From Nocardioidaceae bacterium (GTDB lineage: Bacteria > Actinomycetota > Actinomycetes > Propionibacteriales > Nocardioidaceae): a stretch of DNA of 64,000 bases. Positions 1-64,000 of this stretch are shown piece by piece. The notes beneath the pieces are model-generated. The model was given only the letters and a program-made list of their open reading frames with translations. It did not search any database and had not been told where the DNA came from. A program made the position numbers and the translations under genes. Positions within the stretch are counted from its first letter, which is position 1; each line of letters starts with the position of its first letter. The stretch covers positions 744,001 to 808,000 of the forward strand of contig JAGIBL010000002.1 of assembly GCA_017744365.1 (NCBI GenBank), in the 5' to 3' direction.

Positions 1-420
1 TTCATCGACCAGGCGAACATCCCGATCGCCCCTGGGTTCACGGTGATGCTGCTGCGCCAGGGACAGGACGAGCTCGCAGGCCAGGTGTGGTCGACCTGGC
101 CCCTCGACCTCGGCTCGGACACCTGGTTCGCCGAGCTGCTCTGGTCCTTCTGCGCTGAGATCGCCCTCGGGCTCGGGCTTCCCGATCTGGGCGCCGAGAT
201 CTACACCCGGCTGCTGCCCTTGCGCGGTCAGTGCGTCATCGCGGGCACCGGCCCGGCCCACGGACCCGCGGACGCCTACCTGGCTCTTGCCGCGGCGGCC
301 ACCGGCGAGCGCGCCCTGGCCACCGAGCACGCCGAGGTGGCGCTGAAGCGGTGCGAGGAGTGGGACGTCCCGCAGGTCGCTCGGTGGCTGGGCGACCTGC
401 GGGAGAAGCACGGCTTCTAG
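1..420 (+). CDS. C-terminal end of a large BTAD/LuxR-type regulator (partial)
   Basis: The reading frame is open from the first base, so the true start lies upstream of the window; about 139 residues remain. They form alpha-helical, TPR-like repeats rich in Ala and Leu, with a segment naming tyrosine, leucine and a conserved-looking proline (AEIYTRLLPLRGQ) and a GPAHGPADAYLALAAAATG stretch. This arrangement is typical of the C-terminal end of large actinobacterial ATPase regulators of the AfsR/LuxR (LAL) or adenylate cyclase-linked type, in which it follows a P-loop domain. The N-terminal domains are missing, so the effector and output domain cannot be told. Its stop codon overlaps that of the convergent hemerythrin gene by 4 bp. 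Confidence 0.55.
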   Translation, partial: FIDQANIPIAPGFTVMLLRQGQDELAGQVWSTWPLDLGSDTWFAELLWSFCAEIALGLGLPDLGAEIYTRLLPLRGQCVIAGTGPAHGPADAYLALAAAATGERALATEHAEVALKRCEEWDVPQVARWLGDLREKHGF

Positions 421-1139
421 CTCACATACTTGAGGGCCCGGTCCTGCTGGCGGCGGTAGGAGCGCCGGGCGAGCACCCAGATCAGCTTGAACGGCCCGCC
501 CAGCTCGGCGAAGAGCTGGTCCCGGGTCGTGGCCGGCAGGCCGTCGACGACCCACGGCACGGCCCCGAAGAGCTGCTTGAGCGGGGTCCGCTCGCGGAAG
601 TGCTCCTGCTCCAGCCGCTCCCAGTCCTCGTTGGTCATGTACCGCTGCAGGATCGCGATGGCGTCGGTCTCCTCGTGGGCCAGGTGCCGGGCGAGCGCGT
701 CCCGAGTGGCCTCGATGCGCACCTTGAGCGCACGCCGCACGTCCTCGGCATCAATGCCCTGCCGGTCACCGGCGAGCGTGGCGAACCCCTCGGCGCAGGC
801 GGTGAGCAGCGGGTCGATGTGGCTGTGCTCCTCCTCCATCGCCTCCAGCGTGGCCCGCTCCTCGGCGTCGGCCCGCTCCAGCAGGAACGGCCAGACGCCG
901 GCGTCCTCGCCGCTGTGGTGCTTGTGCAGCACCTCGAAGAAGAGCTCCCAGCGGCCGCCGAGCGCCCGCCAGGTGTCCACGTCGTCGGCCGGGGTGGCGG
1001 CCACGGCCGCGGCGAACTTGTTCAGGTCGCGACGGAAGGCGTGGTGCATCAGGTACATCATCTTCATGTCGACCGGGCCCTCGGGCGCGGCGACCTGGCC
1101 CGGGAGGACCAGCTGCGTGGGGTAGGTCGTGGTGCTCAT
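417..1139 (-). CDS. Hemerythrin domain-containing protein
   Basis: A 240-residue cytosolic protein with the HHE cation-binding four-helix fold. Likely di-iron ligands are visible in order: HHAFRRD, HKHHSGED, EEEHSHID and HLAHEETD, spaced as expected for one hemerythrin domain, followed by a C-terminal helical tail with an aromatic, arginine-rich end. Family members sense or store oxygen or nitric oxide, or protect iron-sulfur proteins; which applies here cannot be told. The ATG at 1139 is chosen because a GGAG lies 8 bases upstream; an in-frame start 10 codons earlier has no such site. The gene is monocistronic and convergent with the gene at the window edge. Three phased direct repeats lie 45-75 bases upstream and may control it. 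Confidence 0.85.
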   Translation of the reverse strand: MSTTTYPTQLVLPGQVAAPEGPVDMKMMYLMHHAFRRDLNKFAAAVAATPADDVDTWRALGGRWELFFEVLHKHHSGEDAGVWPFLLERADAEERATLEAMEEEHSHIDPLLTACAEGFATLAGDRQGIDAEDVRRALKVRIEATRDALARHLAHEETDAIAILQRYMTNEDWERLEQEHFRERTPLKQLFGAVPWVVDGLPATTRDQLFAELGGPFKLIWVLARRSYRRQQDRALKYVS

Positions 1140-1183
1140 GGCGTTTCTCCTCGTTCGTGGTGGGACCACGGTGGAGGAGGCCG

Positions 1184-1214
1184 CTTGAGCGGCACTTGAG
1201 CGGGACTTGAGCGG
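1184..1214. repeat. Three CTTGAGCGG direct repeats at 11-bp spacing
   Basis: CTTGAGCGG begins at 1184, 1195 and 1206, so copies fall on the same face of the helix. The first copy sits in CCGCTTGAGCGG, an inverted repeat with CCGCT/AGCGG arms. The array lies 45-75 bases upstream of the hemerythrin start and about 16 bases past the hutI stop. It is probably an operator or activator site for the hemerythrin gene (inference). Confidence 0.5.
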
Positions 1215-1229
1215 CGGCTCTCCGGCTTC

Positions 1230-2378
1230 CTAGGCCCGCACGTCGAGCACGAGCGGCACCCCGGGGCGGTAGGCGAGGTGCACGTACGACGGCGCGTCCA
1301 GCACGGCCAGGTGCGCCCGGGCGCCCACGCCCAGGTGTCCGACGTCCTCGCGGCCCAGCGCGGCGGCGCCCCCGGCCGTGCACGCCCAGAGCGCCTCCGC
1401 CGGCGTCATCCCCATGTCCCGGACCGCGACGGCCAGGCAGAACGGCATCGAGGAGGTGTAGCTCGACCCGGGGTTGCAGTCGGTGGCCAGGGCGACGGTC
1501 ACACCCGCGTCCAGGAGCCGGCGGGCGTCCGGGTACGGCGACCGGGTGCTGAACTCGGCCCCGGGCAGCAGCGTGGCGATGGTGCCGGAGCCGGCGAGCG
1601 CGGCCACGTCGGCGTCGTCGAGGTGGGTGCAGTGGTCGACAGCGACCAGGCCGAGCTCGCAGGCCAGCTGGACGCCCGGACCGGGACCGAGCTGGTTGGC
1701 GTGCAGCCGGGGCTTGAGCCCCTTCGCCATCCCGGCCCGCAGCACCGCGCGGGACTGGTCGGCGTCGAAGGCACCGCGCTCGCAGAACGCGTCCACCCAG
1801 GTGGCGTACGGCGCCGCCGCCTCCAGCATCGGGCCGGTGACCAGGTCGACGTACCCGGCCGGGTCGTCGGCGTACTCGGGCGGGACCACGTGCGCGCCGA
1901 GGAACGTCGTCTCGGTGGTGAACTGGCTCGCCACGGCCAGCCCGCGGGCCTCGTCGCGCACGCTGAGCCCGTAGCCGCTCTTGATCTCGACGGTGGTGGT
2001 GCCCTGGCGGCGCATCTCGGCCAGGTGCCGGGCCACGTGCGCGGCGAGCTGCTCGTCGGTGGCGGCGCGGGTGGCGGCGACGGTGGTCCGGATGCCGCCG
2101 GCGCTGTAGGACTCCCCGGCCATCCGGGCGGCGAACTCGGCCGACCGGTCGCCGGCGAAGACGAGGTGGGCGTGGCTGTCCACGAAGCCCGGGATCACCG
2201 CGCGCCCGCCGAGGTCCTCGCGGGTGTCGGCGTCGGGGGCCTCGGCCTGCGGACCGACCCAGGCGACCTCGCCGGCCTCGATCACCAGCGCGGCGTTCCC
2301 GAGGACGCCGAGGCTCCCGTCGTACGACGGGTCGTTGGTGACCAGCTCGCCGATGCCGGTCAGCAGGTGGCTCGTCAT
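1230..2378 (-). CDS. hutI: Imidazolonepropionase
   Basis: A 382-residue cytosolic metallohydrolase of the amidohydrolase superfamily that opens 4-imidazolone-5-propanoate to N-formimidoyl-L-glutamate, third step of histidine degradation. Visible features are the metal-binding [14 protein letters not shown] (H69, H71), the substrate-loop signature [22 protein letters not shown], and [10 protein letters not shown] plus [11 protein letters not shown] for further metal ligands. Length matches the family. The ATG at 2378 overlaps the hutF stop in an ATGA, which implies translational coupling; longer upstream frames read through hutF and are rejected. It is last in the hutF-side operon. Confidence 0.95.
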
Positions 2379-3571
2379 GCTCGTCCCTTCACGTCCGCCC
2401 CCGTCGCCGCGAAGACGAGGGTCTCGGGCGCGGCACCGGTGCCGCGGGTCCGCCAGGTGTCCAGGTCGACGGTGACCAGGTCGGCGCGCTGGCCGACCGC
2501 GATCCGGCCGGCGTCCTCGAAGCCGAGGCTCGCGTGGCCGTGCACGGTCGCGGCGTCGAGCAGCTCGGCGGCCGACCAGTGGCCGCGCTCCTGGGAAGCC
2601 AGCCGCTCGTGCATCTCCACCGCGCGCATCTCCTCGAACAGGTCGATGACCGCGTGGCTGTCCGAGCCCAGGGTCAGCACCGCGCCGGCGTCGTGCAGCC
2701 GCCGAGCCGGGCCGATGCCGTCGGCGAGGTCGCGCTCGGTCGTCGGGCAGAAGCAGACCCGGGTCGCGGACTCGCCGAGCAGCCGGATGTCGGTGCCGGT
2801 GAGGTGCGTGGCGTGCACGACGCTGGTCATCGGGCCGAGCGCGCCGGCCTCCTCGAGCAGCTGGGTCGGGGTCAGGTCGTAGGCGCGCAGGCACTGCTCG
2901 TTCTCGGCGACCTGCTCGGACAGGTGCACGTGCAGCGGCCGCCCCTGCGCCGCCTTGGCGACGGTGGCCAGCTGGTCGCGCGGGACCGCGCGCACCGAGT
3001 GGATCGCCACGCCCACACGCGGATCGTCGAAAGCGGCGACCCGCTCGGCCCAGCGGTCGGCGTCGCCGTCGGAGAAGCGGCGCTGCACGCCCTCGGGCTC
3101 GCGGCCGATCCCGGCGGCGAGGTAGCAGGTGTCGAGCAGCCGGATCCGGATGCCTGCCTCGTCGGCGGCGGCCAGCAGGGCCTTGCCCATCTCGTTGGGG
3201 TCGTCGTAGGGCGTCCCGTCGGCCTGGTGGTGCAGGTAGTGGAACTCCCCGACCGCGCCGATGCCGGTCGCGACCATCTCGGCGTAGACGTCCTTCGCGA
3301 GCGCGAAGTAGGAGTCCGGGGTGAGCTCGGCGGCGCGGGCGTACATCTGGTCGCGCCAGGTCCAGAAGGTGCCGCGCTCGGTCTGGGTGTGGCCGCGCAG
3401 GGCCCGGTGGAAGGCGTGCGAGTGGCAGTTCGCCATCGCGGGCATCGTCAGGCCCTTCGTCACGGGCCCGGCGGCGCCGGCTCGTACGCCGGTGATCACG
3501 CCGTCCTGGCTGGTGATCTCGACGTTGGCCAGCACCTGGTCGCCGACGAGGGCGTACTCGTGGACGGTCAT
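2375..3571 (-). CDS. hutF: Formimidoylglutamate deiminase
   Basis: A 398-residue amidohydrolase-superfamily enzyme that deiminates N-formimidoyl-L-glutamate to N-formyl-L-glutamate and ammonia, the two-step branch of histidine catabolism. Motifs seen: [15 protein letters not shown] (metal ligands H50 and H52), [19 protein letters not shown] and the GSDSHAVID aspartate-histidine region. Presence of HutF means this organism uses the formylglutamate route rather than formimidoylglutamase. The gene overlaps both neighbours by 4 bp (ATGA), so the amidohydrolase, hutF and hutI are coupled. A following deformylase (HutG) is needed to finish the pathway; no canonical one is present, see the adjacent M20 enzyme. 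Confidence 0.93.
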
Positions 3572-4764
3572 CGGGTCAGCTCCGTGAGCGCGTCGGCGAG
3601 CGCCTCGACGCCGGCCAGGCAGTCGGCCGTCTCGGCGTGCTCGTCGGGCGCGTGCGAGATGCCGGTCGGGTTGCGCACGAACAGCATGGCGCTGGGGATG
3701 CCGGCGTCGGCGAGCACGCCGGCGTCGTGGCCGGCCTGGGTCGGGATCACCGGGCGGCCGTGCGCGAGACGTCCGGTGAGCTCGGCGTCGAAGACGACCT
3801 CGGGGGTCACGGACTCGACCCGGACCTCGACCTCGGTGCCGTCGCGGCCGGCGCGCTCGGTCGCCTGCTTCTCGATGGTGGCGACCAGCTCGGCGAGGGC
3901 GTCGTCACTGGCGCAGCGCGCGTCCATCCACGCGGTCACCCGGGAAGGCACCGCGTTGGTCGCGTTCGGGCCCACGTCGATCCGGCCGAAGGTGGCGCGG
4001 TTGCCGGAGAGCCGGGCCTGCTTGGCCGCGGCCAGGGCCGTCATCGCATAGGTGAGCATCGGGTCGTGCCGGTCCGGCATCGCGGTGGTCCCGGCGTGGT
4101 TGGCCTGCCCGGTGAAGTCGAAGCGGTACCGCCCGTGCGGCCAGATCGAGGAGGCCAGCCCGACCGCCTCGTCGCGGTGCACCAGGTCGCGGCCCTGCTC
4201 GACGTGGAGCTCCAGGTAGCAGGCGACGTCCTGCAGCCACCGGCTCGGCCCGAGGTCGGGCTCGAGGCCCGCGGCGACCATGGCGTCCTCGATGCCGACC
4301 CCGGCCGGGTCGCGCAGCTCGCGGGCACGCTCGGGCGTGGTGGTGCCGGCGGCCAGCCGGGAGCCGAGGCAGGCCAGCCCGAACCGGCTGCCCTCCTCCT
4401 CGGCGAAGACGGCCACGCCCACGGGCTTGCCCGGGGTGAAGCCGCGGTCGCGGAGCAGGTCGACGGCGGCCAGCGCGGAGACCACGCCCAGCGGGCCGTC
4501 GTACGCGCCGCCGTCGAGCACCGAGTCCAGGTGGGAGCCGGTCAGGACCGCCTTGCCGGTGGCGCCCTCGGGCTCCCACCAGGCGACGGTGTTGCCGTTG
4601 CCGTCGTGCTCCAGGCGCAGCCCGCGCGCGGCGGCCTGCTCGGCGAACCAGGCGTGGCACTCGCGCTCGGCGGTGGCGAAGGGCTGGCGGAAGTAGCCGC
4701 CGCTGCTGGCCGACCGGCCGAGGGCGGCGAGGGCGGTCCACATCGACTCGAAGTCGTCAGGCAA
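3568..4764 (-). CDS. M20-family amidohydrolase of the hut operon
   Basis: A 398-residue zinc/manganese peptidase-fold hydrolase of the allantoate amidohydrolase/N-carbamoyl amino acid hydrolase group. Metal-site motifs are visible: GSHLDSV (H78, D80), YDGPLG (bridging D89), the EEEGSRF acid pair near 122-124, and a C-terminal GHDAG. The conserved NHAGTTAM dimerisation loop is near residue 230. Sequence alone would name it allantoate amidohydrolase, but no other purine or ureide gene is near and it is the first gene of an operon with hutF and hutI. I infer that it hydrolyses N-formylglutamate in place of HutG. Start is a TTG at 4764 with a GGGGA-like site upstream; an ATG at 4743 is the alternative. 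Confidence 0.75.
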
Positions 4765-4774
4765 GGTTTCCCCT

Positions 4775-5386
4775 ATGGATTTTCAGGAGGTCGTGGATCG
4801 GCGCCGGATGGTCCGCAATTACGCCGACCGGCCGGTGGATCGCGCGATCGTGGATCGCGCGCTGCGCAACGCCACCCGGGCGCCGAGTGCCGGGTTCAGC
4901 CAGGGCTGGGGCTTCCTGGTGCTGGACACCCCCGGCGACGTACGGCGCTGGTGGCAGGTCACCGCGGAGCCCGGGTCCCTGGAGGCCCCGGACCGCTGGC
5001 TGCGCGGCATGATGCGGGCACCCGTGGTGATCGTGCCGTGCTCCAGCAAGGCGGCCTACCTGGACCGGTACGCCGAGGCGGACAAGGGCTGGACTGATCG
5101 AGACGAGGCTCGCTGGCCGGCGCCGTTCTGGCACATGGACGCGGCGATGGCCTCGCTGCTGATCCTGCAGACCGCCGTCGACGAGGGCCTGGGCGCGTGC
5201 TTCTTCGGCATCCCGGTCGAGCGCGTCGGTGCGGTGCGCGAGGAGTTCGGCATCGACCCGGCGCACGACCCGGTCGGCGTGATCACCCTGGGCCATCGCG
5301 CCGAGGACGCCGGTGCCCAGGGCTCGCCCTCGCGCCGGCCGCGGAAGCCGGTCGCCGAGGTCGTGCATCGCGGGCACTGGCGCTGA
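4775..5386 (+). CDS. Nitroreductase family flavoprotein
   Basis: A 203-residue protein of the FMN-dependent nitroreductase fold. The N-terminal MDFQEVVDRRRMVRNYADRPV carries the basic FMN-phosphate-binding region, followed by ATRAPSAGFSQGW, another FMN contact of the family, and a C-terminal DEGLGACFFGIP with the glycine-rich turn near the flavin. Substrate cannot be inferred. Its ATG lies only 10 bp from the divergent TTG of the M20 gene, without a Shine-Dalgarno sequence, so its mRNA may be leaderless or read from a promoter inside the M20 gene. Confidence 0.8.
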   Translation: MDFQEVVDRRRMVRNYADRPVDRAIVDRALRNATRAPSAGFSQGWGFLVLDTPGDVRRWWQVTAEPGSLEAPDRWLRGMMRAPVVIVPCSSKAAYLDRYAEADKGWTDRDEARWPAPFWHMDAAMASLLILQTAVDEGLGACFFGIPVERVGAVREEFGIDPAHDPVGVITLGHRAEDAGAQGSPSRRPRKPVAEVVHRGHWR

Positions 5387-5449
5387 AGAGGGCACGGGTC
5401 CAGTCCACTGGTCCGGCGTACCGGGGTCAACGCGGCAGCGACCCGCGCT

Positions 5450-5465
5450 GTCTGAGATACGAGAC
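5450..5465. promoter_or_regulatory. Inverted repeat, hut-type operator (site 1)
   Basis: GTCTGAGATACGAGAC, with GTCT/AGAC arms, is 13 of 16 identical to the element upstream of hutH. It lies 63 bases after the nitroreductase gene and 51-66 bases before the sortase start. Likely bound by the same factor as sites 2 and 3 (inference). Confidence 0.5.
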
Positions 5466-5503
5466 CCCTCGGGGTTCGCGACGACCGGGCACCGCCGACG
5501 ACC

Positions 5504-5509
5504 TACCCT
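5504..5509 (+). promoter_or_regulatory. Predicted -10 element for a leaderless sortase mRNA
   Basis: TACCCT ends 6 bases before the ATG, so transcription would start at the start codon; there is no Shine-Dalgarno sequence. No good -35 is seen. The same TAnnnT-N6/7-start layout recurs at several other genes in the window. Confidence 0.45.
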
Positions 5510-5515
5510 GGTGAC

Positions 5516-6217
5516 ATGTTCGCGGGGGAGTCCGGCCGGAGTGCGCGGGTGCAGCGCGGGGTCGCCGTCGTCGCCCTGGCGGTGGCGGCTGCCATCGCCG
5601 CGGTCTGGCTGCTCTGGCCCGAGGGAACGGTGCCGCGCGCCGAGCCGGCGCCGCCGCCAGCCCCGCAGGCCGTCGTCGCCGGGACCGTGCTCAAGGACGC
5701 GCTGTGCCACCGGCCCGCCACGCGCCCGTTCGTGCCGACCCGGATCACGGTGCCGCACGTGACCACGAACGCCGAGGTCCTCGCGCTCCCCCGGGACGCC
5801 AACAACGTGCCGCAGGCCCCGCCGATCTCGAGCACCGGCAAGACGCAGTTCGCCTGGGACGCGCCGACGATCAAGCCCGGCGAGGCCCAGGGCAACGTGC
5901 TCATCAACGCGCACACCTGGCCGGACGGGACCGCGCTCGGCAACCACCTGCTCGACAACGTGCAGGTCGGGCACACCATCATCGTGCGGGGGCAGGGCGG
6001 CGCCGAGCTCTGCTACACCGTCACCAAGCGGGACGTGATCGTGGCCAGCGGCGGGTCCTGGGAGTACTACGCCAAGGACGGCCCGCCGCAGCTCGCCCTG
6101 ATCGTCTGCTCGCCGCCGCGGCTCGGCCCGGGGAACTGGCTGCACCGGACGATCTGGTACGCCTCCCCGTGGGGCACGCCGCAGGCGCGGGCGGCCCGGG
6201 CCAGCGCGGCCTCCTGA
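5516..6217 (+). CDS. Class F sortase
   Basis: A 233-residue membrane-anchored transpeptidase-fold protein. One N-terminal transmembrane segment (about residues 15-34) precedes a Pro/Ala-rich linker and the sortase beta-barrel. The catalytic triad is intact: H133 in VLINAHTW, C198 in LALIVCSP and R211 in LHRTIWYAS. This matches the single-domain class F sortases of actinobacteria, which join LPXTG-like proteins to peptidoglycan or act as carboxypeptidases. No LPXTG substrate is encoded next to it. It is a useful contrast with the catalytically dead sortase homologue in the Pst cluster. The gene appears to be transcribed alone, facing the convergent small genes at 6228-7490. Confidence 0.85.
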   Translation: MFAGESGRSARVQRGVAVVALAVAAAIAAVWLLWPEGTVPRAEPAPPPAPQAVVAGTVLKDALCHRPATRPFVPTRITVPHVTTNAEVLALPRDANNVPQAPPISSTGKTQFAWDAPTIKPGEAQGNVLINAHTWPDGTALGNHLLDNVQVGHTIIVRGQGGAELCYTVTKRDVIVASGGSWEYYAKDGPPQLALIVCSPPRLGPGNWLHRTIWYASPWGTPQARAARASAAS

Positions 6218-6227
6218 CCCTCGAAGG

Positions 6228-6431
6228 TCAGGCGCTCCCGGGGTCGGTCTCGTCCTCGGGCGGGATCCGCCCGGCGGCCCGGTCGGCCGCGATCTCGGCT
6301 TCGAGGGCCTTGCGCGCCCTCGCCTGGAGCTTTGCCGTCTGCCGCTTGCGGCCGTAGAAGTCGGCCATGATCTCAGGATTGGGCCGAAACGGGATCCACC
6401 CGCCCGGCTCGTAGGACTTGTCATCAGCCAT
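6228..6431 (-). CDS. Small conserved-looking hypothetical protein
   Basis: A 67-residue protein with no signal peptide or membrane segment. It starts with a Trp/Pro-rich part (GGWIPFRPNPEIMADFYGRK), continues with a charged Ala/Arg helix and ends in an acidic Pro-rich tail. A GGAGG stands 8 bases before the ATG, a strong ribosome-binding site that supports the gene. It lies 17 bp after the membrane protein gene at 6449-6901 and is probably co-transcribed with it. I do not recognise a family. Confidence 0.55.
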   Translation of the reverse strand: MADDKSYEPGGWIPFRPNPEIMADFYGRKRQTAKLQARARKALEAEIAADRAAGRIPPEDETDPGSA

Positions 6432-6448
6432 GGAGATGCCTCCCGTCG

Positions 6449-6901
6449 TCAGCTCGCGAGCTCGACGATAGATCCGGCGAGCATCAGGACGGCAGAAACG
6501 GCAATAGCGACCACCGAGAACTTCGCCCAGGCGGTCTTCCGGTTCAAGCGCTTCTCCTCGAGATCGAGGAAGAAGATGCGCGCGTCGAGCAGGTCGCGAG
6601 TGGTCACATCCGCCGGCGCCGCCAGGTAGCGGTCACGCACGGTTCGGGCACCAACCGCCTCGGCGACTGAGCGCGGCCACAGCGCAACGACGGCCGCCAG
6701 CACCGCCAGGCCTGCGACCACGACTGCGGCGGCTTGCAGCAAGTTCTGCAGCTCCCGCGACAGTCCGATGAAGACGCCACCGAAGCCGACGATGAGGCCG
6801 GCTCGCGAGTCCACCTCCGAGCCGGCCCGTTCGGCCTCTGCGACGTGCCGATCGACCTCGGCGCGCACGATCGTCAGCGAGGGCGGGGGCGGTTTCTCCA
6901 C
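6449..6901 (-). CDS. Two-helix membrane protein, SLATT/Pycsar-effector-like
   Basis: A 150-residue protein starting at GTG 6901 (VEKPPPP). A charged N-terminal helix leads into EVDSRAGLIVGFGGVFIGLS, where an Asp-Ser-Arg-Ala-Gly just before the first membrane segment recalls the ADTKAG motif of SLATT and PycTM-type proteins. A second hydrophobic segment (about 62-82) follows, then a cytoplasmic helical region with FFLDLEEKRLNRKTAW and a final membrane segment. Related proteins act as membrane effectors in nucleotide-signalling defence, but no cyclase is adjacent, so that role is only a possibility. The GTG is preferred over the upstream start at 7021, which would overlap the next gene; a TAGCGT box 7 bases upstream suggests a leaderless transcript. 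Confidence 0.5.
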   Translation of the reverse strand: MEKPPPPSLTIVRAEVDRHVAEAERAGSEVDSRAGLIVGFGGVFIGLSRELQNLLQAAAVVVAGLAVLAAVVALWPRSVAEAVGARTVRDRYLAAPADVTTRDLLDARIFFLDLEEKRLNRKTAWAKFSVVAIAVSAVLMLAGSIVELAS

Positions 6902-6974
6902 CCGGCCGACGCTAGGGACGTCGCGTTGGATCCCGCTCGTCCCGAGCGCCGGCCTGTGGAGAACTCGTCCCAGA

Positions 6975-7490
6975 TCACGCCTGGGGATAACTCGGCACGC
7001 TCGTACCGCGGAACCACTCATTGGTCGTCGGCACGAACAGCAGCACCACCACGGCCACCGCGGCAGGCGCGATGACGACCGTGTGCGGGCCGAAGGTCAG
7101 CACGGAGAGGACGAGAGCAAGCGCCGAGCAGCCCGCCAGGCCGACGCGCCCCCAGGACTTCCGCCGCCAGGTCTGCCGCGCGAACCAGCAGGCCAGTGCC
7201 GACGAGCCCAGCGAGACTGCCCCGCTCCCGAGCGCCAAGGCCACCATCTCGGCTCTGTCGCCGGTCCCGAAGTCGCGCAGCACGATGCTGCCCACGAGCG
7301 CGGCCATCGCCAGGAAGAACAGCGTCAGCAGCACCGCCAGCCCGCAGCAGACGTACGTGATGATCGCGGCGGCCTGCACGGTCCCCGGCGGGCCGGTCCG
7401 GGCCTGCCACGGCCCCTGCTGCCAGGTCGGCGGCAGGGGCGGTGGCGGCGGCCACGAGGAGGGCGGCGTGCCACCCGGGTTCTCGGTCAC
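6975..7490 (-). CDS. Proline-rich multi-pass membrane protein
   Basis: A 171-residue protein with a Pro/Trp-rich cytoplasmic head (residues 1-35), followed by four hydrophobic segments: AAAIITYVCCGLAVLLTLFF, a second continuing to about residue 70, GSGAVSLGSSALACWFA, and two at the C-terminus around VGLAGCSALALVLSV and VVIAPAAVAVVVLLFV. The layout is that of the DUF4190-like or general Pro-rich membrane proteins common in actinobacteria; no enzymatic motif is seen. It starts at GTG 7490, 21 bp after the hutU stop, so it may be a read-through member of the hutHU transcript. Confidence 0.6.
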   Translation of the reverse strand: MTENPGGTPPSSWPPPPPLPPTWQQGPWQARTGPPGTVQAAAIITYVCCGLAVLLTLFFLAMAALVGSIVLRDFGTGDRAEMVALALGSGAVSLGSSALACWFARQTWRRKSWGRVGLAGCSALALVLSVLTFGPHTVVIAPAAVAVVVLLFVPTTNEWFRGTSVPSYPQA

Positions 7491-7511
7491 ACGGTCATTC
7501 GACCAGGCGGC

Positions 7512-9188
7512 TCACTGCTCGCGCATCGGAATCCGGACGCCGCGCTCCGCGGCGACCTCGGTGGCGCGGTCGTAGCCGGCGTCCACGTGCCGGATCACAC
7601 CCATGCCCGGGTCGTTGGTGAGCACACGCTCGATCTTCTCGGCGGCCAGCGGGGTCCCGTCGGCGACGCAGACCTGGCCGGCGTGCAGCGAGCGGCCCAT
7701 GCCGACGCCGCCGCCGTGGTGGAAGGACACCCAGGTCGCGCCCGAGGCCGTGTTCACCAGAGCGTTGAGGATCGCCCAGTCCGCGATGGCGTCGGAGCCG
7801 TCGGCCATCGACTCGGTCTCCCGGTACGGCGAGGCGACCGAGCCGCAGTCGAGGTGGTCGCGGCCGATCACGATGGGAGCGGAGAGCTCGCCGTTCGCGA
7901 CCATCTCGTTGAACTTGAGGCCGGCCAGGTGGCGCTCGCCGTACCCGAGCCAGCAGATCCGCGCCGGCAGTCCCTGGTAGTGCACCCGTTCCTGCGCCAT
8001 CCCGATCCACTTGCGCAGCCGCTCGTTGTCCGGGAACAGCTCGAGGATCGCCTCGTCGGTCTTGCGGATGTCCTCCGGGTCGCCGGAGAGCGCGGCCCAG
8101 CGGAACGGGCCCTTGCCCTCGCAGAACAGCGGCCGGATGTAGGCCGGCACGAAGCCGGGGAACTCGAAGGCGCGGTCGTAACCGCCCTTGCGGGCCTCGT
8201 CGCGGATCGAGTTGCCGTAGTCGAAGACCTCGGCGCCGGCGTCCTGGAACTCGACCATCGCGCGCACGTGCGCGGCCATCGAGGCCTGGGCCTCCTTGGT
8301 GAAGCCCTCCGGGTCGCGCTCGGCGCGCTCGTGCCACTCCTCGAAGGGAACCCCCACCGGCAGGTACGACAGCGGGTCGTGTGCCGAGGTCTGGTCGGTG
8401 ACGATGTCGATCGGCGCCTTCATCTCCAGCAGCTTCGGGAAGATCTCGGCGGCGTTGCCGAGCAGGCCGATGGACAGGCCTCGCTTCTCGTCGCGGGCCT
8501 GGACCGCCAGCTCGAGCGCGTGCTCCAGGTCGTCGGCCTGGACGTCGAGGTAGCGGTGCTCGATGCGCCGGGTGATCCGGCTCTGGTCGACGTCGACGCA
8601 GATCGCGACACCGTCGTTCATGGTGACGGCGAGCGGCTGGGCGCCACCCATGCCGCCGAGGCCGGCGGTCAGGGTGATGGTCCCCGCGAGCGTCCCGTCG
8701 AACCTCTTGTCGGCCACGGCGGCGAAGGTCTCGAAGGTGCCCTGGAGGATGCCCTGGGTGCCGATGTAGATCCACGAGCCCGCGGTCATCTGGCCGTACA
8801 TGGTCAGGCCCAGCTCCTCGAGCCGGCGGAACTCCTCCCAGTTGGCCCAGTCGCCGACCAGGTTGGAGTTCGCGATCAGCACGCGCGGGGCCCAGGTGTT
8901 CGTGCGGAACACGCCGACCGGCTTGCCGCTCTGCACCAGCAGGGTCTCGTCGTCGGCGAGGTCGCGCAGCGAGCGGACGATCGCGTCGTAGGACTCCCAG
9001 TTGCGGGCGGCCTTGCCGGTGCCGCCGTAGACGACGAGGTCCTCGGGGCGCTCGGCGTTCTCGGGGTCCAGGTTGTTCATCAGCATCCGCAGCGGCGCCT
9101 CGGTCTGCCAGGACCTGGCGGACAGCTCGGTGCCGGTGGCGGCGTGGATGGGCAGCCGCGGGTTGGTGCTCTCAGGGGTGGTGGTCAC
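7512..9188 (-). CDS. hutU: Urocanate hydratase
   Basis: A 558-residue cytosolic NAD-dependent lyase that hydrates urocanate to 4-imidazolone-5-propanoate, second step of histidine degradation. Conserved stretches are clear: [14 protein letters not shown] near the N-terminus, the NAD-binding [45 protein letters not shown] and [15 protein letters not shown], whose cysteine is the known active-site residue, then [12 protein letters not shown]. Full family length. The GTG start at 9188 overlaps the hutH stop by 4 bp, so it is translated with hutH. Confidence 0.96.
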
Positions 9189-10741
9189 TGCAGTTCTCCG
9201 ATCACGGACTCGGCGGCGGCCAACAGGGCGCCGGAGGCGACGAGCGAGACGGCGGTCTCGATCTCAGGGGCGAGGTGACGGTCGGGTCCCGGGCCGGCGA
9301 CGCCGGCATCCCGGAGAGCCCGTACGACGGCCGCGGTGGCCGGCGAGGGAACCAGGGGCGCGCGCAGGTCGAGGGCACGCGCGGCGGTGAGGATCTCGAT
9401 GGCGACGACCCGGGTGAGCCCGTCGACCGAACGACGCAGCTTGCGGGCGGCCGACCAGCCCATCGAGACGTGGTCCTCCTGCATCGCGCTGGAGGGGATC
9501 GAGTCGACGCTGGCCGGGACCGCGAGCCGCTTGAGCTCGGAGACGATCGCGGCCTGGGTGTACTGGGCGATCATGTGCCCGGAGTCGACGCCCGGGTCGT
9601 CGGCGAGGAACGGCGGCAGGCCGTGGTTGCGGGCCTTGTCCAGGAACCGGTCTGTCCGGCGCTCGCTGATCGAGGCGACGTCGGCGGCGGCGATCGCGGC
9701 GAAGTCGAGGACGTAGGCCACCGGGGCGCCGTGGAAGTTGCCGTTCGACTCGACGCGGCCCTCGTCCGGCAGCACCACCGGGTTGTCGACCGCGGAGGCG
9801 AGCTCCCGGCCGGCGACGGCGGCGGCGTGGGCGAAGGTGTCCCGAGCCGCCCCGTGGACCTGCGGCGAGCAGCGCAGCGAGTACGCGTCCTGGACCCGGT
9901 TGCAGTCGGGCCCGCGGTGCGAGGCGACGACACCGGAGTCGGCGAGCAGGGCGACCAGGTTCGCGGCGGAGGCAGCCTGGCCGGGGTGCGGCCGGATCGC
10001 CTGCAGCTCGGGAGCGAACACCCGGTCGGTGCCGAGCTGGCCCTCGACCGACATCGCCGCGGCCACGTCGGCGGTCTTGAGCAGCATGGTCAGGTCGGTG
10101 AGCGCGAGCACGAGCATGCCGAGCATGCCGTCGGTGCCGTTGATGAGAGCCAGGCCTTCCTTGGCGGCCAGCTCGACCGGCTTGAGCCCGGCGGCGGCGA
10201 GCGCCTCGGCGGCCGGCATCAGGGTGCCCTCGGCGTCGCGGACCGAGCCCTCGCCCATCAGCGCGAGCGCGCAGTGCGAGAGCGGGGCCAGGTCGCCGGA
10301 GCAGCCGAGCGAGCCGTACTCGTGCACCACCGGGGTGATCCCGGCCGAGAGCAGCGAGGCGATCAGCTCGGCGGTCTCCCGGCGCACGCCGGTGTGCCCG
10401 GTGGCCAGCGTGGACAGCCGCAGCAGCATCAGGCCGCGGACCACCTCCCGCTCCACCTCGGGGCCGGAGCCGGCGGCGTGCGAGCGCACCAGCGAGCGCT
10501 GCAGCTGCGCGCGCATCTCCACCGGGATGTGCCGGGTGGCGAGGGCGCCGAACCCGGTGGAGATGCCGTAGGCCGGCGTGGGCTGCTCGGCCAGCTCGTC
10601 GACCACGGCACGGGCGTGGTCGATGGCGGTCAGGGCGTCGTCGGAGAGGGTGACGGCGGCGCCGTCGCGGGCGACCGCGACCACGTCGGCGAAGGAGACC
10701 GGGCCGATACCGATCTCGACAGTCTGTCGGGCGTTGCTCAT
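9185..10741 (-). CDS. hutH: Histidine ammonia-lyase
   Basis: A 518-residue homotetrameric lyase that removes ammonia from L-histidine to give urocanate, the entry step. Y58 in YGISTGFG is the catalytic tyrosine position. The MIO cofactor site reads [12 protein letters not shown], so the cyclising triad is C147-S148-G149 where the best-known enzymes have Ala-Ser-Gly. Other family blocks follow: [26 protein letters not shown] and QEDHVSMG. The ATG at 10741 is chosen from the family N-terminus (TVEIG); the frame is open further upstream but that part has no similarity. A TTGACG hexamer and a 16-bp inverted repeat lie upstream, facing the divergent permease. Confidence 0.96.
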
Positions 10742-10796
10742 GTCCTCATCCAACGCCCCGGCAGGCCCGCCGAACAGCCCCGTCAAGGGTGTCGCT

Positions 10797-10812
10797 GTCT
10801 CATATCCGAGAC
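10797..10812. promoter_or_regulatory. Inverted repeat between hutH and the MFS gene (site 2)
   Basis: GTCTCATATCCGAGAC, an inverted repeat with GTCTC/GAGAC arms. It lies 56-71 bases before hutH and 108-123 bases before the permease, and matches sites at 5450 and 12445. The nearest regulator is the IclR protein at 12478, whose family binds short palindromes of this size. Confidence 0.6.
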
Positions 10813-10876
10813 GTCCTGCCCGCGTCGACGATGTCGCCCGCGGATCCGGCGCGCAGGCCTTTCGTCCCGCTGAATG

Positions 10877-10913
10877 AGACAGAATGTCTTGAATAATGAA
10901 ACAGACGTAGACT
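10877..10913 (+). promoter_or_regulatory. Promoter and palindrome of the hut-linked permease
   Basis: TGTCTT (10885-10890), 17 bases, TAGACT (10908-10913), then 6 bases to the ATG at 10920 give a promoter for a leaderless mRNA. The palindrome AGACAGAATGTCT (10877-10889, 5-bp arms) covers the -35 and is a probable operator; its AGAC/GTCT arms resemble the neighbouring hut-type repeats in reversed order. Confidence 0.5.
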
Positions 10914-10919
10914 TCCCGC

Positions 10920-12098
10920 ATGAGTCAGCAGCGTCCGCACCCGTGGGTGATGCTGCTGCTGTCCACCGTCGGCCAGGCCGCCTCATCGGCCGTGGTCAAC
11001 GGGCCCGCCTTCCTGATCCCGGCCCTGCACGAGCAGGGGATGAGCCTCTCGGCCGCGGGCTGGGTCGCCACTGCCTCCATCATCGGGGGTACCTGCACCC
11101 TGATCCTCTGGGGGGCGGTCGTCGACGCGATCGGCGAGCGGCTGGTGATGACCGCGAGCCTCGGGCTCAGCGCGCTCAGCCTGGCCGCGGCCGCCGCGAC
11201 CCACGACTCCCCCGTCCTGCTCGGTCTCTTCCTGTTCCTCGCCGGCGCCACCGCCGCGGGCACGTCCTCGGCCAGCGGACGCGTCGTGGTGGGCTGGTTC
11301 CCGCCCCGCAGGCGCGGCACCGCGATGGGCGTGCGCCAGATGGCCCAGCCGGTCGGCGTCGGCCTGGCCGCGGTGGCCGTCCCGGTGCTCGCCGCCGGGC
11401 CCGGGATCGCCGCCGCCGTGCTCGCGCCCGCCCTGGTCGCCGGCCTCAGCGCGCTGGCGTGCGCGGCCTGGGTCCTCGACCCGGCCCGGCCCGAGCGAAC
11501 GGCCGCGACCGTCGGCGCCAACCCCTACCGCGGGTCGGACTATCTGCAGCGCATCCACGCGGTCTCGATGCTCCTGGTGATCCCGCAGTTCACCGTGTGG
11601 AGCTTCATGCTCGTCTGGCTGCAGGTCGGCCGGGACTGGTCCCCCGGCGCCGCCGGTGCCCTGGTCGCGTTCGCCCAGGTGCTCGGCGCCGCCGGCAGGA
11701 TCGGCTCGGGCCACCTCTCCGACGTGGTCGGCTCCCGGACGCGCCCGCTGCGCTGGGTCGCGATCGCGGCCGGCCTGACCATGCTCGCCGTGGGCGTCAG
11801 CATCCGCGCGGACTGGGCCGTCGCCGTCCCGCTGATCGTGCTTGCCTCGACGATCACCGTGGCCGACAACGGGCTCGCCTTCACCGCCGTCGCCGAACGG
11901 GCCGGGCCGTTCTGGTCAGGGCGCGCGCTCGGCCTGCAGAACACCGGGCAGTACCTCACCGCCGTGTTCGTGCCGCCGGTGATCGGCTTCCTGGTGCCGC
12001 TGTGGGGCTACGGGCTCGCCTTCGGGGTGACCGGCATCTTCCCGCTCATCGCCGCTCCCCTGGTGCCGCGCGACGAGACGGACCTCTCCGCTCTGTAG
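10920..12098 (+). CDS. MFS permease, probably for histidine or urocanate
   Basis: A 392-residue major facilitator protein with about 12 transmembrane helices in two halves. Family marks are the loop 2-3 GAVVDAIGERLVM and PPRRRGTAMGVRQMAQPVG, the latter typical of drug and metabolite:H+ carriers. It reads divergently from hutH across a shared regulatory region and is followed by the DUF1905 and iclR genes. The substrate is not readable from sequence; the position suggests uptake of histidine, urocanate or a related imidazole (inference). Confidence 0.75.
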   Translation: MSQQRPHPWVMLLLSTVGQAASSAVVNGPAFLIPALHEQGMSLSAAGWVATASIIGGTCTLILWGAVVDAIGERLVMTASLGLSALSLAAAAATHDSPVLLGLFLFLAGATAAGTSSASGRVVVGWFPPRRRGTAMGVRQMAQPVGVGLAAVAVPVLAAGPGIAAAVLAPALVAGLSALACAAWVLDPARPERTAATVGANPYRGSDYLQRIHAVSMLLVIPQFTVWSFMLVWLQVGRDWSPGAAGALVAFAQVLGAAGRIGSGHLSDVVGSRTRPLRWVAIAAGLTMLAVGVSIRADWAVAVPLIVLASTITVADNGLAFTAVAERAGPFWSGRALGLQNTGQYLTAVFVPPVIGFLVPLWGYGLAFGVTGIFPLIAAPLVPRDETDLSAL

Positions 12099-12107
12099 TT
12101 GTCGGGG

Positions 12108-12407
12108 TCACTCCACCAACCGCACCACCACCTCGCAGGCATCGCCCTCGTCGATCCCCTCGGCGACCCGGACCGCCTTCTTCACCGGGAGCACGAACGA
12201 GCCGCTCTCGGCCTGCGGGAACACCGAGGTCCGCCAGGTCGACCCCCCGATGGTCGCCTCGACACGAACCGAGCCGAACCCGCGCGGTGGCCCGGCCTCC
12301 AGGCGCAGGTCGGCCGCGTGCTCGGGCGGCATGGTCACGAAGAACCACGAGGCGGTGGTCTGCGCGTCCCACTGCCAGAGCTCGGCGGTGAAGGAGTACT
12401 CGTCCAT
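12108..12407 (-). CDS. DUF1905 domain protein
   Basis: A 99-residue single-domain protein. The pattern FTAELWQWDAQTTASWFFVTMPPE, then RGFGSVRVEATIGGSTWRTSVFP and SGSFVLPVKKAVRVAEGIDEGD, is the compact beta-barrel of DUF1905 proteins, whose biochemical role is unknown. The ATG at 12407 is set by the domain start and an AAGGTG upstream. It is convergent with the permease (9-bp gap) and divergent from iclR, so the 12445 inverted repeat could control both directions. Confidence 0.75.
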   Translation of the reverse strand: MDEYSFTAELWQWDAQTTASWFFVTMPPEHAADLRLEAGPPRGFGSVRVEATIGGSTWRTSVFPQAESGSFVLPVKKAVRVAEGIDEGDACEVVVRLVE

Positions 12408-12444
12408 GGAGACACCTTGGCAGCCGCCACCGACAACCTGCCTG

Positions 12445-12471
12445 GTCTCGGATCCCAGACAGCCGTAGGCT
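12445..12471 (+). promoter_or_regulatory. iclR promoter with inverted repeat (site 3)
   Basis: GTCTCGGATCCCAGAC (12445-12460; arms match at 7 of 8 positions) is followed by TAGGCT (12466-12471), a -10 element 6 bases before the iclR ATG. The repeat covers the -33 to -18 region of a predicted leaderless transcript, an arrangement expected for autorepression. Confidence 0.6.
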
Positions 12472-12477
12472 GCCTCC

Positions 12478-13230
12478 ATGAGCCAGGTCCCCGCCGCCAC
12501 CAAGGCGATGCGTGTGCTCAAGTTCCTGGCCAGCCAGCCCGACCCGGTGCCCCTGGACCGGATCATGCGCGCCTGCGAGCTGCCCCGCTCGACGGCCTAC
12601 CACCTGATGAACGCGATGGCCGAGGAAGGGTTCGTCACGCACCTGGCCGAGGAGCGCCGCTACGGGCTCGGCGTGGCCGCCTTCGAGGTCGGCAGCGGGT
12701 ACACCCGGCAGGCTCCCCTGCAACGCCTGGCCCGCCGGCACCTGGCCCGGCTCAGCGACCAGGTCGGCGAGTCCGCGCACCTGGCCGTCCCGCACGGGCG
12801 CGACGTCCTCTACGTCATCGAGGAGCGCGCCCCCGGACGACCGCCGCTGGTCACCGAGGTCGGCGTCCGGCTGCCCGCCCACCTGACCGCGAGCGGCCGG
12901 GCGATCCTGGCCGCGCTGCCCACCCAGCAGGTGCGCGCGCTGTACCCGGACCGGTCCGCCTTCGTCGAGCGCACCGGCCTCGGCCCGACCTCGCTGAGCG
13001 CGCTGCGCACGATCCTGGCCGAGACCCGGCAGCGCGGGTTCGCGGTCGAGGACGGCGAGATCACCACCGGGTTCGCCTCGATCGCGGTCCCGGTGATCGA
13101 CCACAACGACCTGCCGCTGGCCGGCGTCGCGGTCACCTTCCCCGCCGACGGCCACGCGGACACCCAGCGGATCGCGTCCGCCGTACGGGCCACCGCCGCC
13201 GCCCTGGGACGACGGGTCGGCGGACACTGA
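12478..13230 (+). CDS. IclR family transcriptional regulator
   Basis: A 250-residue DNA-binding protein. Residues 1-60 form the winged helix-turn-helix (VPLDRIMRACELPRSTAYHLMNAMAEEGF), and residues 75-250 the IclR effector-binding domain with HLARLSDQVGESAHLAV, LPAHLTASGRAILA and a C-terminal TGFASIAVPVIDHNDLPLAGVAVTF cut short here. IclR proteins control catabolic operons and sense small acids; histidine catabolism is the obvious target because near-identical inverted repeats precede this gene and hutH. Whether it represses or activates is unknown. No Shine-Dalgarno precedes the ATG. Confidence 0.88.
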   Translation: MSQVPAATKAMRVLKFLASQPDPVPLDRIMRACELPRSTAYHLMNAMAEEGFVTHLAEERRYGLGVAAFEVGSGYTRQAPLQRLARRHLARLSDQVGESAHLAVPHGRDVLYVIEERAPGRPPLVTEVGVRLPAHLTASGRAILAALPTQQVRALYPDRSAFVERTGLGPTSLSALRTILAETRQRGFAVEDGEITTGFASIAVPVIDHNDLPLAGVAVTFPADGHADTQRIASAVRATAAALGRRVGGH

Positions 13231-13358
13231 GCCGGCGCTGAGGCGGACGCTGGACCGGAGCGGACCAGACGAGACTCCGCGTCTCGCGAGCCGTGACCCC
13301 GGCCAGGCGCACTCGTTGGGGGTCTGACAGGTACTCACCAGTACAGCAAGGGTCCGCC

Positions 13359-15950
13359 ATGCGCTCAGCCACGCCTGCCTCCCCCCGCTCCGCCGCCCGC
13401 CTCGCGATCACCGTCGTGGTCGCGCTCGCCCTGGTCGGCGCCGTGCTGGCCTACAACAGCCGGTCCGCGGGCGGGCAGGGAGGCGGGCAGGGAAGCGCCG
13501 ACGAGCTGAAGAAGTCGTACACGGCGACCGCGGCGAACACGACCAGGAAGAAGGCCGACGACACCGTCTACAACGCGGACGGCACCCACGCCCACGACCC
13601 GGGGACGCCACCGCACGACGACAACGACCCGGCCACCAAGAACGCCATCTCGCGCGCGGCGACCGCGACGGACGCGGACACCACGGATCCGACCACCCCG
13701 GCCCAGGCCCGCGCGGACGAGCGCTCCGCCGCCCAGCAGCGAACCCAGCGGGCCGTCCCGCTCCGGCACGTCGCGGTCGACCCGGCCCAGCCGACGATCC
13801 CGGCCAACCGGTTCAACCTGTTCAACGCCTGCTACGGGCTGCGCTCGACGGCCACCGGCCGCTGGCTCAACGGCGTGCACGTCACCGCCACCAGCCAGGG
13901 CACCGGCACGCCGCTCTACTTCAAGCCGACCATGCTCGGCCGCTACCTGCTCTACTCGCCGACGCGGACCTTCCTCGGCGCGAAGGCCGGGAAGGCGACG
14001 TACGCGACGAAGGGCAACGCCTCCACCAACTGGACGGTGACCCAGGCCGGCGCGCGCCAGTTCCGGCTGTTCCTGCCGGGCAAGGGCTACCTGGCCGCCG
14101 CGGCCAGCGGCGAGGCGGTCTTCGTCGCCGCCCCGACCGGGCGCACCCAGTTCACGCCGTACCGGCGCTCCGGCTGCACCGCCTTCCCGGAGATCGCGGT
14201 GAACGTGAGCGGCAACCCCACCGCCGGTACGACGTCGTACCAGGAGACGCGCGGCTACATCGACGCGCACACGCACGGGATGGCGTTCGAGTTCCTCGGC
14301 GGCGACCTGCACTGCGGCCGGCCCTGGTCGCCGTGGGGCGTCGCGGTCGCGCTGGCCGGCTGCCAGGGCCTCAACAGCGTCACCGGCAGCGCCGTCGAGT
14401 CGTTCCTGTCCGGCGAGATCGGCGCGGACCCGGTCGGGTGGCCGACGTTCAAGAGCTGGCCGGCGCCGGACGCGCTCACCCACGAGGGCACCTACTACAA
14501 GTGGATGGAGCGGTCCTGGCGGGCGGGGCAGCGGGTACTGGTGAACCTGCTCGTCGAGAACAACCAGCTCTGCACGCTCTACCCGATCAAGCGGAACTCC
14601 TGCAACGACATGACCTCGATCAGGCTGCAGGCCAAGGACATGCACCTGATGCAGGACTACATCGACGCCCAGCACGGCGGGCCGGGCAAGGGCTGGTACC
14701 GGATCGTCACGAACCCCGTGCAGGCCCGTCAGGTCATCAACGCCGGCAAGATGGCCGTGATCATGGGCATCGAGACCTCGGTGCTGTTCGGCTGCCACAC
14801 CCGGCTCGGCCACTCGACCTGCACCACCACCTCGATCGACCGCCAGCTCGACGAGGTCAAGCGCATGGGCGTGGTGCAGATGGAGCTGGTCAACAAGTTC
14901 GACAACGCGCTCGCCGGCGTCGCGGGCGACGAGGGCACCACCGGCTACCTGGTCAACACCGCGAACACGCTCGAGACCGGCTCGCCGTGGCGGATGGCGA
15001 CCTGCGACCCGAACGACCCCGAGGTGCACGACAAGGACCAGGACAACTCGGTGCCCATCCCCGACCAGGACGCGCTGTTCGGCGCGATCCTCCGGGTGCT
15101 GCCGCAGAACCTGCTCGCCAGCCTCCCGGCGATCCCGCTCTACCCGGCCAAGCACCACTGCAACAAGCTCGGCCTCTCCGGGCTCGGCGCGTACACCATC
15201 CGCGGCATGGTCAAGCGGAACATGCTCTTCGACCCCGACCACATGAGCGTCAAGGCACGCAAGCAGTCCCTCGACCTCATCGACCAGCTGCGCTACTCCG
15301 GCGTGGTCTCCAGCCACTCCTGGTCGACGCCGGACGCCTACCCGCGCATCTACCGCGAGAAGGGCTTCATCACGCCGTACGCCGGCGACAGCACCGGCTT
15401 CGTGGCCAAGTGGCGCCGCGCGCTGACCTGGGCGAACCCGCGGACCTACTGGGGCATCGGCTTCGGCGCGGACATCAACGGCCTCGGCGCGCAGGGCGAC
15501 CCGCGCGGCGCCGACGTCAGCAACCCGGTGCGGTACCCGTTCACCGGCCTCGGGGGCGTCAAGGTCTACCAGCAGACCAGCGGTGTGCGGACCTACGACA
15601 TCAACAAGGACGGCGTCGCGCACTACGGTCTCTACCCCGACTGGATCGAGGACCTGCGCATCCTCGGCGGCAACCGCATCGTCCAGGACATGACCCGCGG
15701 GCCCGAGGCCTACCTGCAGACGTGGGAGCGCGCGTACGGCGTGAAGCCGGATGCCTGCAGCAACGGCGGCAAGCACTCCTCGCGCTTCTTCCACACCCGC
15801 GTGCGCGTCGGGAGCACCTGGTGGAAGGTCGTCCGGACCGCCGGCCAGCCGCACCGCCGGATCGACCGCCAGTTCGCCTACTGCGGGGCGAGCGGGACGG
15901 TCCTGGTGAACTTCAACGCGCGCGGGCGGGTGACCTCGGTCCGGGGGTGA
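13359..15950 (+). CDS. Large secreted amidohydrolase-superfamily protein (dipeptidase-like)
   Basis: An 863-residue exported protein. The N-terminus has a hydrophobic segment (about 13-32) as signal peptide or anchor, then a Gly/Ser and charged low-complexity region to about 130. A domain of about 150 residues rich in Trp, Phe and Thr follows, and then a metal-dependent hydrolase domain: DAHTHG (H304, H306), FDPDHMS near 625, SSHSWS near 652 and GFGADINGLGAQ near 700. These blocks recall renal dipeptidase and other TIM-barrel amidohydrolases; the real substrate is unknown. The ATG at 13359 has AAGG 7 bases upstream. It stands alone after iclR and converges on pstB with a 3-bp gap. Confidence 0.7.
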   Translation: MRSATPASPRSAARLAITVVVALALVGAVLAYNSRSAGGQGGGQGSADELKKSYTATAANTTRKKADDTVYNADGTHAHDPGTPPHDDNDPATKNAISRAATATDADTTDPTTPAQARADERSAAQQRTQRAVPLRHVAVDPAQPTIPANRFNLFNACYGLRSTATGRWLNGVHVTATSQGTGTPLYFKPTMLGRYLLYSPTRTFLGAKAGKATYATKGNASTNWTVTQAGARQFRLFLPGKGYLAAAASGEAVFVAAPTGRTQFTPYRRSGCTAFPEIAVNVSGNPTAGTTSYQETRGYIDAHTHGMAFEFLGGDLHCGRPWSPWGVAVALAGCQGLNSVTGSAVESFLSGEIGADPVGWPTFKSWPAPDALTHEGTYYKWMERSWRAGQRVLVNLLVENNQLCTLYPIKRNSCNDMTSIRLQAKDMHLMQDYIDAQHGGPGKGWYRIVTNPVQARQVINAGKMAVIMGIETSVLFGCHTRLGHSTCTTTSIDRQLDEVKRMGVVQMELVNKFDNALAGVAGDEGTTGYLVNTANTLETGSPWRMATCDPNDPEVHDKDQDNSVPIPDQDALFGAILRVLPQNLLASLPAIPLYPAKHHCNKLGLSGLGAYTIRGMVKRNMLFDPDHMSVKARKQSLDLIDQLRYSGVVSSHSWSTPDAYPRIYREKGFITPYAGDSTGFVAKWRRALTWANPRTYWGIGFGADINGLGAQGDPRGADVSNPVRYPFTGLGGVKVYQQTSGVRTYDINKDGVAHYGLYPDWIEDLRILGGNRIVQDMTRGPEAYLQTWERAYGVKPDACSNGGKHSSRFFHTRVRVGSTWWKVVRTAGQPHRRIDRQFAYCGASGTVLVNFNARGRVTSVRG

Positions 15951-15953
15951 GGC

Positions 15954-16940
15954 TCAGCCGAAGCGGCCGTTGACGTAGTCGTCTGTCCGCTGGTCCCGGG
16001 GGTTGCTGAAGATCGCCTCGGTGTCGCCGTACTCGACGATCACGCCGGGCGCGTTGTGCTCGGCGAGGAAGAACGCGCACTGGTCGGAGATCCGGTGGGC
16101 CTGCTGCATGTTGTGGGTGACGATCACGATCGTGACCTCGCCGCGCAGGTCTGCGATGGTCTCCTCGATGCGCCGCGTCGAGCTCGGGTCCAGGGCCGAT
16201 GCCGGCTCGTCCATGAGCAGGATCTCCGGGGTCAGCGCCATCGCGCGGGCGATGCAGAGCCGCTGCTGCTGGCCACCGGAGAGCCCGCCGCCGGGCTGGT
16301 GCAGCCGGTCCTTGACCTCGTCCCAGAGCGAGGCCTTCTTCAGCGACTCCTCGACCAGGAAGTCGCGCTCCTCGCGGCTCGCCTTGGTGCCGGTCAGGTC
16401 CAGGGCGGCGACCGTGTTTTCGTAGATCGACATCGCCGGGAACGGGTTCGGCTTCTGGAAGACCATGCCGATCTTCTTGCGCGCGTCGGTGACGCGCTGT
16501 CCCGGCGCGTAGATGTCCTGGCCGTCGAGGACGACCTGTCCGGCCAGCGAGGCGCTCGGGATCAGCTCGTGCATCCGGTTCAGGATCCGCAGGAACGTGG
16601 ACTTGCCGCAGCCGGACGGGCCGATCAGCGCGGTCACCTGGCCGGCGGGCATGGTCAGGGAGACCCGGTCGAGCACCTTGCGGTCGCCGAACCAGGCGGT
16701 GATCGCCTCGGCGCGCAGCTCGGCGGCCTGGGTGCCACCGAGGAAGCCGCGCAGCACGTTGGAACCGCTGACGTCGACGCTGCCCGCCCGCCGCGCACCG
16801 CCGCGACCCCAGGGCCGTCGCCGGCCACGGGCCTGCGGGTCCGGCGCGGGCGGCGCCGCGAGGCCGCGCTCGAGCTCGAGGACCTGGGTCTCGACGTCCC
16901 GGTCGCTCGGGACCTCGATCTGCTCGCTCGACTCGTACAT
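15954..16940 (-). CDS. pstB: Phosphate ABC transporter ATPase with N-terminal extension
   Basis: A 328-residue cytoplasmic ATPase that energises PstCA. Walker A GPSGCGKST is at 107-115, the signature LSGGQQQR at 220-227, and Walker B ILLMDE at 240-245; NRMHELIP and VFQKPNPFPAMSIYENT are PstB-specific. The family is usually about 260 residues, so the first 70 residues, acidic then Arg/Gly-rich, are an extra N-terminal arm. The ATG at 16940 has AGGAG 6 bases upstream. It is the last gene of the minus-strand cluster, 26 bp after the pseudosortase. Confidence 0.93.
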   Translation of the reverse strand: MYESSEQIEVPSDRDVETQVLELERGLAAPPAPDPQARGRRRPWGRGGARRAGSVDVSGSNVLRGFLGGTQAAELRAEAITAWFGDRKVLDRVSLTMPAGQVTALIGPSGCGKSTFLRILNRMHELIPSASLAGQVVLDGQDIYAPGQRVTDARKKIGMVFQKPNPFPAMSIYENTVAALDLTGTKASREERDFLVEESLKKASLWDEVKDRLHQPGGGLSGGQQQRLCIARAMALTPEILLMDEPASALDPSSTRRIEETIADLRGEVTIVIVTHNMQQAHRISDQCAFFLAEHNAPGVIVEYGDTEAIFSNPRDQRTDDYVNGRFG

Positions 16941-16966
16941 GACAGCTCCTACTTCGGTTCCAGGGT

Positions 16967-17908
16967 TCACATCAGGTTGGGCAGCAGGTCGCTGACCCGG
17001 TCCGCGCAGGCGAGCGCGGTGGCGCCGACCATCGGCGCGAAGACGATCCAGGTGCCGGGATGGCCCCAGCGCTTCCAGGCCCACACGCCACCGACGGTGA
17101 ACAGGACCAGCAGCTCCATCAGCCAGGACAGCGAGAACATCCGCCCGGGATCGGAGGCGAGCGGCCGCTCGGTCGGCTTGTAGGTGTTGAAGGCCAGGGC
17201 CGGCCGCGGGAAGGACTTCGAGACCAGCTCGGCGTCGACGAGGACCGTCTTGTGCGGCAGGAACGGCGGCCCGCTCGCGGTCATCAGCACCAGGCTGCCG
17301 GCATCGCCGGTCAGCGCCGGCAGCTTGCTGCCCTGTCCGCGCACGCCCAGCACCTTGTACGTCGACTGGCCCTGCCCGGTCAGCACGGTGAAGGTCTGCC
17401 CGGGCCTGAGCTTGTCGATCTGGCCGAAGACCCCGCCGTACGCCGAGGACCGTCCCATCAGCACCGAGGCCCCCGGCTGTCCCGGCAGCGGCGTGTCCGG
17501 CCGGTGGCCGATGCCCATCTTGGTCTGCCGCGACGCGGCGCCCTCGACGATGACCTCACGGATGCCGAGGTCGGGGATCTTGAGCAACGCCATCGGGGTG
17601 CCCGGCTCGACGAGCGCACCCTGCGCATCGGTCTGGCCGATCGGCGTCGAGCCCTGCGCCAGGTTGAGCCGGAGCTCGTCGTACAGGCGGTGCTGCGCGG
17701 TGAAGTGCTGCAGCTGGCTGACCAGCGTCACGTTGAGCACCATCACCAGCAGCGCCAGCGACAGGATGGTGAGGCCGTAGGAGATGCCCACCAGGATCGG
17801 GTCCGGGGTGCCGGCGCGCGGCACCCGGCGCACCCGCGGCACCCGGCGGGTCCAGCCCGGCGCCTCGGGGAGCCGGCGTCGCCAGCCGAGCTCCCGGGGA
17901 GCGGTCAT
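16967..17908 (-). CDS. Pseudosortase: sortase homologue lacking the catalytic triad
   Basis: A 313-residue membrane protein: an Arg-rich head, a transmembrane helix (about 39-63), an extracytoplasmic sortase domain (about 105-230) and two C-terminal membrane helices (about 259-278 and 286-301). The domain aligns clearly with actinobacterial sortases through LLKIPDLGIREVIVEG, GHRPDTPLPGQPG and VFGQIDKLRPGQTFTV. The active-site residues are gone: the catalytic His position in MGRSSAYGG is R153, the Cys position in LVLMTASG is A211, and the Arg position is K220. It cannot be a transpeptidase by the known mechanism; a structural or binding role in the Pst/surface complex is inferred. ATG 17908 is preferred; an in-frame GTG at 17920 overlaps the previous stop. 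Confidence 0.75.
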   Translation of the reverse strand: MTAPRELGWRRRLPEAPGWTRRVPRVRRVPRAGTPDPILVGISYGLTILSLALLVMVLNVTLVSQLQHFTAQHRLYDELRLNLAQGSTPIGQTDAQGALVEPGTPMALLKIPDLGIREVIVEGAASRQTKMGIGHRPDTPLPGQPGASVLMGRSSAYGGVFGQIDKLRPGQTFTVLTGQGQSTYKVLGVRGQGSKLPALTGDAGSLVLMTASGPPFLPHKTVLVDAELVSKSFPRPALAFNTYKPTERPLASDPGRMFSLSWLMELLVLFTVGGVWAWKRWGHPGTWIVFAPMVGATALACADRVSDLLPNLM

Positions 17909-17912
17909 CGAG

Positions 17913-19625
17913 TCACCCACGCGCGGGCCCCTGGGTCGGCGGGCCGCCGCGGGCACCGGCGCGGGTGTCCAGCATCCGCGAGACCAGCGGCGGGGCCACC
18001 ACGAGCAGCAGCAGGAACCCGACGCTGAGGACGATCGCGAACACCGCCGGGCCCCAGGTCTTCTGCCCCTGGATGACGGTGCTGGCCGCGGTCGGGTTCA
18101 GGTCCCCGCCGGCGGTCGCCTGCGGCGTGCCGCACTGGCCGGTGACCGGGTCGCAGGTCGGCGCGGTGCTGCCCGGCGGCGCGGTCCCGCCGCCCGTCGT
18201 CGTACCGCCTCCGGTGGTCGTGCCGCCCCCGGTGGTCGTGCCACCTCCGGTCGTGGTGCCACCGCCGGTGGTCGTGCCGCCACCGCCAACGGTCGCGCCA
18301 CGCTTGCTGATCCACGGCGCCTGGCAGGCAGCGTTGCACTCGTCCGGGAAGGGCGCGGTGTCGGTGAGCACGTTGTGCGCCGGGCTGTCCCCGGGCTTGA
18401 AGGTCGGGTTGTTGCACTTGTTCGAGGTGCCCGCCTTCACCCCGGCCTTGGTCGCGGAGATCGTCTTCTTCGTCGCGGCGTCCACTCCCGGGATGCGCAG
18501 CACCTGGTCCATCGCGGCGAGCACCAGGTTCATCGGCAGCGGCGAGTAGCCGAGCGCGCCCATGGACCGCTGGCCCTCGCAGAGCCCGTACGTCGCGAAG
18601 TAGCCGAGCGTCGCGCCCTTGCCGGTGCTGAACGCGCCGTGGGTCTGCGTCGGGATCACCAGGTAGGAGTACGCCGAGATCGGGTAGGTCCGCGGGTCGC
18701 CGTACGCGTAGACCTTGGACAGGTCCTGTGACAAGTAGTTCTGCGAGGTCTTGTCCATGTTGATCTTGGCCTGGGTCAGCGCCACCGCGACCGCCTTGTC
18801 GGTCGGCACCGTGTAGAAGCCCGCGGCGTTCTTGACCTTGGCGACGGGGAACCCGACGCCGAGCGCATAGCTGTACTCGTCGTAGTTGATCGTGTACGGC
18901 GTGTTGGAGGTGTACGTCGTGACGCCGTTCGAGCCGGACTGCGCGGTGAAGTTCGACAGGCCCTGGTAGGGGAAGTACGAGGTGGCGTTCTTCGGGTTGC
19001 AGCCCGCCTTCGCGCAGAGCTTGGCGTAGTCACCCGGGAACTGGCGCAGCATCCAGAGCGTGAACTGCGCGGTCGCGCCCGAGCCGTCGGACCGGACCAC
19101 CACGGTGATCCGCTGGGCCGGCAGCGCGACGCCGGGGTTGCTGGCCGCGATGACCGGGTCGTTCCACCGGGTCACCTGCCCGGAGAAGATCTTCGCCAGC
19201 GCCTGCTGGGAGAGGCGCAGCTTGGTGAACCGCTGCCCGCCGACCGGCAGGTTGTACATGAACGAGGTGCCGCCGGCGACTGCGGGCACCAGGCCGTAGC
19301 CGAAGCTCGGGCGCTGGGAGTCCTGCGGGTCCGCGGTGTCGCCCGAGTAGGGGATCTCGGAGACCGCGAAGTCGGAGAGCCCGATCGCGAAGTTCTTCCG
19401 TCCCGAGGAGGAACCGTCGTTGGTGTAGTTGACGGTCACGCCCTGCGCCTTGACCGTGGCCCGCCAGTCCTCGATGGCGCCGGCCGCCCAGGTGGAGCCG
19501 TTGCCGCTGATCGTGGCGGTCGGGACGGCGTACGCCGCACCGAGGCCGGCGCTGATGGTGAGCAGGGCCACCGCCGCGAAGAGGGCGAGCAGCGTACGTC
19601 GTCGGGGCAGACGGCGGGGGGTCAT
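17913..19625 (-). CDS. pstS: Membrane-tethered PstS-type phosphate-binding protein
   Basis: A 570-residue exported protein. A signal peptide (about 1-33, ending AAYA) leads into a type II periplasmic-binding fold with phosphate-binding landmarks: ISGNGSTWAAGAIEDW, NDGSSSGRKNFAIGLSDFAVSE and VVVRSDGSGATAQF. After about residue 440 comes a linker of six GGGTTT-type repeats, a Cys pair (CDPVTGQC) and a transmembrane helix (about 527-550) with a short cytoplasmic tail. Unlike lipoprotein PstS, it is anchored C-terminally, and it is longer than the usual 320-370 residues. It overlaps pstA by 4 bp. It likely delivers phosphate to PstCA across the wall. Confidence 0.87.
   Translation of the reverse strand: MTPRRLPRRRTLLALFAAVALLTISAGLGAAYAVPTATISGNGSTWAAGAIEDWRATVKAQGVTVNYTNDGSSSGRKNFAIGLSDFAVSEIPYSGDTADPQDSQRPSFGYGLVPAVAGGTSFMYNLPVGGQRFTKLRLSQQALAKIFSGQVTRWNDPVIAASNPGVALPAQRITVVVRSDGSGATAQFTLWMLRQFPGDYAKLCAKAGCNPKNATSYFPYQGLSNFTAQSGSNGVTTYTSNTPYTINYDEYSYALGVGFPVAKVKNAAGFYTVPTDKAVAVALTQAKINMDKTSQNYLSQDLSKVYAYGDPRTYPISAYSYLVIPTQTHGAFSTGKGATLGYFATYGLCEGQRSMGALGYSPLPMNLVLAAMDQVLRIPGVDAATKKTISATKAGVKAGTSNKCNNPTFKPGDSPAHNVLTDTAPFPDECNAACQAPWISKRGATVGGGGTTTGGGTTTGGGTTTGGGTTTGGGTTTGGGTAPPGSTAPTCDPVTGQCGTPQATAGGDLNPTAASTVIQGQKTWGPAVFAIVLSVGFLLLLVVAPPLVSRMLDTRAGARGGPPTQGPARG
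18184..18290 (-). repeat. 18-bp tandem repeat encoding GGGTTT linkers
   Basis: About six imperfect 18-bp units encode Gly-Gly-Gly-Thr-Thr-Thr between the binding domain and the membrane helix of the tethered PstS. Copy number could change the tether length. Confidence 0.8.
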
Positions 19626-20908
19626 CGGGAGGCTCCCTGGGTCGGGTCCGAGCCTCGCAGCGCGGCCAGGTGCGCGGCGATCTCGGCGTGGTTGGACTCG
19701 ATACGTGACATGTCGCGCACGGACTGGGTCGCGCGGCGCCGGCGTTGCCGGTCGGTGATCTCGCCGGCCTGCTGGCCACCGAGCAGGCGGGCGACGACGA
19801 ACAGGACCAGCACCAGGAGGAGCAGCAGCGCAGCGACCGCGAAGCCACGGGTCTTCATGTCCGGCTGCGGGCTCTTGATGAACTCCAGCGCAGCCAGCGG
19901 CAGCGAGATCTGCGGGCCGTTGAAGGGGTTCCAGTTCAGGTTGCTGGTCACGCCCGAGGTGAGCAGCACCGGTGCGGTCTCACCGATGCCGTGGGCGGTG
20001 GCCAGGATGATCGCGGTCGTCAGGCCCGAGCGGACGGTGGGCAGCACCACCATCCGCACCACGGCCCACTGCCCGGCACCGAGAGCCAGGCCGGCCTCGC
20101 GCAGGTTGCCCGGCACCAGCCGGAGCACCACGTCGGCCGAGCGGATCATGATCGGCAGCATCAGCACGGTGATCGCCAGCGCCGCCGCGAAGCCGTTGAA
20201 CTGCTTGGTGAAGAGCAGGATCACCGAGGCGTAGATGAACAGGCCGGCGACCACCGAGGGCAGCGCGGTCATCGCCTCGACGACGGTGCGCACCAGCCGC
20301 GCGTACCGGCCGCCGATCTCGTTGAGGAACAGCGCGGTGGCGATGCCCAGCGGGATCGTGATGACCAGGGCGATGCCGATCTGCTCCAGGGTGCCGACGA
20401 TCGCGTGCAGCGCGCCACCCTCCTTGAGCGGCGAGAGCGGCCCGGTCAGGCCCATGTCGGTGGTGAAGAAGCTCAGCCGCAGCGAGCCGACGATCTTCAG
20501 CGCTCGCCAGCCGACGAAGCCGATCACCAGCGCCAGCAGGGCGACCACGATCATGCCGGCGGAGGCGAGCAGCACCCCGACGAAGCGGTCCTTGACCGCG
20601 GGACCGTTCTCGGTCAGCCGGGTCAGCGCGATGTAGGTGACCAGCATCCAGAAGAACGCGGTGACCGGGACCCAGCCGAAGCCGATGATGCCCAGCACCG
20701 GGCCGAGCATCAGGCCGAGCGCGACAGCCGCGGCGATCGAGCCCAGCGGCAGCCCGAGCCGCTCGAGCAGCGGCGGCCGGGTGCGGACCCGCTCCGGCTC
20801 GTGCAGCAGCGGCGGCAGCTCGTCGCGCGGGGTGAACGTGCCCGCGCCGGATCCGGTCTCGGGCGTGCGCGGGGCGGGAACCATCTCGTCGGTCATCCGT
20901 GTCGTCAT
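19622..20908 (-). CDS. pstA: Phosphate ABC transporter permease PstA, extended
   Basis: A 428-residue membrane protein. The C-terminal 290 residues are a typical PstA with six helices and the EAA-type loop around LREAGLALGAGQWAVVRMVVLPTVRSGLTTAIILATAHGIGETAP. The first 130 residues are extra: a Pro-rich head and two additional membrane segments (GSIAAAVALGLMLGPVLGII and VPVTAFFWMLVTYIAL). A basic C-terminal tail with QRRRRATQSVRDMSRIESN lies in the cytoplasm. It overlaps pstC upstream and pstS downstream by ATGA or 1-4 bases, so all are translated together. Confidence 0.9.
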   Translation of the reverse strand: MTTRMTDEMVPAPRTPETGSGAGTFTPRDELPPLLHEPERVRTRPPLLERLGLPLGSIAAAVALGLMLGPVLGIIGFGWVPVTAFFWMLVTYIALTRLTENGPAVKDRFVGVLLASAGMIVVALLALVIGFVGWRALKIVGSLRLSFFTTDMGLTGPLSPLKEGGALHAIVGTLEQIGIALVITIPLGIATALFLNEIGGRYARLVRTVVEAMTALPSVVAGLFIYASVILLFTKQFNGFAAALAITVLMLPIMIRSADVVLRLVPGNLREAGLALGAGQWAVVRMVVLPTVRSGLTTAIILATAHGIGETAPVLLTSGVTSNLNWNPFNGPQISLPLAALEFIKSPQPDMKTRGFAVAALLLLLVLVLFVVARLLGGQQAGEITDRQRRRRATQSVRDMSRIESNHAEIAAHLAALRGSDPTQGASR

Positions 20909-21933
20909 CAGCCCTCGCTCTCCGCACCCGAGCGCGACCGGGCGATGATCGCGGAGGCGGTGAAGTTGATCGCCATGGTGAGCAGGAACAGCGAGAGACC
21001 CGCGGCCATGAGCGCGCTCATGGTGAAGTCGTTCGCCTCGCCGTACCGCAGCGCGATGGTGACCGCGACCGAGTTCGACCCGTTCTGCAGGATGTGGAGG
21101 TTGATGTCGAAGACGGGCGAGAGGATCAGGTAGAGCGCGATCGTCTCGCCGAGCGCCCGGCCGAGACCGAGCATGGTGCCGCCGATGATGCCGCCCTTGC
21201 CGAACGGGATCACGACCGAGCGGATCATGCCCCACTTGGTGGCGCCGAGCGCGTAGGCGCCTTCGCGCTCGCCCTGCGGTGCCCGCGAGAACGCCTCGCG
21301 CATCATCGAGGTCTGGATGGGGATGATCATCATCCCGACCACGAGCGCGCCGATGAAGGCCGAGGAGGTGTACAGCGCGTCGTTGGGCAATGGGTTCGAC
21401 GGGTCCGCGCCGTCGACCTTGAAGATCGGGATCCAGCCGAAGTACGTCGACAGCCAGCGCGCGAACGGCACCATGTGCGACTGCAGGAACACCAGGCCCC
21501 ACAGGCCGTAGACGACCGAGGGCACCGCGGCCATCAGATCGATCGCGCCGGTGAGGAACCCGCGCAGCCGGCCGGTGGCGACCTCGGTGATGAACAGCGA
21601 GGCGCCGAGGGAGAGCGGCAGCGAGACGACCAGGGCGATCAGCGCGATCGTCACCGTGGCGGTGAGCAGCGCGGCGATGCCGAAGTGGTTGGTCTCCGGC
21701 GACCACTTCTGGGTGGTGAGGAACTCCCAGACGCCGACCGACTTGATCGCCTTGACGGCCTTGACGCTCAGGAACGTCCCGACCAGCACCATGATGACCA
21801 GCACGAACGAGCCGGCCAGCCGGGTGATCTGCCGGAACGCCTGGTCGACCGGGGCGTGGGCGACCCGGATGTCGCGGGCGACCGCGTCGTCGAGGCTGCT
21901 GGCCGGGTAGTCGGGCAGGTAGGTCGTGGTCAC
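20908..21933 (-). CDS. pstC: Phosphate ABC transporter permease PstC
   Basis: A 341-residue inner-membrane permease. Six hydrophobic segments are visible, with the long extracytoplasmic loop typical of PstC, LTGAIDLMAAVPSVVYGLWG, and the EAA motif around GEREGAYALGATKWGMIRSVVIPFGKGGIIGGTMLGLGRALGETIA. Start is GTG at 21933, chosen because it is 5 bases after the upstream stop and gives the family length; no Shine-Dalgarno is seen, so translation is probably coupled to the gene before. Confidence 0.9.
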   Translation of the reverse strand: MTTTYLPDYPASSLDDAVARDIRVAHAPVDQAFRQITRLAGSFVLVIMVLVGTFLSVKAVKAIKSVGVWEFLTTQKWSPETNHFGIAALLTATVTIALIALVVSLPLSLGASLFITEVATGRLRGFLTGAIDLMAAVPSVVYGLWGLVFLQSHMVPFARWLSTYFGWIPIFKVDGADPSNPLPNDALYTSSAFIGALVVGMMIIPIQTSMMREAFSRAPQGEREGAYALGATKWGMIRSVVIPFGKGGIIGGTMLGLGRALGETIALYLILSPVFDINLHILQNGSNSVAVTIALRYGEANDFTMSALMAAGLSLFLLTMAINFTASAIIARSRSGAESEG

Positions 21934-21938
21934 TGCGG

Positions 21939-24707
21939 TCAGCCGATCTTGACGGTGCTGCGAAGGCGGAGGAGCGGGCCGATCAGTCCGGTCACCAGGG
22001 CGATGCCCAGCCCGAACGGGAGGATCCACCGTGGGAACGACTCGGTCCCCGCCGAGGCGTTGACGAACTGCGTACTGGGCGAGACCACGTTGCCGCCGGC
22101 GGGCGCACCCACCGGAGCGCTCGCCACCGGGACGTCGCCGCCGTTGCTGCCCGGGGTTCCCGAGCCCGCGGTGTCCGGGTCCGAGCCGTCCCCGTCGCCC
22201 TGGGTGCCGTGGCCGGCGGGCTTCGGGTCGGTGGCGGCGAGCAGGGTGGCGATGCCGGCCCTCGCGTCCGCCTGGAGGGCACTGGTGAGAGGCGCGTAGC
22301 CGGGAGGCAGGTTGCCCGGCGCGAACCCGGCCTTCTGGCCCGCCGTGGTCACGTACTTGAGCGCGCGACCGTAGACGTGCTTCTGGTCGGCGCTGATCGT
22401 CTTGGCGACGGCCGCGAAGACCGGCATCGTCAGCGGGTAGGCCCCGGCCGCGTAGTCGGCCGAGCCCGGCTCCTTGGCGCCCTCGACCCCGCTGTCGACG
22501 AACCGTGCTGCCGCCTTGCGCATCGAGTCGGTGGTGGCGCCGACACAGTGCTTGCCATCGCTGTCGCACAGCTTCGCGGTGGGCAGCTGGTACGTCGCGG
22601 CGGCCGCGGACCCGACGATCGCCATGATGCCCATCCGGTCGGTTGCCTGGCGGGTCTTCAGGTCCCGCCACTTGCCGGGCGCCGGCAGGCAGCTGCCGTC
22701 GATCGCCGTGTAGCAGAAGTCGTCCAGCCGCGGCAGGTACCCGATCGCCGTGTCCCGGGCAGCGACGGTCATGTTGTCGACGCGCGGCAGGAACTCGAAG
22801 ACGGAGTACGGCAGCTGCTTGACGTCGCCAACGGTCTCCACCGACTCCTGCCAGCCCGGCAGCGGGAACGGCGAGCCATCGGGCGGGTAGCTCACCGGCT
22901 GGTCCACGTAGGAGTCGGGAACCGGCTGGGCCTTGCGGTCAGCGTCGGCCTTGGCGGCGAGCGCCGTCTTCTGCGACTCGCAGCCCTGGTAGGTCCGGGT
23001 CGAGTAGAACGGGTTGACGACCATGCCGTCGTGGTCCGGGCAGCCGTTGAGGAACGCGCGCGCATCGGGGTCGGCCAGGATCCAGCGCCAGACCTCGCTC
23101 GCGGCGTCCGAGCGGGTGCCCTCGACCAGCAGGTGCGCGATGAGGTTCTTCACCGACCTGCCGTCGAGGTGGGCCAGCGAGGGGTTGAGCCGCTGGAACT
23201 CCGGGTCGTACGCCACCGAGGCCGGCCGGTTGGCCATCCAGTCCTGCAACGGGTACGCGCGCGTGCTGATGATCGCCCGCTGGTAGCTCTGGGTCAGCAG
23301 CTTGGCGACCAGCCGCGCGTCGAGCCGGAGATCGCGAACCGGCTGCCCGACCCGCTCGAGGTCCTTCTCGAACTCGGCGAGGCTGCCGTACCCGCACTTC
23401 GTGGTCACGTTCTCCGCGGTGTACGGCGGCTCGCACTGCACCTGGTACGTCAATGAGTACGCGAAGACCGGTGCCGCGAGCGCCATCGGGACGTGCACGG
23501 CTCCGACGGCCGGGCGGGTCGTCAGCGCGGCGGAGCTGGCCCCCGAGGCGAGCTGGTTCCGGGCGACCTCGTCGCCCAGCACCGTGTAGCCCAGGGCGAT
23601 GTTCTCGGCCTTGCAGAGGCCGGGCACCCAGGAGGCGGCGGCCAGCGAGAGCAGCTCAGAGCCGTTGGTCAGCGACCGGGCCTGCCCGCCCGGGCACCCG
23701 GGCAGGATGTCGCGCAGGCCGAGCCGCACCTGGAGCCGCTGCGCCCACAACGACGGGGAGATCGGCCCCGAGGTCGCCAGCACGTCGTCGAGCCGGGGCA
23801 CGATCACCAGCCAGCACGACCCGATGCTGGCCTGGCCGACCCGCCGGCCGCAGCCGAGACCCGGCGCCTCGACCGAGGTCTGGACCTCGAACTGGGTCGC
23901 CGCGTCCCCTCCGGCGGAGATGTTCACCCGCGACACCTCGTTGGTGGTGGTTGGGTTGAAGAATTGGTTGTTGCTGCCCGTCGTGCTGCCCGACTTCTCG
24001 CCCGTGAGCGCGGTGAACGGCACGTCGTGGTCGCCGGTCTGGCCCAGGAACTTCTCCCAGTCACCACCGCCGGCCAGCGGATCGTTGCCCAGGTAGCGAC
24101 CGTTGCGCGGGTTCGGCGCCCGGTTCGCCACGGCGTCGCCGGCGCCGACCTGGCAGGTCGCCGGGTCGGGCGCGCTCCCGCTCGGGTCGGGAGATCCGTT
24201 GGCCTTCAGGCCACCCCAGCACTGGAAGATCTGGAAGCTCGCGTACGACGCCCCGCCCGGGATCGTGGCACCACCCTTGGCACCGGAGATCTCGACGGCG
24301 ACCGACTGGTTGACCAGGTTCCGGGTCTGCGAGACCCGCACCTCGAGCCCACCGAGGCCGTTGTCGGCCCCGAAGGTGCTGAAGTACGGCGCGACGATCG
24401 AGCTGCGGATGTCGTCGTACGTCTTCCCGCCCGTGTGCGGGACGCCCTGCCGGCCGTCCCGGAAGACGACGTCCGAGGACGGGTTCCCCGTGTTGTCCCA
24501 ACGGACCGTGACGGCACTGTCACTGGTCAGCAGGCCGGACGGGCCCCAGTCCGAGCCGTCGTTGACGCCGGTCGCCGCGACCGCCGGGCCACCAATCCAG
24601 CCCGGCAGCCCGGCGAGTGCGAGCAGAAGTCCGAAGACGACGACCACGACGCGGGCACGCGTCGACGATCCCCGAGAAGTTCGCTGAGGGGTCGCCGAGG
24701 GTGGCAT
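21939..24707 (-). CDS. Large membrane-anchored exoprotein of the Pst cluster
   Basis: A 922-residue exported protein I do not recognise. A twin-hydrophobic signal region (about 19-44) is followed by about 800 extracytoplasmic residues with many Cys (CWGG, GCGRRVG, CLPAPG, CDSDGKHC) suggesting disulfides, then a Gly/Asp/Pro-rich linker (about 835-890) and one transmembrane helix (about 896-917) with a short Arg/Lys tail. Stretches such as LLTQSYQRAI and YPLTMPVFAAVAKTISADQKHVYGRALKYVTTAGQKAG recall the C-terminal half of PstS-type binding proteins, so a second, much enlarged phosphate-binding module is possible. Strong GAAGGAG before the ATG. It lies between a GWWGH paralogue and pstC in one tight operon. 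Confidence 0.65.
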   Translation of the reverse strand: MPPSATPQRTSRGSSTRARVVVVVFGLLLALAGLPGWIGGPAVAATGVNDGSDWGPSGLLTSDSAVTVRWDNTGNPSSDVVFRDGRQGVPHTGGKTYDDIRSSIVAPYFSTFGADNGLGGLEVRVSQTRNLVNQSVAVEISGAKGGATIPGGASYASFQIFQCWGGLKANGSPDPSGSAPDPATCQVGAGDAVANRAPNPRNGRYLGNDPLAGGGDWEKFLGQTGDHDVPFTALTGEKSGSTTGSNNQFFNPTTTNEVSRVNISAGGDAATQFEVQTSVEAPGLGCGRRVGQASIGSCWLVIVPRLDDVLATSGPISPSLWAQRLQVRLGLRDILPGCPGGQARSLTNGSELLSLAAASWVPGLCKAENIALGYTVLGDEVARNQLASGASSAALTTRPAVGAVHVPMALAAPVFAYSLTYQVQCEPPYTAENVTTKCGYGSLAEFEKDLERVGQPVRDLRLDARLVAKLLTQSYQRAIISTRAYPLQDWMANRPASVAYDPEFQRLNPSLAHLDGRSVKNLIAHLLVEGTRSDAASEVWRWILADPDARAFLNGCPDHDGMVVNPFYSTRTYQGCESQKTALAAKADADRKAQPVPDSYVDQPVSYPPDGSPFPLPGWQESVETVGDVKQLPYSVFEFLPRVDNMTVAARDTAIGYLPRLDDFCYTAIDGSCLPAPGKWRDLKTRQATDRMGIMAIVGSAAAATYQLPTAKLCDSDGKHCVGATTDSMRKAAARFVDSGVEGAKEPGSADYAAGAYPLTMPVFAAVAKTISADQKHVYGRALKYVTTAGQKAGFAPGNLPPGYAPLTSALQADARAGIATLLAATDPKPAGHGTQGDGDGSDPDTAGSGTPGSNGGDVPVASAPVGAPAGGNVVSPSTQFVNASAGTESFPRWILPFGLGIALVTGLIGPLLRLRSTVKIG

Positions 24708-24720
24708 CCCAGTCTCCTTC

Positions 24721-26400
24721 TCAGGTCGCGCGGAAGGTGAGCACCTTGTTGCTGGCCAGGACGTAGGCGTTGCCGCCGTACATCAGGGTCAGCCTGGTCA
24801 CGCCCTTGACGACCTTGGGCAGCAGGATCGTCGCGGTACCGGCGCGCAGGGTGAGCACGAACCGCTTGGTCACGCCTCGAGGCGGGTCGAAGACGACGGT
24901 CACCCGGCCGGAGACCGGCGCTCCGGGTGCGGTCACCCGGACGATCAGCTTGGGCCGGGTGCCGGCCCGCGGCCGCGCGGGCTTGAGGACGCCCGAGACG
25001 GTGCCCTGCCAGACGGTCTTCAAGGCCACCGACGTCTTGTACGACGTGCTGGTGGGCGTGAAGGTCGCGGTGACCACGTGCTTGCCGGTGGCGAGCTTGC
25101 GCACTGCCTTGACGGTCCGCACCGTCGGGCTGACGGCCAGGGTGGCGAAGACGGTGGCACCGTCCTTGAAGGTGACCTTGCCGGCCAGCCCGGGGGTGAC
25201 GGTCGCGGTGAAGGTGTCGGTCGAGCCGCCCTTCGCGCTGAGGGTGGTCGACGTCGCGATCTGCGGGTTGGTGAAGGTCTTGCGGACGTTCACCGAGGCC
25301 AGGTAGGTCGCCTGCGCGGGAGCATCGGGCTCGTAGTGCACCTCGTAGGTGCGCGCGGTGCCGGGCGCGAACCCGGTGACGGGCAGCGTCGCGACGCCGT
25401 TGGTCAACGACGCGGGCACCGCCGTGCCGGCGACGCCGCCGACAACCTCGGCGAACATCATCGAGCCGGTCGCGTCGGTCGCGGTGCCGTTCGCGTTGTT
25501 CTTGACGGTCGCGGTCAGCGTCGCGTTGCTGCCCGAGAACGACGACGTCACGGTGACCGTGGGCGCATAGGCGCCGAGCACCTGGTACCCCGCGGAGGTG
25601 CGGATACCGCTGGTCGGGCTCGCGACGGTCGTGAAGGGCATCCAGGCGGTCTTCGCGTGCCCGGTGCCATCGGCCTCGACGAGCGGGACCTCGTTCTGGA
25701 GGTCGGCGTCGAGACCGTTCGTGACGTAGGCGACCAGGCTCAGCTGGGTGCCGGCCGGCCAGTTGTTGAGGATCGACTTGCCCTTGGGAGCCGTGGACAC
25801 GGGGTTGGCGCCGCCCAGGTCGTGGAGGACGAGGCTGTCGTCGAAGCCCTGGAGCGGGCGTCCGGCGGTGACCCACGCGGACAGCTGGGCCAGGTCGGAC
25901 ACCGTCGTCACCGAGTCGTTCGCGGCCGAGCCGCCGGACAGGGATGCGCCCCAGCCCGCGGCGCCGGAGATCACCCAGTCGAACGCCTCCGCGGCGTTCT
26001 CGCCGGCGGTCACGGTCGGCCGCTCGTTCGAGCCGTCGGCGGTGTACGGGACCACGGCGTAGCCGATGTCGTCGAAGTTGTCGGTGCCCAGCGCCGCGAG
26101 CAGGGCGTCCTGCGAGGCCTGGGTGATCTGGCCGCTCCCGTCGACGCCCTCGAGGGAGAGGTACGTCGGTCCGGCGCCTGCCGGCCCGGTGCCACCCTCG
26201 TGGCCCCACCAGCCCTGCTGGATCGCGTTGGCCGGGTTCGCGGTGAAGTCCGGCGACTCGGTGAACAGCTGGACGAGGGAGCCCGCTGGAGCGGCCGACT
26301 GCGCCGGGCCGGCGATCGCGACCGAGGTCAGCGCGAGCGCGGTCGCGAGGACGGCGGCGAGGCGACCCGTGCGTCGGCCGAGCGGGGTGGTGACGGACAT
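24721..26400 (-). CDS. Secreted GWWGH-domain paralogue B with Ig-like repeats
   Basis: A 559-residue secreted protein with a signal peptide (about 1-35). Residues 36-290 are the unrecognised domain shared with the genes at 26544 and 28945: AIQQGWWGHEG, VVPYTADGSNERPTVT, LQGFDDSLVLHDLGG, GKSILNNWPAGTQLS and KTAWMPFTTVASPTSGIRTSAGYQV. From about 300 there are three or four Ig-like beta domains (Big_3-like, e.g. LAGKVTFKDGATVFATLAV). No membrane anchor or LPXTG is present. The ATG at 26400 has AGGGA 6 bases upstream. A PHO-box-like repeat lies 96-128 bases before the start, so this gene probably opens the transcript running down to pstB. Confidence 0.7.
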   Translation of the reverse strand: MSVTTPLGRRTGRLAAVLATALALTSVAIAGPAQSAAPAGSLVQLFTESPDFTANPANAIQQGWWGHEGGTGPAGAGPTYLSLEGVDGSGQITQASQDALLAALGTDNFDDIGYAVVPYTADGSNERPTVTAGENAAEAFDWVISGAAGWGASLSGGSAANDSVTTVSDLAQLSAWVTAGRPLQGFDDSLVLHDLGGANPVSTAPKGKSILNNWPAGTQLSLVAYVTNGLDADLQNEVPLVEADGTGHAKTAWMPFTTVASPTSGIRTSAGYQVLGAYAPTVTVTSSFSGSNATLTATVKNNANGTATDATGSMMFAEVVGGVAGTAVPASLTNGVATLPVTGFAPGTARTYEVHYEPDAPAQATYLASVNVRKTFTNPQIATSTTLSAKGGSTDTFTATVTPGLAGKVTFKDGATVFATLAVSPTVRTVKAVRKLATGKHVVTATFTPTSTSYKTSVALKTVWQGTVSGVLKPARPRAGTRPKLIVRVTAPGAPVSGRVTVVFDPPRGVTKRFVLTLRAGTATILLPKVVKGVTRLTLMYGGNAYVLASNKVLTFRAT

Positions 26401-26495
26401 GGTGGTCCCTTCGAAGAGAGTGGTGACACGTACCCAGGGCCGGGCGCCGGTGCGGTCCCGAGCCGCCTCCTTCGTGCCCTGCCGATCAAACCGAG

Positions 26496-26528
26496 AGCCT
26501 GGAAACGATCCGCGAACGGACGCTGAAC
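26496..26528 (-). promoter_or_regulatory. PHO-box-like direct repeats upstream of paralogue B
   Basis: Read on the minus strand, three consecutive 11-base units: GTTCAGCGTCC, GTTCGCGGATC and GTTTCCAGGCT. PhoP/PhoB-type regulators of actinobacteria bind GTTCAC-like units at 11-bp spacing. The box lies between the stop of paralogue C and the start of paralogue B. Confidence 0.55.
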
Positions 26529-26543
26529 GCAGCCGAAACGTTG

Positions 26544-27650
26544 TCACGGGTGCCCACTCGCAGCGGCGCCGCGTCGCAGGAGTGCGACGCACCCGACCAG
26601 CGCAGCCAGGACGACGACGGCCAGGAGCGAGAAGAGGACGGGCCGGCCCCCGGGGACGGCGGCCACGAGCCAGTTCTCGCTCGTGCTGCCGTCGCCGGCC
26701 TTCGAGGACGCCCGCGCGGAAGAGGCTGACTCGCTCTCGCCCTGCTGCGCCGCCGGGGCGCCACTCGCGTCCTCGCCGGTCGTGGTGCCCGCCTTGCCGC
26801 CACCGGGGTAGGCGCTGGGCGGGCTGTAGGTCAGCACCTCGAATCCGGCCGAGGTCCGCGCCGGGTCGGTCGGGTTCGCCACGGTCCGGAAGGTCAGCCA
26901 GGCGGAGATCGCCCGGCCGTCCGGCCCGACCGCCACCCGCGGGATCAGCGGGTAGGTCTTGTCGTAGCCGTCGGCGAGGTAGAAGACCATGCTGATCTTC
27001 GTTCCGGCCGGCCAGCGGTTCAGGATCGACGCACCCTCCGGCGTGGTGGTCGGGTCACCGCTGCCCGCCGAGTTGACGTTGAGGACCTTGAGGTCCGGGC
27101 TGTAGCCCTGGAGCGGCCGCCCGACCTTCCACCATGCCGTCCACTCGCTCAGCGTGGACACGGTGAACACGGCGTCGTTCTTGCTGGCGGCCCCGTTCCA
27201 CGCCGCGCCGAACGGGGCGTCGGTGAACCAGTCGAAGACCTCACCGGCGTTCTGGCCCTTCGTCACCGCGGGTCGCTCGTTGGAGCCGTCCGCGCTGTAG
27301 GGGACGAACGCGACCCGGAGGTTCTCCAGGGTCTGGTCCTGGAGCTTCTTGCCGAGTGCGGCGGTGGAGGCAGCGGTCACCTTCCCGCTCTGGTCCGCGA
27401 GGTCGAGGGAGAGGAAGGTCGATCCGGTCCTGGCCGGCGTCGCCCCGGTGCCGTGACCCCACCAGCCTCGGTGGATCGCGTGGGTCGGATCGCCGGTCAG
27501 CGCACCGGGCTCGAGGATCACCTCGGCCAGCGAGCCCCGGGGCGCCTTGGCGTCCGCCGGGGCCGCCAGCAGGGCCGGAGTCGCCACGAAAGCGGCGGCG
27601 ACCGCGGCCGCGACCGTGCGGAGGATCCGGGTCTTCACGGTGGTGGTCAT
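26544..27650 (-). CDS. GWWGH-domain paralogue C with C-terminal membrane anchor
   Basis: A 368-residue exported protein. Signal peptide about 1-34 (ending ADA), then the shared domain: AIHRGWWGHGTG, FVPYSADGSNERPAVTKGQ, FDWF, LQGYSPDLKVLNV, GASILNRWPAGTKISMVFYLADG and SAWLTFRTVANPTDPARTSAGFEV. A Ser/Gly/Ala-rich linker (about 285-328) leads to one transmembrane helix (about 338-357) and a short basic tail. It is the minimal form of the family: one domain plus an anchor. Its ATG overlaps the stop of the DUF916 gene, so the two products are made together and may interact. Confidence 0.7.
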   Translation of the reverse strand: MTTTVKTRILRTVAAAVAAAFVATPALLAAPADAKAPRGSLAEVILEPGALTGDPTHAIHRGWWGHGTGATPARTGSTFLSLDLADQSGKVTAASTAALGKKLQDQTLENLRVAFVPYSADGSNERPAVTKGQNAGEVFDWFTDAPFGAAWNGAASKNDAVFTVSTLSEWTAWWKVGRPLQGYSPDLKVLNVNSAGSGDPTTTPEGASILNRWPAGTKISMVFYLADGYDKTYPLIPRVAVGPDGRAISAWLTFRTVANPTDPARTSAGFEVLTYSPPSAYPGGGKAGTTTGEDASGAPAAQQGESESASSARASSKAGDGSTSENWLVAAVPGGRPVLFSLLAVVVLAALVGCVALLRRGAAASGHP

Positions 27651-28816
27651 GCTTCGCTCCTGGTGACGACGGCGGCGTGCCGGGGTGCGGGGGCCGCGGC
27701 GATCTCGGCCTTGAGACGGGCTCGCTCACGGCGGCGGCGGTCGAGCCGCCAGCCGAGGAAGCCGAGCAGCAGCAGGACCACGACGATCTCGAGGACCAGC
27801 AGCCAGGGCAGCGCCCAGAACCCGGCCGAGGCGGTCGCGGCCGGGACCTTCTTCGCGTAGCCGGTGTCGACCACCGAGGGATGGAGGGTGACCTTCGCGC
27901 GCGGACGGCCGAGGCCGAACCGGTCCTCGAACCTCTGCGTGACGGTGACCTTGGACCCGGGCAACAGGTCGCGCAGCCGGCGCGGGTGCGCCACCAGGTC
28001 GGAGAACGGGCACGGGACCAGCGGCACCACGCAGCGGTCGACGTTCACGTCCTGGGCGACGTCGAGGCGCATGTTGCCGGTGTTGTGCACGGTGTAGCTG
28101 ACCGTGTAGAGGCCGCGGCCCAGCGGGTCGCGGTGGTCGTCGTACGACGCGTGGAGGTTCTCCACCGACACCTTGGGGGCGAGGTCCCCGCTCAGCGAGA
28201 AGTAGGCGCGCACGCCGACCCGCTGGTCGAGGGTGATCTTCGCGCCCTTCTTGTTGCGGCTGGTCACCTTGAGCGAGGCGACGATGCCGGCGACGTGGTC
28301 ACCGGGGGCGGCCTTGAGCGGAATGCGCGCGATGAACTTGACCAGCTTGGTGTTGTAGGGCTGCTTGCCGACCCGGCCGGGCACGGTGATCCGCCCGTTC
28401 TTCGGGAGGTCACGCAGCGTGATCCAGGTACCGGCGTCGGCCGGGGTGTCGCCCCCGGGGAGCAGGCCGAAGGCACCGTCGTCGCTCTGCACCGCGTCGG
28501 TCGGGTAGACCTGCAGCGTCAGCGGCCTGGTGCCGTAGTTGAAGATCTTGATCTGGTCGAGGATCGTCGCGCCGGGGTTGGCCGAGTAGACCAGGTAGGC
28601 GCGGCCGTCGACGACCTGCTTGTCCGGCACGTGCTTGGCCGGGCCCATGCCCCAGCTGGCGTCGCCCTTGCCGTTCTTGGCGGTGCCGCTGCCGGGATTG
28701 GGCTGGGTGTCGTCCGCGCCGGCGTAGCCGGAGACGAGCGTCAGGCTGAGGAGCGCGGCCACCAGGACGGCGACCACCCGCAGCCCTCTGCGGATCGAGG
28801 GGTGTGCTTCGTGCAT
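27647..28816 (-). CDS. DUF916 (WxL-interacting-like) membrane-anchored protein
   Basis: A 389-residue exported protein. Signal peptide about 1-33; then a beta-sandwich with the DUF916 pattern: YSANPGATILDQIKIFNYGTRPLTLQVYPTDAV, GTWITL, a Pro/Gly-led strand series and VSYTVHNTGNMRLDVAQDV, which begins a second Ig-like part like DUF3324. A transmembrane helix (about 337-357) and an Arg-rich tail close it. In Firmicutes such proteins bind WxL proteins and peptidoglycan; the neighbouring 28945 gene ends in a WxL-like region, which fits. The ATG at 28816 has no clear Shine-Dalgarno. It leads the two-gene unit with paralogue C. Confidence 0.75.
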   Translation of the reverse strand: MHEAHPSIRRGLRVVAVLVAALLSLTLVSGYAGADDTQPNPGSGTAKNGKGDASWGMGPAKHVPDKQVVDGRAYLVYSANPGATILDQIKIFNYGTRPLTLQVYPTDAVQSDDGAFGLLPGGDTPADAGTWITLRDLPKNGRITVPGRVGKQPYNTKLVKFIARIPLKAAPGDHVAGIVASLKVTSRNKKGAKITLDQRVGVRAYFSLSGDLAPKVSVENLHASYDDHRDPLGRGLYTVSYTVHNTGNMRLDVAQDVNVDRCVVPLVPCPFSDLVAHPRRLRDLLPGSKVTVTQRFEDRFGLGRPRAKVTLHPSVVDTGYAKKVPAATASAGFWALPWLLVLEIVVVLLLLGFLGWRLDRRRRERARLKAEIAAAPAPRHAAVVTRSEA

Positions 28817-28863
28817 CGGGGGCGGATCTTTCTCTGACGTGGTGCGGAGGTTCCGCCAGGGGT

Positions 28864-28895
28864 GGTGGGGCGGGTGCCGAGGCACCCGCCCCACC
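28864..28895 (-). terminator. Strong hairpin after the 28945 gene
   Basis: Perfect 14-bp stem (GGTGGGGCGGGTGC and its complement) with a CGAG loop, about 50 bases after the stop of paralogue A and before the DUF916 gene. No T-tract follows, as is common in high-GC actinobacteria. Confidence 0.75.
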
Positions 28896-28944
28896 TGTGC
28901 AGGAGACGCGTCCGTCTCCCCCGCCCCCTGGCGGTCTTCGTGGG

Positions 28945-30855
28945 TCAGGACGCGGTGAAGGTCACCGTGCCCGTGTAGGTGCCGGACGGCGTGGTGGTGG
29001 GCGCGAAGATCGTGAGCGTGCCGTGGTACGTCACGTTGCTCGGGCCCTGGTTCGCCGAGAGCACGGTGTGCGGGATCCCACCCAGGCCCAGGTTGCCGCT
29101 GGCGGCCGGAGCCACCGGGGCAGCCGGAACCGGGTTGTCGGTGGCGGTGATGGTGCCGATGCCCGGGTTGCTGCCCGGGTCCGCCACCAGCGTGGTCAGG
29201 CCGACGTTCTGGCCGTTGATGAAGTGACCGGAGCCGTCGGCGAGGTTGCCGGCCAGCGCGGTCAGCGCCCACGGCTGGGCACCGTCACGGGTGTCCACGA
29301 CGTGGATGCCGTCGAACTGGGCCGAGCCGCGGTAGCCGTCGAGCGCCGTGGTCAGTGCCAGCGTGCCGAGGTCGAGCGGGTTGCCCGGGCCGTACGGCGT
29401 GGTCACGGTCAGCGTTCCGGTCGGGATCGTGGCCGTGATGGTCTGGTCGTCGATCGAGACGCCGGACGGCGCCGCGAGGGTGAAGGTGACGCTGCCCTGC
29501 GAACCGCCGAAGCTCGGCGAGGTCGGCGTGAAGACGCCGGTCACCGTGTGGCTTCCGGCGGCAGCGAAGGTGTGCGACAGGGTGGCGACACCCGCGCCGT
29601 CGACCGTGACGGGCGAGCCGATGTTGGTCGGGCCGTCCTTGAACTGCACCGTGCCGGCGGCGACCGGGCTGACGGTCGCGGTCAGGTCCACCGGGGCGGT
29701 GACATCGGCGCCCGGCGTCGCGGCGACCGAGGTCGTGGTGGGGGTGCCGTTGATGACGAACGGGACATCGGCCGAGGTGGAGGTGTTGAAGGCCAGCGTC
29801 GAGGTGTTCGTCGGGGTGTAGACCGCCTTGAAGGTGTGGTTGCCCACGGCCGGGGTCTGCCCGTTGAGGTGAGCCACACCGCCGGACAGGGCGCCGGTGC
29901 CCAGCGAGGTGGCACCGTCGAAGAACTCGACCGAGCCGACCGGCACGTCGGTGCCCGAGGCGGGCGCGACGGTCGCGGTCAGGTTGATCGAGGTGCCGGC
30001 CGCCTGCGGCGAGGTCACCGAGGTGGTCAGCGAGGTGGTGGTGTTCTGCGGGATCGCGCCGAACGACGTCACGTTGTAGCCCGACGAGGTGCGCAGCGAG
30101 TCCGAGGGCTTGGCCACCGTGGTGAAGGTCAGCCAGGCGGTCTTGGCCTTACCGCCGGACGCGAGAACCTGGGGCTTGCCGTTGGTGTACTGGCCGTTGG
30201 ACTCGAAGAACACCATGCTCAGCTGGGTGCCGGCAGGCCAGGCGTTGAGGATCGACTTGCCCTGCGGGGTGGAGGAGACCGTGTTCGGGCCGATGTCGAC
30301 CAGCTGAAGGTTGCTGTTGTAGCCCTGCAGCGGCTGGCCGGCGGCGAACCACGCGTTCCACTCGGCGCCGGTGGAGACGGTCAGGACGCTGTCGTTGGCG
30401 TTCGAGGTTCCGTTGAGGCCGGCGAACAGGCCCTGGTCGGCGAAGCGGGCGTTCGGGCCGAAGACCTGGTCGACCGTCTGGCCGGTGGTCGCGTTCGGCT
30501 TCTCGGTCGAGCCGTCGGCCGACGTGGGCACGAAGACGACCCGCAGGTTGTTGTCCGGGTCGGTGAACGCGGACTGGAGCTGACCCGAGAGGTAGTCGGC
30601 CGAGAGGGTCGTCGGGTTGGTGCCCGAGGGCGCGGCAGCGTTGCCCTCGTGGCCCCACCAGCCGTGCTGGATCGCGTTGCTGAGGTCGCCGCTCACGCCC
30701 GACTCGAGCATGACCTCGACCGGCGACCCACTGGGCTTGTACGCCTGGGCGGGCATAGCGGTCGCCGCGACCAGGCCGAGCGGAATCGCGGCAGCGGCCA
30801 CACCGGCCACCACGCGACGCCACCGCACCCCGCGGGGGGTAAGAGATGTGCGCAT
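28945..30855 (-). CDS. GWWGH-domain paralogue A with Ig-like repeats and WxL-like end
   Basis: A 636-residue secreted protein. Signal peptide about 1-38 (ending PAQA). The shared domain (about 40-285) has AIQHGWWGHEG, VVFVPTSADGSTEKP, LQGYNSNLQLVDIG, GKSILNAWPAGTQLSMVFF and KTAWLTFTTVAKPSDSLRTSSGYNV. Two Ig-like repeats follow (VPVGSVEFFDGATSLG and AAGTVQFKDGPTNIG type). The last 190 residues carry IHVVDTRDGAQPWALTALAG and end in SGTYTGTVTFTAS, which resembles the WxL surface domain (W-x-L plus a distal tail). It lies between two hairpins, so it may be transcribed alone from the promoter next to a PHO-like box. Confidence 0.7.
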   Translation of the reverse strand: MRTSLTPRGVRWRRVVAGVAAAAIPLGLVAATAMPAQAYKPSGSPVEVMLESGVSGDLSNAIQHGWWGHEGNAAAPSGTNPTTLSADYLSGQLQSAFTDPDNNLRVVFVPTSADGSTEKPNATTGQTVDQVFGPNARFADQGLFAGLNGTSNANDSVLTVSTGAEWNAWFAAGQPLQGYNSNLQLVDIGPNTVSSTPQGKSILNAWPAGTQLSMVFFESNGQYTNGKPQVLASGGKAKTAWLTFTTVAKPSDSLRTSSGYNVTSFGAIPQNTTTSLTTSVTSPQAAGTSINLTATVAPASGTDVPVGSVEFFDGATSLGTGALSGGVAHLNGQTPAVGNHTFKAVYTPTNTSTLAFNTSTSADVPFVINGTPTTTSVAATPGADVTAPVDLTATVSPVAAGTVQFKDGPTNIGSPVTVDGAGVATLSHTFAAAGSHTVTGVFTPTSPSFGGSQGSVTFTLAAPSGVSIDDQTITATIPTGTLTVTTPYGPGNPLDLGTLALTTALDGYRGSAQFDGIHVVDTRDGAQPWALTALAGNLADGSGHFINGQNVGLTTLVADPGSNPGIGTITATDNPVPAAPVAPAASGNLGLGGIPHTVLSANQGPSNVTYHGTLTIFAPTTTPSGTYTGTVTFTAS

Positions 30856-30899
30856 GACTCTTCTTTCTTGGGAGTTGAATTCGAGTGCTGCGGAATCGG

Positions 30900-30921
30900 T
30901 GCTGCTGAACCCACGCGGAAC
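30900..30921 (-). promoter_or_regulatory. PHO-box-like repeat upstream of paralogue A
   Basis: On the minus strand two adjacent 11-base units, GTTCCGCGTGG and GTTCAGCAGCA, lie 45-66 bases before the ATG at 30855. They match the unit form of the other two boxes in the cluster. Confidence 0.5.
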
Positions 30922-30990
30922 GAACGCGGGCGGCCCGGGCCGTCGCTCGGGAAAGCTCGCCAAGGGGGTGCGCGATGCCTCCGGCGTGGT

Positions 30991-31020
30991 CACCGGGCCG
31001 GGCTGGCGCCCGGCCCGGTG
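30991..31020 (-). terminator. Hairpin after the PstS-like gene
   Basis: Perfect 13-bp stem (CACCGGGCCGGGC and complement) with a TGGC loop, 35 bases after the stop of the 31056 gene. It would end or attenuate the PstS-like transcript before paralogue A. Confidence 0.75.
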
Positions 31021-31055
31021 CCACCGAGTGGAGGCTCTCCTACGTCAGGGCCGGA

Positions 31056-32291
31056 TCAGTGCCGGAAGGCAGCGTCCTTGAAGTTGGCCCCGTTGCCGAT
31101 GTACGACAGCGTGCCGAACCCGTAGTTGCCGATGATGGCCCGGGCGGCGCCCGAGTTCAGGCCACCGGCGCCGAGGATCGTGTTGGCCAGCGTCGTCTGC
31201 TTCAGGGTTCCGGTCAGGAACGAGGTCGGAACCACGTTGTACACGTCGCGGTTGTAGGTGCCGATCGCGGCGACCGGGACGGTGGTGTAGTTCGAGCCCA
31301 CCTTGGCGCCGTACAGCGCACCCGGCGCCGCGCTCGCACCCGTGCCGGTGACCGGAACGAGGCTGTTGATGCTCGCGAGCTTGAGGCCGGCAACGGTCGG
31401 AGCCGCGCCCTGCGGGTTGGTCACGCCGCGCTCCTGGGCGATCCACTGGGCGGCCGAGAAGCAGATCAGGTCGCCGGCGTTCGGCAGCGTCGAGGTGCGG
31501 TTCTCCTCGAGGCTGTTGCCCGCCGTGTCGACCTGCAGGCCCACGCTGGTCAGGTTGCCGAAGGTCGCGTTGTTGAAGAACTCGTAGGTGCCCGAGCCGT
31601 TCTGCGGCAGCCGCGGGTGGATCGCCACACCGTTGTAGGAGACCGTGGTGCCGGCGGTGGTCGCGCCGCCCTGGGTGCAGCCCGCGAACGTCACGTTGCC
31701 CGTGTCGGTGCAGTTCTGGCCGAAGACGGCGGCGATCTCCGCGGTGGTGAAGTTGATGTTGTCGAACGCGCCGGACGGCTTGTACGCCACGGAGACGGCG
31801 TCACGGGCCATCGGCATGAACTTCAGCGAGGTGCCGGCAGCCGCCGGGCCGCTCGAGGAGCGCGAGAAGTCGACCGGAGCGTTGGCGTCCGCGTCGGTCC
31901 AGCCGTTCAGGTCGGTGGCGTTGGTGCCCGAGGCCGGCCAGGTGCCGTTGTAGGCGAGGTCCCAGACCGCGCTCAGCGCGCGCTGGCCGTTGCCCGAGCC
32001 CTTCGGGCGCGGGAACCAGGGGGTGAGGGTCTTGGTCTGGATGAGCGACCCGGTGTCCTCGGCGGTGGTGCCCTGCGCGAAGGCGTTCCACGAGGCGACC
32101 GACGGGATCGGCGCACCGAAGTCGTTGGTCAGACCGTTCCAGACGTCCTGGATGGTGTCCGAGCCGACGGCGGCGTACGGACGGGTCGGGTCAGCCGAGG
32201 CCGGCTGGATGGTGGATGCGATGAGGCCGGTGGCGGCGGTCATGGCGACCAGTCCACCGAGCACTGCCTTGTTGAGTCTCTTCAGCTGCAT
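31056..32291 (-). CDS. Secreted PstS-like substrate-binding protein
   Basis: A 411-residue exported protein with a signal peptide (about 1-34, ending ASA) and no lipobox or anchor. The mature part opens with YAAVGSDTIQDVWNGL, the first strand and anion-binding loop of the PstS-type fold, and has DFSRSSSGPAAAG, MARDAVSVAYKPSG, PQNGSGTYEFF and a hinge-like repeat of PVAAIGTYNRDVYNVVP. It therefore probably binds phosphate or another oxyanion, freely diffusing in the wall. It is the first gene of the cluster, preceded by a PHO-box-like repeat and followed by a hairpin, suggesting high expression alone. The ATG at 32291 is set by the signal peptide. Confidence 0.78.
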   Translation of the reverse strand: MQLKRLNKAVLGGLVAMTAATGLIASTIQPASADPTRPYAAVGSDTIQDVWNGLTNDFGAPIPSVASWNAFAQGTTAEDTGSLIQTKTLTPWFPRPKGSGNGQRALSAVWDLAYNGTWPASGTNATDLNGWTDADANAPVDFSRSSSGPAAAGTSLKFMPMARDAVSVAYKPSGAFDNINFTTAEIAAVFGQNCTDTGNVTFAGCTQGGATTAGTTVSYNGVAIHPRLPQNGSGTYEFFNNATFGNLTSVGLQVDTAGNSLEENRTSTLPNAGDLICFSAAQWIAQERGVTNPQGAAPTVAGLKLASINSLVPVTGTGASAAPGALYGAKVGSNYTTVPVAAIGTYNRDVYNVVPTSFLTGTLKQTTLANTILGAGGLNSGAARAIIGNYGFGTLSYIGNGANFKDAAFRH

Positions 32292-32453
32292 AGCAGAGCT
32301 GCCACTCTCTCTCGATGTCACGGGCCCGCGGGATTGCGGAACCGATCGCGAGGATCCGGGCACACCGAACCAGGGTGTTTAGCTCGCGCCTGAAGGGGTA
32401 GGGCCCAGAACCGGCAGGAGAAGATCAACGCAGGAAGGTTGCCACTCAGCGCC

Positions 32454-32486
32454 GTTCGAGCAACGACGAGAGAACACTGTGTGAAC
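32454..32486 (-). promoter_or_regulatory. PHO-box-like repeats upstream of the PstS-like gene
   Basis: On the minus strand three adjacent 11-base units: GTTCACACAGT, GTTCTCTCGTC and GTTGCTCGAAC. The first matches the actinobacterial PhoP core GTTCACC at 6 of 7 bases. The box lies 163-195 bases before the ATG. Confidence 0.6.
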
Positions 32487-32598
32487 CGGGGCCGACAGGT
32501 GTGCCCGGGAGTTCCGGGCGGTCAGGAAAAGTCCGGTTCGGGACCTGGCCCGGGACCCTGTGGTTACCACCGAGTAGCAATTGTCACATGGACTCCCG

Positions 32599-32627
32599 GT
32601 GACCCTGTCCGGCGCGACCAATAGTCT
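32599..32627 (+). promoter_or_regulatory. Predicted promoter of the EtfD-like gene
   Basis: GTGACC (32599-32604), a 17-base spacer and TAGTCT (32622-32627) resemble a vegetative promoter; transcription would start near 32634, about 49 bases before the TTG. Confidence 0.4.
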
Positions 32628-32682
32628 GTGCCCGATACGTCACGCAACCCGGCCGCGGGGCTGGGCAGGTTGGAGTGTTCTC

Positions 32683-35337
32683 TTGACTACCACGCTGATC
32701 ATCGGCCTGATCGCGACCGCCGTCACGCTGTTCTTCGCGGGCCAGCGGGTCTTCTTCCTCTATCGGCTGATCTCCAGCGGCCAGCCCGCACCGGACCGGC
32801 TCGCGAACGTCACCAAGCGCACGAGTGCCGCGATCAAGGGCCAGCTCGTCGAGGTCCTCGGCCAGAAGAAGCTGCTCAAGTGGTCGGTGCCCGGCATCGC
32901 GCACTCCTTCGTGATGTACGCGTTCCTGATCCTGGCGACCGTCTACATCGAGGCCTACGGCGTGCTCATCTCCCGCAACCCGGAGTGGCACTTCCTGATC
33001 CTCAACGACTGGGGCCTGCTCGGCTTCGCCCAGGACCTGATCGGCGTGCTCTGCCTGGTCGGCCTGCTCACCTTCACGATCATCCGGTACCGGAACTCGC
33101 CCGCGAAGCTCGGCCGGCTGTCCCGGTTCAAGGGCTCGCACACCGGCGGCGCCTGGGTCGTGCTGATCATGATCTTCAACGTCATCTGGACGATGTTCCT
33201 GTTCCGCGGCGCGTCCTCGGCGCTGGGCAACCTCGGCTACGGCAAGTGGGCGTTCGCGTCGTACGGCGTGGGCAAGGTGCTCGGCGGCCCGACCGACGCG
33301 CACGGCATCGAGGTCCTGGAGCGGGTCGGCCTGCTGCTGCACATCGGCGTGATGCTCGTCTTCCTCATCATCGTGCTCAACTCCAAGCACCTGCACATCT
33401 TCGTGGCCCCACTGAACGTCATGTTCAAGCGGCCCGACCGCCCGGTCGCGCTCGGCCCGGCCAAGCCGATGATGTCGGCCGGCAAGCCGGTCACCCTCGA
33501 CGACGTCGAGGAGATGGACGAGGACACGGTCCTGGGCATCGGCAAGATCGAGGACTTCTCCTGGAAGGGCCTGCTCGACATGGCGACCTGCACCGAGTGC
33601 GGTCGCTGCCAGTCCCAGTGCCCGGCCTGGAACACCGAGAAGCCGCTGTCTCCGAAGATGCTCATCATGAACCTGCGCGACCACGCGTTCGCGAAGGCGC
33701 CGTACATCCTGGGCGACGGCCCGAACGGTGACTTCTCCCCGGCCGTGATGGCCGAGGCCGAGCGGCCGCTGGTCGGTGAGTCCGAGGGCGAGAAGTGGCA
33801 CCCGAGCGGCGGCGCGGTCATCGACAACGACGTCCTCTGGTCCTGCACGACCTGTGGCGCCTGCGTGAACCAGTGCCCGGTCGACATCGAGCACGTCGAC
33901 CACATCGTCGACATGCGCCGCTACCAGGTGCTGGTCGAGTCGAGCTTCCCCGCCGAGCTCAACGGTCTGTTCAAGGGCCTGGAGAACAAGGGGAACCCCT
34001 GGAACATGAACCCGAACGCGCGGATGGAGTGGGCCCAGGGCCTGCCGTTCGACGTGAAGGTCGTGGGCGAGGACATCGAGACGCTCGACGAGGTCGAGTG
34101 GCTGTTCTGGGTCGGCTGCGCCGGCGCCTACGAGGACCGCGCCAAGAAGACCGCGCGTGCGGTGGCCGAGCTGCTCGACATGGCCGGCGTCTCCTTCGGC
34201 GTGCTCGGCAACGGCGAGACCTGCACCGGTGACTCGGCGCGCCGGGCCGGCAACGAGTTCGTCTACCAGGCGCTCGCGCAGCAGAACATCGCGACGCTGA
34301 CCGAGGCGAAGGCCAAGAAGGTCGTCTCTACCTGCCCGCACTGCATGAACACCCTCAAGAACGAGTACAAGCAGCTCGGCTACGAGCTCGAGGTCGTGCA
34401 CCACACCCAGCTGCTCAACCGCCTCGTCCGCGAGAAGAAGCTGACCCCGGTCGCCGCACAAGGTGCCGCGCGCTCGATCACCTACCACGATCCGTGCTAC
34501 CTCGGTCGCCACAACCAGGTCTACGCCCCGCCGCGCGAGCTGCTCGACGTGATCCCGGGCGCGGAGCTCAAGGAGATGCCGCGCAACTCCGAGCGCTCCT
34601 TCTGCTGCGGCGCCGGCGGTGCCCGCATGTGGATGGAGGAGACCATCGGCGAGCGGGTCAACGTCAACCGCACCAAGGAGGCGGTGGCCACCGGCGCCGA
34701 CCAGATCGCGGTCGGCTGCCCGTTCTGCCGCACCATGCTCGAGGACGGCCTGACCCAGGAGCAGTCGGCCGGCAACGCCCGCGAGGAGGTCGAGGTCCTC
34801 GACGTCGCGCAGATGCTGCTGGCCTCGATCAAGGGCGAGGCGCCCAAGGCGAAGGCGGCGTCCGGTACGACGACCACGGCGCCCGCCGCTCCGGCCGCGA
34901 CCGCGACCCTCGTCGAGGAGCCCCCGGCCCCGGCCGCTGCCAAGGCCGGCGGGGACGACCTCTTCGGGGACGACGACCTGTTCGCCGACGACGCCCCGGC
35001 TGCTCCGGCGACCCCGGCTGCTCCCGCGGCTCCGGCTGCGGCCAAGCCCGAAGCGGACTCGCTCTTCGACGACGACGACCTGTTCGCCGACGAGCCGGCC
35101 GCCCCGGCTGCTGCCGCTCCGGCAGCGCCCGCCCCGGCTGCCCCGGCGGCTCCGGTCGAGGAGAAGCCGGCCCCGTCCGGCGACTCGCTCTTCGACGATG
35201 ACGACGAGGCTCCGGCTCCCCCGGCGACTCCCGCTGCTCCGGCTGCCCCCGCTGCTCCCGCGGCGGAGGCCCCGAAGCTGGCCGAGCCCGCCGCCGAGTC
35301 CAAGCCGGCCACCGGCGACGACCTCTGGGACGACTGA
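32683..35337 (+). CDS. etfD: Membrane iron-sulfur reductase, EtfD-like
   Basis: An 884-residue protein matching the layout and length of mycobacterial EtfD (Rv0338c), which passes electrons from ETF to the respiratory chain in fatty acid oxidation. Residues 1-250 hold about six membrane helices; two 4Fe-4S motifs follow, [12 protein letters not shown] (from C303) and [12 protein letters not shown] (from C388). Two CCG domains come next (FWVGCAG with CPHC, and [25 protein letters not shown]). After about 725 there is an Ala/Pro-rich tail with repeated acidic DDLFxDDD blocks. Start TTG 32683 has GGAG 7 bases upstream; earlier in-frame codons lack one. A FadE5-like dehydrogenase is encoded near 61-63 kb. 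Confidence 0.85.
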
Positions 35338-35355
35338 GCGCCTCACTGCCGCTCC

Positions 35356-35403
35356 GAAACCGGCGCTTCCGACCCGAGACATCGGATCGGAAGCGCCGGT
35401 TTC
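35356..35403 (+). terminator. Long perfect hairpin after etfD
   Basis: 17-bp perfect stem (GAAACCGGCGCTTCCGA and its complement) with a 14-base loop, 19 bases after the etfD stop. No T-tract. Confidence 0.85.
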
Positions 35404-35501
35404 ACATGTTCCCTCGGGAAACCGCGACCCCACTTGCTACACCTGAGTAACTTTCGCGACCGCGCCCTCGTTGACCCTCCGACCCCCTGGGAGGAAGTCC
35501 G

Positions 35502-37301
35502 ATGCGCGCACTCACCCGCCTCGTCACCGCACTCGCCCTGATCGCCGGGGCCACGCTCGTCGCCACCCCGACGACCGCGGAGGCCGCGAGCGGGTGGACC
35601 CCGCGGCCGGCGGTGTACCCGAAGACGGTCACCCGGACCGACCTGCCGATCACGATGAGCGACGGCGTCGTGCTCAAGGGTGACCTGGTGCTGCCGGCGG
35701 ACGCCGACGGCCAGGCGGTCCCGGGCCGGTTCCCGGTGATCGTGACGATCACGGCGTACAACAAGAGCGTCCAGCAGTACGCCGGAGGCCTGGCCGGCGG
35801 CGCGCCGTCGTACCTGGTCCAGCGCGGCTACGCGCAGCTGACCGTCGACGCCCGCGGCACCGGCTCCTCGGCCGGGCAGTGGTGCGCGTTCTGCACCCGC
35901 GAGGACGTCGACTCGACCGAGATCATGAACTGGGCGCACGCACAGCCCTGGAGCAACGGGGACACCGCGATGGCGGGCCCGTCGTACATGGGGATCAACC
36001 AGATCTTCGCGGCGGCCGGGAAGCCCGCCGGCCTGAAGGCGATCTTCCCGCAGGTCCCGGCGGGCGACGTCTACCGCGACGTGGTCGCCTCGGGCGGCCA
36101 GCTCGACGTCGGCTTCATCCCGCTCTGGCTCGGCCTGGTCACCTTCACCGGCCTGCTGCCGCCGATGACCCCGCCGACCGACGCGTCCCCGCTGACCACC
36201 CTGGTCGACCACCTCATCGGCGGCGGGTCGTTCACGCTGCCGCTGATCCTCGAGGCCTTCACCGGCGGCGAGCCGGCGTACGACGGGCCGTTCTACGCCC
36301 AGCGCTCGCCGATCAACGTGGTGAGCAACGTCGACGTGCCGACCTTCCTGGTCAGCGGCGAGTTCGACCTGTTCCAGCGCGGCACCCCGCTGCTCTTCGA
36401 GAACCTGCAGAAGCGCGGCGTCCCCGCCAAGCTGATCGTCGGCCCGTGGAACCACCTGCAGGCCTCCGCTGGCGAGGAGGTCGGCAAGGCCGGGCTCGGC
36501 ACGCTCGACGAGCTCAAGCTGCGCTGGTTCGACCACTACGTGAAGGGCCTCCCGGACCCGGGCCTGGACAGCGACATCCCGCCGGTCACCTACTACGAGC
36601 AGGGCACCGGCTCCTGGCTGCACGCGCCGTCGTGGGTGGGCGAGCGCAAGGCCGTCAGCTACCGGCTCTCCGAGATGAGCCAGAAGGGCAGCGCGAACCT
36701 GCTGCCGATCCCGGTCGCCGGCCTGTGCACCCGCTCGGCCGACCAGTGGACCGCGGGCCTGCTCAGCACCGCTGGCGAGGGACCGTGCCTGCGCAACAAC
36801 AAGCTCAACGACTCGATGGGCGTGGTCTACGAGACGGCGCCACTGACCAGCCCGCTCGCGTTCCAGGGACCGATCAACGCCCGCCTCTACACCTCGAGCG
36901 CCAGTGGCGACGGGATGCTGTCGGTGGCGGTCGAGGACGTCTCCCCGACGGGCGTGGTCACCCGGCTGACGGCCGGCTGGCAGGTCATCTCGCACCGCGC
37001 GCTCGACACCGGCAGGTCGCGCTACCTCGACGGCAAGCTGATCCAGCCGTACCACCCGTTTACGAAGTCGGCCCAGGACAAGCTCGGCTGGGGCGAGGTC
37101 GCGCCGGTGGACGTCGAGATCTTCCCGACCGGCGGGCGCATCCAGCCCGGCCACCGGCTGCGGATCGCGGTGCAGGCCTTCGACGTCCCGCACCTGCTGC
37201 CGACGCTGCCCGACCTGCTGGGCACCTTGACCGTCGTCAAGATCCACGCCTCCTCGACGTACCCGTCGGAGCTCACGCTGCCGGCACTGACATCACCCTG
37301 A
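35502..37301 (+). CDS. Secreted CocE/NonD-family (S15) hydrolase
   Basis: A 599-residue exported serine hydrolase. Signal peptide about 1-29 (ending AEA); alpha/beta-hydrolase domain with GDLVLPADADG, VDARGTGSSAG, and nucleophile S161 in MAGPSYMG; the acid is likely in VSGEFDLFQRG and the His in GPWNHLQ. A C-terminal jelly-roll domain (about 400-595) with LTSPLAFQGPINARLYTSS and GHRLRIAVQAFDVPHLLP is that of X-Pro dipeptidyl-peptidase and cocaine esterase relatives. Substrate is likely a peptide or ester outside the cell. Good GGAGG before the ATG. Monocistronic. Confidence 0.85.
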   Translation: MRALTRLVTALALIAGATLVATPTTAEAASGWTPRPAVYPKTVTRTDLPITMSDGVVLKGDLVLPADADGQAVPGRFPVIVTITAYNKSVQQYAGGLAGGAPSYLVQRGYAQLTVDARGTGSSAGQWCAFCTREDVDSTEIMNWAHAQPWSNGDTAMAGPSYMGINQIFAAAGKPAGLKAIFPQVPAGDVYRDVVASGGQLDVGFIPLWLGLVTFTGLLPPMTPPTDASPLTTLVDHLIGGGSFTLPLILEAFTGGEPAYDGPFYAQRSPINVVSNVDVPTFLVSGEFDLFQRGTPLLFENLQKRGVPAKLIVGPWNHLQASAGEEVGKAGLGTLDELKLRWFDHYVKGLPDPGLDSDIPPVTYYEQGTGSWLHAPSWVGERKAVSYRLSEMSQKGSANLLPIPVAGLCTRSADQWTAGLLSTAGEGPCLRNNKLNDSMGVVYETAPLTSPLAFQGPINARLYTSSASGDGMLSVAVEDVSPTGVVTRLTAGWQVISHRALDTGRSRYLDGKLIQPYHPFTKSAQDKLGWGEVAPVDVEIFPTGGRIQPGHRLRIAVQAFDVPHLLPTLPDLLGTLTVVKIHASSTYPSELTLPALTSP

Positions 37302-37308
37302 CGCAGCC

Positions 37309-37354
37309 TGACGTCACATCGGGCTTGACGTGACACCACGATGATGTCATCGTG
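37309..37354. promoter_or_regulatory. TGACGTCA-type operator array before the RHH gene
   Basis: TGACGTCA (37309), TGACGTGA (37326) and TGATGTCA (37342) recur at 16-17 bp spacing; the last lies in the perfect 18-bp palindrome CACGATGATGTCATCGTG (37337-37354), which overlaps the GTG start of the RHH gene. A TTGACG hexamer is embedded. Likely the binding array of the RHH protein itself. Confidence 0.6.
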
Positions 37355-37882
37355 GTGCGCATGGACATCACCCCGTACGTCGAACGCCTCCGCGAGCACC
37401 TCGCGCAGGCTGCCGCCGCCGGCGACGACCAGATCCGGGACGCGGCCGACCGGCTGACCCTGGCGCTGGACCCGAGCATGCGGCTGGCCCTGATGGAGGC
37501 GCTCTCCCAGGCCGCCGCCGAGATCACCACCGAGATGCGCGCCGGCTCGGTCGACGTGCGGCTGAGCGGCCGTGAGCTGGAGTTCGTGGTCGAGGCGCCC
37601 GCCCCGGCCCCCGACGCCGTCGCCGCGGCCGCCCCCGCTGCCGAGGACGAGGAGGAGGACGGCGCCACCGCGCGGATCACGCTGCGCCTCCCCGAGAGCA
37701 TCAAGACCCGCGCCGAGGAGCTGGCCACCAAGGGCGGCAGCTCGCTGAACACCTGGATCGTCAACGTGCTGCGCAACGCGACCCGGGAGAACGCCATCAA
37801 CATCGACATCGATCTGTCGAGCATCCCCTTCGGCGACCTGCCCCCGGGCCGGCGCGGCAAGCGGATGACCGGCTGGGTCTGA
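37352..37882 (+). CDS. Ribbon-helix-helix (HicB/Arc-like) regulator
   Basis: A 176-residue protein. The N-terminal half is helical (ITPYVERLREHLAQAAAAGDDQIRDAADRLTLAL), a Pro/Ala/Glu-rich linker follows (about 76-103), and the C-terminal part ARITLRLPESIKTRAEELATKGG plus SSLNTWIVNVLRNA is a ribbon-helix-helix DNA-binding domain. It is often listed as a HicB-type antitoxin, but no HicA toxin is adjacent; the partner is the DUF4097 gene 16 bp downstream. Starts at GTG 37352, with an ATG at 37361 as alternative. The TGACGTCA array covering its start points to autoregulation. Confidence 0.7.
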   Translation: MVRMDITPYVERLREHLAQAAAAGDDQIRDAADRLTLALDPSMRLALMEALSQAAAEITTEMRAGSVDVRLSGRELEFVVEAPAPAPDAVAAAAPAAEDEEEDGATARITLRLPESIKTRAEELATKGGSSLNTWIVNVLRNATRENAINIDIDLSSIPFGDLPPGRRGKRMTGWV

Positions 37883-37898
37883 GACAAGGGAGCCCCTC

Positions 37899-38714
37899 AT
37901 GCACACCACGTTCGACACCCCCGACCCCGTCCACCTCTATGTCGAGCTCGGCGCCGGCCACCTCACCGTGGCGGCCGAGGAGGTCGACACCACCACCATC
38001 GACATCCACGGCCCGCGCGCCGAGGAGTTCAAGGTCGAGCAGGCCGGCCGGTCGGTCAGCGTGGTCGCCCCGCGCGGACGGTTCTTCGGCTTCGGCGACG
38101 ACCACACCGTCCGGATCGTCGTGCCGACCACCTCCGACCTGGCCACCAAGGCAGGCTCCGCGGACACCGAGGCCACCGGCACCTTCGGGGTCATCAAGGC
38201 CAAGTCCGGCTCCGGCGGCATCGAGATCGACCGCGCCGACAGCGCGGTGGCGATCGACAGCGGCTCGGGTTCGATCCGCGGTCACGAGCTGCGCGGCGAC
38301 GTACGGATCAAGAGCGGGTCCGGCGACATCGACCTCGGCGACGTACGCGGCACCACCTCGATCTCCACCGGCTCCGGCGACGTCGTCATCGGCCTGGCCC
38401 ACGCGACCACCGTGGTGAAGTCCGGCTCAGGCGACCTCGAGGTGAAGCGGTCCAACGCCGACGTCTCGCTGTCCACCGCCTCGGGCGACGTCACCCTCGG
38501 ACACGTGCCGCAGGGCAAGGTCACCGCGAAGAACGTCTCCGGCGACGTCCGGGTCGGCATCCCGGAGGGCACCCCGGTGTGGACCGACGTGACCTCGGTG
38601 TCCGGCAACGTCGCCAGCAACCTGGTCAGCGCCGGCAAGCCGGCCGAGGGCCAGCCGTACGTCGAGCTGCGGGCCAGCACGGTCAGCGGCGACGTGGTCC
38701 TGCGCCAGGTCTGA
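37899..38714 (+). CDS. DUF4097 family beta-helix protein
   Basis: A 271-residue protein without signal peptide. It consists of repeated short beta strands with a GSGD/SGDV turn (KSGSGDIDLGDVRG, STGSGDVVIGL, KSGSGDLEVKR, STASGDVTLGH, NVSGDVRVGIP), forming a solenoid as in DUF4097/DUF4098 proteins. Function unknown. The family commonly sits with a regulator and an ABC transporter. GGGAGCCCCTC precedes the ATG. In the same operon as the RHH gene (16-bp gap); after it comes a start with a strong ribosome-binding site but no clear gene, see next. Confidence 0.78.
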   Translation: MHTTFDTPDPVHLYVELGAGHLTVAAEEVDTTTIDIHGPRAEEFKVEQAGRSVSVVAPRGRFFGFGDDHTVRIVVPTTSDLATKAGSADTEATGTFGVIKAKSGSGGIEIDRADSAVAIDSGSGSIRGHELRGDVRIKSGSGDIDLGDVRGTTSISTGSGDVVIGLAHATTVVKSGSGDLEVKRSNADVSLSTASGDVTLGHVPQGKVTAKNVSGDVRVGIPEGTPVWTDVTSVSGNVASNLVSAGKPAEGQPYVELRASTVSGDVVLRQV

Positions 38715-38741
38715 CGAAAGACCACGAGGAGGGAGCCAGTC

Positions 38742-38804
38742 ATGACCGCACCCGAGACCCGGCGCGAGGGCGGCCGGCCCGTCCGCCGCCCGCCGCGCCC
38801 GCGG
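38742..38804 (+). pseudogene. Orphan start region, possible 5' remnant of a third operon gene
   Basis: An optimal GAGGAGGGAGCC lies just before an ATG at 38742, 27 bp after the DUF4097 stop. The frame runs to 39068 but after about 21 codons it only mirrors the convergent siderophore-interacting gene and is Arg/Pro-rich. I infer the first codons of a lost gene (in relatives often an ABC ATPase) truncated by a deletion joining it to the next gene. A short true peptide cannot be excluded. Confidence 0.4.
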
Positions 38805-39683
38805 TCAGGACCGCATCGCGACGCCCTGGCGCCAGTAGCCCATGAACGCGACCCGCGCACGCTCGACGGCGAGCTCGTCGACCAGCGCCCGGCGCAGCGT
38901 CGTCACCATCCGGGACTCCCCGGCGATCCAGGCGTACAGCCCGTCGAGGTCGTGGCCGTCGTCGCCGACCTGGTCGGCCTCGAGGGTCGCGCCGGAGGAG
39001 GAGTACGTCGGCGTCTCCCAGAGGTCGGGGTCGACCTCCGCCGGGTCGGCCCATTCGCCCGGCTCTAGCCCGGCCTTCAACCCCAGGTGCGCCCGTACGG
39101 CGGGCACCAGCCGGCTTCCCGGGTCGCCGTGACCGCGGGCCAGCCAGCACAGTTCGACGCCCGCCGGCGCGACCAGGTCGCGGATGTCGAGGGCCTCGGG
39201 CACCTCGACGAACACATGCCCTCGCGTCTGCGGCGCGACGTCGGTGAGGATGCTCGCGATCGCCGGCAGCGCGGTCTCGTCCCCGACCAGCAGCACCCGC
39301 CGGGTGTCGGCCGGGGCGTCGTACTCGATCCCGCCGAACGGAACGCCGCGTCTCGGCACCGGCACGATCACCCGATCCCCCGGACGTGCGGCCAGTCCCC
39401 AGGACCCGCCGGGACCGGCGAGACCGTCCTCGTGGACGACGATGTCGACGACGAGGCGGGTCTCCTCCCCCTCGCCGAGCACGTCCGCGATCGTGTAGGT
39501 CCGCATCGGGCCGCCCTCGCCGAAGACGAGCTTGATCCGCTGGTCGTAGCGCGGCCCGTCGACGCCGTACCCGGCGAGCTCCGGGCCGGCGAGCACCACG
39601 CGGACGAAGCTGGGCGAGATCCGTTCGACCTCGACGGCCTCGACCTCGGCGAGCAGGTACGGCAGCACTTCGGTGGTCGTCAT
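38805..39683 (-). CDS. Siderophore-interacting (ferric reductase) protein
   Basis: A 292-residue flavoprotein of the SIP/ViuB family that reduces ferric siderophores in the cytosol. The FAD-binding part has QRIKLVFGEGGPMRTYTIADV (R-x-Y-T motif) and GPGGSWGLAARPGD; the NAD(P)H part has LLVGDETALPAIASIL and a C-terminal YAWIAGESRMVTTLRR. Full length. It starts at 39683, only 15 bases after a DtxR/IdeR iron box, so it should be repressed when iron is sufficient. It follows dcd in the same direction, but the iron box overlaps the dcd stop. Confidence 0.9.
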   Translation of the reverse strand: MTTTEVLPYLLAEVEAVEVERISPSFVRVVLAGPELAGYGVDGPRYDQRIKLVFGEGGPMRTYTIADVLGEGEETRLVVDIVVHEDGLAGPGGSWGLAARPGDRVIVPVPRRGVPFGGIEYDAPADTRRVLLVGDETALPAIASILTDVAPQTRGHVFVEVPEALDIRDLVAPAGVELCWLARGHGDPGSRLVPAVRAHLGLKAGLEPGEWADPAEVDPDLWETPTYSSSGATLEADQVGDDGHDLDGLYAWIAGESRMVTTLRRALVDELAVERARVAFMGYWRQGVAMRS

Positions 39684-39697
39684 GCGACCACCATAAC

Positions 39698-39716
39698 TTA
39701 GGTAAGGCTTACCTTA
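39698..39716. promoter_or_regulatory. DtxR/IdeR iron box
   Basis: TTAGGTAAGGCTTACCTTA, a near-perfect palindrome (one mismatch between 9-bp arms) matching the DtxR/IdeR consensus. It lies 15 bases before the siderophore-interacting gene and contains the last bases of dcd (stop 39714-39716). Confidence 0.9.
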
Positions 39717-40289
39717 AATCTGAGTGCGGTGGAAGTTTGCGTACGACTTCGACGGGGTCGGGCCGCGCTGCCCCTGGTAGCGAGAGCCGTACTTCTCCGA
39801 GCCGTACGGGTGCAGCGCCGGCGAGGTCAGCCGGAAGAAGCAGAGCTGGCCGATCTTCATGCCCGGGTAGAGCTTGATCGGCAGCGTCGCGACGTTGGCC
39901 AGCTCGAGGGTGACGTGGCCGCTGAAGCCGGGGTCGACGAAGCCGGCGGTGGCGTGGGTCAGCAGGCCGAGGCGGCCCAGCGAGGACTTGCCCTCGACAC
40001 GCGCGGCCACGTCGTCGGGCAGCGTGCAGACCTCGTACGTCGAGCCCAGCACGAACTCGCCGGGGTGCAGGATGAACGGCTCGTCGCCCTCGGGCTCGAC
40101 CTCGCGGGTCAGGTCGGACTGGTCGGCCGCCGGGTCGATGTGCGGGTACTTGTGGTTCTCGAAGACGCGGAAGAACCGGTCCAGCCGGATGTCGATGCTC
40201 GAGGGCTGGATCATCGCCTCGTCGTACGGTTCGACGCGGATCCGCTGGGCGTCGATCTCGGCGAGAATGTCGCGGTCGGAGAGCAGCAC
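39714..40289 (-). CDS. dcd: dCTP deaminase
   Basis: A 191-residue trimeric enzyme that converts dCTP to dUTP for dTMP synthesis. Family motifs: MLLSDRDI at the N-terminus, [24 protein letters not shown] with the catalytic Glu region, [19 protein letters not shown], and the C-terminal [13 protein letters not shown] that closes over the nucleotide. Some actinobacterial members are bifunctional deaminase/dUTPases; that cannot be decided here. It is divergent from the SGNH gene (34 bp). Confidence 0.95.
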
Positions 40290-40311
40290 GCGGTCACGCT
40301 ACCGCGCCTCG

Positions 40312-40317
40312 TAATCT
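40312..40317 (+). promoter_or_regulatory. Predicted -10 for a leaderless SGNH gene
   Basis: TAATCT is followed by 6 bases and the GTG at 40324; no Shine-Dalgarno is present. Confidence 0.5.
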
Positions 40318-40323
40318 TCTCTC

Positions 40324-41100
40324 GTGTCGTACCACCGCTACGTCGCCCTCGGCGACTCGTTCACCGAAGGCGTCGGCGACCCCGACCCGGCCCGTCCCAA
40401 CGGCCTGCGTGGCTGGGCCGATCGGGTCGCCGAGGTGCTCGCCGCCGCCGAGCCGGACTTCGGCTACGCGAACCTGGCGATCCGGGGCCGCAAGCTCCCG
40501 CAGATCCTCGACGAGCAGCTCGACCCGGCGCTCGCACTGAACCCCGACCTGGTCACCATCCACGGTGGCGGCAACGACGTGCTCCGGCCCAAGGTCGACC
40601 TCGACGCCCTGGCGGCCCGGTACGACGAGGCGGTCGGCCGGGTCGCGGCGACGGGAGCGACCGTGGTCGTCTTCACCATCGCCGACCCTGGTCTCAACGG
40701 GGTCATCCGGGTGATCCGCGGCCGGACCGCGATCTTCAACGAGTGGGTCCGCGAGATCGCCGAGCGGCACGGCGCCGTGCTCGTCGACATGTGGCGGATG
40801 CGCGGCTGGAAGGTCGCCGAGGTGATGGACGAGGACCGGCTGCACCTCAACGCCGTCGGGCACAACGCGATCGCCATCGCCGTCCTCGACGCGCTCGGCC
40901 TCGAGCACCCGCTGACGCCGCTCACCCCGGTGGCCGCGCCGCGGCTGAGCACCGCCGAGGCCCGCCGGGCGAACCTGGTCTGGGCCCGCCAGCACATGGT
41001 GCCGTGGGTGCAGCGCCGGCTCACCGGCCGGTCCTCCGGTGACGGGATCGACCCGAAGAGGCCGGCCCTGGCTCCGATCAGCCGGCCGCTACTGCCTTGA
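40324..41100 (+). CDS. SGNH/GDSL hydrolase (paralogue of the 63078 gene)
   Basis: A 258-residue cytosolic serine esterase of the SGNH fold. Block I YVALGDSFTEG gives nucleophile S12; NLAIRGRK and HGGGNDVL supply the oxyanion-hole Gly and Asn; DRLHLNAVGHN holds the Asp-His pair. Broadly lipase- or acylesterase-like; substrate unknown. A basic 60-residue C-terminal helix follows the fold. A related gene is at 63078-63887. Its 3' end overlaps the convergent FKBP gene by 23 bp. GTG start with no Shine-Dalgarno. Confidence 0.85.
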   Translation: MSYHRYVALGDSFTEGVGDPDPARPNGLRGWADRVAEVLAAAEPDFGYANLAIRGRKLPQILDEQLDPALALNPDLVTIHGGGNDVLRPKVDLDALAARYDEAVGRVAATGATVVVFTIADPGLNGVIRVIRGRTAIFNEWVREIAERHGAVLVDMWRMRGWKVAEVMDEDRLHLNAVGHNAIAIAVLDALGLEHPLTPLTPVAAPRLSTAEARRANLVWARQHMVPWVQRRLTGRSSGDGIDPKRPALAPISRPLLP

Positions 41101-42085
41101 TCTCGACGACGAAGACGATGACGTCCTTGGGTCCGATGCCGGCGCTCGAGTTGCCGCCGCTCGGGCCGTAGCCGTACTGCGCCGGGATGGTCACGACCAG
41201 CCGGGTACCGACCTTCTGGCCCACGAGCGCGGCGCCGAAGCCCTGGACGACCTCGGTCGTCTTGAACGGGACCGGCTGCTTGCCGTAGCTCTGGTCGAAG
41301 ATCTTCTTGGTGTTCCAGTCGGTGCCCTGGTAGTCGACGGTCACCTGGTCGCCCGACTTGACCACCTCGCCGCTGCCAGGCTTGAGGACCTTGAGCATCA
41401 GGTCCTTGGCGGGCGGGCCCACCAGCTTCAGGGTCGGCTTGCCGGCCTTGTCGAAGGTGACCGTCGGGACGTTCTTGGTCCACGCGGCCGGCTTGAGCGG
41501 CACCTTCTTCTTGATGACGTCGACGACGAGGACGACGGTGTCGTCGCCCTTGATGCCCGCCTGCGCGTTGCCGTCCGGGCCGTACATCTGGATCGCCGGG
41601 ACCGCGACCACGACGCGCGAGCCGAACGGCACGCACTCGATGGCGGCGGAGAAGGCGTCGATCAGCGACTTGTCCGCGACCGTCAGGGTCAGCGGGGTGC
41701 TGCCCAGCGACTTGCCGTCCTTGCCGGTGTAGGCGGTGACCAGGGTCTCCACCTCGTCACCGGCCTTGGTCGAGGCGCCGGTGCCCTTGGTGACCACGGT
41801 GCGCTCGAGGTCGTCGGACTCCAGTGGCTTGTCGAAGGTCGCGGTCTGGGACTTGCCGAAGTCGCCGGTGACCTTGACCCCGTCGCTGGCCTTGCCCGCC
41901 TTGCGCTCCTGGCACTGCCCGGTCGCGATCTTCTGCGCGGTGGCGCTCGAGGTCGGGTCGTCGGTGCTCTTGGTGTCCTTGTCCTTCGACGAGGAGTCCC
42001 CACCGCCGCCGCATCCGGCGAGCAGCAGGGCCGCGGCGGCCAGGAGGGCGACCGGGGCGGTCCGGCGGGAGGCGAGCGTGCGCAT
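41078..42085 (-). CDS. FKBP-type peptidyl-prolyl isomerase lipoprotein (two domains)
   Basis: A 335-residue exported lipoprotein: lipobox LLAGC with lipidated C25, a Ser/Asp/Lys-rich spacer, then two FKBP folds. The first (about 75-195) is weak, with TKGTGASTKAGDEVETLVTAY and VVVAVP; the second (about 215-335) is typical: VLKPGSGEVVKSGDQVTVDYQGTDW, FDQSYGKQPVPF, VVQGFGAALVGQKVGTRLVVTIPAQYGYG. It helps fold secreted proteins outside the membrane. The gene is monocistronic. Confidence 0.88.
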   Translation of the reverse strand: MRTLASRRTAPVALLAAAALLLAGCGGGGDSSSKDKDTKSTDDPTSSATAQKIATGQCQERKAGKASDGVKVTGDFGKSQTATFDKPLESDDLERTVVTKGTGASTKAGDEVETLVTAYTGKDGKSLGSTPLTLTVADKSLIDAFSAAIECVPFGSRVVVAVPAIQMYGPDGNAQAGIKGDDTVVLVVDVIKKKVPLKPAAWTKNVPTVTFDKAGKPTLKLVGPPAKDLMLKVLKPGSGEVVKSGDQVTVDYQGTDWNTKKIFDQSYGKQPVPFKTTEVVQGFGAALVGQKVGTRLVVTIPAQYGYGPSGGNSSAGIGPKDVIVFVVEIKAVAAG

Positions 42086-42214
42086 GATCCAACTCGTTTC
42101 GACTCGTCGTCTGGGGCGGGCCCGCGGCTGGGTTCCGCAAGGCCTGGGTCAGTCTGCCATGCGACCCTGAAGTGAACCTGTGTACCATCACTCCTCGTCG
42201 GCTCCGGCCGGCAC

Positions 42215-42287
42215 GCGGATGTAGCTCAGTTGGTAGAGCGCGACCTTCCCAAGGTCGATGTCGCGAGTTCGAGTCTCGTCATCCGCT
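42215..42287 (+). tRNA. tRNA-Gly (CCC)
   Basis: 73 nt cloverleaf: acceptor GCGGATG/CATCCGC, D arm GCTC/GAGC, anticodon stem CGACC/GGTCG with loop TTCCCAA (anticodon CCC), T arm GCGAG/CTCGT with TTCGAGT, discriminator T. No encoded CCA follows. A small cluster of secreted-protein genes starts directly after it. Confidence 0.95.
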
Positions 42288-42291
42288 CCGC

Positions 42292-42885
42292 TCAACCGGG
42301 GGTCTTGCTCACGAGCCCTTTCAGCACCTCGAGTGCCGGTGCGAAATCACCAGACTCAGCGTCGTCAGCCCGAAGTCGCTCGAGATCCGCTGATCGGGGC
42401 GCCGCTACCTCGTCCTTGACGTCGAGGACCCCGTTGTCACCGCCCACCGGGGCGTAGAAGACCTCCTGGGTCTTGATGCCGGGCGCCTCGGCGGGCGTGA
42501 GCCGACGAGCGAACAGCACCACGACCTGCCCGGCGGCCAGGTCGCTGCGTCCGTCGACCTGCTCCTTCTCGAGGTCCGGCCAGGCCACGACGATCTTCTG
42601 GTCTGCCAGCGGCTCGCCCCGCCAGGTCTCCGTGACCTCGGCGTTCCAGAACGCCATCGGCACCCCGTCGGCCGGGTCGCCCGATCCGCCGTCGTCGAGC
42701 TCGCGGGTACTGACTTCGCCGATCCGGACCACGCCCACGAAGTCGGCCTCTCGGGCAAGGTCCTCGACACTCCCGTACGTCGCGTAGTCGGCGCTTCCAG
42801 ACGCGGGGGGACCGTCGCTGTGCACAGACCCGCAACCTGCAAGGAGGACCAGCGTCGACGCCGCCAGCGCTCGCATGATGTTCAC
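42292..42885 (-). CDS. Putative lipoprotein
   Basis: A 197-residue exported lipoprotein with lipobox LLAGC (C18). After a short Ser/Gly linker, one domain of about 160 residues contains VEDLAREADFVGVVRIGEVSTREL, FWNAEVTETWRGEP, VVLFARRLTPAEAPG and YAPVGGDNGVLDVKDEVAAPR, a pattern seen in small extracytoplasmic beta-barrel proteins of actinobacteria; no named family recognised. It ends 5 bp from the tRNA. ATG 42885 fits the signal. First of four minus-strand genes with lower GC than the surroundings. Confidence 0.65.
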   Translation of the reverse strand: MNIMRALAASTLVLLAGCGSVHSDGPPASGSADYATYGSVEDLAREADFVGVVRIGEVSTRELDDGGSGDPADGVPMAFWNAEVTETWRGEPLADQKIVVAWPDLEKEQVDGRSDLAAGQVVVLFARRLTPAEAPGIKTQEVFYAPVGGDNGVLDVKDEVAAPRSADLERLRADDAESGDFAPALEVLKGLVSKTPG

Positions 42886-42901
42886 CGTTTCGCACCCTTC
42901 G

Positions 42902-43465
42902 CTAGTACTTGTCGATGACGCCGTTCTGGTCGTCCTGCCAGGGCGGCAGCCCCGCGCAGTGAAACTTCTCCGATCCCTGCTCCATGACGGCAGGTCCTGA
43001 CGAGCAGGTCATGGACTCGTGGGCCAAGCCGTACGCATGCCCGAGCTCGTGAATCGCGACGTACTTCTTGTTCTCGGCCGAGAGCGATCCGGTGGTACGG
43101 GTGTTGTACTTCTGCTTGACCTCGTTGCCGATCCAGTTCGTCTGCCACGGCAGGATCGGGCACGTCCACGACGTACGGGCCCAGAAGTCATCCGCGTAGG
43201 AGCCATCCCGAACTTCGATCATCGGATCACTCGACGACGTCGGAACGAATCTGCCAGGCACGTGCACGACGTCCCACCGGTACTGAGCCTGGTTGAACGC
43301 GTTCTCCCAACCTGGCCCGACATCGAAGAAGCGGTACGTGATGGTCGGATTGGGTCCATCGAACTTGCCGCAGTTGAGGTTGTAGGCGCTGGCTGGCCAC
43401 GGGACGCAGACGACAGCAGCAGCCGCCATCATCGCCGCCGACAGGGTTCCAACGAGCTTCCTCAT
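42902..43465 (-). CDS. Secreted matrixin-like metalloprotease
   Basis: A 187-residue secreted protein with a signal peptide (about 1-27, ending ASA) and a zinc-protease domain: HELGHAYGLAH at 139-149 supplies three zinc histidines and the catalytic Glu (HExxHxxGxxH, metzincin type), followed by VMEQG as the Met-turn. Four Cys probably form disulfides. No propeptide is evident. It is small for a protease, like peptidase M10A/M57-type proteins. It lies 16 bp from the lipoprotein gene upstream in position, probably co-transcribed. Confidence 0.8.
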   Translation of the reverse strand: MRKLVGTLSAAMMAAAAVVCVPWPASAYNLNCGKFDGPNPTITYRFFDVGPGWENAFNQAQYRWDVVHVPGRFVPTSSSDPMIEVRDGSYADDFWARTSWTCPILPWQTNWIGNEVKQKYNTRTTGSLSAENKKYVAIHELGHAYGLAHESMTCSSGPAVMEQGSEKFHCAGLPPWQDDQNGVIDKY

Positions 43466-43493
43466 CTGATCCTCCGCACCGTGCTGATTCCGA

Positions 43494-43964
43494 TCACTTC
43501 TTCAAGTACTCGACGTCAGCGAGCGTCGGCGCCCGTCGACTCAGCCGAGCACGCCAGTCCACGCCGTGCGCATCGCCTACCCGAACGACCCATGGAAGGT
43601 CGACATCACGGTCGATGCGACCCAGCGGGACAGCACCGACGCAGACTTGCAGTGCGCGCTCGACGGACCCTCCGAAGCACAACCTCAGTCCCTCTGCGCT
43701 GCCGCCTCCGCGATGGAAGCGCGTCTGTGTGCGATCGAGGACGTCGACTAGGCGCACCCTGGAACCCCCCACGGACTCCTCGGCGAGGCCCGCCACCTCG
43801 AGGTCGACGGCATCGGCCGGCAGATATCCGAGCCAGGACTTGTCGTGCGCCACGATTTCGAGGTTCTCTGAGGACGAGCCATGAACGACGAGTGCAACCC
43901 CAGCAGTGACAATCACAGCGCCAACGACCGCGAGCGAGATGCTCACGACTGTCCGTCCGACCAT
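43494..43964 (-). CDS. Single-pass membrane protein of unknown function
   Basis: A 156-residue protein with an N-terminal transmembrane or signal segment (about 4-28: VVSISLAVVGAVIVTAGVALVV) and an extracytoplasmic beta-rich part with two Cys (LRLCFGGSVERALQVCVGAV) that could pair. No family recognised. Starts at ATG 43964 with GGAAGG upstream; an ATG 7 codons earlier is less likely. It lies 28 bp before the metalloprotease gene in the same direction. Confidence 0.5.
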   Translation of the reverse strand: MVGRTVVSISLAVVGAVIVTAGVALVVHGSSSENLEIVAHDKSWLGYLPADAVDLEVAGLAEESVGGSRVRLVDVLDRTQTRFHRGGGSAEGLRLCFGGSVERALQVCVGAVPLGRIDRDVDLPWVVRVGDAHGVDWRARLSRRAPTLADVEYLKK

Positions 43965-44076
43965 CGGTCCGCCTTCCGCGATCACTGGAACTGGTGACCG
44001 GTAGACGTCTCGACGTGGCAGGGCATTACGCGACCCGGCGCTGCGAACGTCACCAACACGTCCAGTTCGAGCGCGT

Positions 44077-44475
44077 TCATCTCAGCTCGCCGTTCATCAC
44101 CTCGACCGGCGCATGGACCGAACGGCGGTCTCCCAGCGGCGCGTCGAGCGGCACCCGGACGTCCCCCGTCCGGAGGTCCGCGTTATAGACGATGCCCGGC
44201 TCGGTGACATCGCGCAGGACCGAGGTGAGGACGACCTGGGCGGGAGTCTCCTCGACATCGACGCGGACGAACTCCAGACAACCGCCATCGGCGATCTTCA
44301 CCACGACGACCCCCGCGGGCCGGTCGACGCTGACGGGCTTCCACGGCCCGCTGCGGAACTGCTGCGTCATCCGCGGAGTCGAATCGTCCCCAGCGCAACC
44401 CGCCATCGCGGGCATGAGCAGAACGGTGAGCGCAGCTCTCACCACTCGGCTCCCGAGGCCGCCCTTCGTACGCAT
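44077..44475 (-). CDS. Putative small lipoprotein
   Basis: A 132-residue exported lipoprotein: basic head, hydrophobic stretch and lipobox AMAGC (C27), then a beta-rich domain with GPWKPVSVDRPAGVVVVKIADGGCLEFVRVDVEET. No named family recognised. Start ATG 44475 has GGAG 6 bases upstream; the longer frame from 44526 lacks a signal at its end. Lies upstream of the 43494 gene, same direction, 112-bp gap. Confidence 0.55.
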   Translation of the reverse strand: MRTKGGLGSRVVRAALTVLLMPAMAGCAGDDSTPRMTQQFRSGPWKPVSVDRPAGVVVVKIADGGCLEFVRVDVEETPAQVVLTSVLRDVTEPGIVYNADLRTGDVRVPLDAPLGDRRSVHAPVEVMNGELR

Positions 44476-44632
44476 GCGGTCTCCGTTCGTCGGTTCTCGC
44501 TGTCGGAGAAGACGGGGCGACGGCACGGCGGCTTACGCGACCGCTCCGGATTTCAACTACGCATTTCGCCTCGCACGCGCCGATCCCGGCCCTAGCCTTT
44601 CCCCGTACTTCTGGGCTCTCGGAGGGAACGTC

Positions 44633-45883
44633 ATGCGTACTCGTCTTCTCGTCCTGCTCGCGTCCGTCGGCGTCTGCGTCGGTACGGCACTCGTCGGGGT
44701 GCCGTTCGCCCAGGCGGCTCCCGACGCCGGGCCGGCCTTCACCTACCAGGTCCTCCCCATGTGCTCCGACGATGCCGACGGCAAGGAGTGCGTCGTCTCG
44801 GCGACCCGCGATGGTGCCGCCATGACGGCTGGTGTGTACCCGTCGACACCCGGCACCCACGAGTGGTTCTACGTCGACAACGGCTGGCGCAATGGCATGT
44901 TCGCGTTCAACCTGAACGCCGCGACCGTGCCGGCCGGCCCGGGCCCGGTGACGCAGAGCAGGAGCGTCGACCGCGACGCGACCTGGGTCATCACCGTGAA
45001 CACCGGCTCGTACGTGCCCCGCGAGGTCAACAGCAGGACGCGGAACACGGGCTTCGTCCGGGGCGGGAACGCGACGACCGGCTACTGGTTCCAGATCTCG
45101 TTCAACCCGGTCCCGATCGCCTGGCACTGGGCGGACGGCCCGACGCCGTGCAACATGACGGCGTGCGGTGACGACTCGGTGCCCGCCGAGTTCGTCTCCG
45201 ACGCCGACAAGGGATTCGCGGACGGCTACGTCACCGACCTCGGCGACTCTCCGTCGCCGCGCTACGTCGGCGCTCGCACCGGCTTCGTGATGGCGAGCAA
45301 CGCGCAGTACCAGGGCGAGCCCGAGTACGACGCGACCACCAACAGCCTGGTGATCTCGATGGCGAACCCGCACCTGCGAGCGCCGGGCGTGCAGGCGACC
45401 GGGTTCTTCGAGGCCTTCCTGCCGAACTCCTACCTGCTGAACCAGCTCGGCGTTCCGTACCCGTCGACGTTGACCGGCGGCAGCATCGTGGTCCAGCGCC
45501 TCGGAACCACCACGACGACGCCGTTCACCCTCACCCACACGAGCACCGGCATCTGGGTCCGCGTCGCGGGGATCGGCTTCTCGCGACCGAGGTACCGGCT
45601 GACGACCAAGCCGAGTGCACCCGGCATGCCCCGCGCCGTCGTCGCCCGCAAGATCACCGCCCACTCCGCCCGGGTCCGGTTCGTGCGGCCGATCGCCAAC
45701 GGCGGCCGCAGGATCGACCTGTACCAGGCCCGCTGCCACCGGGTCGGCAAGGCGTGGCACTACGCCCGCCGTACGGTCTCCCCGATCACCGTCACCAGGC
45801 TCCCCCGCGGCCGCGTGCTCTGCCAGGTACGCGCCCACAACGCCAAGGGCTACGGACGCTGGAGCGCGCTCGACCGCAGCTAG
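44633..45883 (+). CDS. Secreted protein with C-terminal fibronectin III-like domain
   Basis: A 416-residue exported protein: signal peptide about 1-28 (ending AQA), a unique region of about 300 residues with many Trp and Gly (YVDNGWRNGMFAFNL, GGNATTGYWFQISFNP, CNMTACGDD), and an Fn3-like module from about 325 (KPSAPGMPRAVVARKITAHSARVRF). The unique part does not match a family I know. GGAGGGAACGTC before the ATG is a strong ribosome-binding site. Its stop TAG overlaps a -10 element of the next gene. Confidence 0.65.
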   Translation: MRTRLLVLLASVGVCVGTALVGVPFAQAAPDAGPAFTYQVLPMCSDDADGKECVVSATRDGAAMTAGVYPSTPGTHEWFYVDNGWRNGMFAFNLNAATVPAGPGPVTQSRSVDRDATWVITVNTGSYVPREVNSRTRNTGFVRGGNATTGYWFQISFNPVPIAWHWADGPTPCNMTACGDDSVPAEFVSDADKGFADGYVTDLGDSPSPRYVGARTGFVMASNAQYQGEPEYDATTNSLVISMANPHLRAPGVQATGFFEAFLPNSYLLNQLGVPYPSTLTGGSIVVQRLGTTTTTPFTLTHTSTGIWVRVAGIGFSRPRYRLTTKPSAPGMPRAVVARKITAHSARVRFVRPIANGGRRIDLYQARCHRVGKAWHYARRTVSPITVTRLPRGRVLCQVRAHNAKGYGRWSALDRS

Positions 45884-45886
45884 GCT
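45881..45886 (+). promoter_or_regulatory. -10 element of the DUF2461 gene overlapping the previous stop
   Basis: TAGGCT includes the TAG stop of the previous gene, followed by 7 bases and the GTG at 45894; a leaderless transcript is likely. Confidence 0.45.
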
Positions 45887-45893
45887 CGGCCGG

Positions 45894-46526
45894 GTGACCG
45901 GATTCCAAGGCTTCCCCGAGGCGGCGCTCGACTTCTACGACGACCTGGAGATGGACAACACCAAGTCGTTCTGGGAGGCGCACAAGCAGGTCTGGACGGA
46001 CGCGGTGAAGACGCCGATGACCGCGCTGACCGACGCGCTCGCCGAGGAGTTCGGCACGCCGAAGGTGTTCCGCCCCTACCGCGACGTGCGGTTCGCGAAG
46101 GACAAGACGCCGTACAAGACCCACCAGGGCGCCTTCGTGGCGGCCGGGCCGTCCTGCGGCTGGTACGTCGAGATCTCCGCGCGCGGTGTCCGCACCGGCG
46201 GCGGGTTCTACGAGGCCAGCGGCGCGAACCTGGCGCGGGTGCGCGAGTCGATCGCCAACGAGGCCACCGGCAAGCAGCTGCAGGCGATCCTCGCCAAGCT
46301 CGAGAAGGCCGGCTTCGAGATCGGCGGCGAGACCCTCAAGACCGCTCCGCGCGGGTACGACGCCGCGCACCCGCGCATCGCGCTGCTGCGGCACAAGTCG
46401 ATCACCGTCGGCCACCCGATCGGGTTCGACAAGGTCATCCACACGCCCGCGCTGCTCGACGTCGTACGCAAGGACTGGCGCGCCCTCAAGCCGCTCGTCG
46501 AGTGGGTCTCCGACCGGCTCGACTGA
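45894..46526 (+). CDS. DUF2461 (TIGR02453) family protein
   Basis: A 210-residue cytosolic protein with the family blocks FYDDLEMDNTKSFWEAHK, YRDVRFAKDKTPYKTHQGAFV and GPSCGWYVEIS plus GGGFY. Function unknown in the literature I can name. Start GTG 45894. It converges on the NTF2-like gene with adjacent stops (46526/46527). Confidence 0.82.
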   Translation: MTGFQGFPEAALDFYDDLEMDNTKSFWEAHKQVWTDAVKTPMTALTDALAEEFGTPKVFRPYRDVRFAKDKTPYKTHQGAFVAAGPSCGWYVEISARGVRTGGGFYEASGANLARVRESIANEATGKQLQAILAKLEKAGFEIGGETLKTAPRGYDAAHPRIALLRHKSITVGHPIGFDKVIHTPALLDVVRKDWRALKPLVEWVSDRLD

Positions 46527-46976
46527 TCACGAAGGCTTCCGCACCGTGGCGAGCGTCCGCTCGACTTCCCAGTGCGCCCGCATCGACTTGATCTTGCCCT
46601 CGTCGGTGATGACGTAGGTCGCGATCAGGTCCGTGTCCGCGAGGGTGCCGTCCTCCATCACCGTGCTGAACGTGCCGATGTTCGCGCACGAGTTCCCGTT
46701 GGCGAACGAGTCGCGGATGGTGAACCGGAACTCCTTGACGGGCGCGATCGCCAGGTCCCAGAACGCCGCGATGCCCTCCTTGCCGCGGTGGCCCTTGGCC
46801 TCGGGGTCGAAGAAGGACGGGCCGACCGGGTCCTCGAGCAGGGCGTCGTCGTCGAAGAGCGCCAGCCACTCCTCCTTGGCCTTGCGCGAGACGGCGTCGT
46901 ACGAGCGCTGCGACAGCCGGCGGGCCGGGTGGTCGCCGTCGGGCGCCTCCCAGGTGATGAACTCGGACTCGATCAT
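46527..46976 (-). CDS. NTF2/SnoaL-like (ketosteroid isomerase fold) protein
   Basis: A 149-residue cone-shaped alpha+beta domain of the NTF2-like superfamily: WLALFDDDALLEDPVGPSFFDPEAKGHRGKEGIAAFWDLAIAP, then the conserved FTIRDSFANGNSCANIGTF core and TDLIATYVITDEGKIKSMRAHWE. Members include delta5-3-ketosteroid isomerases and steroid-modifying proteins. The start overlaps a palindrome that matches the KstR operator form, which suggests steroid-responsive control. The predicted -10 (TACAGT, 46983-46988) stands 6 bases before the ATG, so the mRNA is leaderless. Confidence 0.8.
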   Translation of the reverse strand: MIESEFITWEAPDGDHPARRLSQRSYDAVSRKAKEEWLALFDDDALLEDPVGPSFFDPEAKGHRGKEGIAAFWDLAIAPVKEFRFTIRDSFANGNSCANIGTFSTVMEDGTLADTDLIATYVITDEGKIKSMRAHWEVERTLATVRKPS

Positions 46977-46980
46977 CCCA

Positions 46981-47002
46981 AAACTGTAACGTGTTCCAGT
47001 TT
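46981..47002. promoter_or_regulatory. KstR-like palindrome over the NTF2-like promoter
   Basis: A 22-bp imperfect palindrome centred on TGTAACGTGTTCCA (46985-46998), which fits TnnAACnnGTTnnA on the minus strand. It overlaps the predicted -10 of the NTF2-like gene, a repressor position. KstR regulates steroid catabolism in related genera. Confidence 0.55.
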
Positions 47003-47015
47003 CCGTGACCAGAGC

Positions 47016-47783
47016 TCAGGTCTCGGCTGACCACGAGGCCGGTTTCGGCGGGCCAGAAGACCGGTTTCGGCGGGCCAGAAGACCGGATTCGGCGAGGAGG
47101 AGGACGGTGAGCAGGAGGGTGAGCTGGAAGGCGGGGGCGAGAGGCCGGGCGTGGGTGACGAGGAGGGCGGCGACGGCGGCTCCGGAGATGAGGCCGGCGA
47201 GGAGACCGACCGCGTGGCCGACGTCGGCGAACCGCTGCCGGGTCGCGAGCTTCGTGACCACGGTGGTCAGGGTGCCGGTCAGGTAGGTCGTGGACAGGCC
47301 GCCCACCCCGAAGCGCAGGATCGCGCTGCTCTGCACGCCGAGGGCGGCCGCGTTGAGCGCGAGCAGGAACCAGAACCAGGACTCCGGCGGGTGGCTGCCG
47401 TGCGCCCACCAGCACACGCCGTACGTCGTGAGCAGACCGAGCTCGAGCAGCAGCGCCCGGGTCACGCCGGAGGGCCAGATCCCCTGTCCCTGCCGGGGAG
47501 TCCCCGCTACCCGGACCCCGGCGGCCGCGCCGGCGACGTACCCCCCGATGGCGGCCAGCACGTGCCCGAGGGCCGAGAAGTCGCTGGTGCCGATCGCCAC
47601 GCCGACCAGCACCATGTTGCCGGTCATCACCGAGGTGAAGGCGCTGCCCAGCGCGAGGAATCCGGTGGCGTCGGTGGCGCCGGAGAGCAGCGCGAGCAGC
47701 ACCACGAGCACGTCACGGGTCCGAGCGGTCACGGGCGCCGATGCTGCCAGGTCGAGGGCCGCGGTCCCCGGGTCATCCTGCAC
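47016..47783 (-). CDS. DUF1275 (YoaK) membrane protein
   Basis: A 255-residue membrane protein with six or seven hydrophobic segments and the family marks ALLSGATDATGFLALGSAFTSVMTGNMVLVG near the N-terminus and GGLSTTYLTGTLTTVVTKLA. Function is unknown; such proteins are sometimes called YoaK transporters. The C-terminal tail is basic and encoded by a 22-bp tandem repeat. GTG 47783 is chosen; a second in-frame GTG 17 codons later is possible. Confidence 0.8.
   Translation of the reverse strand: MQDDPGTAALDLAASAPVTARTRDVLVVLLALLSGATDATGFLALGSAFTSVMTGNMVLVGVAIGTSDFSALGHVLAAIGGYVAGAAAGVRVAGTPRQGQGIWPSGVTRALLLELGLLTTYGVCWWAHGSHPPESWFWFLLALNAAALGVQSSAILRFGVGGLSTTYLTGTLTTVVTKLATRQRFADVGHAVGLLAGLISGAAVAALLVTHARPLAPAFQLTLLLTVLLLAESGLLARRNRSSGPPKPASWSAET
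47039..47094. repeat. 22-bp tandem repeat at the 3' end of the DUF1275 gene
   Basis: Two identical 22-bp units (starting CCGGTTTCGGCGGGCCAG) and a partial third unit CCGGATTCGGCG. They encode repeated Arg/Ser/Gly/Pro residues at the C-terminus. Function unknown. Confidence 0.85.
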
Positions 47784-47882
47784 CGAATCCGGCCCGGAAC
47801 TTGTGCAACAAGACCGTGGGATCGCCCGGACGGCCGAACCTAACGTCGGCCCTCCCACCAACCCCGGACAAGGAACGGCGAG

Positions 47883-48638
47883 ATGACCGAACTCCTCAAC
47901 CACGACGACTTCCGCGCCGCGCTCAAGGACGCGATCAAGGGCCGGGAGGCCGCGAACGCCTCGTTCTCCCAGGCCTGGGCCGACGGCAAGCTGCAGCGCC
48001 ACCACTTCGCCCGCTGGGCCGAGAACCACTACCACTACGTGGGTCCGTTCGCCGACTACCTCGGCTACATCTACGGCAACACCCCGGACCACTTCACCGA
48101 GGCCAAGGACTTCCTGCTCCAGAACATGTACGAGGAGGAGCTGGCCGACATCCGGCACACCGACCTGCTGATCCGGTTCGCCGAGTCGTGCGGCACCACC
48201 CGCGAGCGGGTCGAGGACCCCAACAACGCCAACGCGGTCACCCGCGGCCTGCAGGCCTGGTGCTACGCGACCTCGATGCGCGAGCACTTCGCCGTGGCCA
48301 CCGCGGCGCTCGTGGTCGGCCTGGAGTCGCAGGTGCCGACGATCTACAAGAAGCAGATCGTCCCGCTGCGCGAGGCCTACGGCTTCACCGAGGACGAGAT
48401 CGAGTTCTTCGACCTGCACATCACCTCCGACGAGGTGCACGGCGAGCGTGGCTACCAGATCGTGCTCGAGTGCGCGGACACCCCCGAGCTGCAGCAGCGC
48501 TGCCTGCAGTACGTCCGCTGGGGTGCCGAGATGCGCTACGCCTACACCCGGTCGCTCTACGACACCTACGTCGCGCCCGACCTCGGCCCGGACGGTTCCG
48601 GCGAGGTCCTCGTCGACGAGCTGCTCGGCTCGGCCTGA
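47883..48638 (+). CDS. Heme-oxygenase-like diiron oxidase (TenA/PqqC/CADD superfamily)
   Basis: A 251-residue all-helical cytosolic protein. The full set of ligands of heme-oxygenase-like diiron enzymes is visible at the expected spacing: E85 and H92 (MYEEELADIRHTDLL), E148 (VVGLESQ), H179, D183 and H186 (LHITSDEVHGERG), very close to the spacing reported for CADD. The CADD radical tyrosine preceding the third ligand is Leu here, so a para-aminobenzoate role is unlikely. It would activate oxygen on an organic substrate, with electrons from the Rieske protein and reductase that follow directly. First gene of a seven-gene operon; AAGGAACG before the ATG. Confidence 0.72.
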   Translation: MTELLNHDDFRAALKDAIKGREAANASFSQAWADGKLQRHHFARWAENHYHYVGPFADYLGYIYGNTPDHFTEAKDFLLQNMYEEELADIRHTDLLIRFAESCGTTRERVEDPNNANAVTRGLQAWCYATSMREHFAVATAALVVGLESQVPTIYKKQIVPLREAYGFTEDEIEFFDLHITSDEVHGERGYQIVLECADTPELQQRCLQYVRWGAEMRYAYTRSLYDTYVAPDLGPDGSGEVLVDELLGSA

Positions 48639-48659
48639 CGCGAACCCGGAGACGAGCCC

Positions 48660-48986
48660 GTGAGCCAGTGGCACGAGGTCGCGCGCCTGCGCGACCTGGA
48701 AGCCCGCAAGAAGACCGCGGTGACGGTCGGCGGCACCACGATCGCGCTGTTCTGGATCAAGGGCCGCGTCTACGCCCTCGCGGACACCTGCGTGCACGAG
48801 CAGCGCCAGCTCAGCAAGGGCGCGGTGCTGTTCGGCAAGGTCGTCTGCCCGGGCCACCAGTGGAAGTTCGACCCCGCCACCGGGGAGGCCGACGGGCAGG
48901 ACCGCTGCCAGCCGGTCTTCCCGGTTCAGGTCAGCGAGGACGGCATCGTCAGTGTCAGCCTCGAGCGTGAAGGAGCCCTGCGATGA
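48660..48986 (+). CDS. Rieske-type [2Fe-2S] ferredoxin
   Basis: A 108-residue Rieske protein. Cluster ligands C44/H46 (TCVHEQ) and C63/H66 (CPGHQWKF) are intact. The short, soluble form is that of ferredoxins for ring-hydroxylating or other oxygenases. GTG start 21 bp after the diiron gene and ATGA overlap with the reductase gene indicate coupled expression; its likely job is to reduce the diiron oxidase. Confidence 0.85.
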   Translation: MSQWHEVARLRDLEARKKTAVTVGGTTIALFWIKGRVYALADTCVHEQRQLSKGAVLFGKVVCPGHQWKFDPATGEADGQDRCQPVFPVQVSEDGIVSVSLEREGALR

Positions 48987-50191
48987 GGTCGGTCGTGCTC
49001 GTCGGCGGTGGCCAGGCCGGCGCGGTGGCCGCGCGAACCCTCCGCCGGCGCGGGTACGACGGCGCCATCACCGTGCTCGCCGACGAGCCGCACCGGCCCT
49101 ACCAGCGTCCGCCGCTCTCCAAGGAGTACCTGGCCGCGGCGGACGACTCCGGGCTCGAGCTGCTGCCCGAGGCCTGGACGACCGAGCACGCGATCGAGGT
49201 CCGCACCGGCACCCGCGCGGCCGAGATCTGCGCGCGCGAGGGTGCGGTGCTGCTCGCCGACGGCTCCCGGATCCCGGCGGACGCGGTGCTCCTGGCCACC
49301 GGAGCCCGCGCCCGCCGCCTCCCCGGTCTCGACGGCGACGGCGTCTTCGGTCTGCGAACCCGCGACGACGCCGACGGACTGCGCGAGCGGCTCGGGCCGG
49401 GAACCCACCTCGTCATGGTCGGCGGTGGCTTCATCGGCGCCGAGGTCGCCTCGGTGGCGCGCACCCGCGGTGCCGCGGTGACGATGCTCGAGGCCGGGCC
49501 GGTGCCGCTGGCCCAGGCGGTCGGCGCGCGCCTCGGCGAGGCCTGTGCCCGGATCGCCCGGGCGAACGGCGTGGACGTACGCGTGAACACGCGTGTGGAC
49601 GGGCTCCGCACCGGCACCCGGGGTCTCGTGGTGAGGACCTCGGACGGCGATCTCGAGGCCGACGTGGTCGTCGTCGGTGTCGGTGCGGAGCCGAACGTCG
49701 AGCTCGCCGTCGCCTCCGGCCTCGAGGTCGGGCACGGCGTGCTCGTCGACCAGTACTGCCGGACCAGCACCGAGCACGTCTACGCCGCCGGCGACGTCGC
49801 CGAGCACCCGCACGGCGGCCGCCGTGTCCGGGTCGAGCACGTCGACAACGCCACCCGGCAGGCCGCGGTCGCCGCCCGGAACATGCTCGGCGAGCAGACG
49901 CCGTACGACGATCCGCACTGGTTCTACTCCGACCAGTTCGGCCGCAACCTGCAGCACGTCGGCCACGCCGGCACCCACGACCGGATGGTCGTGCGCGGTG
50001 ACCTGGAGGACGAGTCCTGGACGGCGTTCTTCCTCGACGACGCCGGCCTGGTGACCGCGGCGTTCGCGCTCGACGCCGGCGAGGAGATCGCGGTCGCCCG
50101 CGAGCTGATCTCGATGCGGCTCGGCGTGCCCGAGCACGTCCTCGCCGACCGCGACGCCGACCTGTTCGAGGCCCTGGAGGAGGTCGGATGA
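48983..50191 (+). CDS. FAD-dependent ferredoxin reductase
   Basis: A 402-residue NAD(P)H:ferredoxin reductase of the oxygenase-coupled (glutathione reductase-type) class. FAD-binding VGGGQAGAVAARTLRRRG at the N-terminus, PYQRPPLSKEYL, NAD-binding MVGGGFIGAEVASVARTRG near 148, and VYAAGDVAEHP close to 265, followed by the C-terminal reductase domain. It overlaps both neighbours by 4 bp. Feeds electrons to the preceding Rieske protein (inference from position). Confidence 0.9.
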   Translation: MRSVVLVGGGQAGAVAARTLRRRGYDGAITVLADEPHRPYQRPPLSKEYLAAADDSGLELLPEAWTTEHAIEVRTGTRAAEICAREGAVLLADGSRIPADAVLLATGARARRLPGLDGDGVFGLRTRDDADGLRERLGPGTHLVMVGGGFIGAEVASVARTRGAAVTMLEAGPVPLAQAVGARLGEACARIARANGVDVRVNTRVDGLRTGTRGLVVRTSDGDLEADVVVVGVGAEPNVELAVASGLEVGHGVLVDQYCRTSTEHVYAAGDVAEHPHGGRRVRVEHVDNATRQAAVAARNMLGEQTPYDDPHWFYSDQFGRNLQHVGHAGTHDRMVVRGDLEDESWTAFFLDDAGLVTAAFALDAGEEIAVARELISMRLGVPEHVLADRDADLFEALEEVG

Positions 50192-51678
50192 CCACGATCG
50201 AGCAGTCCCCGGCCGGGACCACCACCGGCACCGTGCACATCGCGAACCTCATCGGCGGCGAGTGGACCGGCTCGGTGACCGACCGCCGCTACCTGCGCGA
50301 GAACCCGGCCGCGGTCGACGAGGTGGTGCTCGACGTCCCCGACTCCGGCGCCGACGACGTGGCCGACGCGGTCGCGCACGTGTCCGCCGGCTACCACGCG
50401 TGGGCGGCGACGCCCGCCGAGGACCGCGCCGACGTGCTCCTCCGCGCCGCCGACCTTCTTGCCTCGCGCGCCGAGCAGCTCGCCGTCGAGCTCGTCCGCG
50501 AGGAGGGCAAGACGCTGGCCGAGGCGCGCAACGAGACCCGCCGGACACCGCAGAACCTGCGCGCCTTCGCGGGCGAGGCACTCCGGCTGGCGGGCGAGAC
50601 CTTCCCGACCGGGGGCACCTCGATGGTGCTCACCCGGCGCGAGCCAGTCGGCGTGGTCGCCGCGATCACCCCCTGGAACTTCCCGCTGAACATTCCCTCG
50701 CGCAAGCTCGGCCCGGCCCTGGCCGCCGGCAACGGTGTGGTCTTCAAGCCCAGCGAGCTGACCCCGCTGCTCGGGCAGCGCCTGGTCGAGGCGCTGCTGG
50801 AGGCCGGCGTACCCGGCGGCGCACTGGCGCTGGTGCACGGGCACGCCGAGGTCGGCCGGGCCCTGGTCGCCGACCGTCGCGTCGACGCGGTTACCTTCAC
50901 CGGCTCGACCGCGGTCGGCGAGGCGATCCACGCCGCGGTGCCGCCGTGGGTGCGCACCCAGCTCGAGCTCGGCGGGAAGAACGCCGTGCTCGTCTGGTCC
51001 GACGCCGACCTCGACCTGGCCGCCGACCTGATCGCCAAGGGCGCCTTCGGGCTCACCGGCCAGGCCTGCACCGGCACCTCGCGGGTGGTCGTGCACGAGA
51101 GCGTGCTCAACGGCCTGCTGGACCGGGTGATGGAGCGCGCCCGCGCCGCGGTGATCGGCAACGGCCTGGTCTCCGGCGTGACCATGGGCCCGCTCGCGAA
51201 CGCCGCCCAGCGCGACAAGCACCACGCCTACCTGCAGGTCGCCCACGACGAGGGCGCCCGGCTCGAGACGCCGACCGGCGACTGGTCCCCGGCAGGGGGC
51301 TGGTTCGTCCGCCCGGCCGTGCTCACCGGCGTCGCGCCCGGGAGCCGGCTGGCCCAGGAAGAGGTGTTCTCGCCGATGCTCGCCTTCCTCAGCGTGAGTT
51401 CCTGGGAGGAGGCGATGACGGTGATGAACGGGACGTCGTACGGGCTCTCGGCCGGCCTGGTCAGCGGCAGCCTGGACACCGCGCTGCGCTTCGCCGCCGA
51501 GGCCGAGGCCGGCGTCGTCAAGGTCAACCAGGCCACCACCGGGGTCGCGATCAACGCCCCGTTCGGTGGCCTGAAGAGGTCGAGCACGCAGACGTTCAAG
51601 GAACAGGGCGGCGCCTCGATGATGCAGTTCTACACCCGCGAGAAGACCGTCTACCTGAGCCCGGAGGAGCCCGCATGA
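50188..51678 (+). CDS. Aldehyde dehydrogenase
   Basis: A 496-residue NAD(P)-dependent oxidoreductase: ITPWNFPLNIPSRKLGPAL, FTGSTAVGEAI, general base E260 in LELGGKNA, nucleophile C294 in TGQACTGTSRV and NAPFGGLKRS near the end. Full family length. It oxidises an aldehyde to the acid, probably the product of the diiron oxidase reaction. The last codons overlap the next gene in an ATGA. Succinate-semialdehyde or amino-aldehyde specificity cannot be read from sequence. Confidence 0.9.
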   Translation: MTTIEQSPAGTTTGTVHIANLIGGEWTGSVTDRRYLRENPAAVDEVVLDVPDSGADDVADAVAHVSAGYHAWAATPAEDRADVLLRAADLLASRAEQLAVELVREEGKTLAEARNETRRTPQNLRAFAGEALRLAGETFPTGGTSMVLTRREPVGVVAAITPWNFPLNIPSRKLGPALAAGNGVVFKPSELTPLLGQRLVEALLEAGVPGGALALVHGHAEVGRALVADRRVDAVTFTGSTAVGEAIHAAVPPWVRTQLELGGKNAVLVWSDADLDLAADLIAKGAFGLTGQACTGTSRVVVHESVLNGLLDRVMERARAAVIGNGLVSGVTMGPLANAAQRDKHHAYLQVAHDEGARLETPTGDWSPAGGWFVRPAVLTGVAPGSRLAQEEVFSPMLAFLSVSSWEEAMTVMNGTSYGLSAGLVSGSLDTALRFAAEAEAGVVKVNQATTGVAINAPFGGLKRSSTQTFKEQGGASMMQFYTREKTVYLSPEEPA

Positions 51679-52067
51679 GCCAGCCAGAGGAGCAGCCGTC
51701 CGAGGAAGTGGTCTTCCACCGGGTGGCGCGCGCCGGTCAGGTGCCCGAGGGGTACATCCGCCGGTTCTACGTCGGCGACCTGGAGTGCGCGGTCGCCCGG
51801 CTGCGCGGCCAGGTCTTCGCGACCAGCAACTACTGCACCCACCTGGACTGCCTGCTCTCCAGCGGCAAGATCATCGACGACGGCATCCGCTGCTCCTGCC
51901 ACGGCAGCGTCTTCGACCTGGAGACCGGCGACCCGATCTACCCGCCGGCCACCGAGCCGATCGCGGTCTACCCGGTGCGCGAGGAGGACGGCGAGGTGTA
52001 CGTCGGGGTGAGCGAGGCCGACGTGGTCTCGGGCGGTCCGCGCCGGCGTCGTCTGCGCCGGGACTGA
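51675..52067 (+). CDS. Second Rieske-type [2Fe-2S] protein
   Basis: A 130-residue Rieske protein with C54/H56 (YCTHLD) and C73/H76 (CSCHGS) ligands, a short acidic head and a basic C-terminal tail (SGGPRRRRLRRD). It is of the bc1/ferredoxin-like type with a longer linker between ligands than the first. Two Rieske proteins in one operon suggest either two electron acceptors or a role for one of them in a different oxygenase. Start chosen at ATG 51675, overlapping the previous stop. Confidence 0.82.
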   Translation: MSQPEEQPSEEVVFHRVARAGQVPEGYIRRFYVGDLECAVARLRGQVFATSNYCTHLDCLLSSGKIIDDGIRCSCHGSVFDLETGDPIYPPATEPIAVYPVREEDGEVYVGVSEADVVSGGPRRRRLRRD

Positions 52068-52080
52068 CGGCCGCGGGACG

Positions 52081-53685
52081 ATGACAGAGCCCGTCGCGCC
52101 CAGCCCGGTGCCCGCGCTCGGCACCCGCGGCGCCGTCTCCTCCAGCCACCCGGCGGTCTCCCAGCTCGGCGCGCACGTGCTCGCCGGCGGCGGCAACGCC
52201 TTCGACGCCACCCTGGCGATGGCAGCGCTCTCCTGGCTGGTGCTGCCCGGCCAGTGCGGTCTCGGCGGGGACGCGTTCGTGATGGTGCGCGAGCGCGACG
52301 GCCGGGTCTGGACGCTCAACGGCAGCGGCTTCGGGCCCGACGGCGGTACCCCGGACTTCTACCGCGCGCACGGGCTGGACGCGCTCCCGCTCGGCGGACC
52401 GCTGGCGGTCGCGGTGCCCGGCGCACCGGCCGTCGTCGGCGCACTGCACGAGCGGGCCAGCCGCTCGCTGACGGACCTCTGGGGCCCCGCGATCGACGCC
52501 GCGCTGGACGGCGTGCCGTGCACCGCGAAGACACTGGCCGACATCTCCGAGCACGCCGCCGGCCTGGCCGCGGACCCGGGCGCCCGCGAGGTGTTCCTGC
52601 CCGAGGGCCGGCTGCCGCGGGTCGGCGACCGGCTGCGGCACGCCGACCTGGCCCGTACCCTGACCCTCCTCGCCGGTGACCTCGGTGCCTTCTACACCGG
52701 CTGGTTCGCCGAGCGCGCCGTGTCCTCGCTGCTCGGCGACGGCGCCCCGTTCACCGGCGAGGAGTGGGCTCTCGGCGGCCGGATGGTTCCCGAGGCCGCG
52801 CTGCACACGTCGTACGGCGGACTGGTGCTGCACGAGACGCCGCTGCCCACCCCGGGCTGGATGGTGCTGCACCAGGCACGGCTGCTCGACGGCCGGATCG
52901 CGCAGTCCGAGCCGCTCGGCGCGGAGGCGGTGCACTGGTTCGCCGAGGCCGCGCGCGCCTCGTTCCGGCACCGCTTCGCGACCGGCTCGTACGACGACGC
53001 CTGGCAGCGCGCGACGACCGAGGACGCGCTCGCCGAGACCCGCGAGCGGATCGGCTCGTTCCAGGCCAGCGGCGCTCCCGGGCTGACCCTGGCCGGCGAC
53101 ACCACCTCGACGGTGTGCGTGGACGCCGACGGCACCGCGGTCTCGTTCATCCACTCGCTGGCCTTCACCTTCGGGGCGCGCACGACCGTGCCCGGGACCG
53201 GCGTGCTGCTCAACAACCGGCTCGGCCGCGGGGCGTACCTGATCGACGGGCACCCCAACGAGGTGATGCCGCGCCGCAAGCCGATGCACACCCTCAACGC
53301 CTGGCTGCTCACCGACGGCGACGACCTGGTCGCGCTCGGCAACTGCCCCGGCGGCGACGGCCAGGTGCAGTGGAACATGCAGGTGGTCAGCCACCTCGTC
53401 GACCACGGCACCGGCGTGCAGCGGGCGGTCTCGCTGCCCCGCGTCACGGTGCACCCGGGCTCGGACGCGGACGTGCTCGGCGCCGAGCCGGTGCTGCGCG
53501 TCGAGGACGGCATCGACGTCGCGGTCACCGACCGGCTCGAGGCCTGGGGCCACCGGGTCGAACGGGTGCCCGCACAGCGCGGCGGGCCCGGCGGCTCGGC
53601 GCTGGTGATCGGCTTGGACCAGCAACGGGGCGTGCTCGCAGCCGCGGCCGACCCCCGGATGGAAGGGGTGGCTCTTGCTCTCTGA
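52081..53685 (+). CDS. Gamma-glutamyltransferase family Ntn hydrolase
   Basis: A 534-residue enzyme of the gamma-glutamyltransferase fold, made as one chain and cut itself before T341 (AGDTTSTVCVDADG), giving subunits of about 340 and 194 residues, near the family norm. It has no signal peptide, so it should act in the cytosol. LAGGGNAFDATLA, GLGGDAFVMV and NPDG-like turns mark the large subunit. It would hydrolyse or transfer a gamma-glutamyl or related amide group. In this operon it may release a glutamylated intermediate, or act as an acylase (the fold is shared with cephalosporin acylases). Confidence 0.8.
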   Translation: MTEPVAPSPVPALGTRGAVSSSHPAVSQLGAHVLAGGGNAFDATLAMAALSWLVLPGQCGLGGDAFVMVRERDGRVWTLNGSGFGPDGGTPDFYRAHGLDALPLGGPLAVAVPGAPAVVGALHERASRSLTDLWGPAIDAALDGVPCTAKTLADISEHAAGLAADPGAREVFLPEGRLPRVGDRLRHADLARTLTLLAGDLGAFYTGWFAERAVSSLLGDGAPFTGEEWALGGRMVPEAALHTSYGGLVLHETPLPTPGWMVLHQARLLDGRIAQSEPLGAEAVHWFAEAARASFRHRFATGSYDDAWQRATTEDALAETRERIGSFQASGAPGLTLAGDTTSTVCVDADGTAVSFIHSLAFTFGARTTVPGTGVLLNNRLGRGAYLIDGHPNEVMPRRKPMHTLNAWLLTDGDDLVALGNCPGGDGQVQWNMQVVSHLVDHGTGVQRAVSLPRVTVHPGSDADVLGAEPVLRVEDGIDVAVTDRLEAWGHRVERVPAQRGGPGGSALVIGLDQQRGVLAAAADPRMEGVALAL

Positions 53686-54160
53686 CGAGGTCTCCGACCC
53701 GGCCGCCGAGCTGGCCGGCGTGCTGTCCCCACCGCCCTCGGCGCAAGGCGGCTACCTGCCCGCGGTCGCGCACGCCGGCGTGCTCGTCACCGCCGGGATG
53801 ACCCCGCGCGTCGACGGCGTGCTGCACCTGCGCGGCCAGGTCGGCACCGACCTGTCCGTCGACGAGGCCCAGGAGGCCGCGGCCGTCGCGGTCGGCAACG
53901 CGCTCTCCGCGGCGTTGGCCGCACTGGACCCGGGACAGCAGCTGGACCGGGTGCTGCGGATGACGGTCTACGTGAACGCGGCGCCCGGGTTCACCGAGCA
54001 CACCGCCGTGGCCGACGGCGCCTCCTCACGGCTGCGGGAGCTGCTCGGCGAGCGCGGCGCGGCCAGCCGGACCGCGGTCGGGGTGACCTCGCTGCCCGGA
54101 GGCGCCTGCGTCGAGCTGGACCTGACCTGCTCCTGGCACGAGCTGGAGGGCGGAGCCTGA
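53675..54160 (+). CDS. RidA/YjgF family protein
   Basis: A 161-residue RidA-fold protein: YLPAVAHAGVLVTAGMTPRVDG, GQVGTDLSVDEAQEAAAVAVGNALSA, VLRMTVYVNAAPGFTEH and GGACVELDLTCSWH. Family proteins hydrolyse reactive enamines/imines; here it could remove an imine formed by amine oxidation. TTG start 53675 overlaps the ggt stop by 11 bp with AAGGGG upstream. It ends 4 bp from the convergent 54165 gene. Confidence 0.8.
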   Translation: MLSDEVSDPAAELAGVLSPPPSAQGGYLPAVAHAGVLVTAGMTPRVDGVLHLRGQVGTDLSVDEAQEAAAVAVGNALSAALAALDPGQQLDRVLRMTVYVNAAPGFTEHTAVADGASSRLRELLGERGAASRTAVGVTSLPGGACVELDLTCSWHELEGGA

Positions 54161-54164
54161 TGGC

Positions 54165-54617
54165 TCAGCTGGGCGGGTTGGCGGCGACGTGCTCGGCGAA
54201 GGCAGCGAGCCCGGCGGCGCCGACGGCCTTGTCCTGCGCACCGGTCCCGCCGGAGACGCCCAGCCCACCGACGATCGCGCCGTCGTACTCGATCGGGAAG
54301 CCGCCCACGAAGATGGCGAACTTGCCCGGCAGCATGTGGCTGATCCCGAACGCCTCGTTGCCCGGCAGGGCGGGACCGTTGGGCGGCTCGTTGAACAGGT
54401 GGGTGGCGCGCTCGTGGCCCGCGGCGGTGAACGCCTTCGCGATGGCGATGTCCACGCCGGTCAGCCGGGCGCCCGGGAGCCGGTGCAGCGCGACCACGTT
54501 GCCGCCGTCGTCGACCACGCAGAGCGTCTGCTTCACCCCCAGCTCCTCGGCCTTCGCGCGGGCGGCGGCGAGCACGGGCAGGGCGTCGTCGAGAGTGATC
54601 CGGAAGACGGAGTGCAT
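54165..54617 (-). CDS. GlcG/HbpS-like protein (DUF336)
   Basis: A 150-residue alpha/beta protein with the family blocks CVVDDGGNVVALHRLPGA, IAIAKAFTAAGHERATHL, PGKFAIFVGGFPIEYDGAIVGGLGVSGGTGAQD. In Streptomyces HbpS binds heme; other members occur with propanediol or glycolate genes. It carries no signal peptide. It lies alone on the minus strand between the operon and the pucR gene, from which it diverges. Confidence 0.85.
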   Translation of the reverse strand: MHSVFRITLDDALPVLAAARAKAEELGVKQTLCVVDDGGNVVALHRLPGARLTGVDIAIAKAFTAAGHERATHLFNEPPNGPALPGNEAFGISHMLPGKFAIFVGGFPIEYDGAIVGGLGVSGGTGAQDKAVGAAGLAAFAEHVAANPPS

Positions 54618-54689
54618 GGCGTCGAGTCTGCTGATCGCACCCCGCGGCGGGTACGGGCAAAGTGCTCAACTTCCCCGGATTCCTTCGGT

Positions 54690-54695
54690 TAGGGT
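54690..54695 (+). promoter_or_regulatory. Predicted -10 for a leaderless pucR gene
   Basis: TAGGGT, then 6 bases, then the ATG at 54702; no Shine-Dalgarno. Confidence 0.45.
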
Positions 54696-54701
54696 GCACA
54701 G

Positions 54702-56366
54702 ATGACGGGAGACCTCACCGTCCGCCGGCTCCTCGAGGAGCGGCAGCTGCGCGGGGCACGGGTGCTGACCGGCGAGGAGCACCTGGACCGCGACGTCCGC
54801 TGGTGCCACGCGCTGGCCGACGTGCTCGGCGACGAGGACCCCGACCTGACCGGCGTGGTCGTGCTCGCGGACGCCGCCCGGCTCGACCCGCAGCAGTGGT
54901 CGGACCTGCTGCGCAGCAACTGCGCGGCGATCCTGGTGCGCAGCGACACCCCGGTCCGCCCGCCTGCCCCGCCTCGCGGCGCCGAGCCGCCGCCGGTGGT
55001 ACAGGTCGCGGGCTCGGTGCACAGCCGCGGTCTCGTCGAGCTGGTCGCCACCCTGAGCCTGGCCCACCAGACCCACGTGCTGCAGTACGGCCAGCGGGTG
55101 CACTCGACGCTGGCCCAGCTGCTGCACCGCGGCGCCGGGCTCACCTCGCTGTGCAGCCGGCTGGCCCGTCTCTCCGACTGCGCGGTCGCCGTGGTGGGCA
55201 ACGACCTGCACCTGCTCGCCTTCGACCCGGGCCCGGCCGCGCTCGACCCGGCCGCGGTCACCGCGGCGCTGAAGTCGGCCGAGCCGTGCCTCAGCGAGCT
55301 GAGCGGGCACACCCCGCAGAGCGTGGCCGTGCTCGACCTCGCCGTACGCGACCGCTCGGTGACCTGCCTGGCCGGCGCCATCGAGCTGGTCGAGCAGCGC
55401 GACGGCTGGGTGGTGCTCATCGACGACGCCGAGGAGGTCACCGACCACGACCTCGCCGAGCACCGGGTCGCGGTCGAGCAGGCGGTCACCATCGTCGGCA
55501 CCGAGCTGCTCCGGGTCCGCGGTCTCGAACGGGCCGAGGAGCGGGCCCGCGGCAACTTCGTGCACGCGCTGCTGCACGCCCGGTTCACCAACCACGCCGA
55601 CCTGGTGGCGCGCTCCTCGCACTACGACTTCGACACCGAGGCCCGCTACGCCGTGATCGTGGCGCACAGCGGCGGCCTGATCGCGCGCGGCGACTCCCCC
55701 GCCAAGCTCGCCGAGATGGCTCGCGACGCCGCCAAGCTGGCCGAGAGCCCGCAGCGGCAGACGCTGACCGCGGTGGTCGGCGACGCGATCGCCGTCGTCC
55801 GGCAGGTCTCGCCGAGCCGGCGCGGCCAGGACGACCCGGCCACCAAGGAGCTGCGCGAGTACGCCACCGCGCTCGACCGCCGGCTGACCGAGCGCAGCCA
55901 GCGCGACGTCCTGGTCGCCTACGGCCGCCCGGTCGAGGGCGCCGAGGCGATCGTGGAGAGCTACCGCGAGGCCCGGGTCGCGCTCGACCTGCGGCAGCGG
56001 CTGCGGGTCAACGACGTCTGCGGGTTCGCCGACCTGCGGGTGGACTCGGTGCTGCTCGAGCTGGCCCAGCAGCAGCCCGGCCGGGAGTTCTCCACCGAGA
56101 TGCTCGACCCGCTGCGAGCCGAGCGCGACGGCCGGCTGGTCGAGGTGGCGCGGGCGTACGTCGAGGCGGGCGGCAACATCAACGAGACCGCCCGGCGGCT
56201 GAGCGTGCACCGCAACACGCTGCTCTACAAGCTGGACCGGATCACCCGGCTGCTGCAGCGCAACATCCGCGAGCCCGACACCCAGTTCGCCGTGTGGCTG
56301 GCGATCCGGCTGACCGACCTGGACGAGACCGCCCGGCGGGTCAACCGGGATCTGGCGTCCGGATGA
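54702..56366 (+). CDS. PucR family transcriptional regulator
   Basis: A 554-residue activator or repressor: an N-terminal PucR effector-binding domain (about 5-125), a middle segment, and a C-terminal helix-turn-helix (from about 487: EAGGNINETARRLSVHRNTLLYKLDRI), the PucR HTH_30 signature. Family members govern catabolism of purines, amines and amides. It stands between the diiron oxidase operon and two transporters, so it is the likely switch for both. The 3' end overlaps the convergent MFS gene by 26 bp. Confidence 0.87.
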   Translation: MTGDLTVRRLLEERQLRGARVLTGEEHLDRDVRWCHALADVLGDEDPDLTGVVVLADAARLDPQQWSDLLRSNCAAILVRSDTPVRPPAPPRGAEPPPVVQVAGSVHSRGLVELVATLSLAHQTHVLQYGQRVHSTLAQLLHRGAGLTSLCSRLARLSDCAVAVVGNDLHLLAFDPGPAALDPAAVTAALKSAEPCLSELSGHTPQSVAVLDLAVRDRSVTCLAGAIELVEQRDGWVVLIDDAEEVTDHDLAEHRVAVEQAVTIVGTELLRVRGLERAEERARGNFVHALLHARFTNHADLVARSSHYDFDTEARYAVIVAHSGGLIARGDSPAKLAEMARDAAKLAESPQRQTLTAVVGDAIAVVRQVSPSRRGQDDPATKELREYATALDRRLTERSQRDVLVAYGRPVEGAEAIVESYREARVALDLRQRLRVNDVCGFADLRVDSVLLELAQQQPGREFSTEMLDPLRAERDGRLVEVARAYVEAGGNINETARRLSVHRNTLLYKLDRITRLLQRNIREPDTQFAVWLAIRLTDLDETARRVNRDLASG

Positions 56367-57702
56367 GCACGCCCGGCATCGGCGGCGGGTCCGGGCCCAG
56401 GTAGCTGGCCGCCAGCCCCAGCCCGGCCAGCACCGCGCATCCGCCGAAGAGCACGGGCATCGCGTCGGCGGAGTAGACCAGCGCCACCCAGGCCGCGGCG
56501 ATGGCCGAGCCGGAGAAGCGCATCATCGAGAACAGCCCGAGCGCGGCGCCGTACCCGCCGGCCGGGGAGCTGGAGGCGCCCGCGGCGGCCGGCGTCTGCA
56601 CCGCCGCCATCCCGATGCCGAGGACCAGCATCATCACGGTGAGCAGGACCGCCGTGGTGGTGCCGGTGCCCAGCGACGCGACCAGCCCGGTGGCCAGCGT
56701 GCCCGCGACCAGGATCACCAGCCCGGAGCGGAGCACCAGCCGCGGGCCGTGCCGGCGGCTGAGCCGGCTGACCACCGGCGCGGCCAGCACCATCACCGCC
56801 GGCAGCGTGAAGAACAGCACCCCGGCGGCGGCACGGGACAGGCCCAGCGGCCCGGTGAAGTAGAGCGGCAGCGCGACCAGCACCGTGCCCAGGCAGAACA
56901 TCTGCCCGAACGCGGCGGTGGTGCTGCGCAGGAACCGCGACTCGCGCAGCACCCACAGCGGGATCATCGCCTGCGCGCGACCGCGCGAGACCGCGACGTA
57001 CCCGAGCCCGAGCGCCAGCCCGGCGACCGCCTCGAGCGCCGGCACCCAGGCGCTCTCGGTGCGCTGCGAGAGGGTGGTCGCGGCCACCAGCACCAGCCCG
57101 ACACCACCGGTGAGCAGCACCGCCCCGCGGACGTCGAACGGGCTCTCCCGCCGCGGCACCGCGGGCACGAACAGCCACGTGCAGACCAGCACCAGCAGGC
57201 AGGCCACCGCCAGCACGACGAAGATGGTCCGCCAGCCGAACGCGTCGCTGATGACGCCGCCGGTGGGCGGGCCGACGGCCTGGCCGACGCCGTTGGCCGC
57301 GGCCCAGGCGCTCATCATCTCGATGCGCCGGTCGGGGTGGAACGCGCCCAGCAGGCCCATCACCATGGGCGGGATCGCCGAGCAGGCCAGCCCCTGCACG
57401 CCACGGAGGACCACCAGCACGGTGAGGTTGGGCGCGAGCGCGGCCAGCGACTGGGCCACCAGCATCAGCACCAGCGCGAGCACCAGGGTCCGCTTCTGCC
57501 CGAACCTGTCGCCGAGCCAGCCGGTCACCGGCATCGCGATCGCCAGCGCCAGCACGAACGCGCTCACGCACAGCACCGCGGCCGAGAGCGAGGCGTCCAG
57601 GTCGGCGGCGATCGAGCGCAACGGCACGTTGACGACGTTGTTGCACATGGTGCCGAGCACGGTGACCGACAGCAGGGTCACCCGAGCGACGCCCAGCGCC
57701 AC
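56341..57702 (-). CDS. MFS transporter, DHA2-like
   Basis: A 453-residue permease with about 14 predicted membrane helices (DHA2/EmrB type). Motifs: GWLGDRFGQKRTL (loop 2-3), VLRGVQGLACSAIPPMVMGLL, and GPPTGGVISDAFGWRTIF at the helix 5 antiporter site. GTG 57702 is taken because AGGAGG lies 5 bases upstream; an earlier ATG at 57756 gives an unlikely basic head. Divergent from the 57886 gene. Substrate unknown, possibly the same compound or its product as the operon processes. Confidence 0.85.
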   Translation of the reverse strand: MALGVARVTLLSVTVLGTMCNNVVNVPLRSIAADLDASLSAAVLCVSAFVLALAIAMPVTGWLGDRFGQKRTLVLALVLMLVAQSLAALAPNLTVLVVLRGVQGLACSAIPPMVMGLLGAFHPDRRIEMMSAWAAANGVGQAVGPPTGGVISDAFGWRTIFVVLAVACLLVLVCTWLFVPAVPRRESPFDVRGAVLLTGGVGLVLVAATTLSQRTESAWVPALEAVAGLALGLGYVAVSRGRAQAMIPLWVLRESRFLRSTTAAFGQMFCLGTVLVALPLYFTGPLGLSRAAAGVLFFTLPAVMVLAAPVVSRLSRRHGPRLVLRSGLVILVAGTLATGLVASLGTGTTTAVLLTVMMLVLGIGMAAVQTPAAAGASSSPAGGYGAALGLFSMMRFSGSAIAAAWVALVYSADAMPVLFGGCAVLAGLGLAASYLGPDPPPMPGVLIRTPDPG

Positions 57703-57885
57703 GTAACCCTCCTCGCGTCGTGTCCGTGTCCCTTGTGGCTCCCCCTCATGGTGCACCGGACGGACTTCCGAGCTTCAGGGACATCCTGCACAGAAAGTGC
57801 CACCGTAGTTGGGCAACGTCGATGTAGCAGCGGGCTCCGCGGGACGAGCAACCTGACGCAACCCCGCCTAGCCCCTGGAGGCTCC

Positions 57886-59550
57886 ATGCATGACTTGACC
57901 GCGGCCCACTGGGTCTACCTCGTCGGTGTCGTGACCATCCTCGGGACGATGCTCATCCGCAAGAACATCGTGGTCCCCGCCGTCCTGTTCACCTTCCTCA
58001 CCGCGCTGGTGTTCAAGAAGAGCCTGGCCGGTGGCCTGGCCGGCGTGTTCAACGCGAGCCTGGTCTCCGCCCAGGAGCTGTTCAGCATCTTCCTGATCAT
58101 CGCGCTCGTCACCGGCATGCTGGGGGCGCTGCAAGCCCTCGGCGCGGACACCAAGATGGTGGCCCCCTTCCGGCCGGTGATGCGCAACGGACACCTGGCG
58201 TTCTGGACGCTCGCCGTGGTGACGTACCTGATCTCGCTGTTCTTCTGGCCCACCCCGGCGGTGCCCCTGATCGGCGCGGTGCTGATCCCGGTGGCGATCC
58301 GGGCCGGCCTGCGCCCGATGGCGGTGGCGTTCACCGTCGCGGTCGCCGGGCAGGGCATGGCGCTCTCCAGCGACTACGTCATCCGCGTCGCCCCGGGCCT
58401 GTCCGCGACCGCCGCGGGCGTCGACCCCGACTCGGTCGCGAACCGGGCGATGGTGCTTTCCCTCATCGTCGGCGTCACCGCCCTGGTGATCGGCTACGTG
58501 CTGGAGGTCCGCCGGATGCGGAAGCCCTCGCAGCAGTGGCTCGACGAGTGGGAGGCCGGAGACGTCGAGGCCCAGGTTCTCGAGGCCACCGAGATCGAGG
58601 ACGCGCCCACCATCGGGCACGGCCCCGCGCTGCGCGAGCACAGCGCGATGGCCGCCGCGGGCGGCACCATCGGATCGGACGTGAGCCACGGCTCCGCCGG
58701 AGTCGGTACGGCGGTTATCGACGCGCCCGCGGGAGGCTCGGGATCGGGCTCGGCCAACGGCGACGGCGAGCGGCCCTCGCTGTCGGGCAGCAAGCCCGCG
58801 GTCACGCCGCCCAAGAACGACGCCCCCGCCTGGGCGGCGACGGTGTTCGCGATCGCGGTCCCGCTCGCCTACCTGGCGCTGATCGGCTACCTGATCTACA
58901 GCCTCTCCTCGAGCGGTCACTCCGACGGCCTCAAGGGCGGCGACGCGGCGGCGCTGGTCGGCGGTATCGCCTCGATCACGATCCTGCTGGCCGCCTTCAC
59001 CGAGAGCCGCAAGACCTTCATGGAGCGCTCCGCCGAGCACGTCGTGGACGGCCTGGTCTTCGCCTTCAAGGCCATGGGCGTGGTGCTGCCGATCGCCGGG
59101 TTCTTCTTCATCGGCAACGGTGACTTCGCCGGCCGCATCCTCGGGGTGGCGCCGAACAAGGACGGCAGCCCGGGCGGCCCGGCGTTCCTGTTCGACCTGG
59201 TGCTGCACGGTCAGCAGCACATCCCAGAGAACTCGTTCATCACCGCCTTCGGCATCCTCATCATCGGCATGATCGCCGGCCTGGAGGGCTCGGGCTTCTC
59301 CGGCCTGCCGCTGACCGGATCGCTGGCCGGCACCTTCGGCCACGTCACCGGCGTCGACTCCGAGACGCTCGCCGCGATCGGCCAGATGGGCAACATCTGG
59401 TCCGGCGGCGGCACCCTGGTCGCCTGGTCCTCGCTGATCGCGGTGGCCGGCTTCGCCCGGGTCCCGGTGCTCGAGCTCGCCCGCCGATGTTTCCTGCCGG
59501 TGGTCTCGGGCTTGGTCCTGGCCACCATCCTCGCGGTGCTGCTCATGTGA
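57886..59550 (+). CDS. Multi-pass membrane transporter, ion-transporter superfamily-like
   Basis: A 554-residue membrane protein with about 12 helices split into two halves by a loop of about 110 residues (about 205-310) rich in Gly, Ser and acidic residues. The layout, with ITILGTMLIRKNIVVPAVLF at the start, a repeated Pro-containing region (FFWPTPAVPLIGAVLIPVAIR) and GLEGSGFSGLPLTGSLAGTFGHVTGV, suggests a carrier of dicarboxylate or NhaC/DcuC type, but I do not assign a family firmly. Strong CTGGAGG before the ATG. It lies downstream of the divergent promoter shared with the MFS gene, under likely PucR control. Confidence 0.6.
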   Translation: MHDLTAAHWVYLVGVVTILGTMLIRKNIVVPAVLFTFLTALVFKKSLAGGLAGVFNASLVSAQELFSIFLIIALVTGMLGALQALGADTKMVAPFRPVMRNGHLAFWTLAVVTYLISLFFWPTPAVPLIGAVLIPVAIRAGLRPMAVAFTVAVAGQGMALSSDYVIRVAPGLSATAAGVDPDSVANRAMVLSLIVGVTALVIGYVLEVRRMRKPSQQWLDEWEAGDVEAQVLEATEIEDAPTIGHGPALREHSAMAAAGGTIGSDVSHGSAGVGTAVIDAPAGGSGSGSANGDGERPSLSGSKPAVTPPKNDAPAWAATVFAIAVPLAYLALIGYLIYSLSSSGHSDGLKGGDAAALVGGIASITILLAAFTESRKTFMERSAEHVVDGLVFAFKAMGVVLPIAGFFFIGNGDFAGRILGVAPNKDGSPGGPAFLFDLVLHGQQHIPENSFITAFGILIIGMIAGLEGSGFSGLPLTGSLAGTFGHVTGVDSETLAAIGQMGNIWSGGGTLVAWSSLIAVAGFARVPVLELARRCFLPVVSGLVLATILAVLLM

Positions 59551-59668
59551 GCAGCCTCCCTCCTGAGACGGGCGTGGCCCGGCGCACGTGCGCCGGGTCA
59601 CGCTCGTTTCACCGACAAGGACACCTGCCGTTCACCGTCCCGCCACCCGCCGCGGTCACCCTCGAGGC

Positions 59669-60424
59669 ATGGCACGACGCAAGGTCATCTGGCACATCGG
59701 TCCCGCGGACCCCGGCACCGGGTTCCTCTCCAGCGCGCTGGGCGCGGCGGCGGCGGAGCTCGCCGAGCGCGGCATCGCCACGCCGGCGGGCAGGTGGCAC
59801 GAGATCGAGGACCAGATCTGGGCGCACAAGGGCGTCTCGCTGCTGAGCACGCCGGGCATCGCCCGCGCCGACCAGGACAAGGTCTCGCTGCGGCTCAACG
59901 GCCTGCGCGACCTGGAGGTCCACCTGGTGCTGCTGGTCCGCGACCTGCCCACCCAGGTGCACGCCTCCTGGCAGGCCGGCCTCCAGCACGGCAGCACCAC
60001 GACGCTGCCCGAGTACGCCGCCCGGGTGCTCGATCCGGAGCGCAGCCACTGGCAGGCCGAGGAGTTCTGGGCCGGTCACGACCTCGGCCGGATCCTGCCG
60101 CTGTGGACCCGCGCCTTCCACCCCGAGCGGGTGCACGTCGTCGACGCTCCGGCCGATGCGGACGGCCTGTGGGCCACCCTGCTCAGCTTTGCCGACGTGC
60201 TCGACGTCCCGCGCCCGCAGACGCTGGTGCCGCCGGCGCTCGCCGGAGAGCTCGACCTGGACCCGGACGCCCAGCTGGCCGCCGTGACCGGGCTGCTGTC
60301 GGCGACCACCGCCGAGGTGGAGCGGCTCGGCGCCGAGGTGGCCCGGCTGCGTGCCGAGAACGACCGGCTCGACCGCAAGCGCCGCAAGCACAAGAAGAAG
60401 CTCGCGGAGCTGACGGCGGTCTAG
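59669..60424 (+). CDS. Sulfotransferase-like protein with coiled-coil tail
   Basis: A 251-residue cytosolic protein. The first 150 residues resemble a degenerate sulfotransferase: KVIWHIGPADPGTGFL takes the place of the PAPS phosphate-binding loop and LVLLVRDLPTQVHASWQAGL the 3'-phosphate region. The last 60 residues form a Leu/Glu/Arg coiled coil ending in a Lys/Arg cluster (RKRRKHKKK). Activity is uncertain. ATG 59669 fits the domain start; earlier in-frame starts read through intergenic sequence. It is followed by a bidirectional terminator. Confidence 0.55.
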   Translation: MARRKVIWHIGPADPGTGFLSSALGAAAAELAERGIATPAGRWHEIEDQIWAHKGVSLLSTPGIARADQDKVSLRLNGLRDLEVHLVLLVRDLPTQVHASWQAGLQHGSTTTLPEYAARVLDPERSHWQAEEFWAGHDLGRILPLWTRAFHPERVHVVDAPADADGLWATLLSFADVLDVPRPQTLVPPALAGELDLDPDAQLAAVTGLLSATTAEVERLGAEVARLRAENDRLDRKRRKHKKKLAELTAV

Positions 60425-60484
60425 GGCGGGTCGCCCGGGCCTCTGCCGGCGCGCAGCAGGCAACGGGCCCGGGTGTCCCGCCCT
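60423..60484. terminator. Bidirectional terminator
   Basis: Outer stem AGGGCGGG (60423-60430)/CCCGCCCT (60477-60484) and inner stem CCCGGGCC (60434-60441)/GGCCCGGG (60466-60473), between the convergent 59669 and GNAT genes. Confidence 0.75.
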
Positions 60485-61009
60485 TCACTCCTCGTCGTGC
60501 GCGAGGAGCTGGAAGAGCAGGTGGTCCTGCCAGCGGCCCGCGATCCTCAGGTACTTCGGGGCCATCCCGTACTGGGTGAACCCCGCCCGGAGCAGCACCC
60601 GCTGGGAGCGCTCGTTGTGCAGCAGGGTGCCGGCCTGGAGCCGGTGCAGACCGAGCTCGTCGAAGGCGAACCGCACGGTCTCGGCCAGCGCCGCCGAGAC
60701 CAGGCCGCGGCCCTCCCGGTCGGCGGAGACCCAGTAGCCCACCGACGCCGACTGCAGCGGCCCGCGCACGACCTCGTTGAGCGTGATCCGGCCGGCGAGC
60801 GCACCGTCGGGGTCCAGGATCACGAACGCGTACGTCGTCCCGGCGGCGCGCTCGCGGAGCAGCCGCGCGACCAGCGCCGCCTGGCCTTCCTCGGTCCAGT
60901 ACGAGTCCGGGCGCTCCGGGTCGGTCGGGCGCAGGTGCTCGCGATTGCGCACCAGCAGCGCCGTGTACTCGCCCGTGTCGGTCTCGGCTAGCGCTCGGGT
61001 GACGGTCAC
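60485..61009 (-). CDS. GNAT family N-acetyltransferase
   Basis: A 174-residue acetyltransferase of the RimJ/RimL subgroup. Acetyl-CoA-binding and fold marks: LVRNREHLRPTDP, YWVSADREGRGLVSAALAETVRFAFDELGLHRLQAGTLLHNERSQRVLLRAGF. GTG 61009 is the family start; the -10-like TAGAAC 6 bases upstream suggests another leaderless mRNA. Substrate unknown, perhaps a protein N-terminus or antibiotic. Confidence 0.85.
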   Translation of the reverse strand: MTVTRALAETDTGEYTALLVRNREHLRPTDPERPDSYWTEEGQAALVARLLRERAAGTTYAFVILDPDGALAGRITLNEVVRGPLQSASVGYWVSADREGRGLVSAALAETVRFAFDELGLHRLQAGTLLHNERSQRVLLRAGFTQYGMAPKYLRIAGRWQDHLLFQLLAHDEE

Positions 61010-61102
61010 GACCCCGTTCTACCCGTCGTACGGGCTCCTCAGCGGCTGAAATACGCCCAGATCGCTGCAATTTGAGCCTCGTCACACGTGCTAGCGATCT
61101 GC

Positions 61103-61149
61103 TTGCACGGTCAACATCCGGGGTGGATACTTGTTGTTACCGGCCGGTA
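61103..61149 (+). promoter_or_regulatory. Promoter and TetR-type operator of the acyl-CoA dehydrogenase
   Basis: TTGCAC (61103-61108), 17 bases, GATACT (61126-61131); the predicted start near 61138 coincides with a perfect 12-bp palindrome, TACCGGCCGGTA (61138-61149), of the kind bound by TetR regulators of fatty acid genes. Confidence 0.55.
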
Positions 61150-61196
61150 GCAAACAGCAGCCGGACCCAACGTTCCGAGATGGAAAAGGTGGATCT

Positions 61197-63074
61197 GTGA
61201 GCCACTACAAGAGCAACATGCGCGACATCGAGTTCAACCTCTTCGAGGTGCTCGGCCGTGACGAGGTCCTGGGCCAGGGCCCGTTCGAGGAGATCGACAG
61301 CGAGACGGCGCGCACGATCCTGGCGGAGATGGACCGTCTGGCCCGCGAGGACCTCGCGGCGTCGTACGAGGACTCCGACCGGAACCCGCCCGTCTTCGAC
61401 CCGAAGACCAACGCGGCACCGCTCCCGGAGGCCTTCAAGAAGAGCTACCAGGCCTACATGGACGCCGAGTACTGGCGGCTCCAGATCGTCGAGGAGATCG
61501 GCGGCACCCCCGCCCCCTCGTCCCTGAACTGGGCGATGGGCGAGCTCGTGCTCGGCTCGAACGCTCCGATCTGGATGTACGCCGCCGGCCCGTCCTTCGC
61601 CGGCGTGATCCACCGCAACGGCACCGACCGCGACAAGCGGATCGCCCAGATCATGGTCGAGAAGCAGTGGGGCGCCACCATGGTGCTGACCGAGCCGGAC
61701 GCCGGCTCCGACGTCGGCGCGGGCACCACCAAGGCCACCCTCAACGAGGACGGCTCCTGGAACATCACCGGCGTGAAGCGGTTCATCACCTCGGCCACCA
61801 ACGACATGACCGAGAACGTCATCCACCTGGTGCTGGCCCGCCCGCAGGGCATCGACGGCGTCGGCGGCCCGGGCACCAAGGGCCTGAGCATGTTCATCGT
61901 GCCGGAGCACCACTTCGACCACGAGACCGGCGAGCTGACCGGCGAGCGCAACGGCGCCTACGTCACCAACGTCGAGCACAAGATGGGCATCAAGGTCTCC
62001 AACACCTGCGAGGTCACCTTCGGCGACCCGCAGGTCGGCGGCGGCGAGCCCGCGAAGGGCTGGCTGGTCGGCGAGGTGCACAACGGCATCGCGCAGATGT
62101 TCCAGGTCATCGAGAACGCCCGGATGATGGTCGGCACCAAGGCGATCGCCACCCTCTCGACCGGCTACCTGAACGCGCTGGAGTACGCGAAGTCCCGCGT
62201 CCAGGGCGCCGACCTCACCGAGGCCGCCAACAAGACCGCGCCGCGGGTGACGATCACCCACCACCCCGACGTACGACGGTCGCTGATGACCCAGAAGTCG
62301 TTCGCCGAGGCGATGCGATCGCTGGTCCTCTACACCGCCTCCTGGCAGGACCGGGTGCAGATCGCCGAGCACAAGGGCGAGCGCGACGAGCTGGCCGAGA
62401 AGGTCAACGACCTGCTGCTGCCGATCGTCAAGGGCTACGGGTCCGAGCGTTCCTGGGTGCTGCTCGGCACCGAGTCGCTGCAGACCCTCGGCGGCTCCGG
62501 CTTCCTGCAGGAGTACCCGATCGAGCAGTACGTCCGCGACGCGAAGATCGACACCCTGTACGAGGGCACCACCGCGATCCAGGGCCAGGACTTCTTCTTC
62601 CGGAAGATCGTCAAGGACCAGGCGCAGGCGCTGACCCACCTGAACACCGAGATCGATGCCTTCGTCAAGAGCGAGGCCGGCAACGGTCGCCTCAAGGTGG
62701 AGCGCGAGCTGCTCGCGAAGTCGCTCGAGGACGCCGGCGCGCTGGTCGGCTCGATGATCACCACCCTGATGAGCGCCGACGAGTCGGCCGAGGGCGGCGA
62801 CATCCGCAACATCTACAAGGTCGGACTCAACACCTCCCGCCTGCTGATGGTGCTCGGCGACGTGGTCTGCGCCTGGCTGCTGCTGCGCGGCGCCGAGGTG
62901 GCGCTGGCCAAGCTGGCCGGCGAGGTCTCCGAGGCGGACAAGGCCTTCTACGAGGGCAAGGTCGCCGCCGCGCAGTTCTTCGCGCGGACCAACCTGCCGA
63001 AGATCACCGCGGAGGTCGCGATCGCCGAGGCGACCGACCTGTCGCTGATGGACCTCGACGAGGCCAGCTTCTAA
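61197..63074 (+). CDS. Acyl-CoA dehydrogenase, FadE5-like
   Basis: A 625-residue flavoenzyme, longer than short ACADs (380-400) and matching the FadE5 type of actinobacteria, including the N-terminal [19 protein letters not shown]. Substrate- and FAD-binding blocks: [22 protein letters not shown], catalytic E456 in [19 protein letters not shown]. It performs the first dehydrogenation of fatty acyl-CoA beta-oxidation and gives electrons to ETF, then to an EtfD as at 32683. GTG 61197 with AAGG 7 bases upstream is chosen over the earlier frame start. Confidence 0.93.
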
Positions 63075-63077
63075 GGT

Positions 63078-63887
63078 TCACGCCTCGACGGCCGCTCCAC
63101 CCAGCAGGGTGGGGCGGCCGTCGTGCGTCACGGGCAGCAGCCCCGGGCGCTTGGCCACCGCAGCCGCGTAGGGCTGCCCGCGGAGCTGCTTGACCAGGAA
63201 CGGCACCAGGAAGGTGGCCACCCAGTGGCCGTCGTCGCGGATCGTGCGCAGCAGCGAGCGCGGCGTGGCGATGGTGCTCGCCCAGTCCGGGTCGGCGCCC
63301 GGCAGGCCGAACAGGTGCGCCATCCCCTCGGCGATCCGGCCGTGCCCGACCGCGCTGCCGTGGATCCGGTCGTGGCTCCACATCCCGCGCTCGGCGGAGA
63401 TCGACAGCGGGAACAGGTCGAGCACGTCGACGTCGTACCGGCTCGCCACCTCCACCAGCCGGAGGTTCAGGGCGGCCTGCTTGGGTCGCAGCCAGCGCAG
63501 CACCGGGAGCACCATCGCGACGTCCGGGAACGTCATCGTGGCCACCCGGCAGCCGGTCGCGCGGAGGCCGGCGACGGTGGCCTCGACGTCCTCGACCACG
63601 GCGTCGGCGTCGAAGTCGTGGCGGAGCAGGTCGTTCATGCCGACCACCACGGTGGCCAGGTCCGGGCGCAGCGCGAGAGCGGCGGGCAGCTGCACCTCAC
63701 GGACGTGCCGGGCGCGGCAGCCGCGGACGGCGAGGTTGGCGTAGTGCAGCTCGGGGCTGGTGGTGCGGGCCAGCATCTCGGCGAACCGGTCGGCCCAGCC
63801 GCGATGGCCGGCCTCGTCGGTGCCGTCATTGAGGCCTTCGGTCTGCGAGTCGCCGAGGGCGACGAACCGGAAGTACTCCGTGCCCAT
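63078..63887 (-). CDS. SGNH/GDSL hydrolase (paralogue of the 40324 gene)
   Basis: A 269-residue cytosolic SGNH hydrolase: block I FVALGDSQTEGLN with nucleophile S14, NLAVRGCR, GMNDLL, and DRIHGSAVGH with the Asp-His pair. About the length and layout of the 40324 protein, including a C-terminal helical extension. The ATG at 63887 is the fold start and is preceded by TACCGT at 7 bases, again a leaderless promoter; the frame continues upstream but without similarity. Confidence 0.83.
   Translation of the reverse strand: MGTEYFRFVALGDSQTEGLNDGTDEAGHRGWADRFAEMLARTTSPELHYANLAVRGCRARHVREVQLPAALALRPDLATVVVGMNDLLRHDFDADAVVEDVEATVAGLRATGCRVATMTFPDVAMVLPVLRWLRPKQAALNLRLVEVASRYDVDVLDLFPLSISAERGMWSHDRIHGSAVGHGRIAEGMAHLFGLPGADPDWASTIATPRSLLRTIRDDGHWVATFLVPFLVKQLRGQPYAAAVAKRPGLLPVTHDGRPTLLGGAAVEA
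63087..63122 (+). terminator. Hairpin after the acyl-CoA dehydrogenase gene
   Basis: 16-bp stem with one mismatch (63087-63102/63107-63122) and an AGCA loop, within the 3' end of the convergent SGNH gene. Confidence 0.7.
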
Positions 63888-63956
63888 GGCCGAGACGGTA
63901 CCCGGACCGGCCTGCGCGATCCTGGGATTGTCCTGACCCGCCTGGGGTAAAGGTCT

Positions 63957-63986
63957 CGTGAACTCACGGTCCACGTGAACTCACGG
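63957..63986. repeat. Two CGTGAACTCACGG direct repeats
   Basis: CGTGAACTCACGG occurs at 63957-63969 and 63974-63986, 17 bp apart. A GGAAGGAGACCTG follows at 63985-63997 as the ribosome-binding site of a rightward gene starting just past the window. Probable operator or promoter element for that gene. Confidence 0.55.
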
Positions 63987-64000
63987 AAGGAGACCTGGCA

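Follow-up and report, generated by a model that had tools for sequence, protein, structure and literature searches.

The window, which is the whole 64,000-nucleotide stretch of Nocardioidaceae bacterium DNA that was analysed, contains a minus-strand cluster of 11 genes between positions 15954 and 32291 (Table 1). The gene order is PstS1, GWWGH1, a DUF916-like protein, GWWGH2, GWWGH3, a 922-residue protein, PstC, PstA, PstS2, a sortase-like protein, and PstB. An earlier sequence-only reading described a single locus joining pst, DUF916-like, GWWGH, 922-residue and dead sortase genes, and all 11 of these genes were found. The tight spacing that it described applies from GWWGH3 to PstB and to the DUF916/GWWGH2 pair, where genes overlap or are separated by at most 26 bp, but the remaining gaps are 200, 128, and 143 bp. 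Neither a kinase nor PhoU is encoded among the 11 genes, and profile searches recognised no hydrolase in the cluster.

Table 1. Genes and PHO-box-like repeats of the cluster, in positions of the window.
Feature	Position	Strand	Remark
PstS1, 411-aa secreted PBP-like protein without C-terminal anchor	31056..32291	-	L074 relative matches PF12849
GWWGH1, 636 aa; GWWGH domain, two stretches of Ig-like Big_3_5 domains, WxL-like C-terminus	28945..30855	-	
DUF916/WxLIP_PGBD-like protein, 389 aa, C-terminal TM	27647..28816	-	Profile match below cut-off
GWWGH2, 368 aa; GWWGH domain, C-terminal TM	26544..27650	-	
GWWGH3, 559 aa; GWWGH domain and Ig-like domains	24721..26400	-	
Giant PstS relative, 922 aa; signal peptide, C-terminal TM	21939..24707	-	Oxyanion ligands apparently replaced
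PstC permease, 341 aa	20908..21933	-	TIGR02138 247.3 bits, above cut-off
PstA permease, 428 aa, N-terminal extension	19622..20908	-	His at E. coli Arg220 position
PstS2, 570-aa PstS, C-terminal TM anchor	17913..19625	-	Glu at Asp56, Ala at Thr141
Pseudosortase, 313 aa	16967..17908	-	Catalytic His and Cys replaced by Arg and Ala
PstB ATPase, 328 aa	15954..16940	-	Walker A, signature, Walker B intact; TIGR00972 346.7 bits
PHO-box-like direct repeat upstream of PstS1	32469..32486	-	11/14
PHO-box-like direct repeat upstream of GWWGH1	30904..30921	-	11/14
PHO-box-like direct repeat upstream of GWWGH3	26511..26528	-	11/14

Distribution of the cluster

Searches across Actinomycetota yielded 48 related loci, 43 of which were first found or chosen through matches to the giant PstS or PstC. 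Several of the loci are closely related to each other, most notably ten from Micrococcales. PstC, PstA, PstS, and the giant PstS are present in all 48, the sortase in 45, and PstB in 44, as tallied with broad profiles for which these 48 loci were also the training set; PstS1 is present in 44. Two classes of Actinomycetota share this conserved core, with systems in Nocardioides and Arthrobacter, and a one-genome oddity was rejected because the gene order is kept in other genomes. The outer proteins differ from locus to locus around an unchanging core. A single genome can have as many as three systems in addition to an ordinary pst operon (G016, G312). The sequence-only reading had proposed co-occurrence in related genomes as a check, and this was borne out: the pseudosortase accompanies PstC, PstA, PstS, and the giant PstS in 45 of the 48 loci, and within the family Nocardioidaceae GWWGH domains always lie in the cluster.

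The permeases and the ATPase

The assignment of PstC, an extended PstA, and PstB was confirmed by profile searches. PstC and PstB (346.7 vs. 343.2 bits) score above their curated cut-offs, PstA scores just below that of TIGR00974 (180.7 vs. 193.45 bits), and BPD_transp_1 is above cut-off in both permeases. The ATPase motifs of PstB are intact in the system loci wherever the protein is complete. Trees place the system permeases in a clade apart from canonical Pst (PstA 100/100, PstC 94/93), and the window type, represented by 11 loci that form one clade, is supported at 100/100 in both the PstA and PstC trees. Of the eight canonical operons used for comparison, seven come from system genomes and the eighth (L101) from a genome of the same genus. 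Arg220 of PstA, which in E. coli is tied to transport, is found in 8/8 canonical operons and in 30 of 31 other system loci, however, it is His in all 17 window-type loci. Arg237 of PstC is kept in 48/48 system loci, including the window. In PMC5775613, glutamine in place of PstA Arg220 and of PstC Arg237 and Glu240 is reported to have stopped phosphate transport without blocking signalling. The genome of the window also has an intact ordinary pstSCAB (L088), and an ordinary pst operon was present in all seven system genomes (Nocardioidaceae) that were examined for one.

The PstS-type proteins

Two PstS-type proteins had been recognised from the sequence and both are there, however, the total is three because the 922-residue protein is also PstS-type. 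This giant PstS has a profile match to M. tuberculosis PstS-1 (E 1.3e-6) that spans profile positions 669-800 only, and within that limit the relationship led to the rejection of an unknown adhesin. The oxyanion ligands appear to be absent from the giant PstS, as read from one hhalign alignment. The giant PstS of L103 gave no match in the plasmid collection.

PstS2 matches PF12849 above cut-off (119.5 bits) and TIGR00975 just below it (192.7 vs. 205 bits), and it features a C-terminal hydrophobic segment in 48/48 loci that is found in 0/8 canonical PstS proteins. The window protein keeps the oxyanion pocket (T10, S38, D56, R135, S139, G140, T141) except for D56E and T141A, two changes that occur in 17/17 window-type loci, whereas D56 and T141 are kept in 8/8 canonical PstS proteins. 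These changes and Arg220His in PstA probably reflect one shared event, since all 11 window-type loci included in the tree group together in a single clade. Most of the pocket is kept by PstS2 in most loci, and it is altered further in L083, L099, and L100 (H135, A139, V141). Systems within a single genome can have different pocket residues, e.g. the window and L083. PstS1 alone gave no match in profile and PDB searches, however, its relative in L074 matches PF12849 above cut-off (42.3 vs. 27 bits). The homology between PstS1 and PstS2 is weak (hhalign probability 13.5).

The pseudosortase

The sortase-like protein scores 45.6 bits against PF04203, above cut-off, and 52.5 bits against NF033747, under its cut-off of 160, and it matches PDB sortase chains from E 1e-6. 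It has a hydrophobic segment at each end and the sequence LPN near the C-terminus. The catalytic His is replaced by Arg, the catalytic Cys by Ala, and the Arg site reads KTV, which bears out the prediction of a catalytically dead sortase. Comparison of 23 sortase sequences revealed Arg at the His site in 23 and Cys at the Cys site in none, and no pst-linked sortase examined has a catalytic His or Cys. A working enzyme and a decaying pseudogene were both rejected on this pattern, which is found across diverse families. A search starting from sortases was done on 20 of many matches, hand-chosen as the strongest new ones and some lower ones, with surrounding stretches of 5.4 to 18 kb. In this sample the five sortases that lack the catalytic His and Cys all adjoin pst genes, and none of the 15 that have both residues does. 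The linkage is not produced by the choice of loci because this reverse search gave the same answer, and an artefact of selecting loci by the giant PstS was therefore rejected. The contrast between dead pst-linked and active free sortases indicates that an enzyme fold has apparently been turned into a subunit.

The outer proteins

The DUF916 assignment is below threshold in the window (17.9 vs. 27.3 bits), however, the corresponding protein of L074 passes the cut-off at 30.8 bits. The window protein has a PGBD-like match and a C-terminal TM, but gave no HBD match. The three GWWGH exoproteins, one with a WxL-like end, were found as described. Big_3_5 is above cut-off in GWWGH1 and GWWGH3. The end of GWWGH1 features W529 with Asp at W-8 and Arg at W-6, and its second motif reads FTA; PF13731 reaches 22.7 vs. 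25 bits in L080 and gave no match in the window. GWWGH2 and DUF916 lie in one frame in L102 and L069. Among 341 genomes of the family Nocardioidaceae, 21 GWWGH domains occur in seven genomes, solely inside this cluster, and these are the same seven that have a full-length giant PstS. GWWGH was searched for beyond the family in one scan of genome contigs, with GWWGH2 alone, which returned 210 pattern matches and no relative, no Pfam family was matched by more than one of 19 GWWGH members at E 1, and PDB searches with GWWGH, PstS1, and DUF916 gave nothing below E 0.4.

In the window's own genome, a purple acid phosphatase whose tail is WxL-like, as judged by eye, adjoins a WxLIP_PGBD protein (40.2 bits) with a 13/14 PHO box. 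This arrangement suggests that WxL-like/WxLIP pairs probably serve phosphorus scavenging in this genome.

PHO boxes

PHO-box-like repeats had been noted before three transcription units. Three repeats are present and each matches 11 of 14 positions, but they are weak, with p about 0.04 for each alone; all three reached 11 in 0/1000 shuffles. The pattern with three mismatches was observed 19 times in the window vs. 10.8 expected, a number as high being reached in 1/100 shuffles. The shuffles used for the PHO boxes permute non-overlapping dinucleotides, so that dinucleotide composition is preserved only approximately. None of the window repeats is among the 84 places in the genome within two mismatches (backward control: 13). 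The place matching the PstS1-upstream repeat in N. marmorisolisilvae reaches 13/14.

Scoring of the family, with canonical pstS genes as the positive control, covered 43 of the 48 loci, the five others being omitted because they begin with a gene other than pstC. Boxes of at least 12/14 precede the first gene in 15 of the 43 (shuffle mean 0.22, maximum 2; reverse strand 0), and 23 loci are below 11/14. An earlier run on 30 loci found 11 with strong boxes. A strong box is present in only one of seven Nocardioidaceae window-type loci, and the window and its nearest relatives are weak. Pure chance was rejected as the source of the boxes in the family as a whole, but not in the window or its closest relatives. 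Part of the family is likely to be under Pho control.

Comparison with known systems

The cluster shares with canonical PstSCAB the homology of PstC, PstA, PstB, and PstS, the ATPase motifs, and PHO boxes upstream of some loci. Canonical PstS features an N-terminal lipobox, whereas the system PstS has a C-terminal segment as its anchor. The systems further differ by their separate permease clade, by the pocket and PstA changes, by the addition of the giant PstS, PstS1, the pseudosortase, and outer proteins, and, in the window, by the lack of phoU. With the WxL/csc clusters of Firmicutes, whose DUF916 domain is now called WxLIP, it shares a DUF916/WxLIP_PGBD-like TM protein that adjoins a WxL-like end (Asp at W-8, Arg at W-6). 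In contrast to those clusters, the window lacks an HBD (DUF3324) match as well as a complete second WxL motif, PF13731 is not reached, and the system is linked to an ABC transporter. A surface capture role has been proposed for csc clusters (PMC1534035, PMC10599100, PMC9772566), and PMC10599100 treats firmicutes, whereas the present system is in Actinomycetota. The pseudosortase shares sortase family homology with class E sortases, but the pst-linked members examined lack the catalytic Cys and His. In Pseudomonas aeruginosa, extracellular PstS appendages indicate that surface PstS serves more than uptake; the accessible text of that study (PMC7866108) mentions no pseudosortase or WxL protein. 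No description of Pst and WxL proteins or sortases as one system was found in the openly accessible literature searched, where the only paper naming PstS and WxL together concerns, in its available part, E. faecalis strain diversity.

Proposed function and alternatives

By sequence comparison, PstC, PstA, PstB, the anchored PstS, the giant anchored PstS, and the pseudosortase form a conserved unit separate from canonical PstSCAB, with PstS1 as a near-core component and the WxL-like, WxLIP-like, Ig-like, and GWWGH proteins as a variable outer layer. In the preferred explanation (probability about 0.45), the cluster belongs to a family of ABC systems, widespread in actinobacteria, that descend from Pst and have become capture complexes spanning the wall, and its most likely function would be that of a Pho-regulated complex for oxyanion capture and import. 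Under phosphate starvation, PhoP would activate the locus. The complex would be attached to peptidoglycan by the WxL-like/WxLIP-like pair and the Ig-like exoproteins, where soluble PstS1 and the giant PstS could bridge or dock a phosphorus source. Anchored PstS2, the only one with a clear oxyanion pocket, would deliver its ligand, which would be phosphate or a closely related compound, to PstC/PstA to be imported at the expense of ATP, and the pseudosortase would be a membrane-held scaffold rather than an enzyme. The sequence-only reading had envisaged a starvation-induced, wall-spanning phosphate complex; what stands is a coherent, conserved, Pst-derived locus with Pho control likely for part of the family, but the substitutions in the PstS2 pocket (Thr141Ala, Asp56Glu) and in PstA (Arg220His), found in 17/17 window-type loci, argue against plain phosphate uptake.

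The same Arg220His substitution, set against Arg in 8/8 canonical operons, is also consistent with a core that no longer imports. In this possible new class of envelope machine, a Pst-descended ABC system with import abandoned or subordinated would couple ATP hydrolysis by PstB and binding protein occupancy to conformational changes of surface proteins, much as in signalling-only PstA mutants or FtsEX-like ABC complexes. It would drive or sense an assembly that spans the wall and consists of a PstS that binds ligand, a giant PstS that does not, and a sortase fold turned into a structural subunit, with exchangeable outer adhesin-like modules deployed under phosphate starvation. An adhesin might be displayed or retracted, or the state of the wall or of phosphate might be reported. 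The giant PstS without ligands, a conserved pseudosortase and outer proteins that exceed the needs of import, and the ordinary pst operon still present in 7/7 system genomes examined point the same way. However, Arg220 is kept in 30/31 other system loci and PstC Arg237 in 48/48, most of the PstS2 pocket is kept in most loci, and the window cluster has neither kinase nor PhoU. This reading is considered less likely.

Differences in pocket residues within one genome, as between the window and L083, up to three systems beside an ordinary pst operon (G016, G312), and variable outer proteins around a constant core would also fit importers of phosphorus compounds other than orthophosphate, e.g. phosphate esters or phosphonates, with paralogues tuned by ligand and outer proteins by polymer. 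This is rather improbable, and the window cluster has no recognised hydrolase. A surface adhesion cluster that is functionally unrelated to the pst operon next to it would fit outer proteins that differ between loci and GWWGH in only 7/341 family genomes, but it is very improbable given a core conserved in two classes, fetched sortases that are dead only when pst-linked, and many genes that overlap or sit within a few bases.

The locus, taken preferentially as a capture and import complex, unites Pst transport, WxL-type wall complexes, and sortases, which are usually studied separately. Equating any pst gene with phosphate import may mislabel these systems because, in the seven Nocardioidaceae genomes examined for one, an ordinary pst operon accompanies them. 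Additionally, the systems may show how Gram-positive cells gather phosphorus across a thick wall.

Composition of the cluster

The sequence-only reading described a 16-kb minus-strand cluster in which Pst genes accompany a DUF916 protein, three GWWGH exoproteins and a dead sortase, and 11 genes are indeed present, running from PstS1 to PstB (table). NCBIfam cut-offs are exceeded by PstC and PstB and narrowly missed by PstA and PstS2; PstS2 does exceed the cut-off of PF12849, and the sortase that of PF04203. Searches of Pfam and the PDB gave no credible counterpart of the GWWGH domains. The 922-residue protein, previously labelled an exoprotein, is present and its label is revised to PstS-related based on its family profile. 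As a single query it gives a weak PstS match (E 0.0066); the family profile matches M. tuberculosis PstS-1 (E 1.3e-6, profile positions 669-800), and its hhalign alignment to the PstS2 profile spans 316 columns (E 7.8e-5, probability 61.6). Because of these profile matches, the predicted PBP-type proteins of the cluster number three: PstS1, PstS2 and this giant PstS. An 885-aa open frame with no Pfam match at E 0.001 converges on pstB.

Features of the window and of the fetched loci discussed
Locus	Feature	Coordinates	Strand
Window	PstS1, one end of the 11-gene cluster	31056-32291	minus
Window	PstB, other end of the cluster	15954-16940	minus
Window	885-aa open frame	13293-15950	plus
L019 (G000:C8:850001-862000)	Purple acid phosphatase with WxL-like C-end	6399-8582	minus
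L019 (G000:C8:850001-862000)	WxLIP_PGBD protein	5311-6384	minus
L102	DUF916-like/GWWGH2 single frame	4248-6482	
L069	DUF916-like/GWWGH2 single frame	14824-17292	
L119	PstB in two frames	12661-13513	
L083	Second core system of the window's genome	G000:C14:1001-21000	

Distribution and conservation

Judged from sequence, these clusters make up a conserved family of Pst-derived surface systems, well supported as a genetic unit. GWWGH2 is present in 4 of 58 relatives, the window's own genome included, and the other three genomes carry the complete cluster in identical gene order. The giant-PstS profile matches in 128 of 341 family genomes, many matches being partial, and in a phylum sample of 396 genomes it matches in 10; full-length orthologues above 1000 bits occur in 7 of the 341, the same seven in which the GWWGH profile finds 21 domains, all inside the cluster (the G312 domain is weak, at 59 bits). 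A scan of named genomes revealed 18 loci, from three Nocardioidaceae, eight Arthrobacter or Pseudarthrobacter, one Renibacterium MAG, Agreia, and five MAGs whose labels read Acidimicrobiales, Ilumatobacteraceae, Acidimicrobiaceae or simply Actinobacteria. Of these, Agreia and Pseudarthrobacter are members of Micrococcales, and Ilumatobacteraceae falls within class Acidimicrobiia. Locus L102 is from Nocardioides sp. Root240 (G028), L112 from N. marmorisolisilvae KIS18-7, Nocardioidaceae (G018), and L113 from a Marmoricola MAG (G016).

All 48 collected loci of the Pst-derived system (system loci, 17 of them window-type) contain PstC, PstA, PstS2 and giant PstS; the pseudosortase is found in 45, PstB and PstS1 in 44 each, the DUF916-like protein in 17 and the GWWGH2 profile in 6. 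Where the sortase was not found (L071, L116, L118), the stretch or contig stops at most 2.4 kb past the last gene detected. DUF916-like and GWWGH2 share a single reading frame in L102 and L069, with hydrophobic stretches between the two domains in L102; because these loci are sisters in the tree, the joining was probably one event. The window's genome holds a second core system, L083, in which the DUF916-like gene was not found. G016 and G312 each hold three systems plus an ordinary pst operon (L016, L084, L100; L070, L087, L099), and two of the G016 systems adjoin. In MAG locus L119 PstB is split, either because the gene is broken or through a sequencing error.

The pseudosortase

The proposal that the sortase is dead holds across pst-linked relatives, in which both catalytic residues are replaced: the His site is Arg in 23/23 sequences and the active-site Cys occurs in 0/23, with the same picture in a broader alignment of 17 sequences. 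In the reverse test, a sortase profile was run over 396 phylum genomes, of which 222 matched at E 1e-10, and 20 places were fetched. The five sortases without His and Cys all adjoin pstA, pstB, pstC and pstS, and the 15 with both have pst genes in none of their fetched stretches. The His site reads Lys in L121, and L123 retains the catalytic Arg. A sortase enzyme fold appears to have been recruited as a subunit.

Predicted anchoring and wall attachment

In the window cluster PstS1 is secreted, and PstS2 and giant PstS each feature a hydrophobic C-terminal segment. This segment is found in PstS2 at 48/48 loci, in giant PstS at 45/48, in PstS1 at 1/44 and in canonical PstS at 0/8. A lipobox-like pattern occurs in PstS2 at 1/48 loci; it scores in 6/8 canonical PstS, and the remaining two show a similar ACG end.

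The C-end of GWWGH1 is WxL-like, with Asp at W-8 and Arg at W-6, positions at which an excerpt of PMC9772566 names an Asp/Arg pair for WxL domains; the second WxL motif position, 104 residues further, is FTA. No window protein reaches the Pfam WxL cut-off, and L080 scores 22.7 against 25 bits. A pattern search placed a WxL-like end near the DUF916-like gene in 12 of the 17 loci having that gene. WxLIP, as described in a portion of PMC10599100, consists of PGBD plus HBD and binds WxL, whereas the cluster protein shows a PGBD-like domain only.

Transporter core

In the permease trees the system sequences form clades of their own (support 100/100 for PstA and 94/93 for PstC), outside the canonical proteins and the E. 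coli row, itself a long branch, and the 11 window-type rows form a nested clade (100/100 for both). PstB motifs are intact in every complete protein from 30 system loci. An excerpt of PMC5775613 reports that changing PstA Arg220, PstC Arg237 and Glu240 to glutamine blocks phosphate transport and keeps signalling; since residue 240 is Gly in the E. coli PstC record used, the comparison is limited to the two arginines. Arg237 is retained in 48/48 system loci. The Arg220 site is Arg in 8/8 canonical rows and in 30 of 31 system loci outside the window type (Val in L125), and His in 17/17 window-type loci. In PstS2, the Asp56 site is Glu and the Thr141 site is Ala in 17/17 window-type loci; the other 31 divide at position 56 into 15 with Glu, 15 with Asp and 1 with Ser, and 3 of them have Ala at position 141. 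By these counts Glu56 is widespread in the family, and the window type is marked by Ala141 and His220. The L083 PstS pocket is altered further (H135, A139, V141). An ordinary pst operon persists alongside the system in all seven window-type Nocardioidaceae genomes.

For the mechanism, we infer that the system may import phosphate or a close relative, a reading ranked first with a probability of about 0.45. Sensing or mechanical work comes second and seems unlikely, and a role for other phosphorus ligands, third, is slightly more doubtful still.

PHO boxes

Canonical pstS genes carry GTTCACC-N4-GTTCACC with at least 12/14 matches in 8/8 cases. Upstream of the first system gene, 20/43 regions score at least 11 and 15/43 at least 12, compared with shuffle means of 1.77 and 0.22 and reverse-strand counts of 2 and 0; a first scoring of 30 loci gave 16 and 11. 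Strong boxes occur in 1/7 Nocardioidaceae window-type, 6/10 Micrococcales and 8/26 other regions, and because this share varies, Pho support is uneven across groups. The three PHO-box-like repeats claimed for the window are present, each at only 11/14, and genome-wide they are detectable only at three mismatches; all three at 11 occurred in 0/1000 shuffles. The corresponding place upstream of PstS1 in N. marmorisolisilvae scores 13/14, and a perfect box occurs once in the window's genome, upstream of canonical pstS.

A phosphatase pair in the same genome

Elsewhere in the window's genome, locus L019 encodes a purple acid phosphatase (matches to PF16656 and PF00149), followed directly by a gene for a WxLIP_PGBD protein (40.2 bits) and preceded at 75 bp by a 13/14 PHO box. 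The WxL-like end of the phosphatase was judged by eye, a Pfam WxL match being absent at E 0.01. The phosphatase is probably wall-held and Pho-regulated. WxL-like/WxLIP_PGBD pairs thus appear to serve phosphorus scavenging in this organism, which speaks for capture rather than host adhesion as the role of the cluster.
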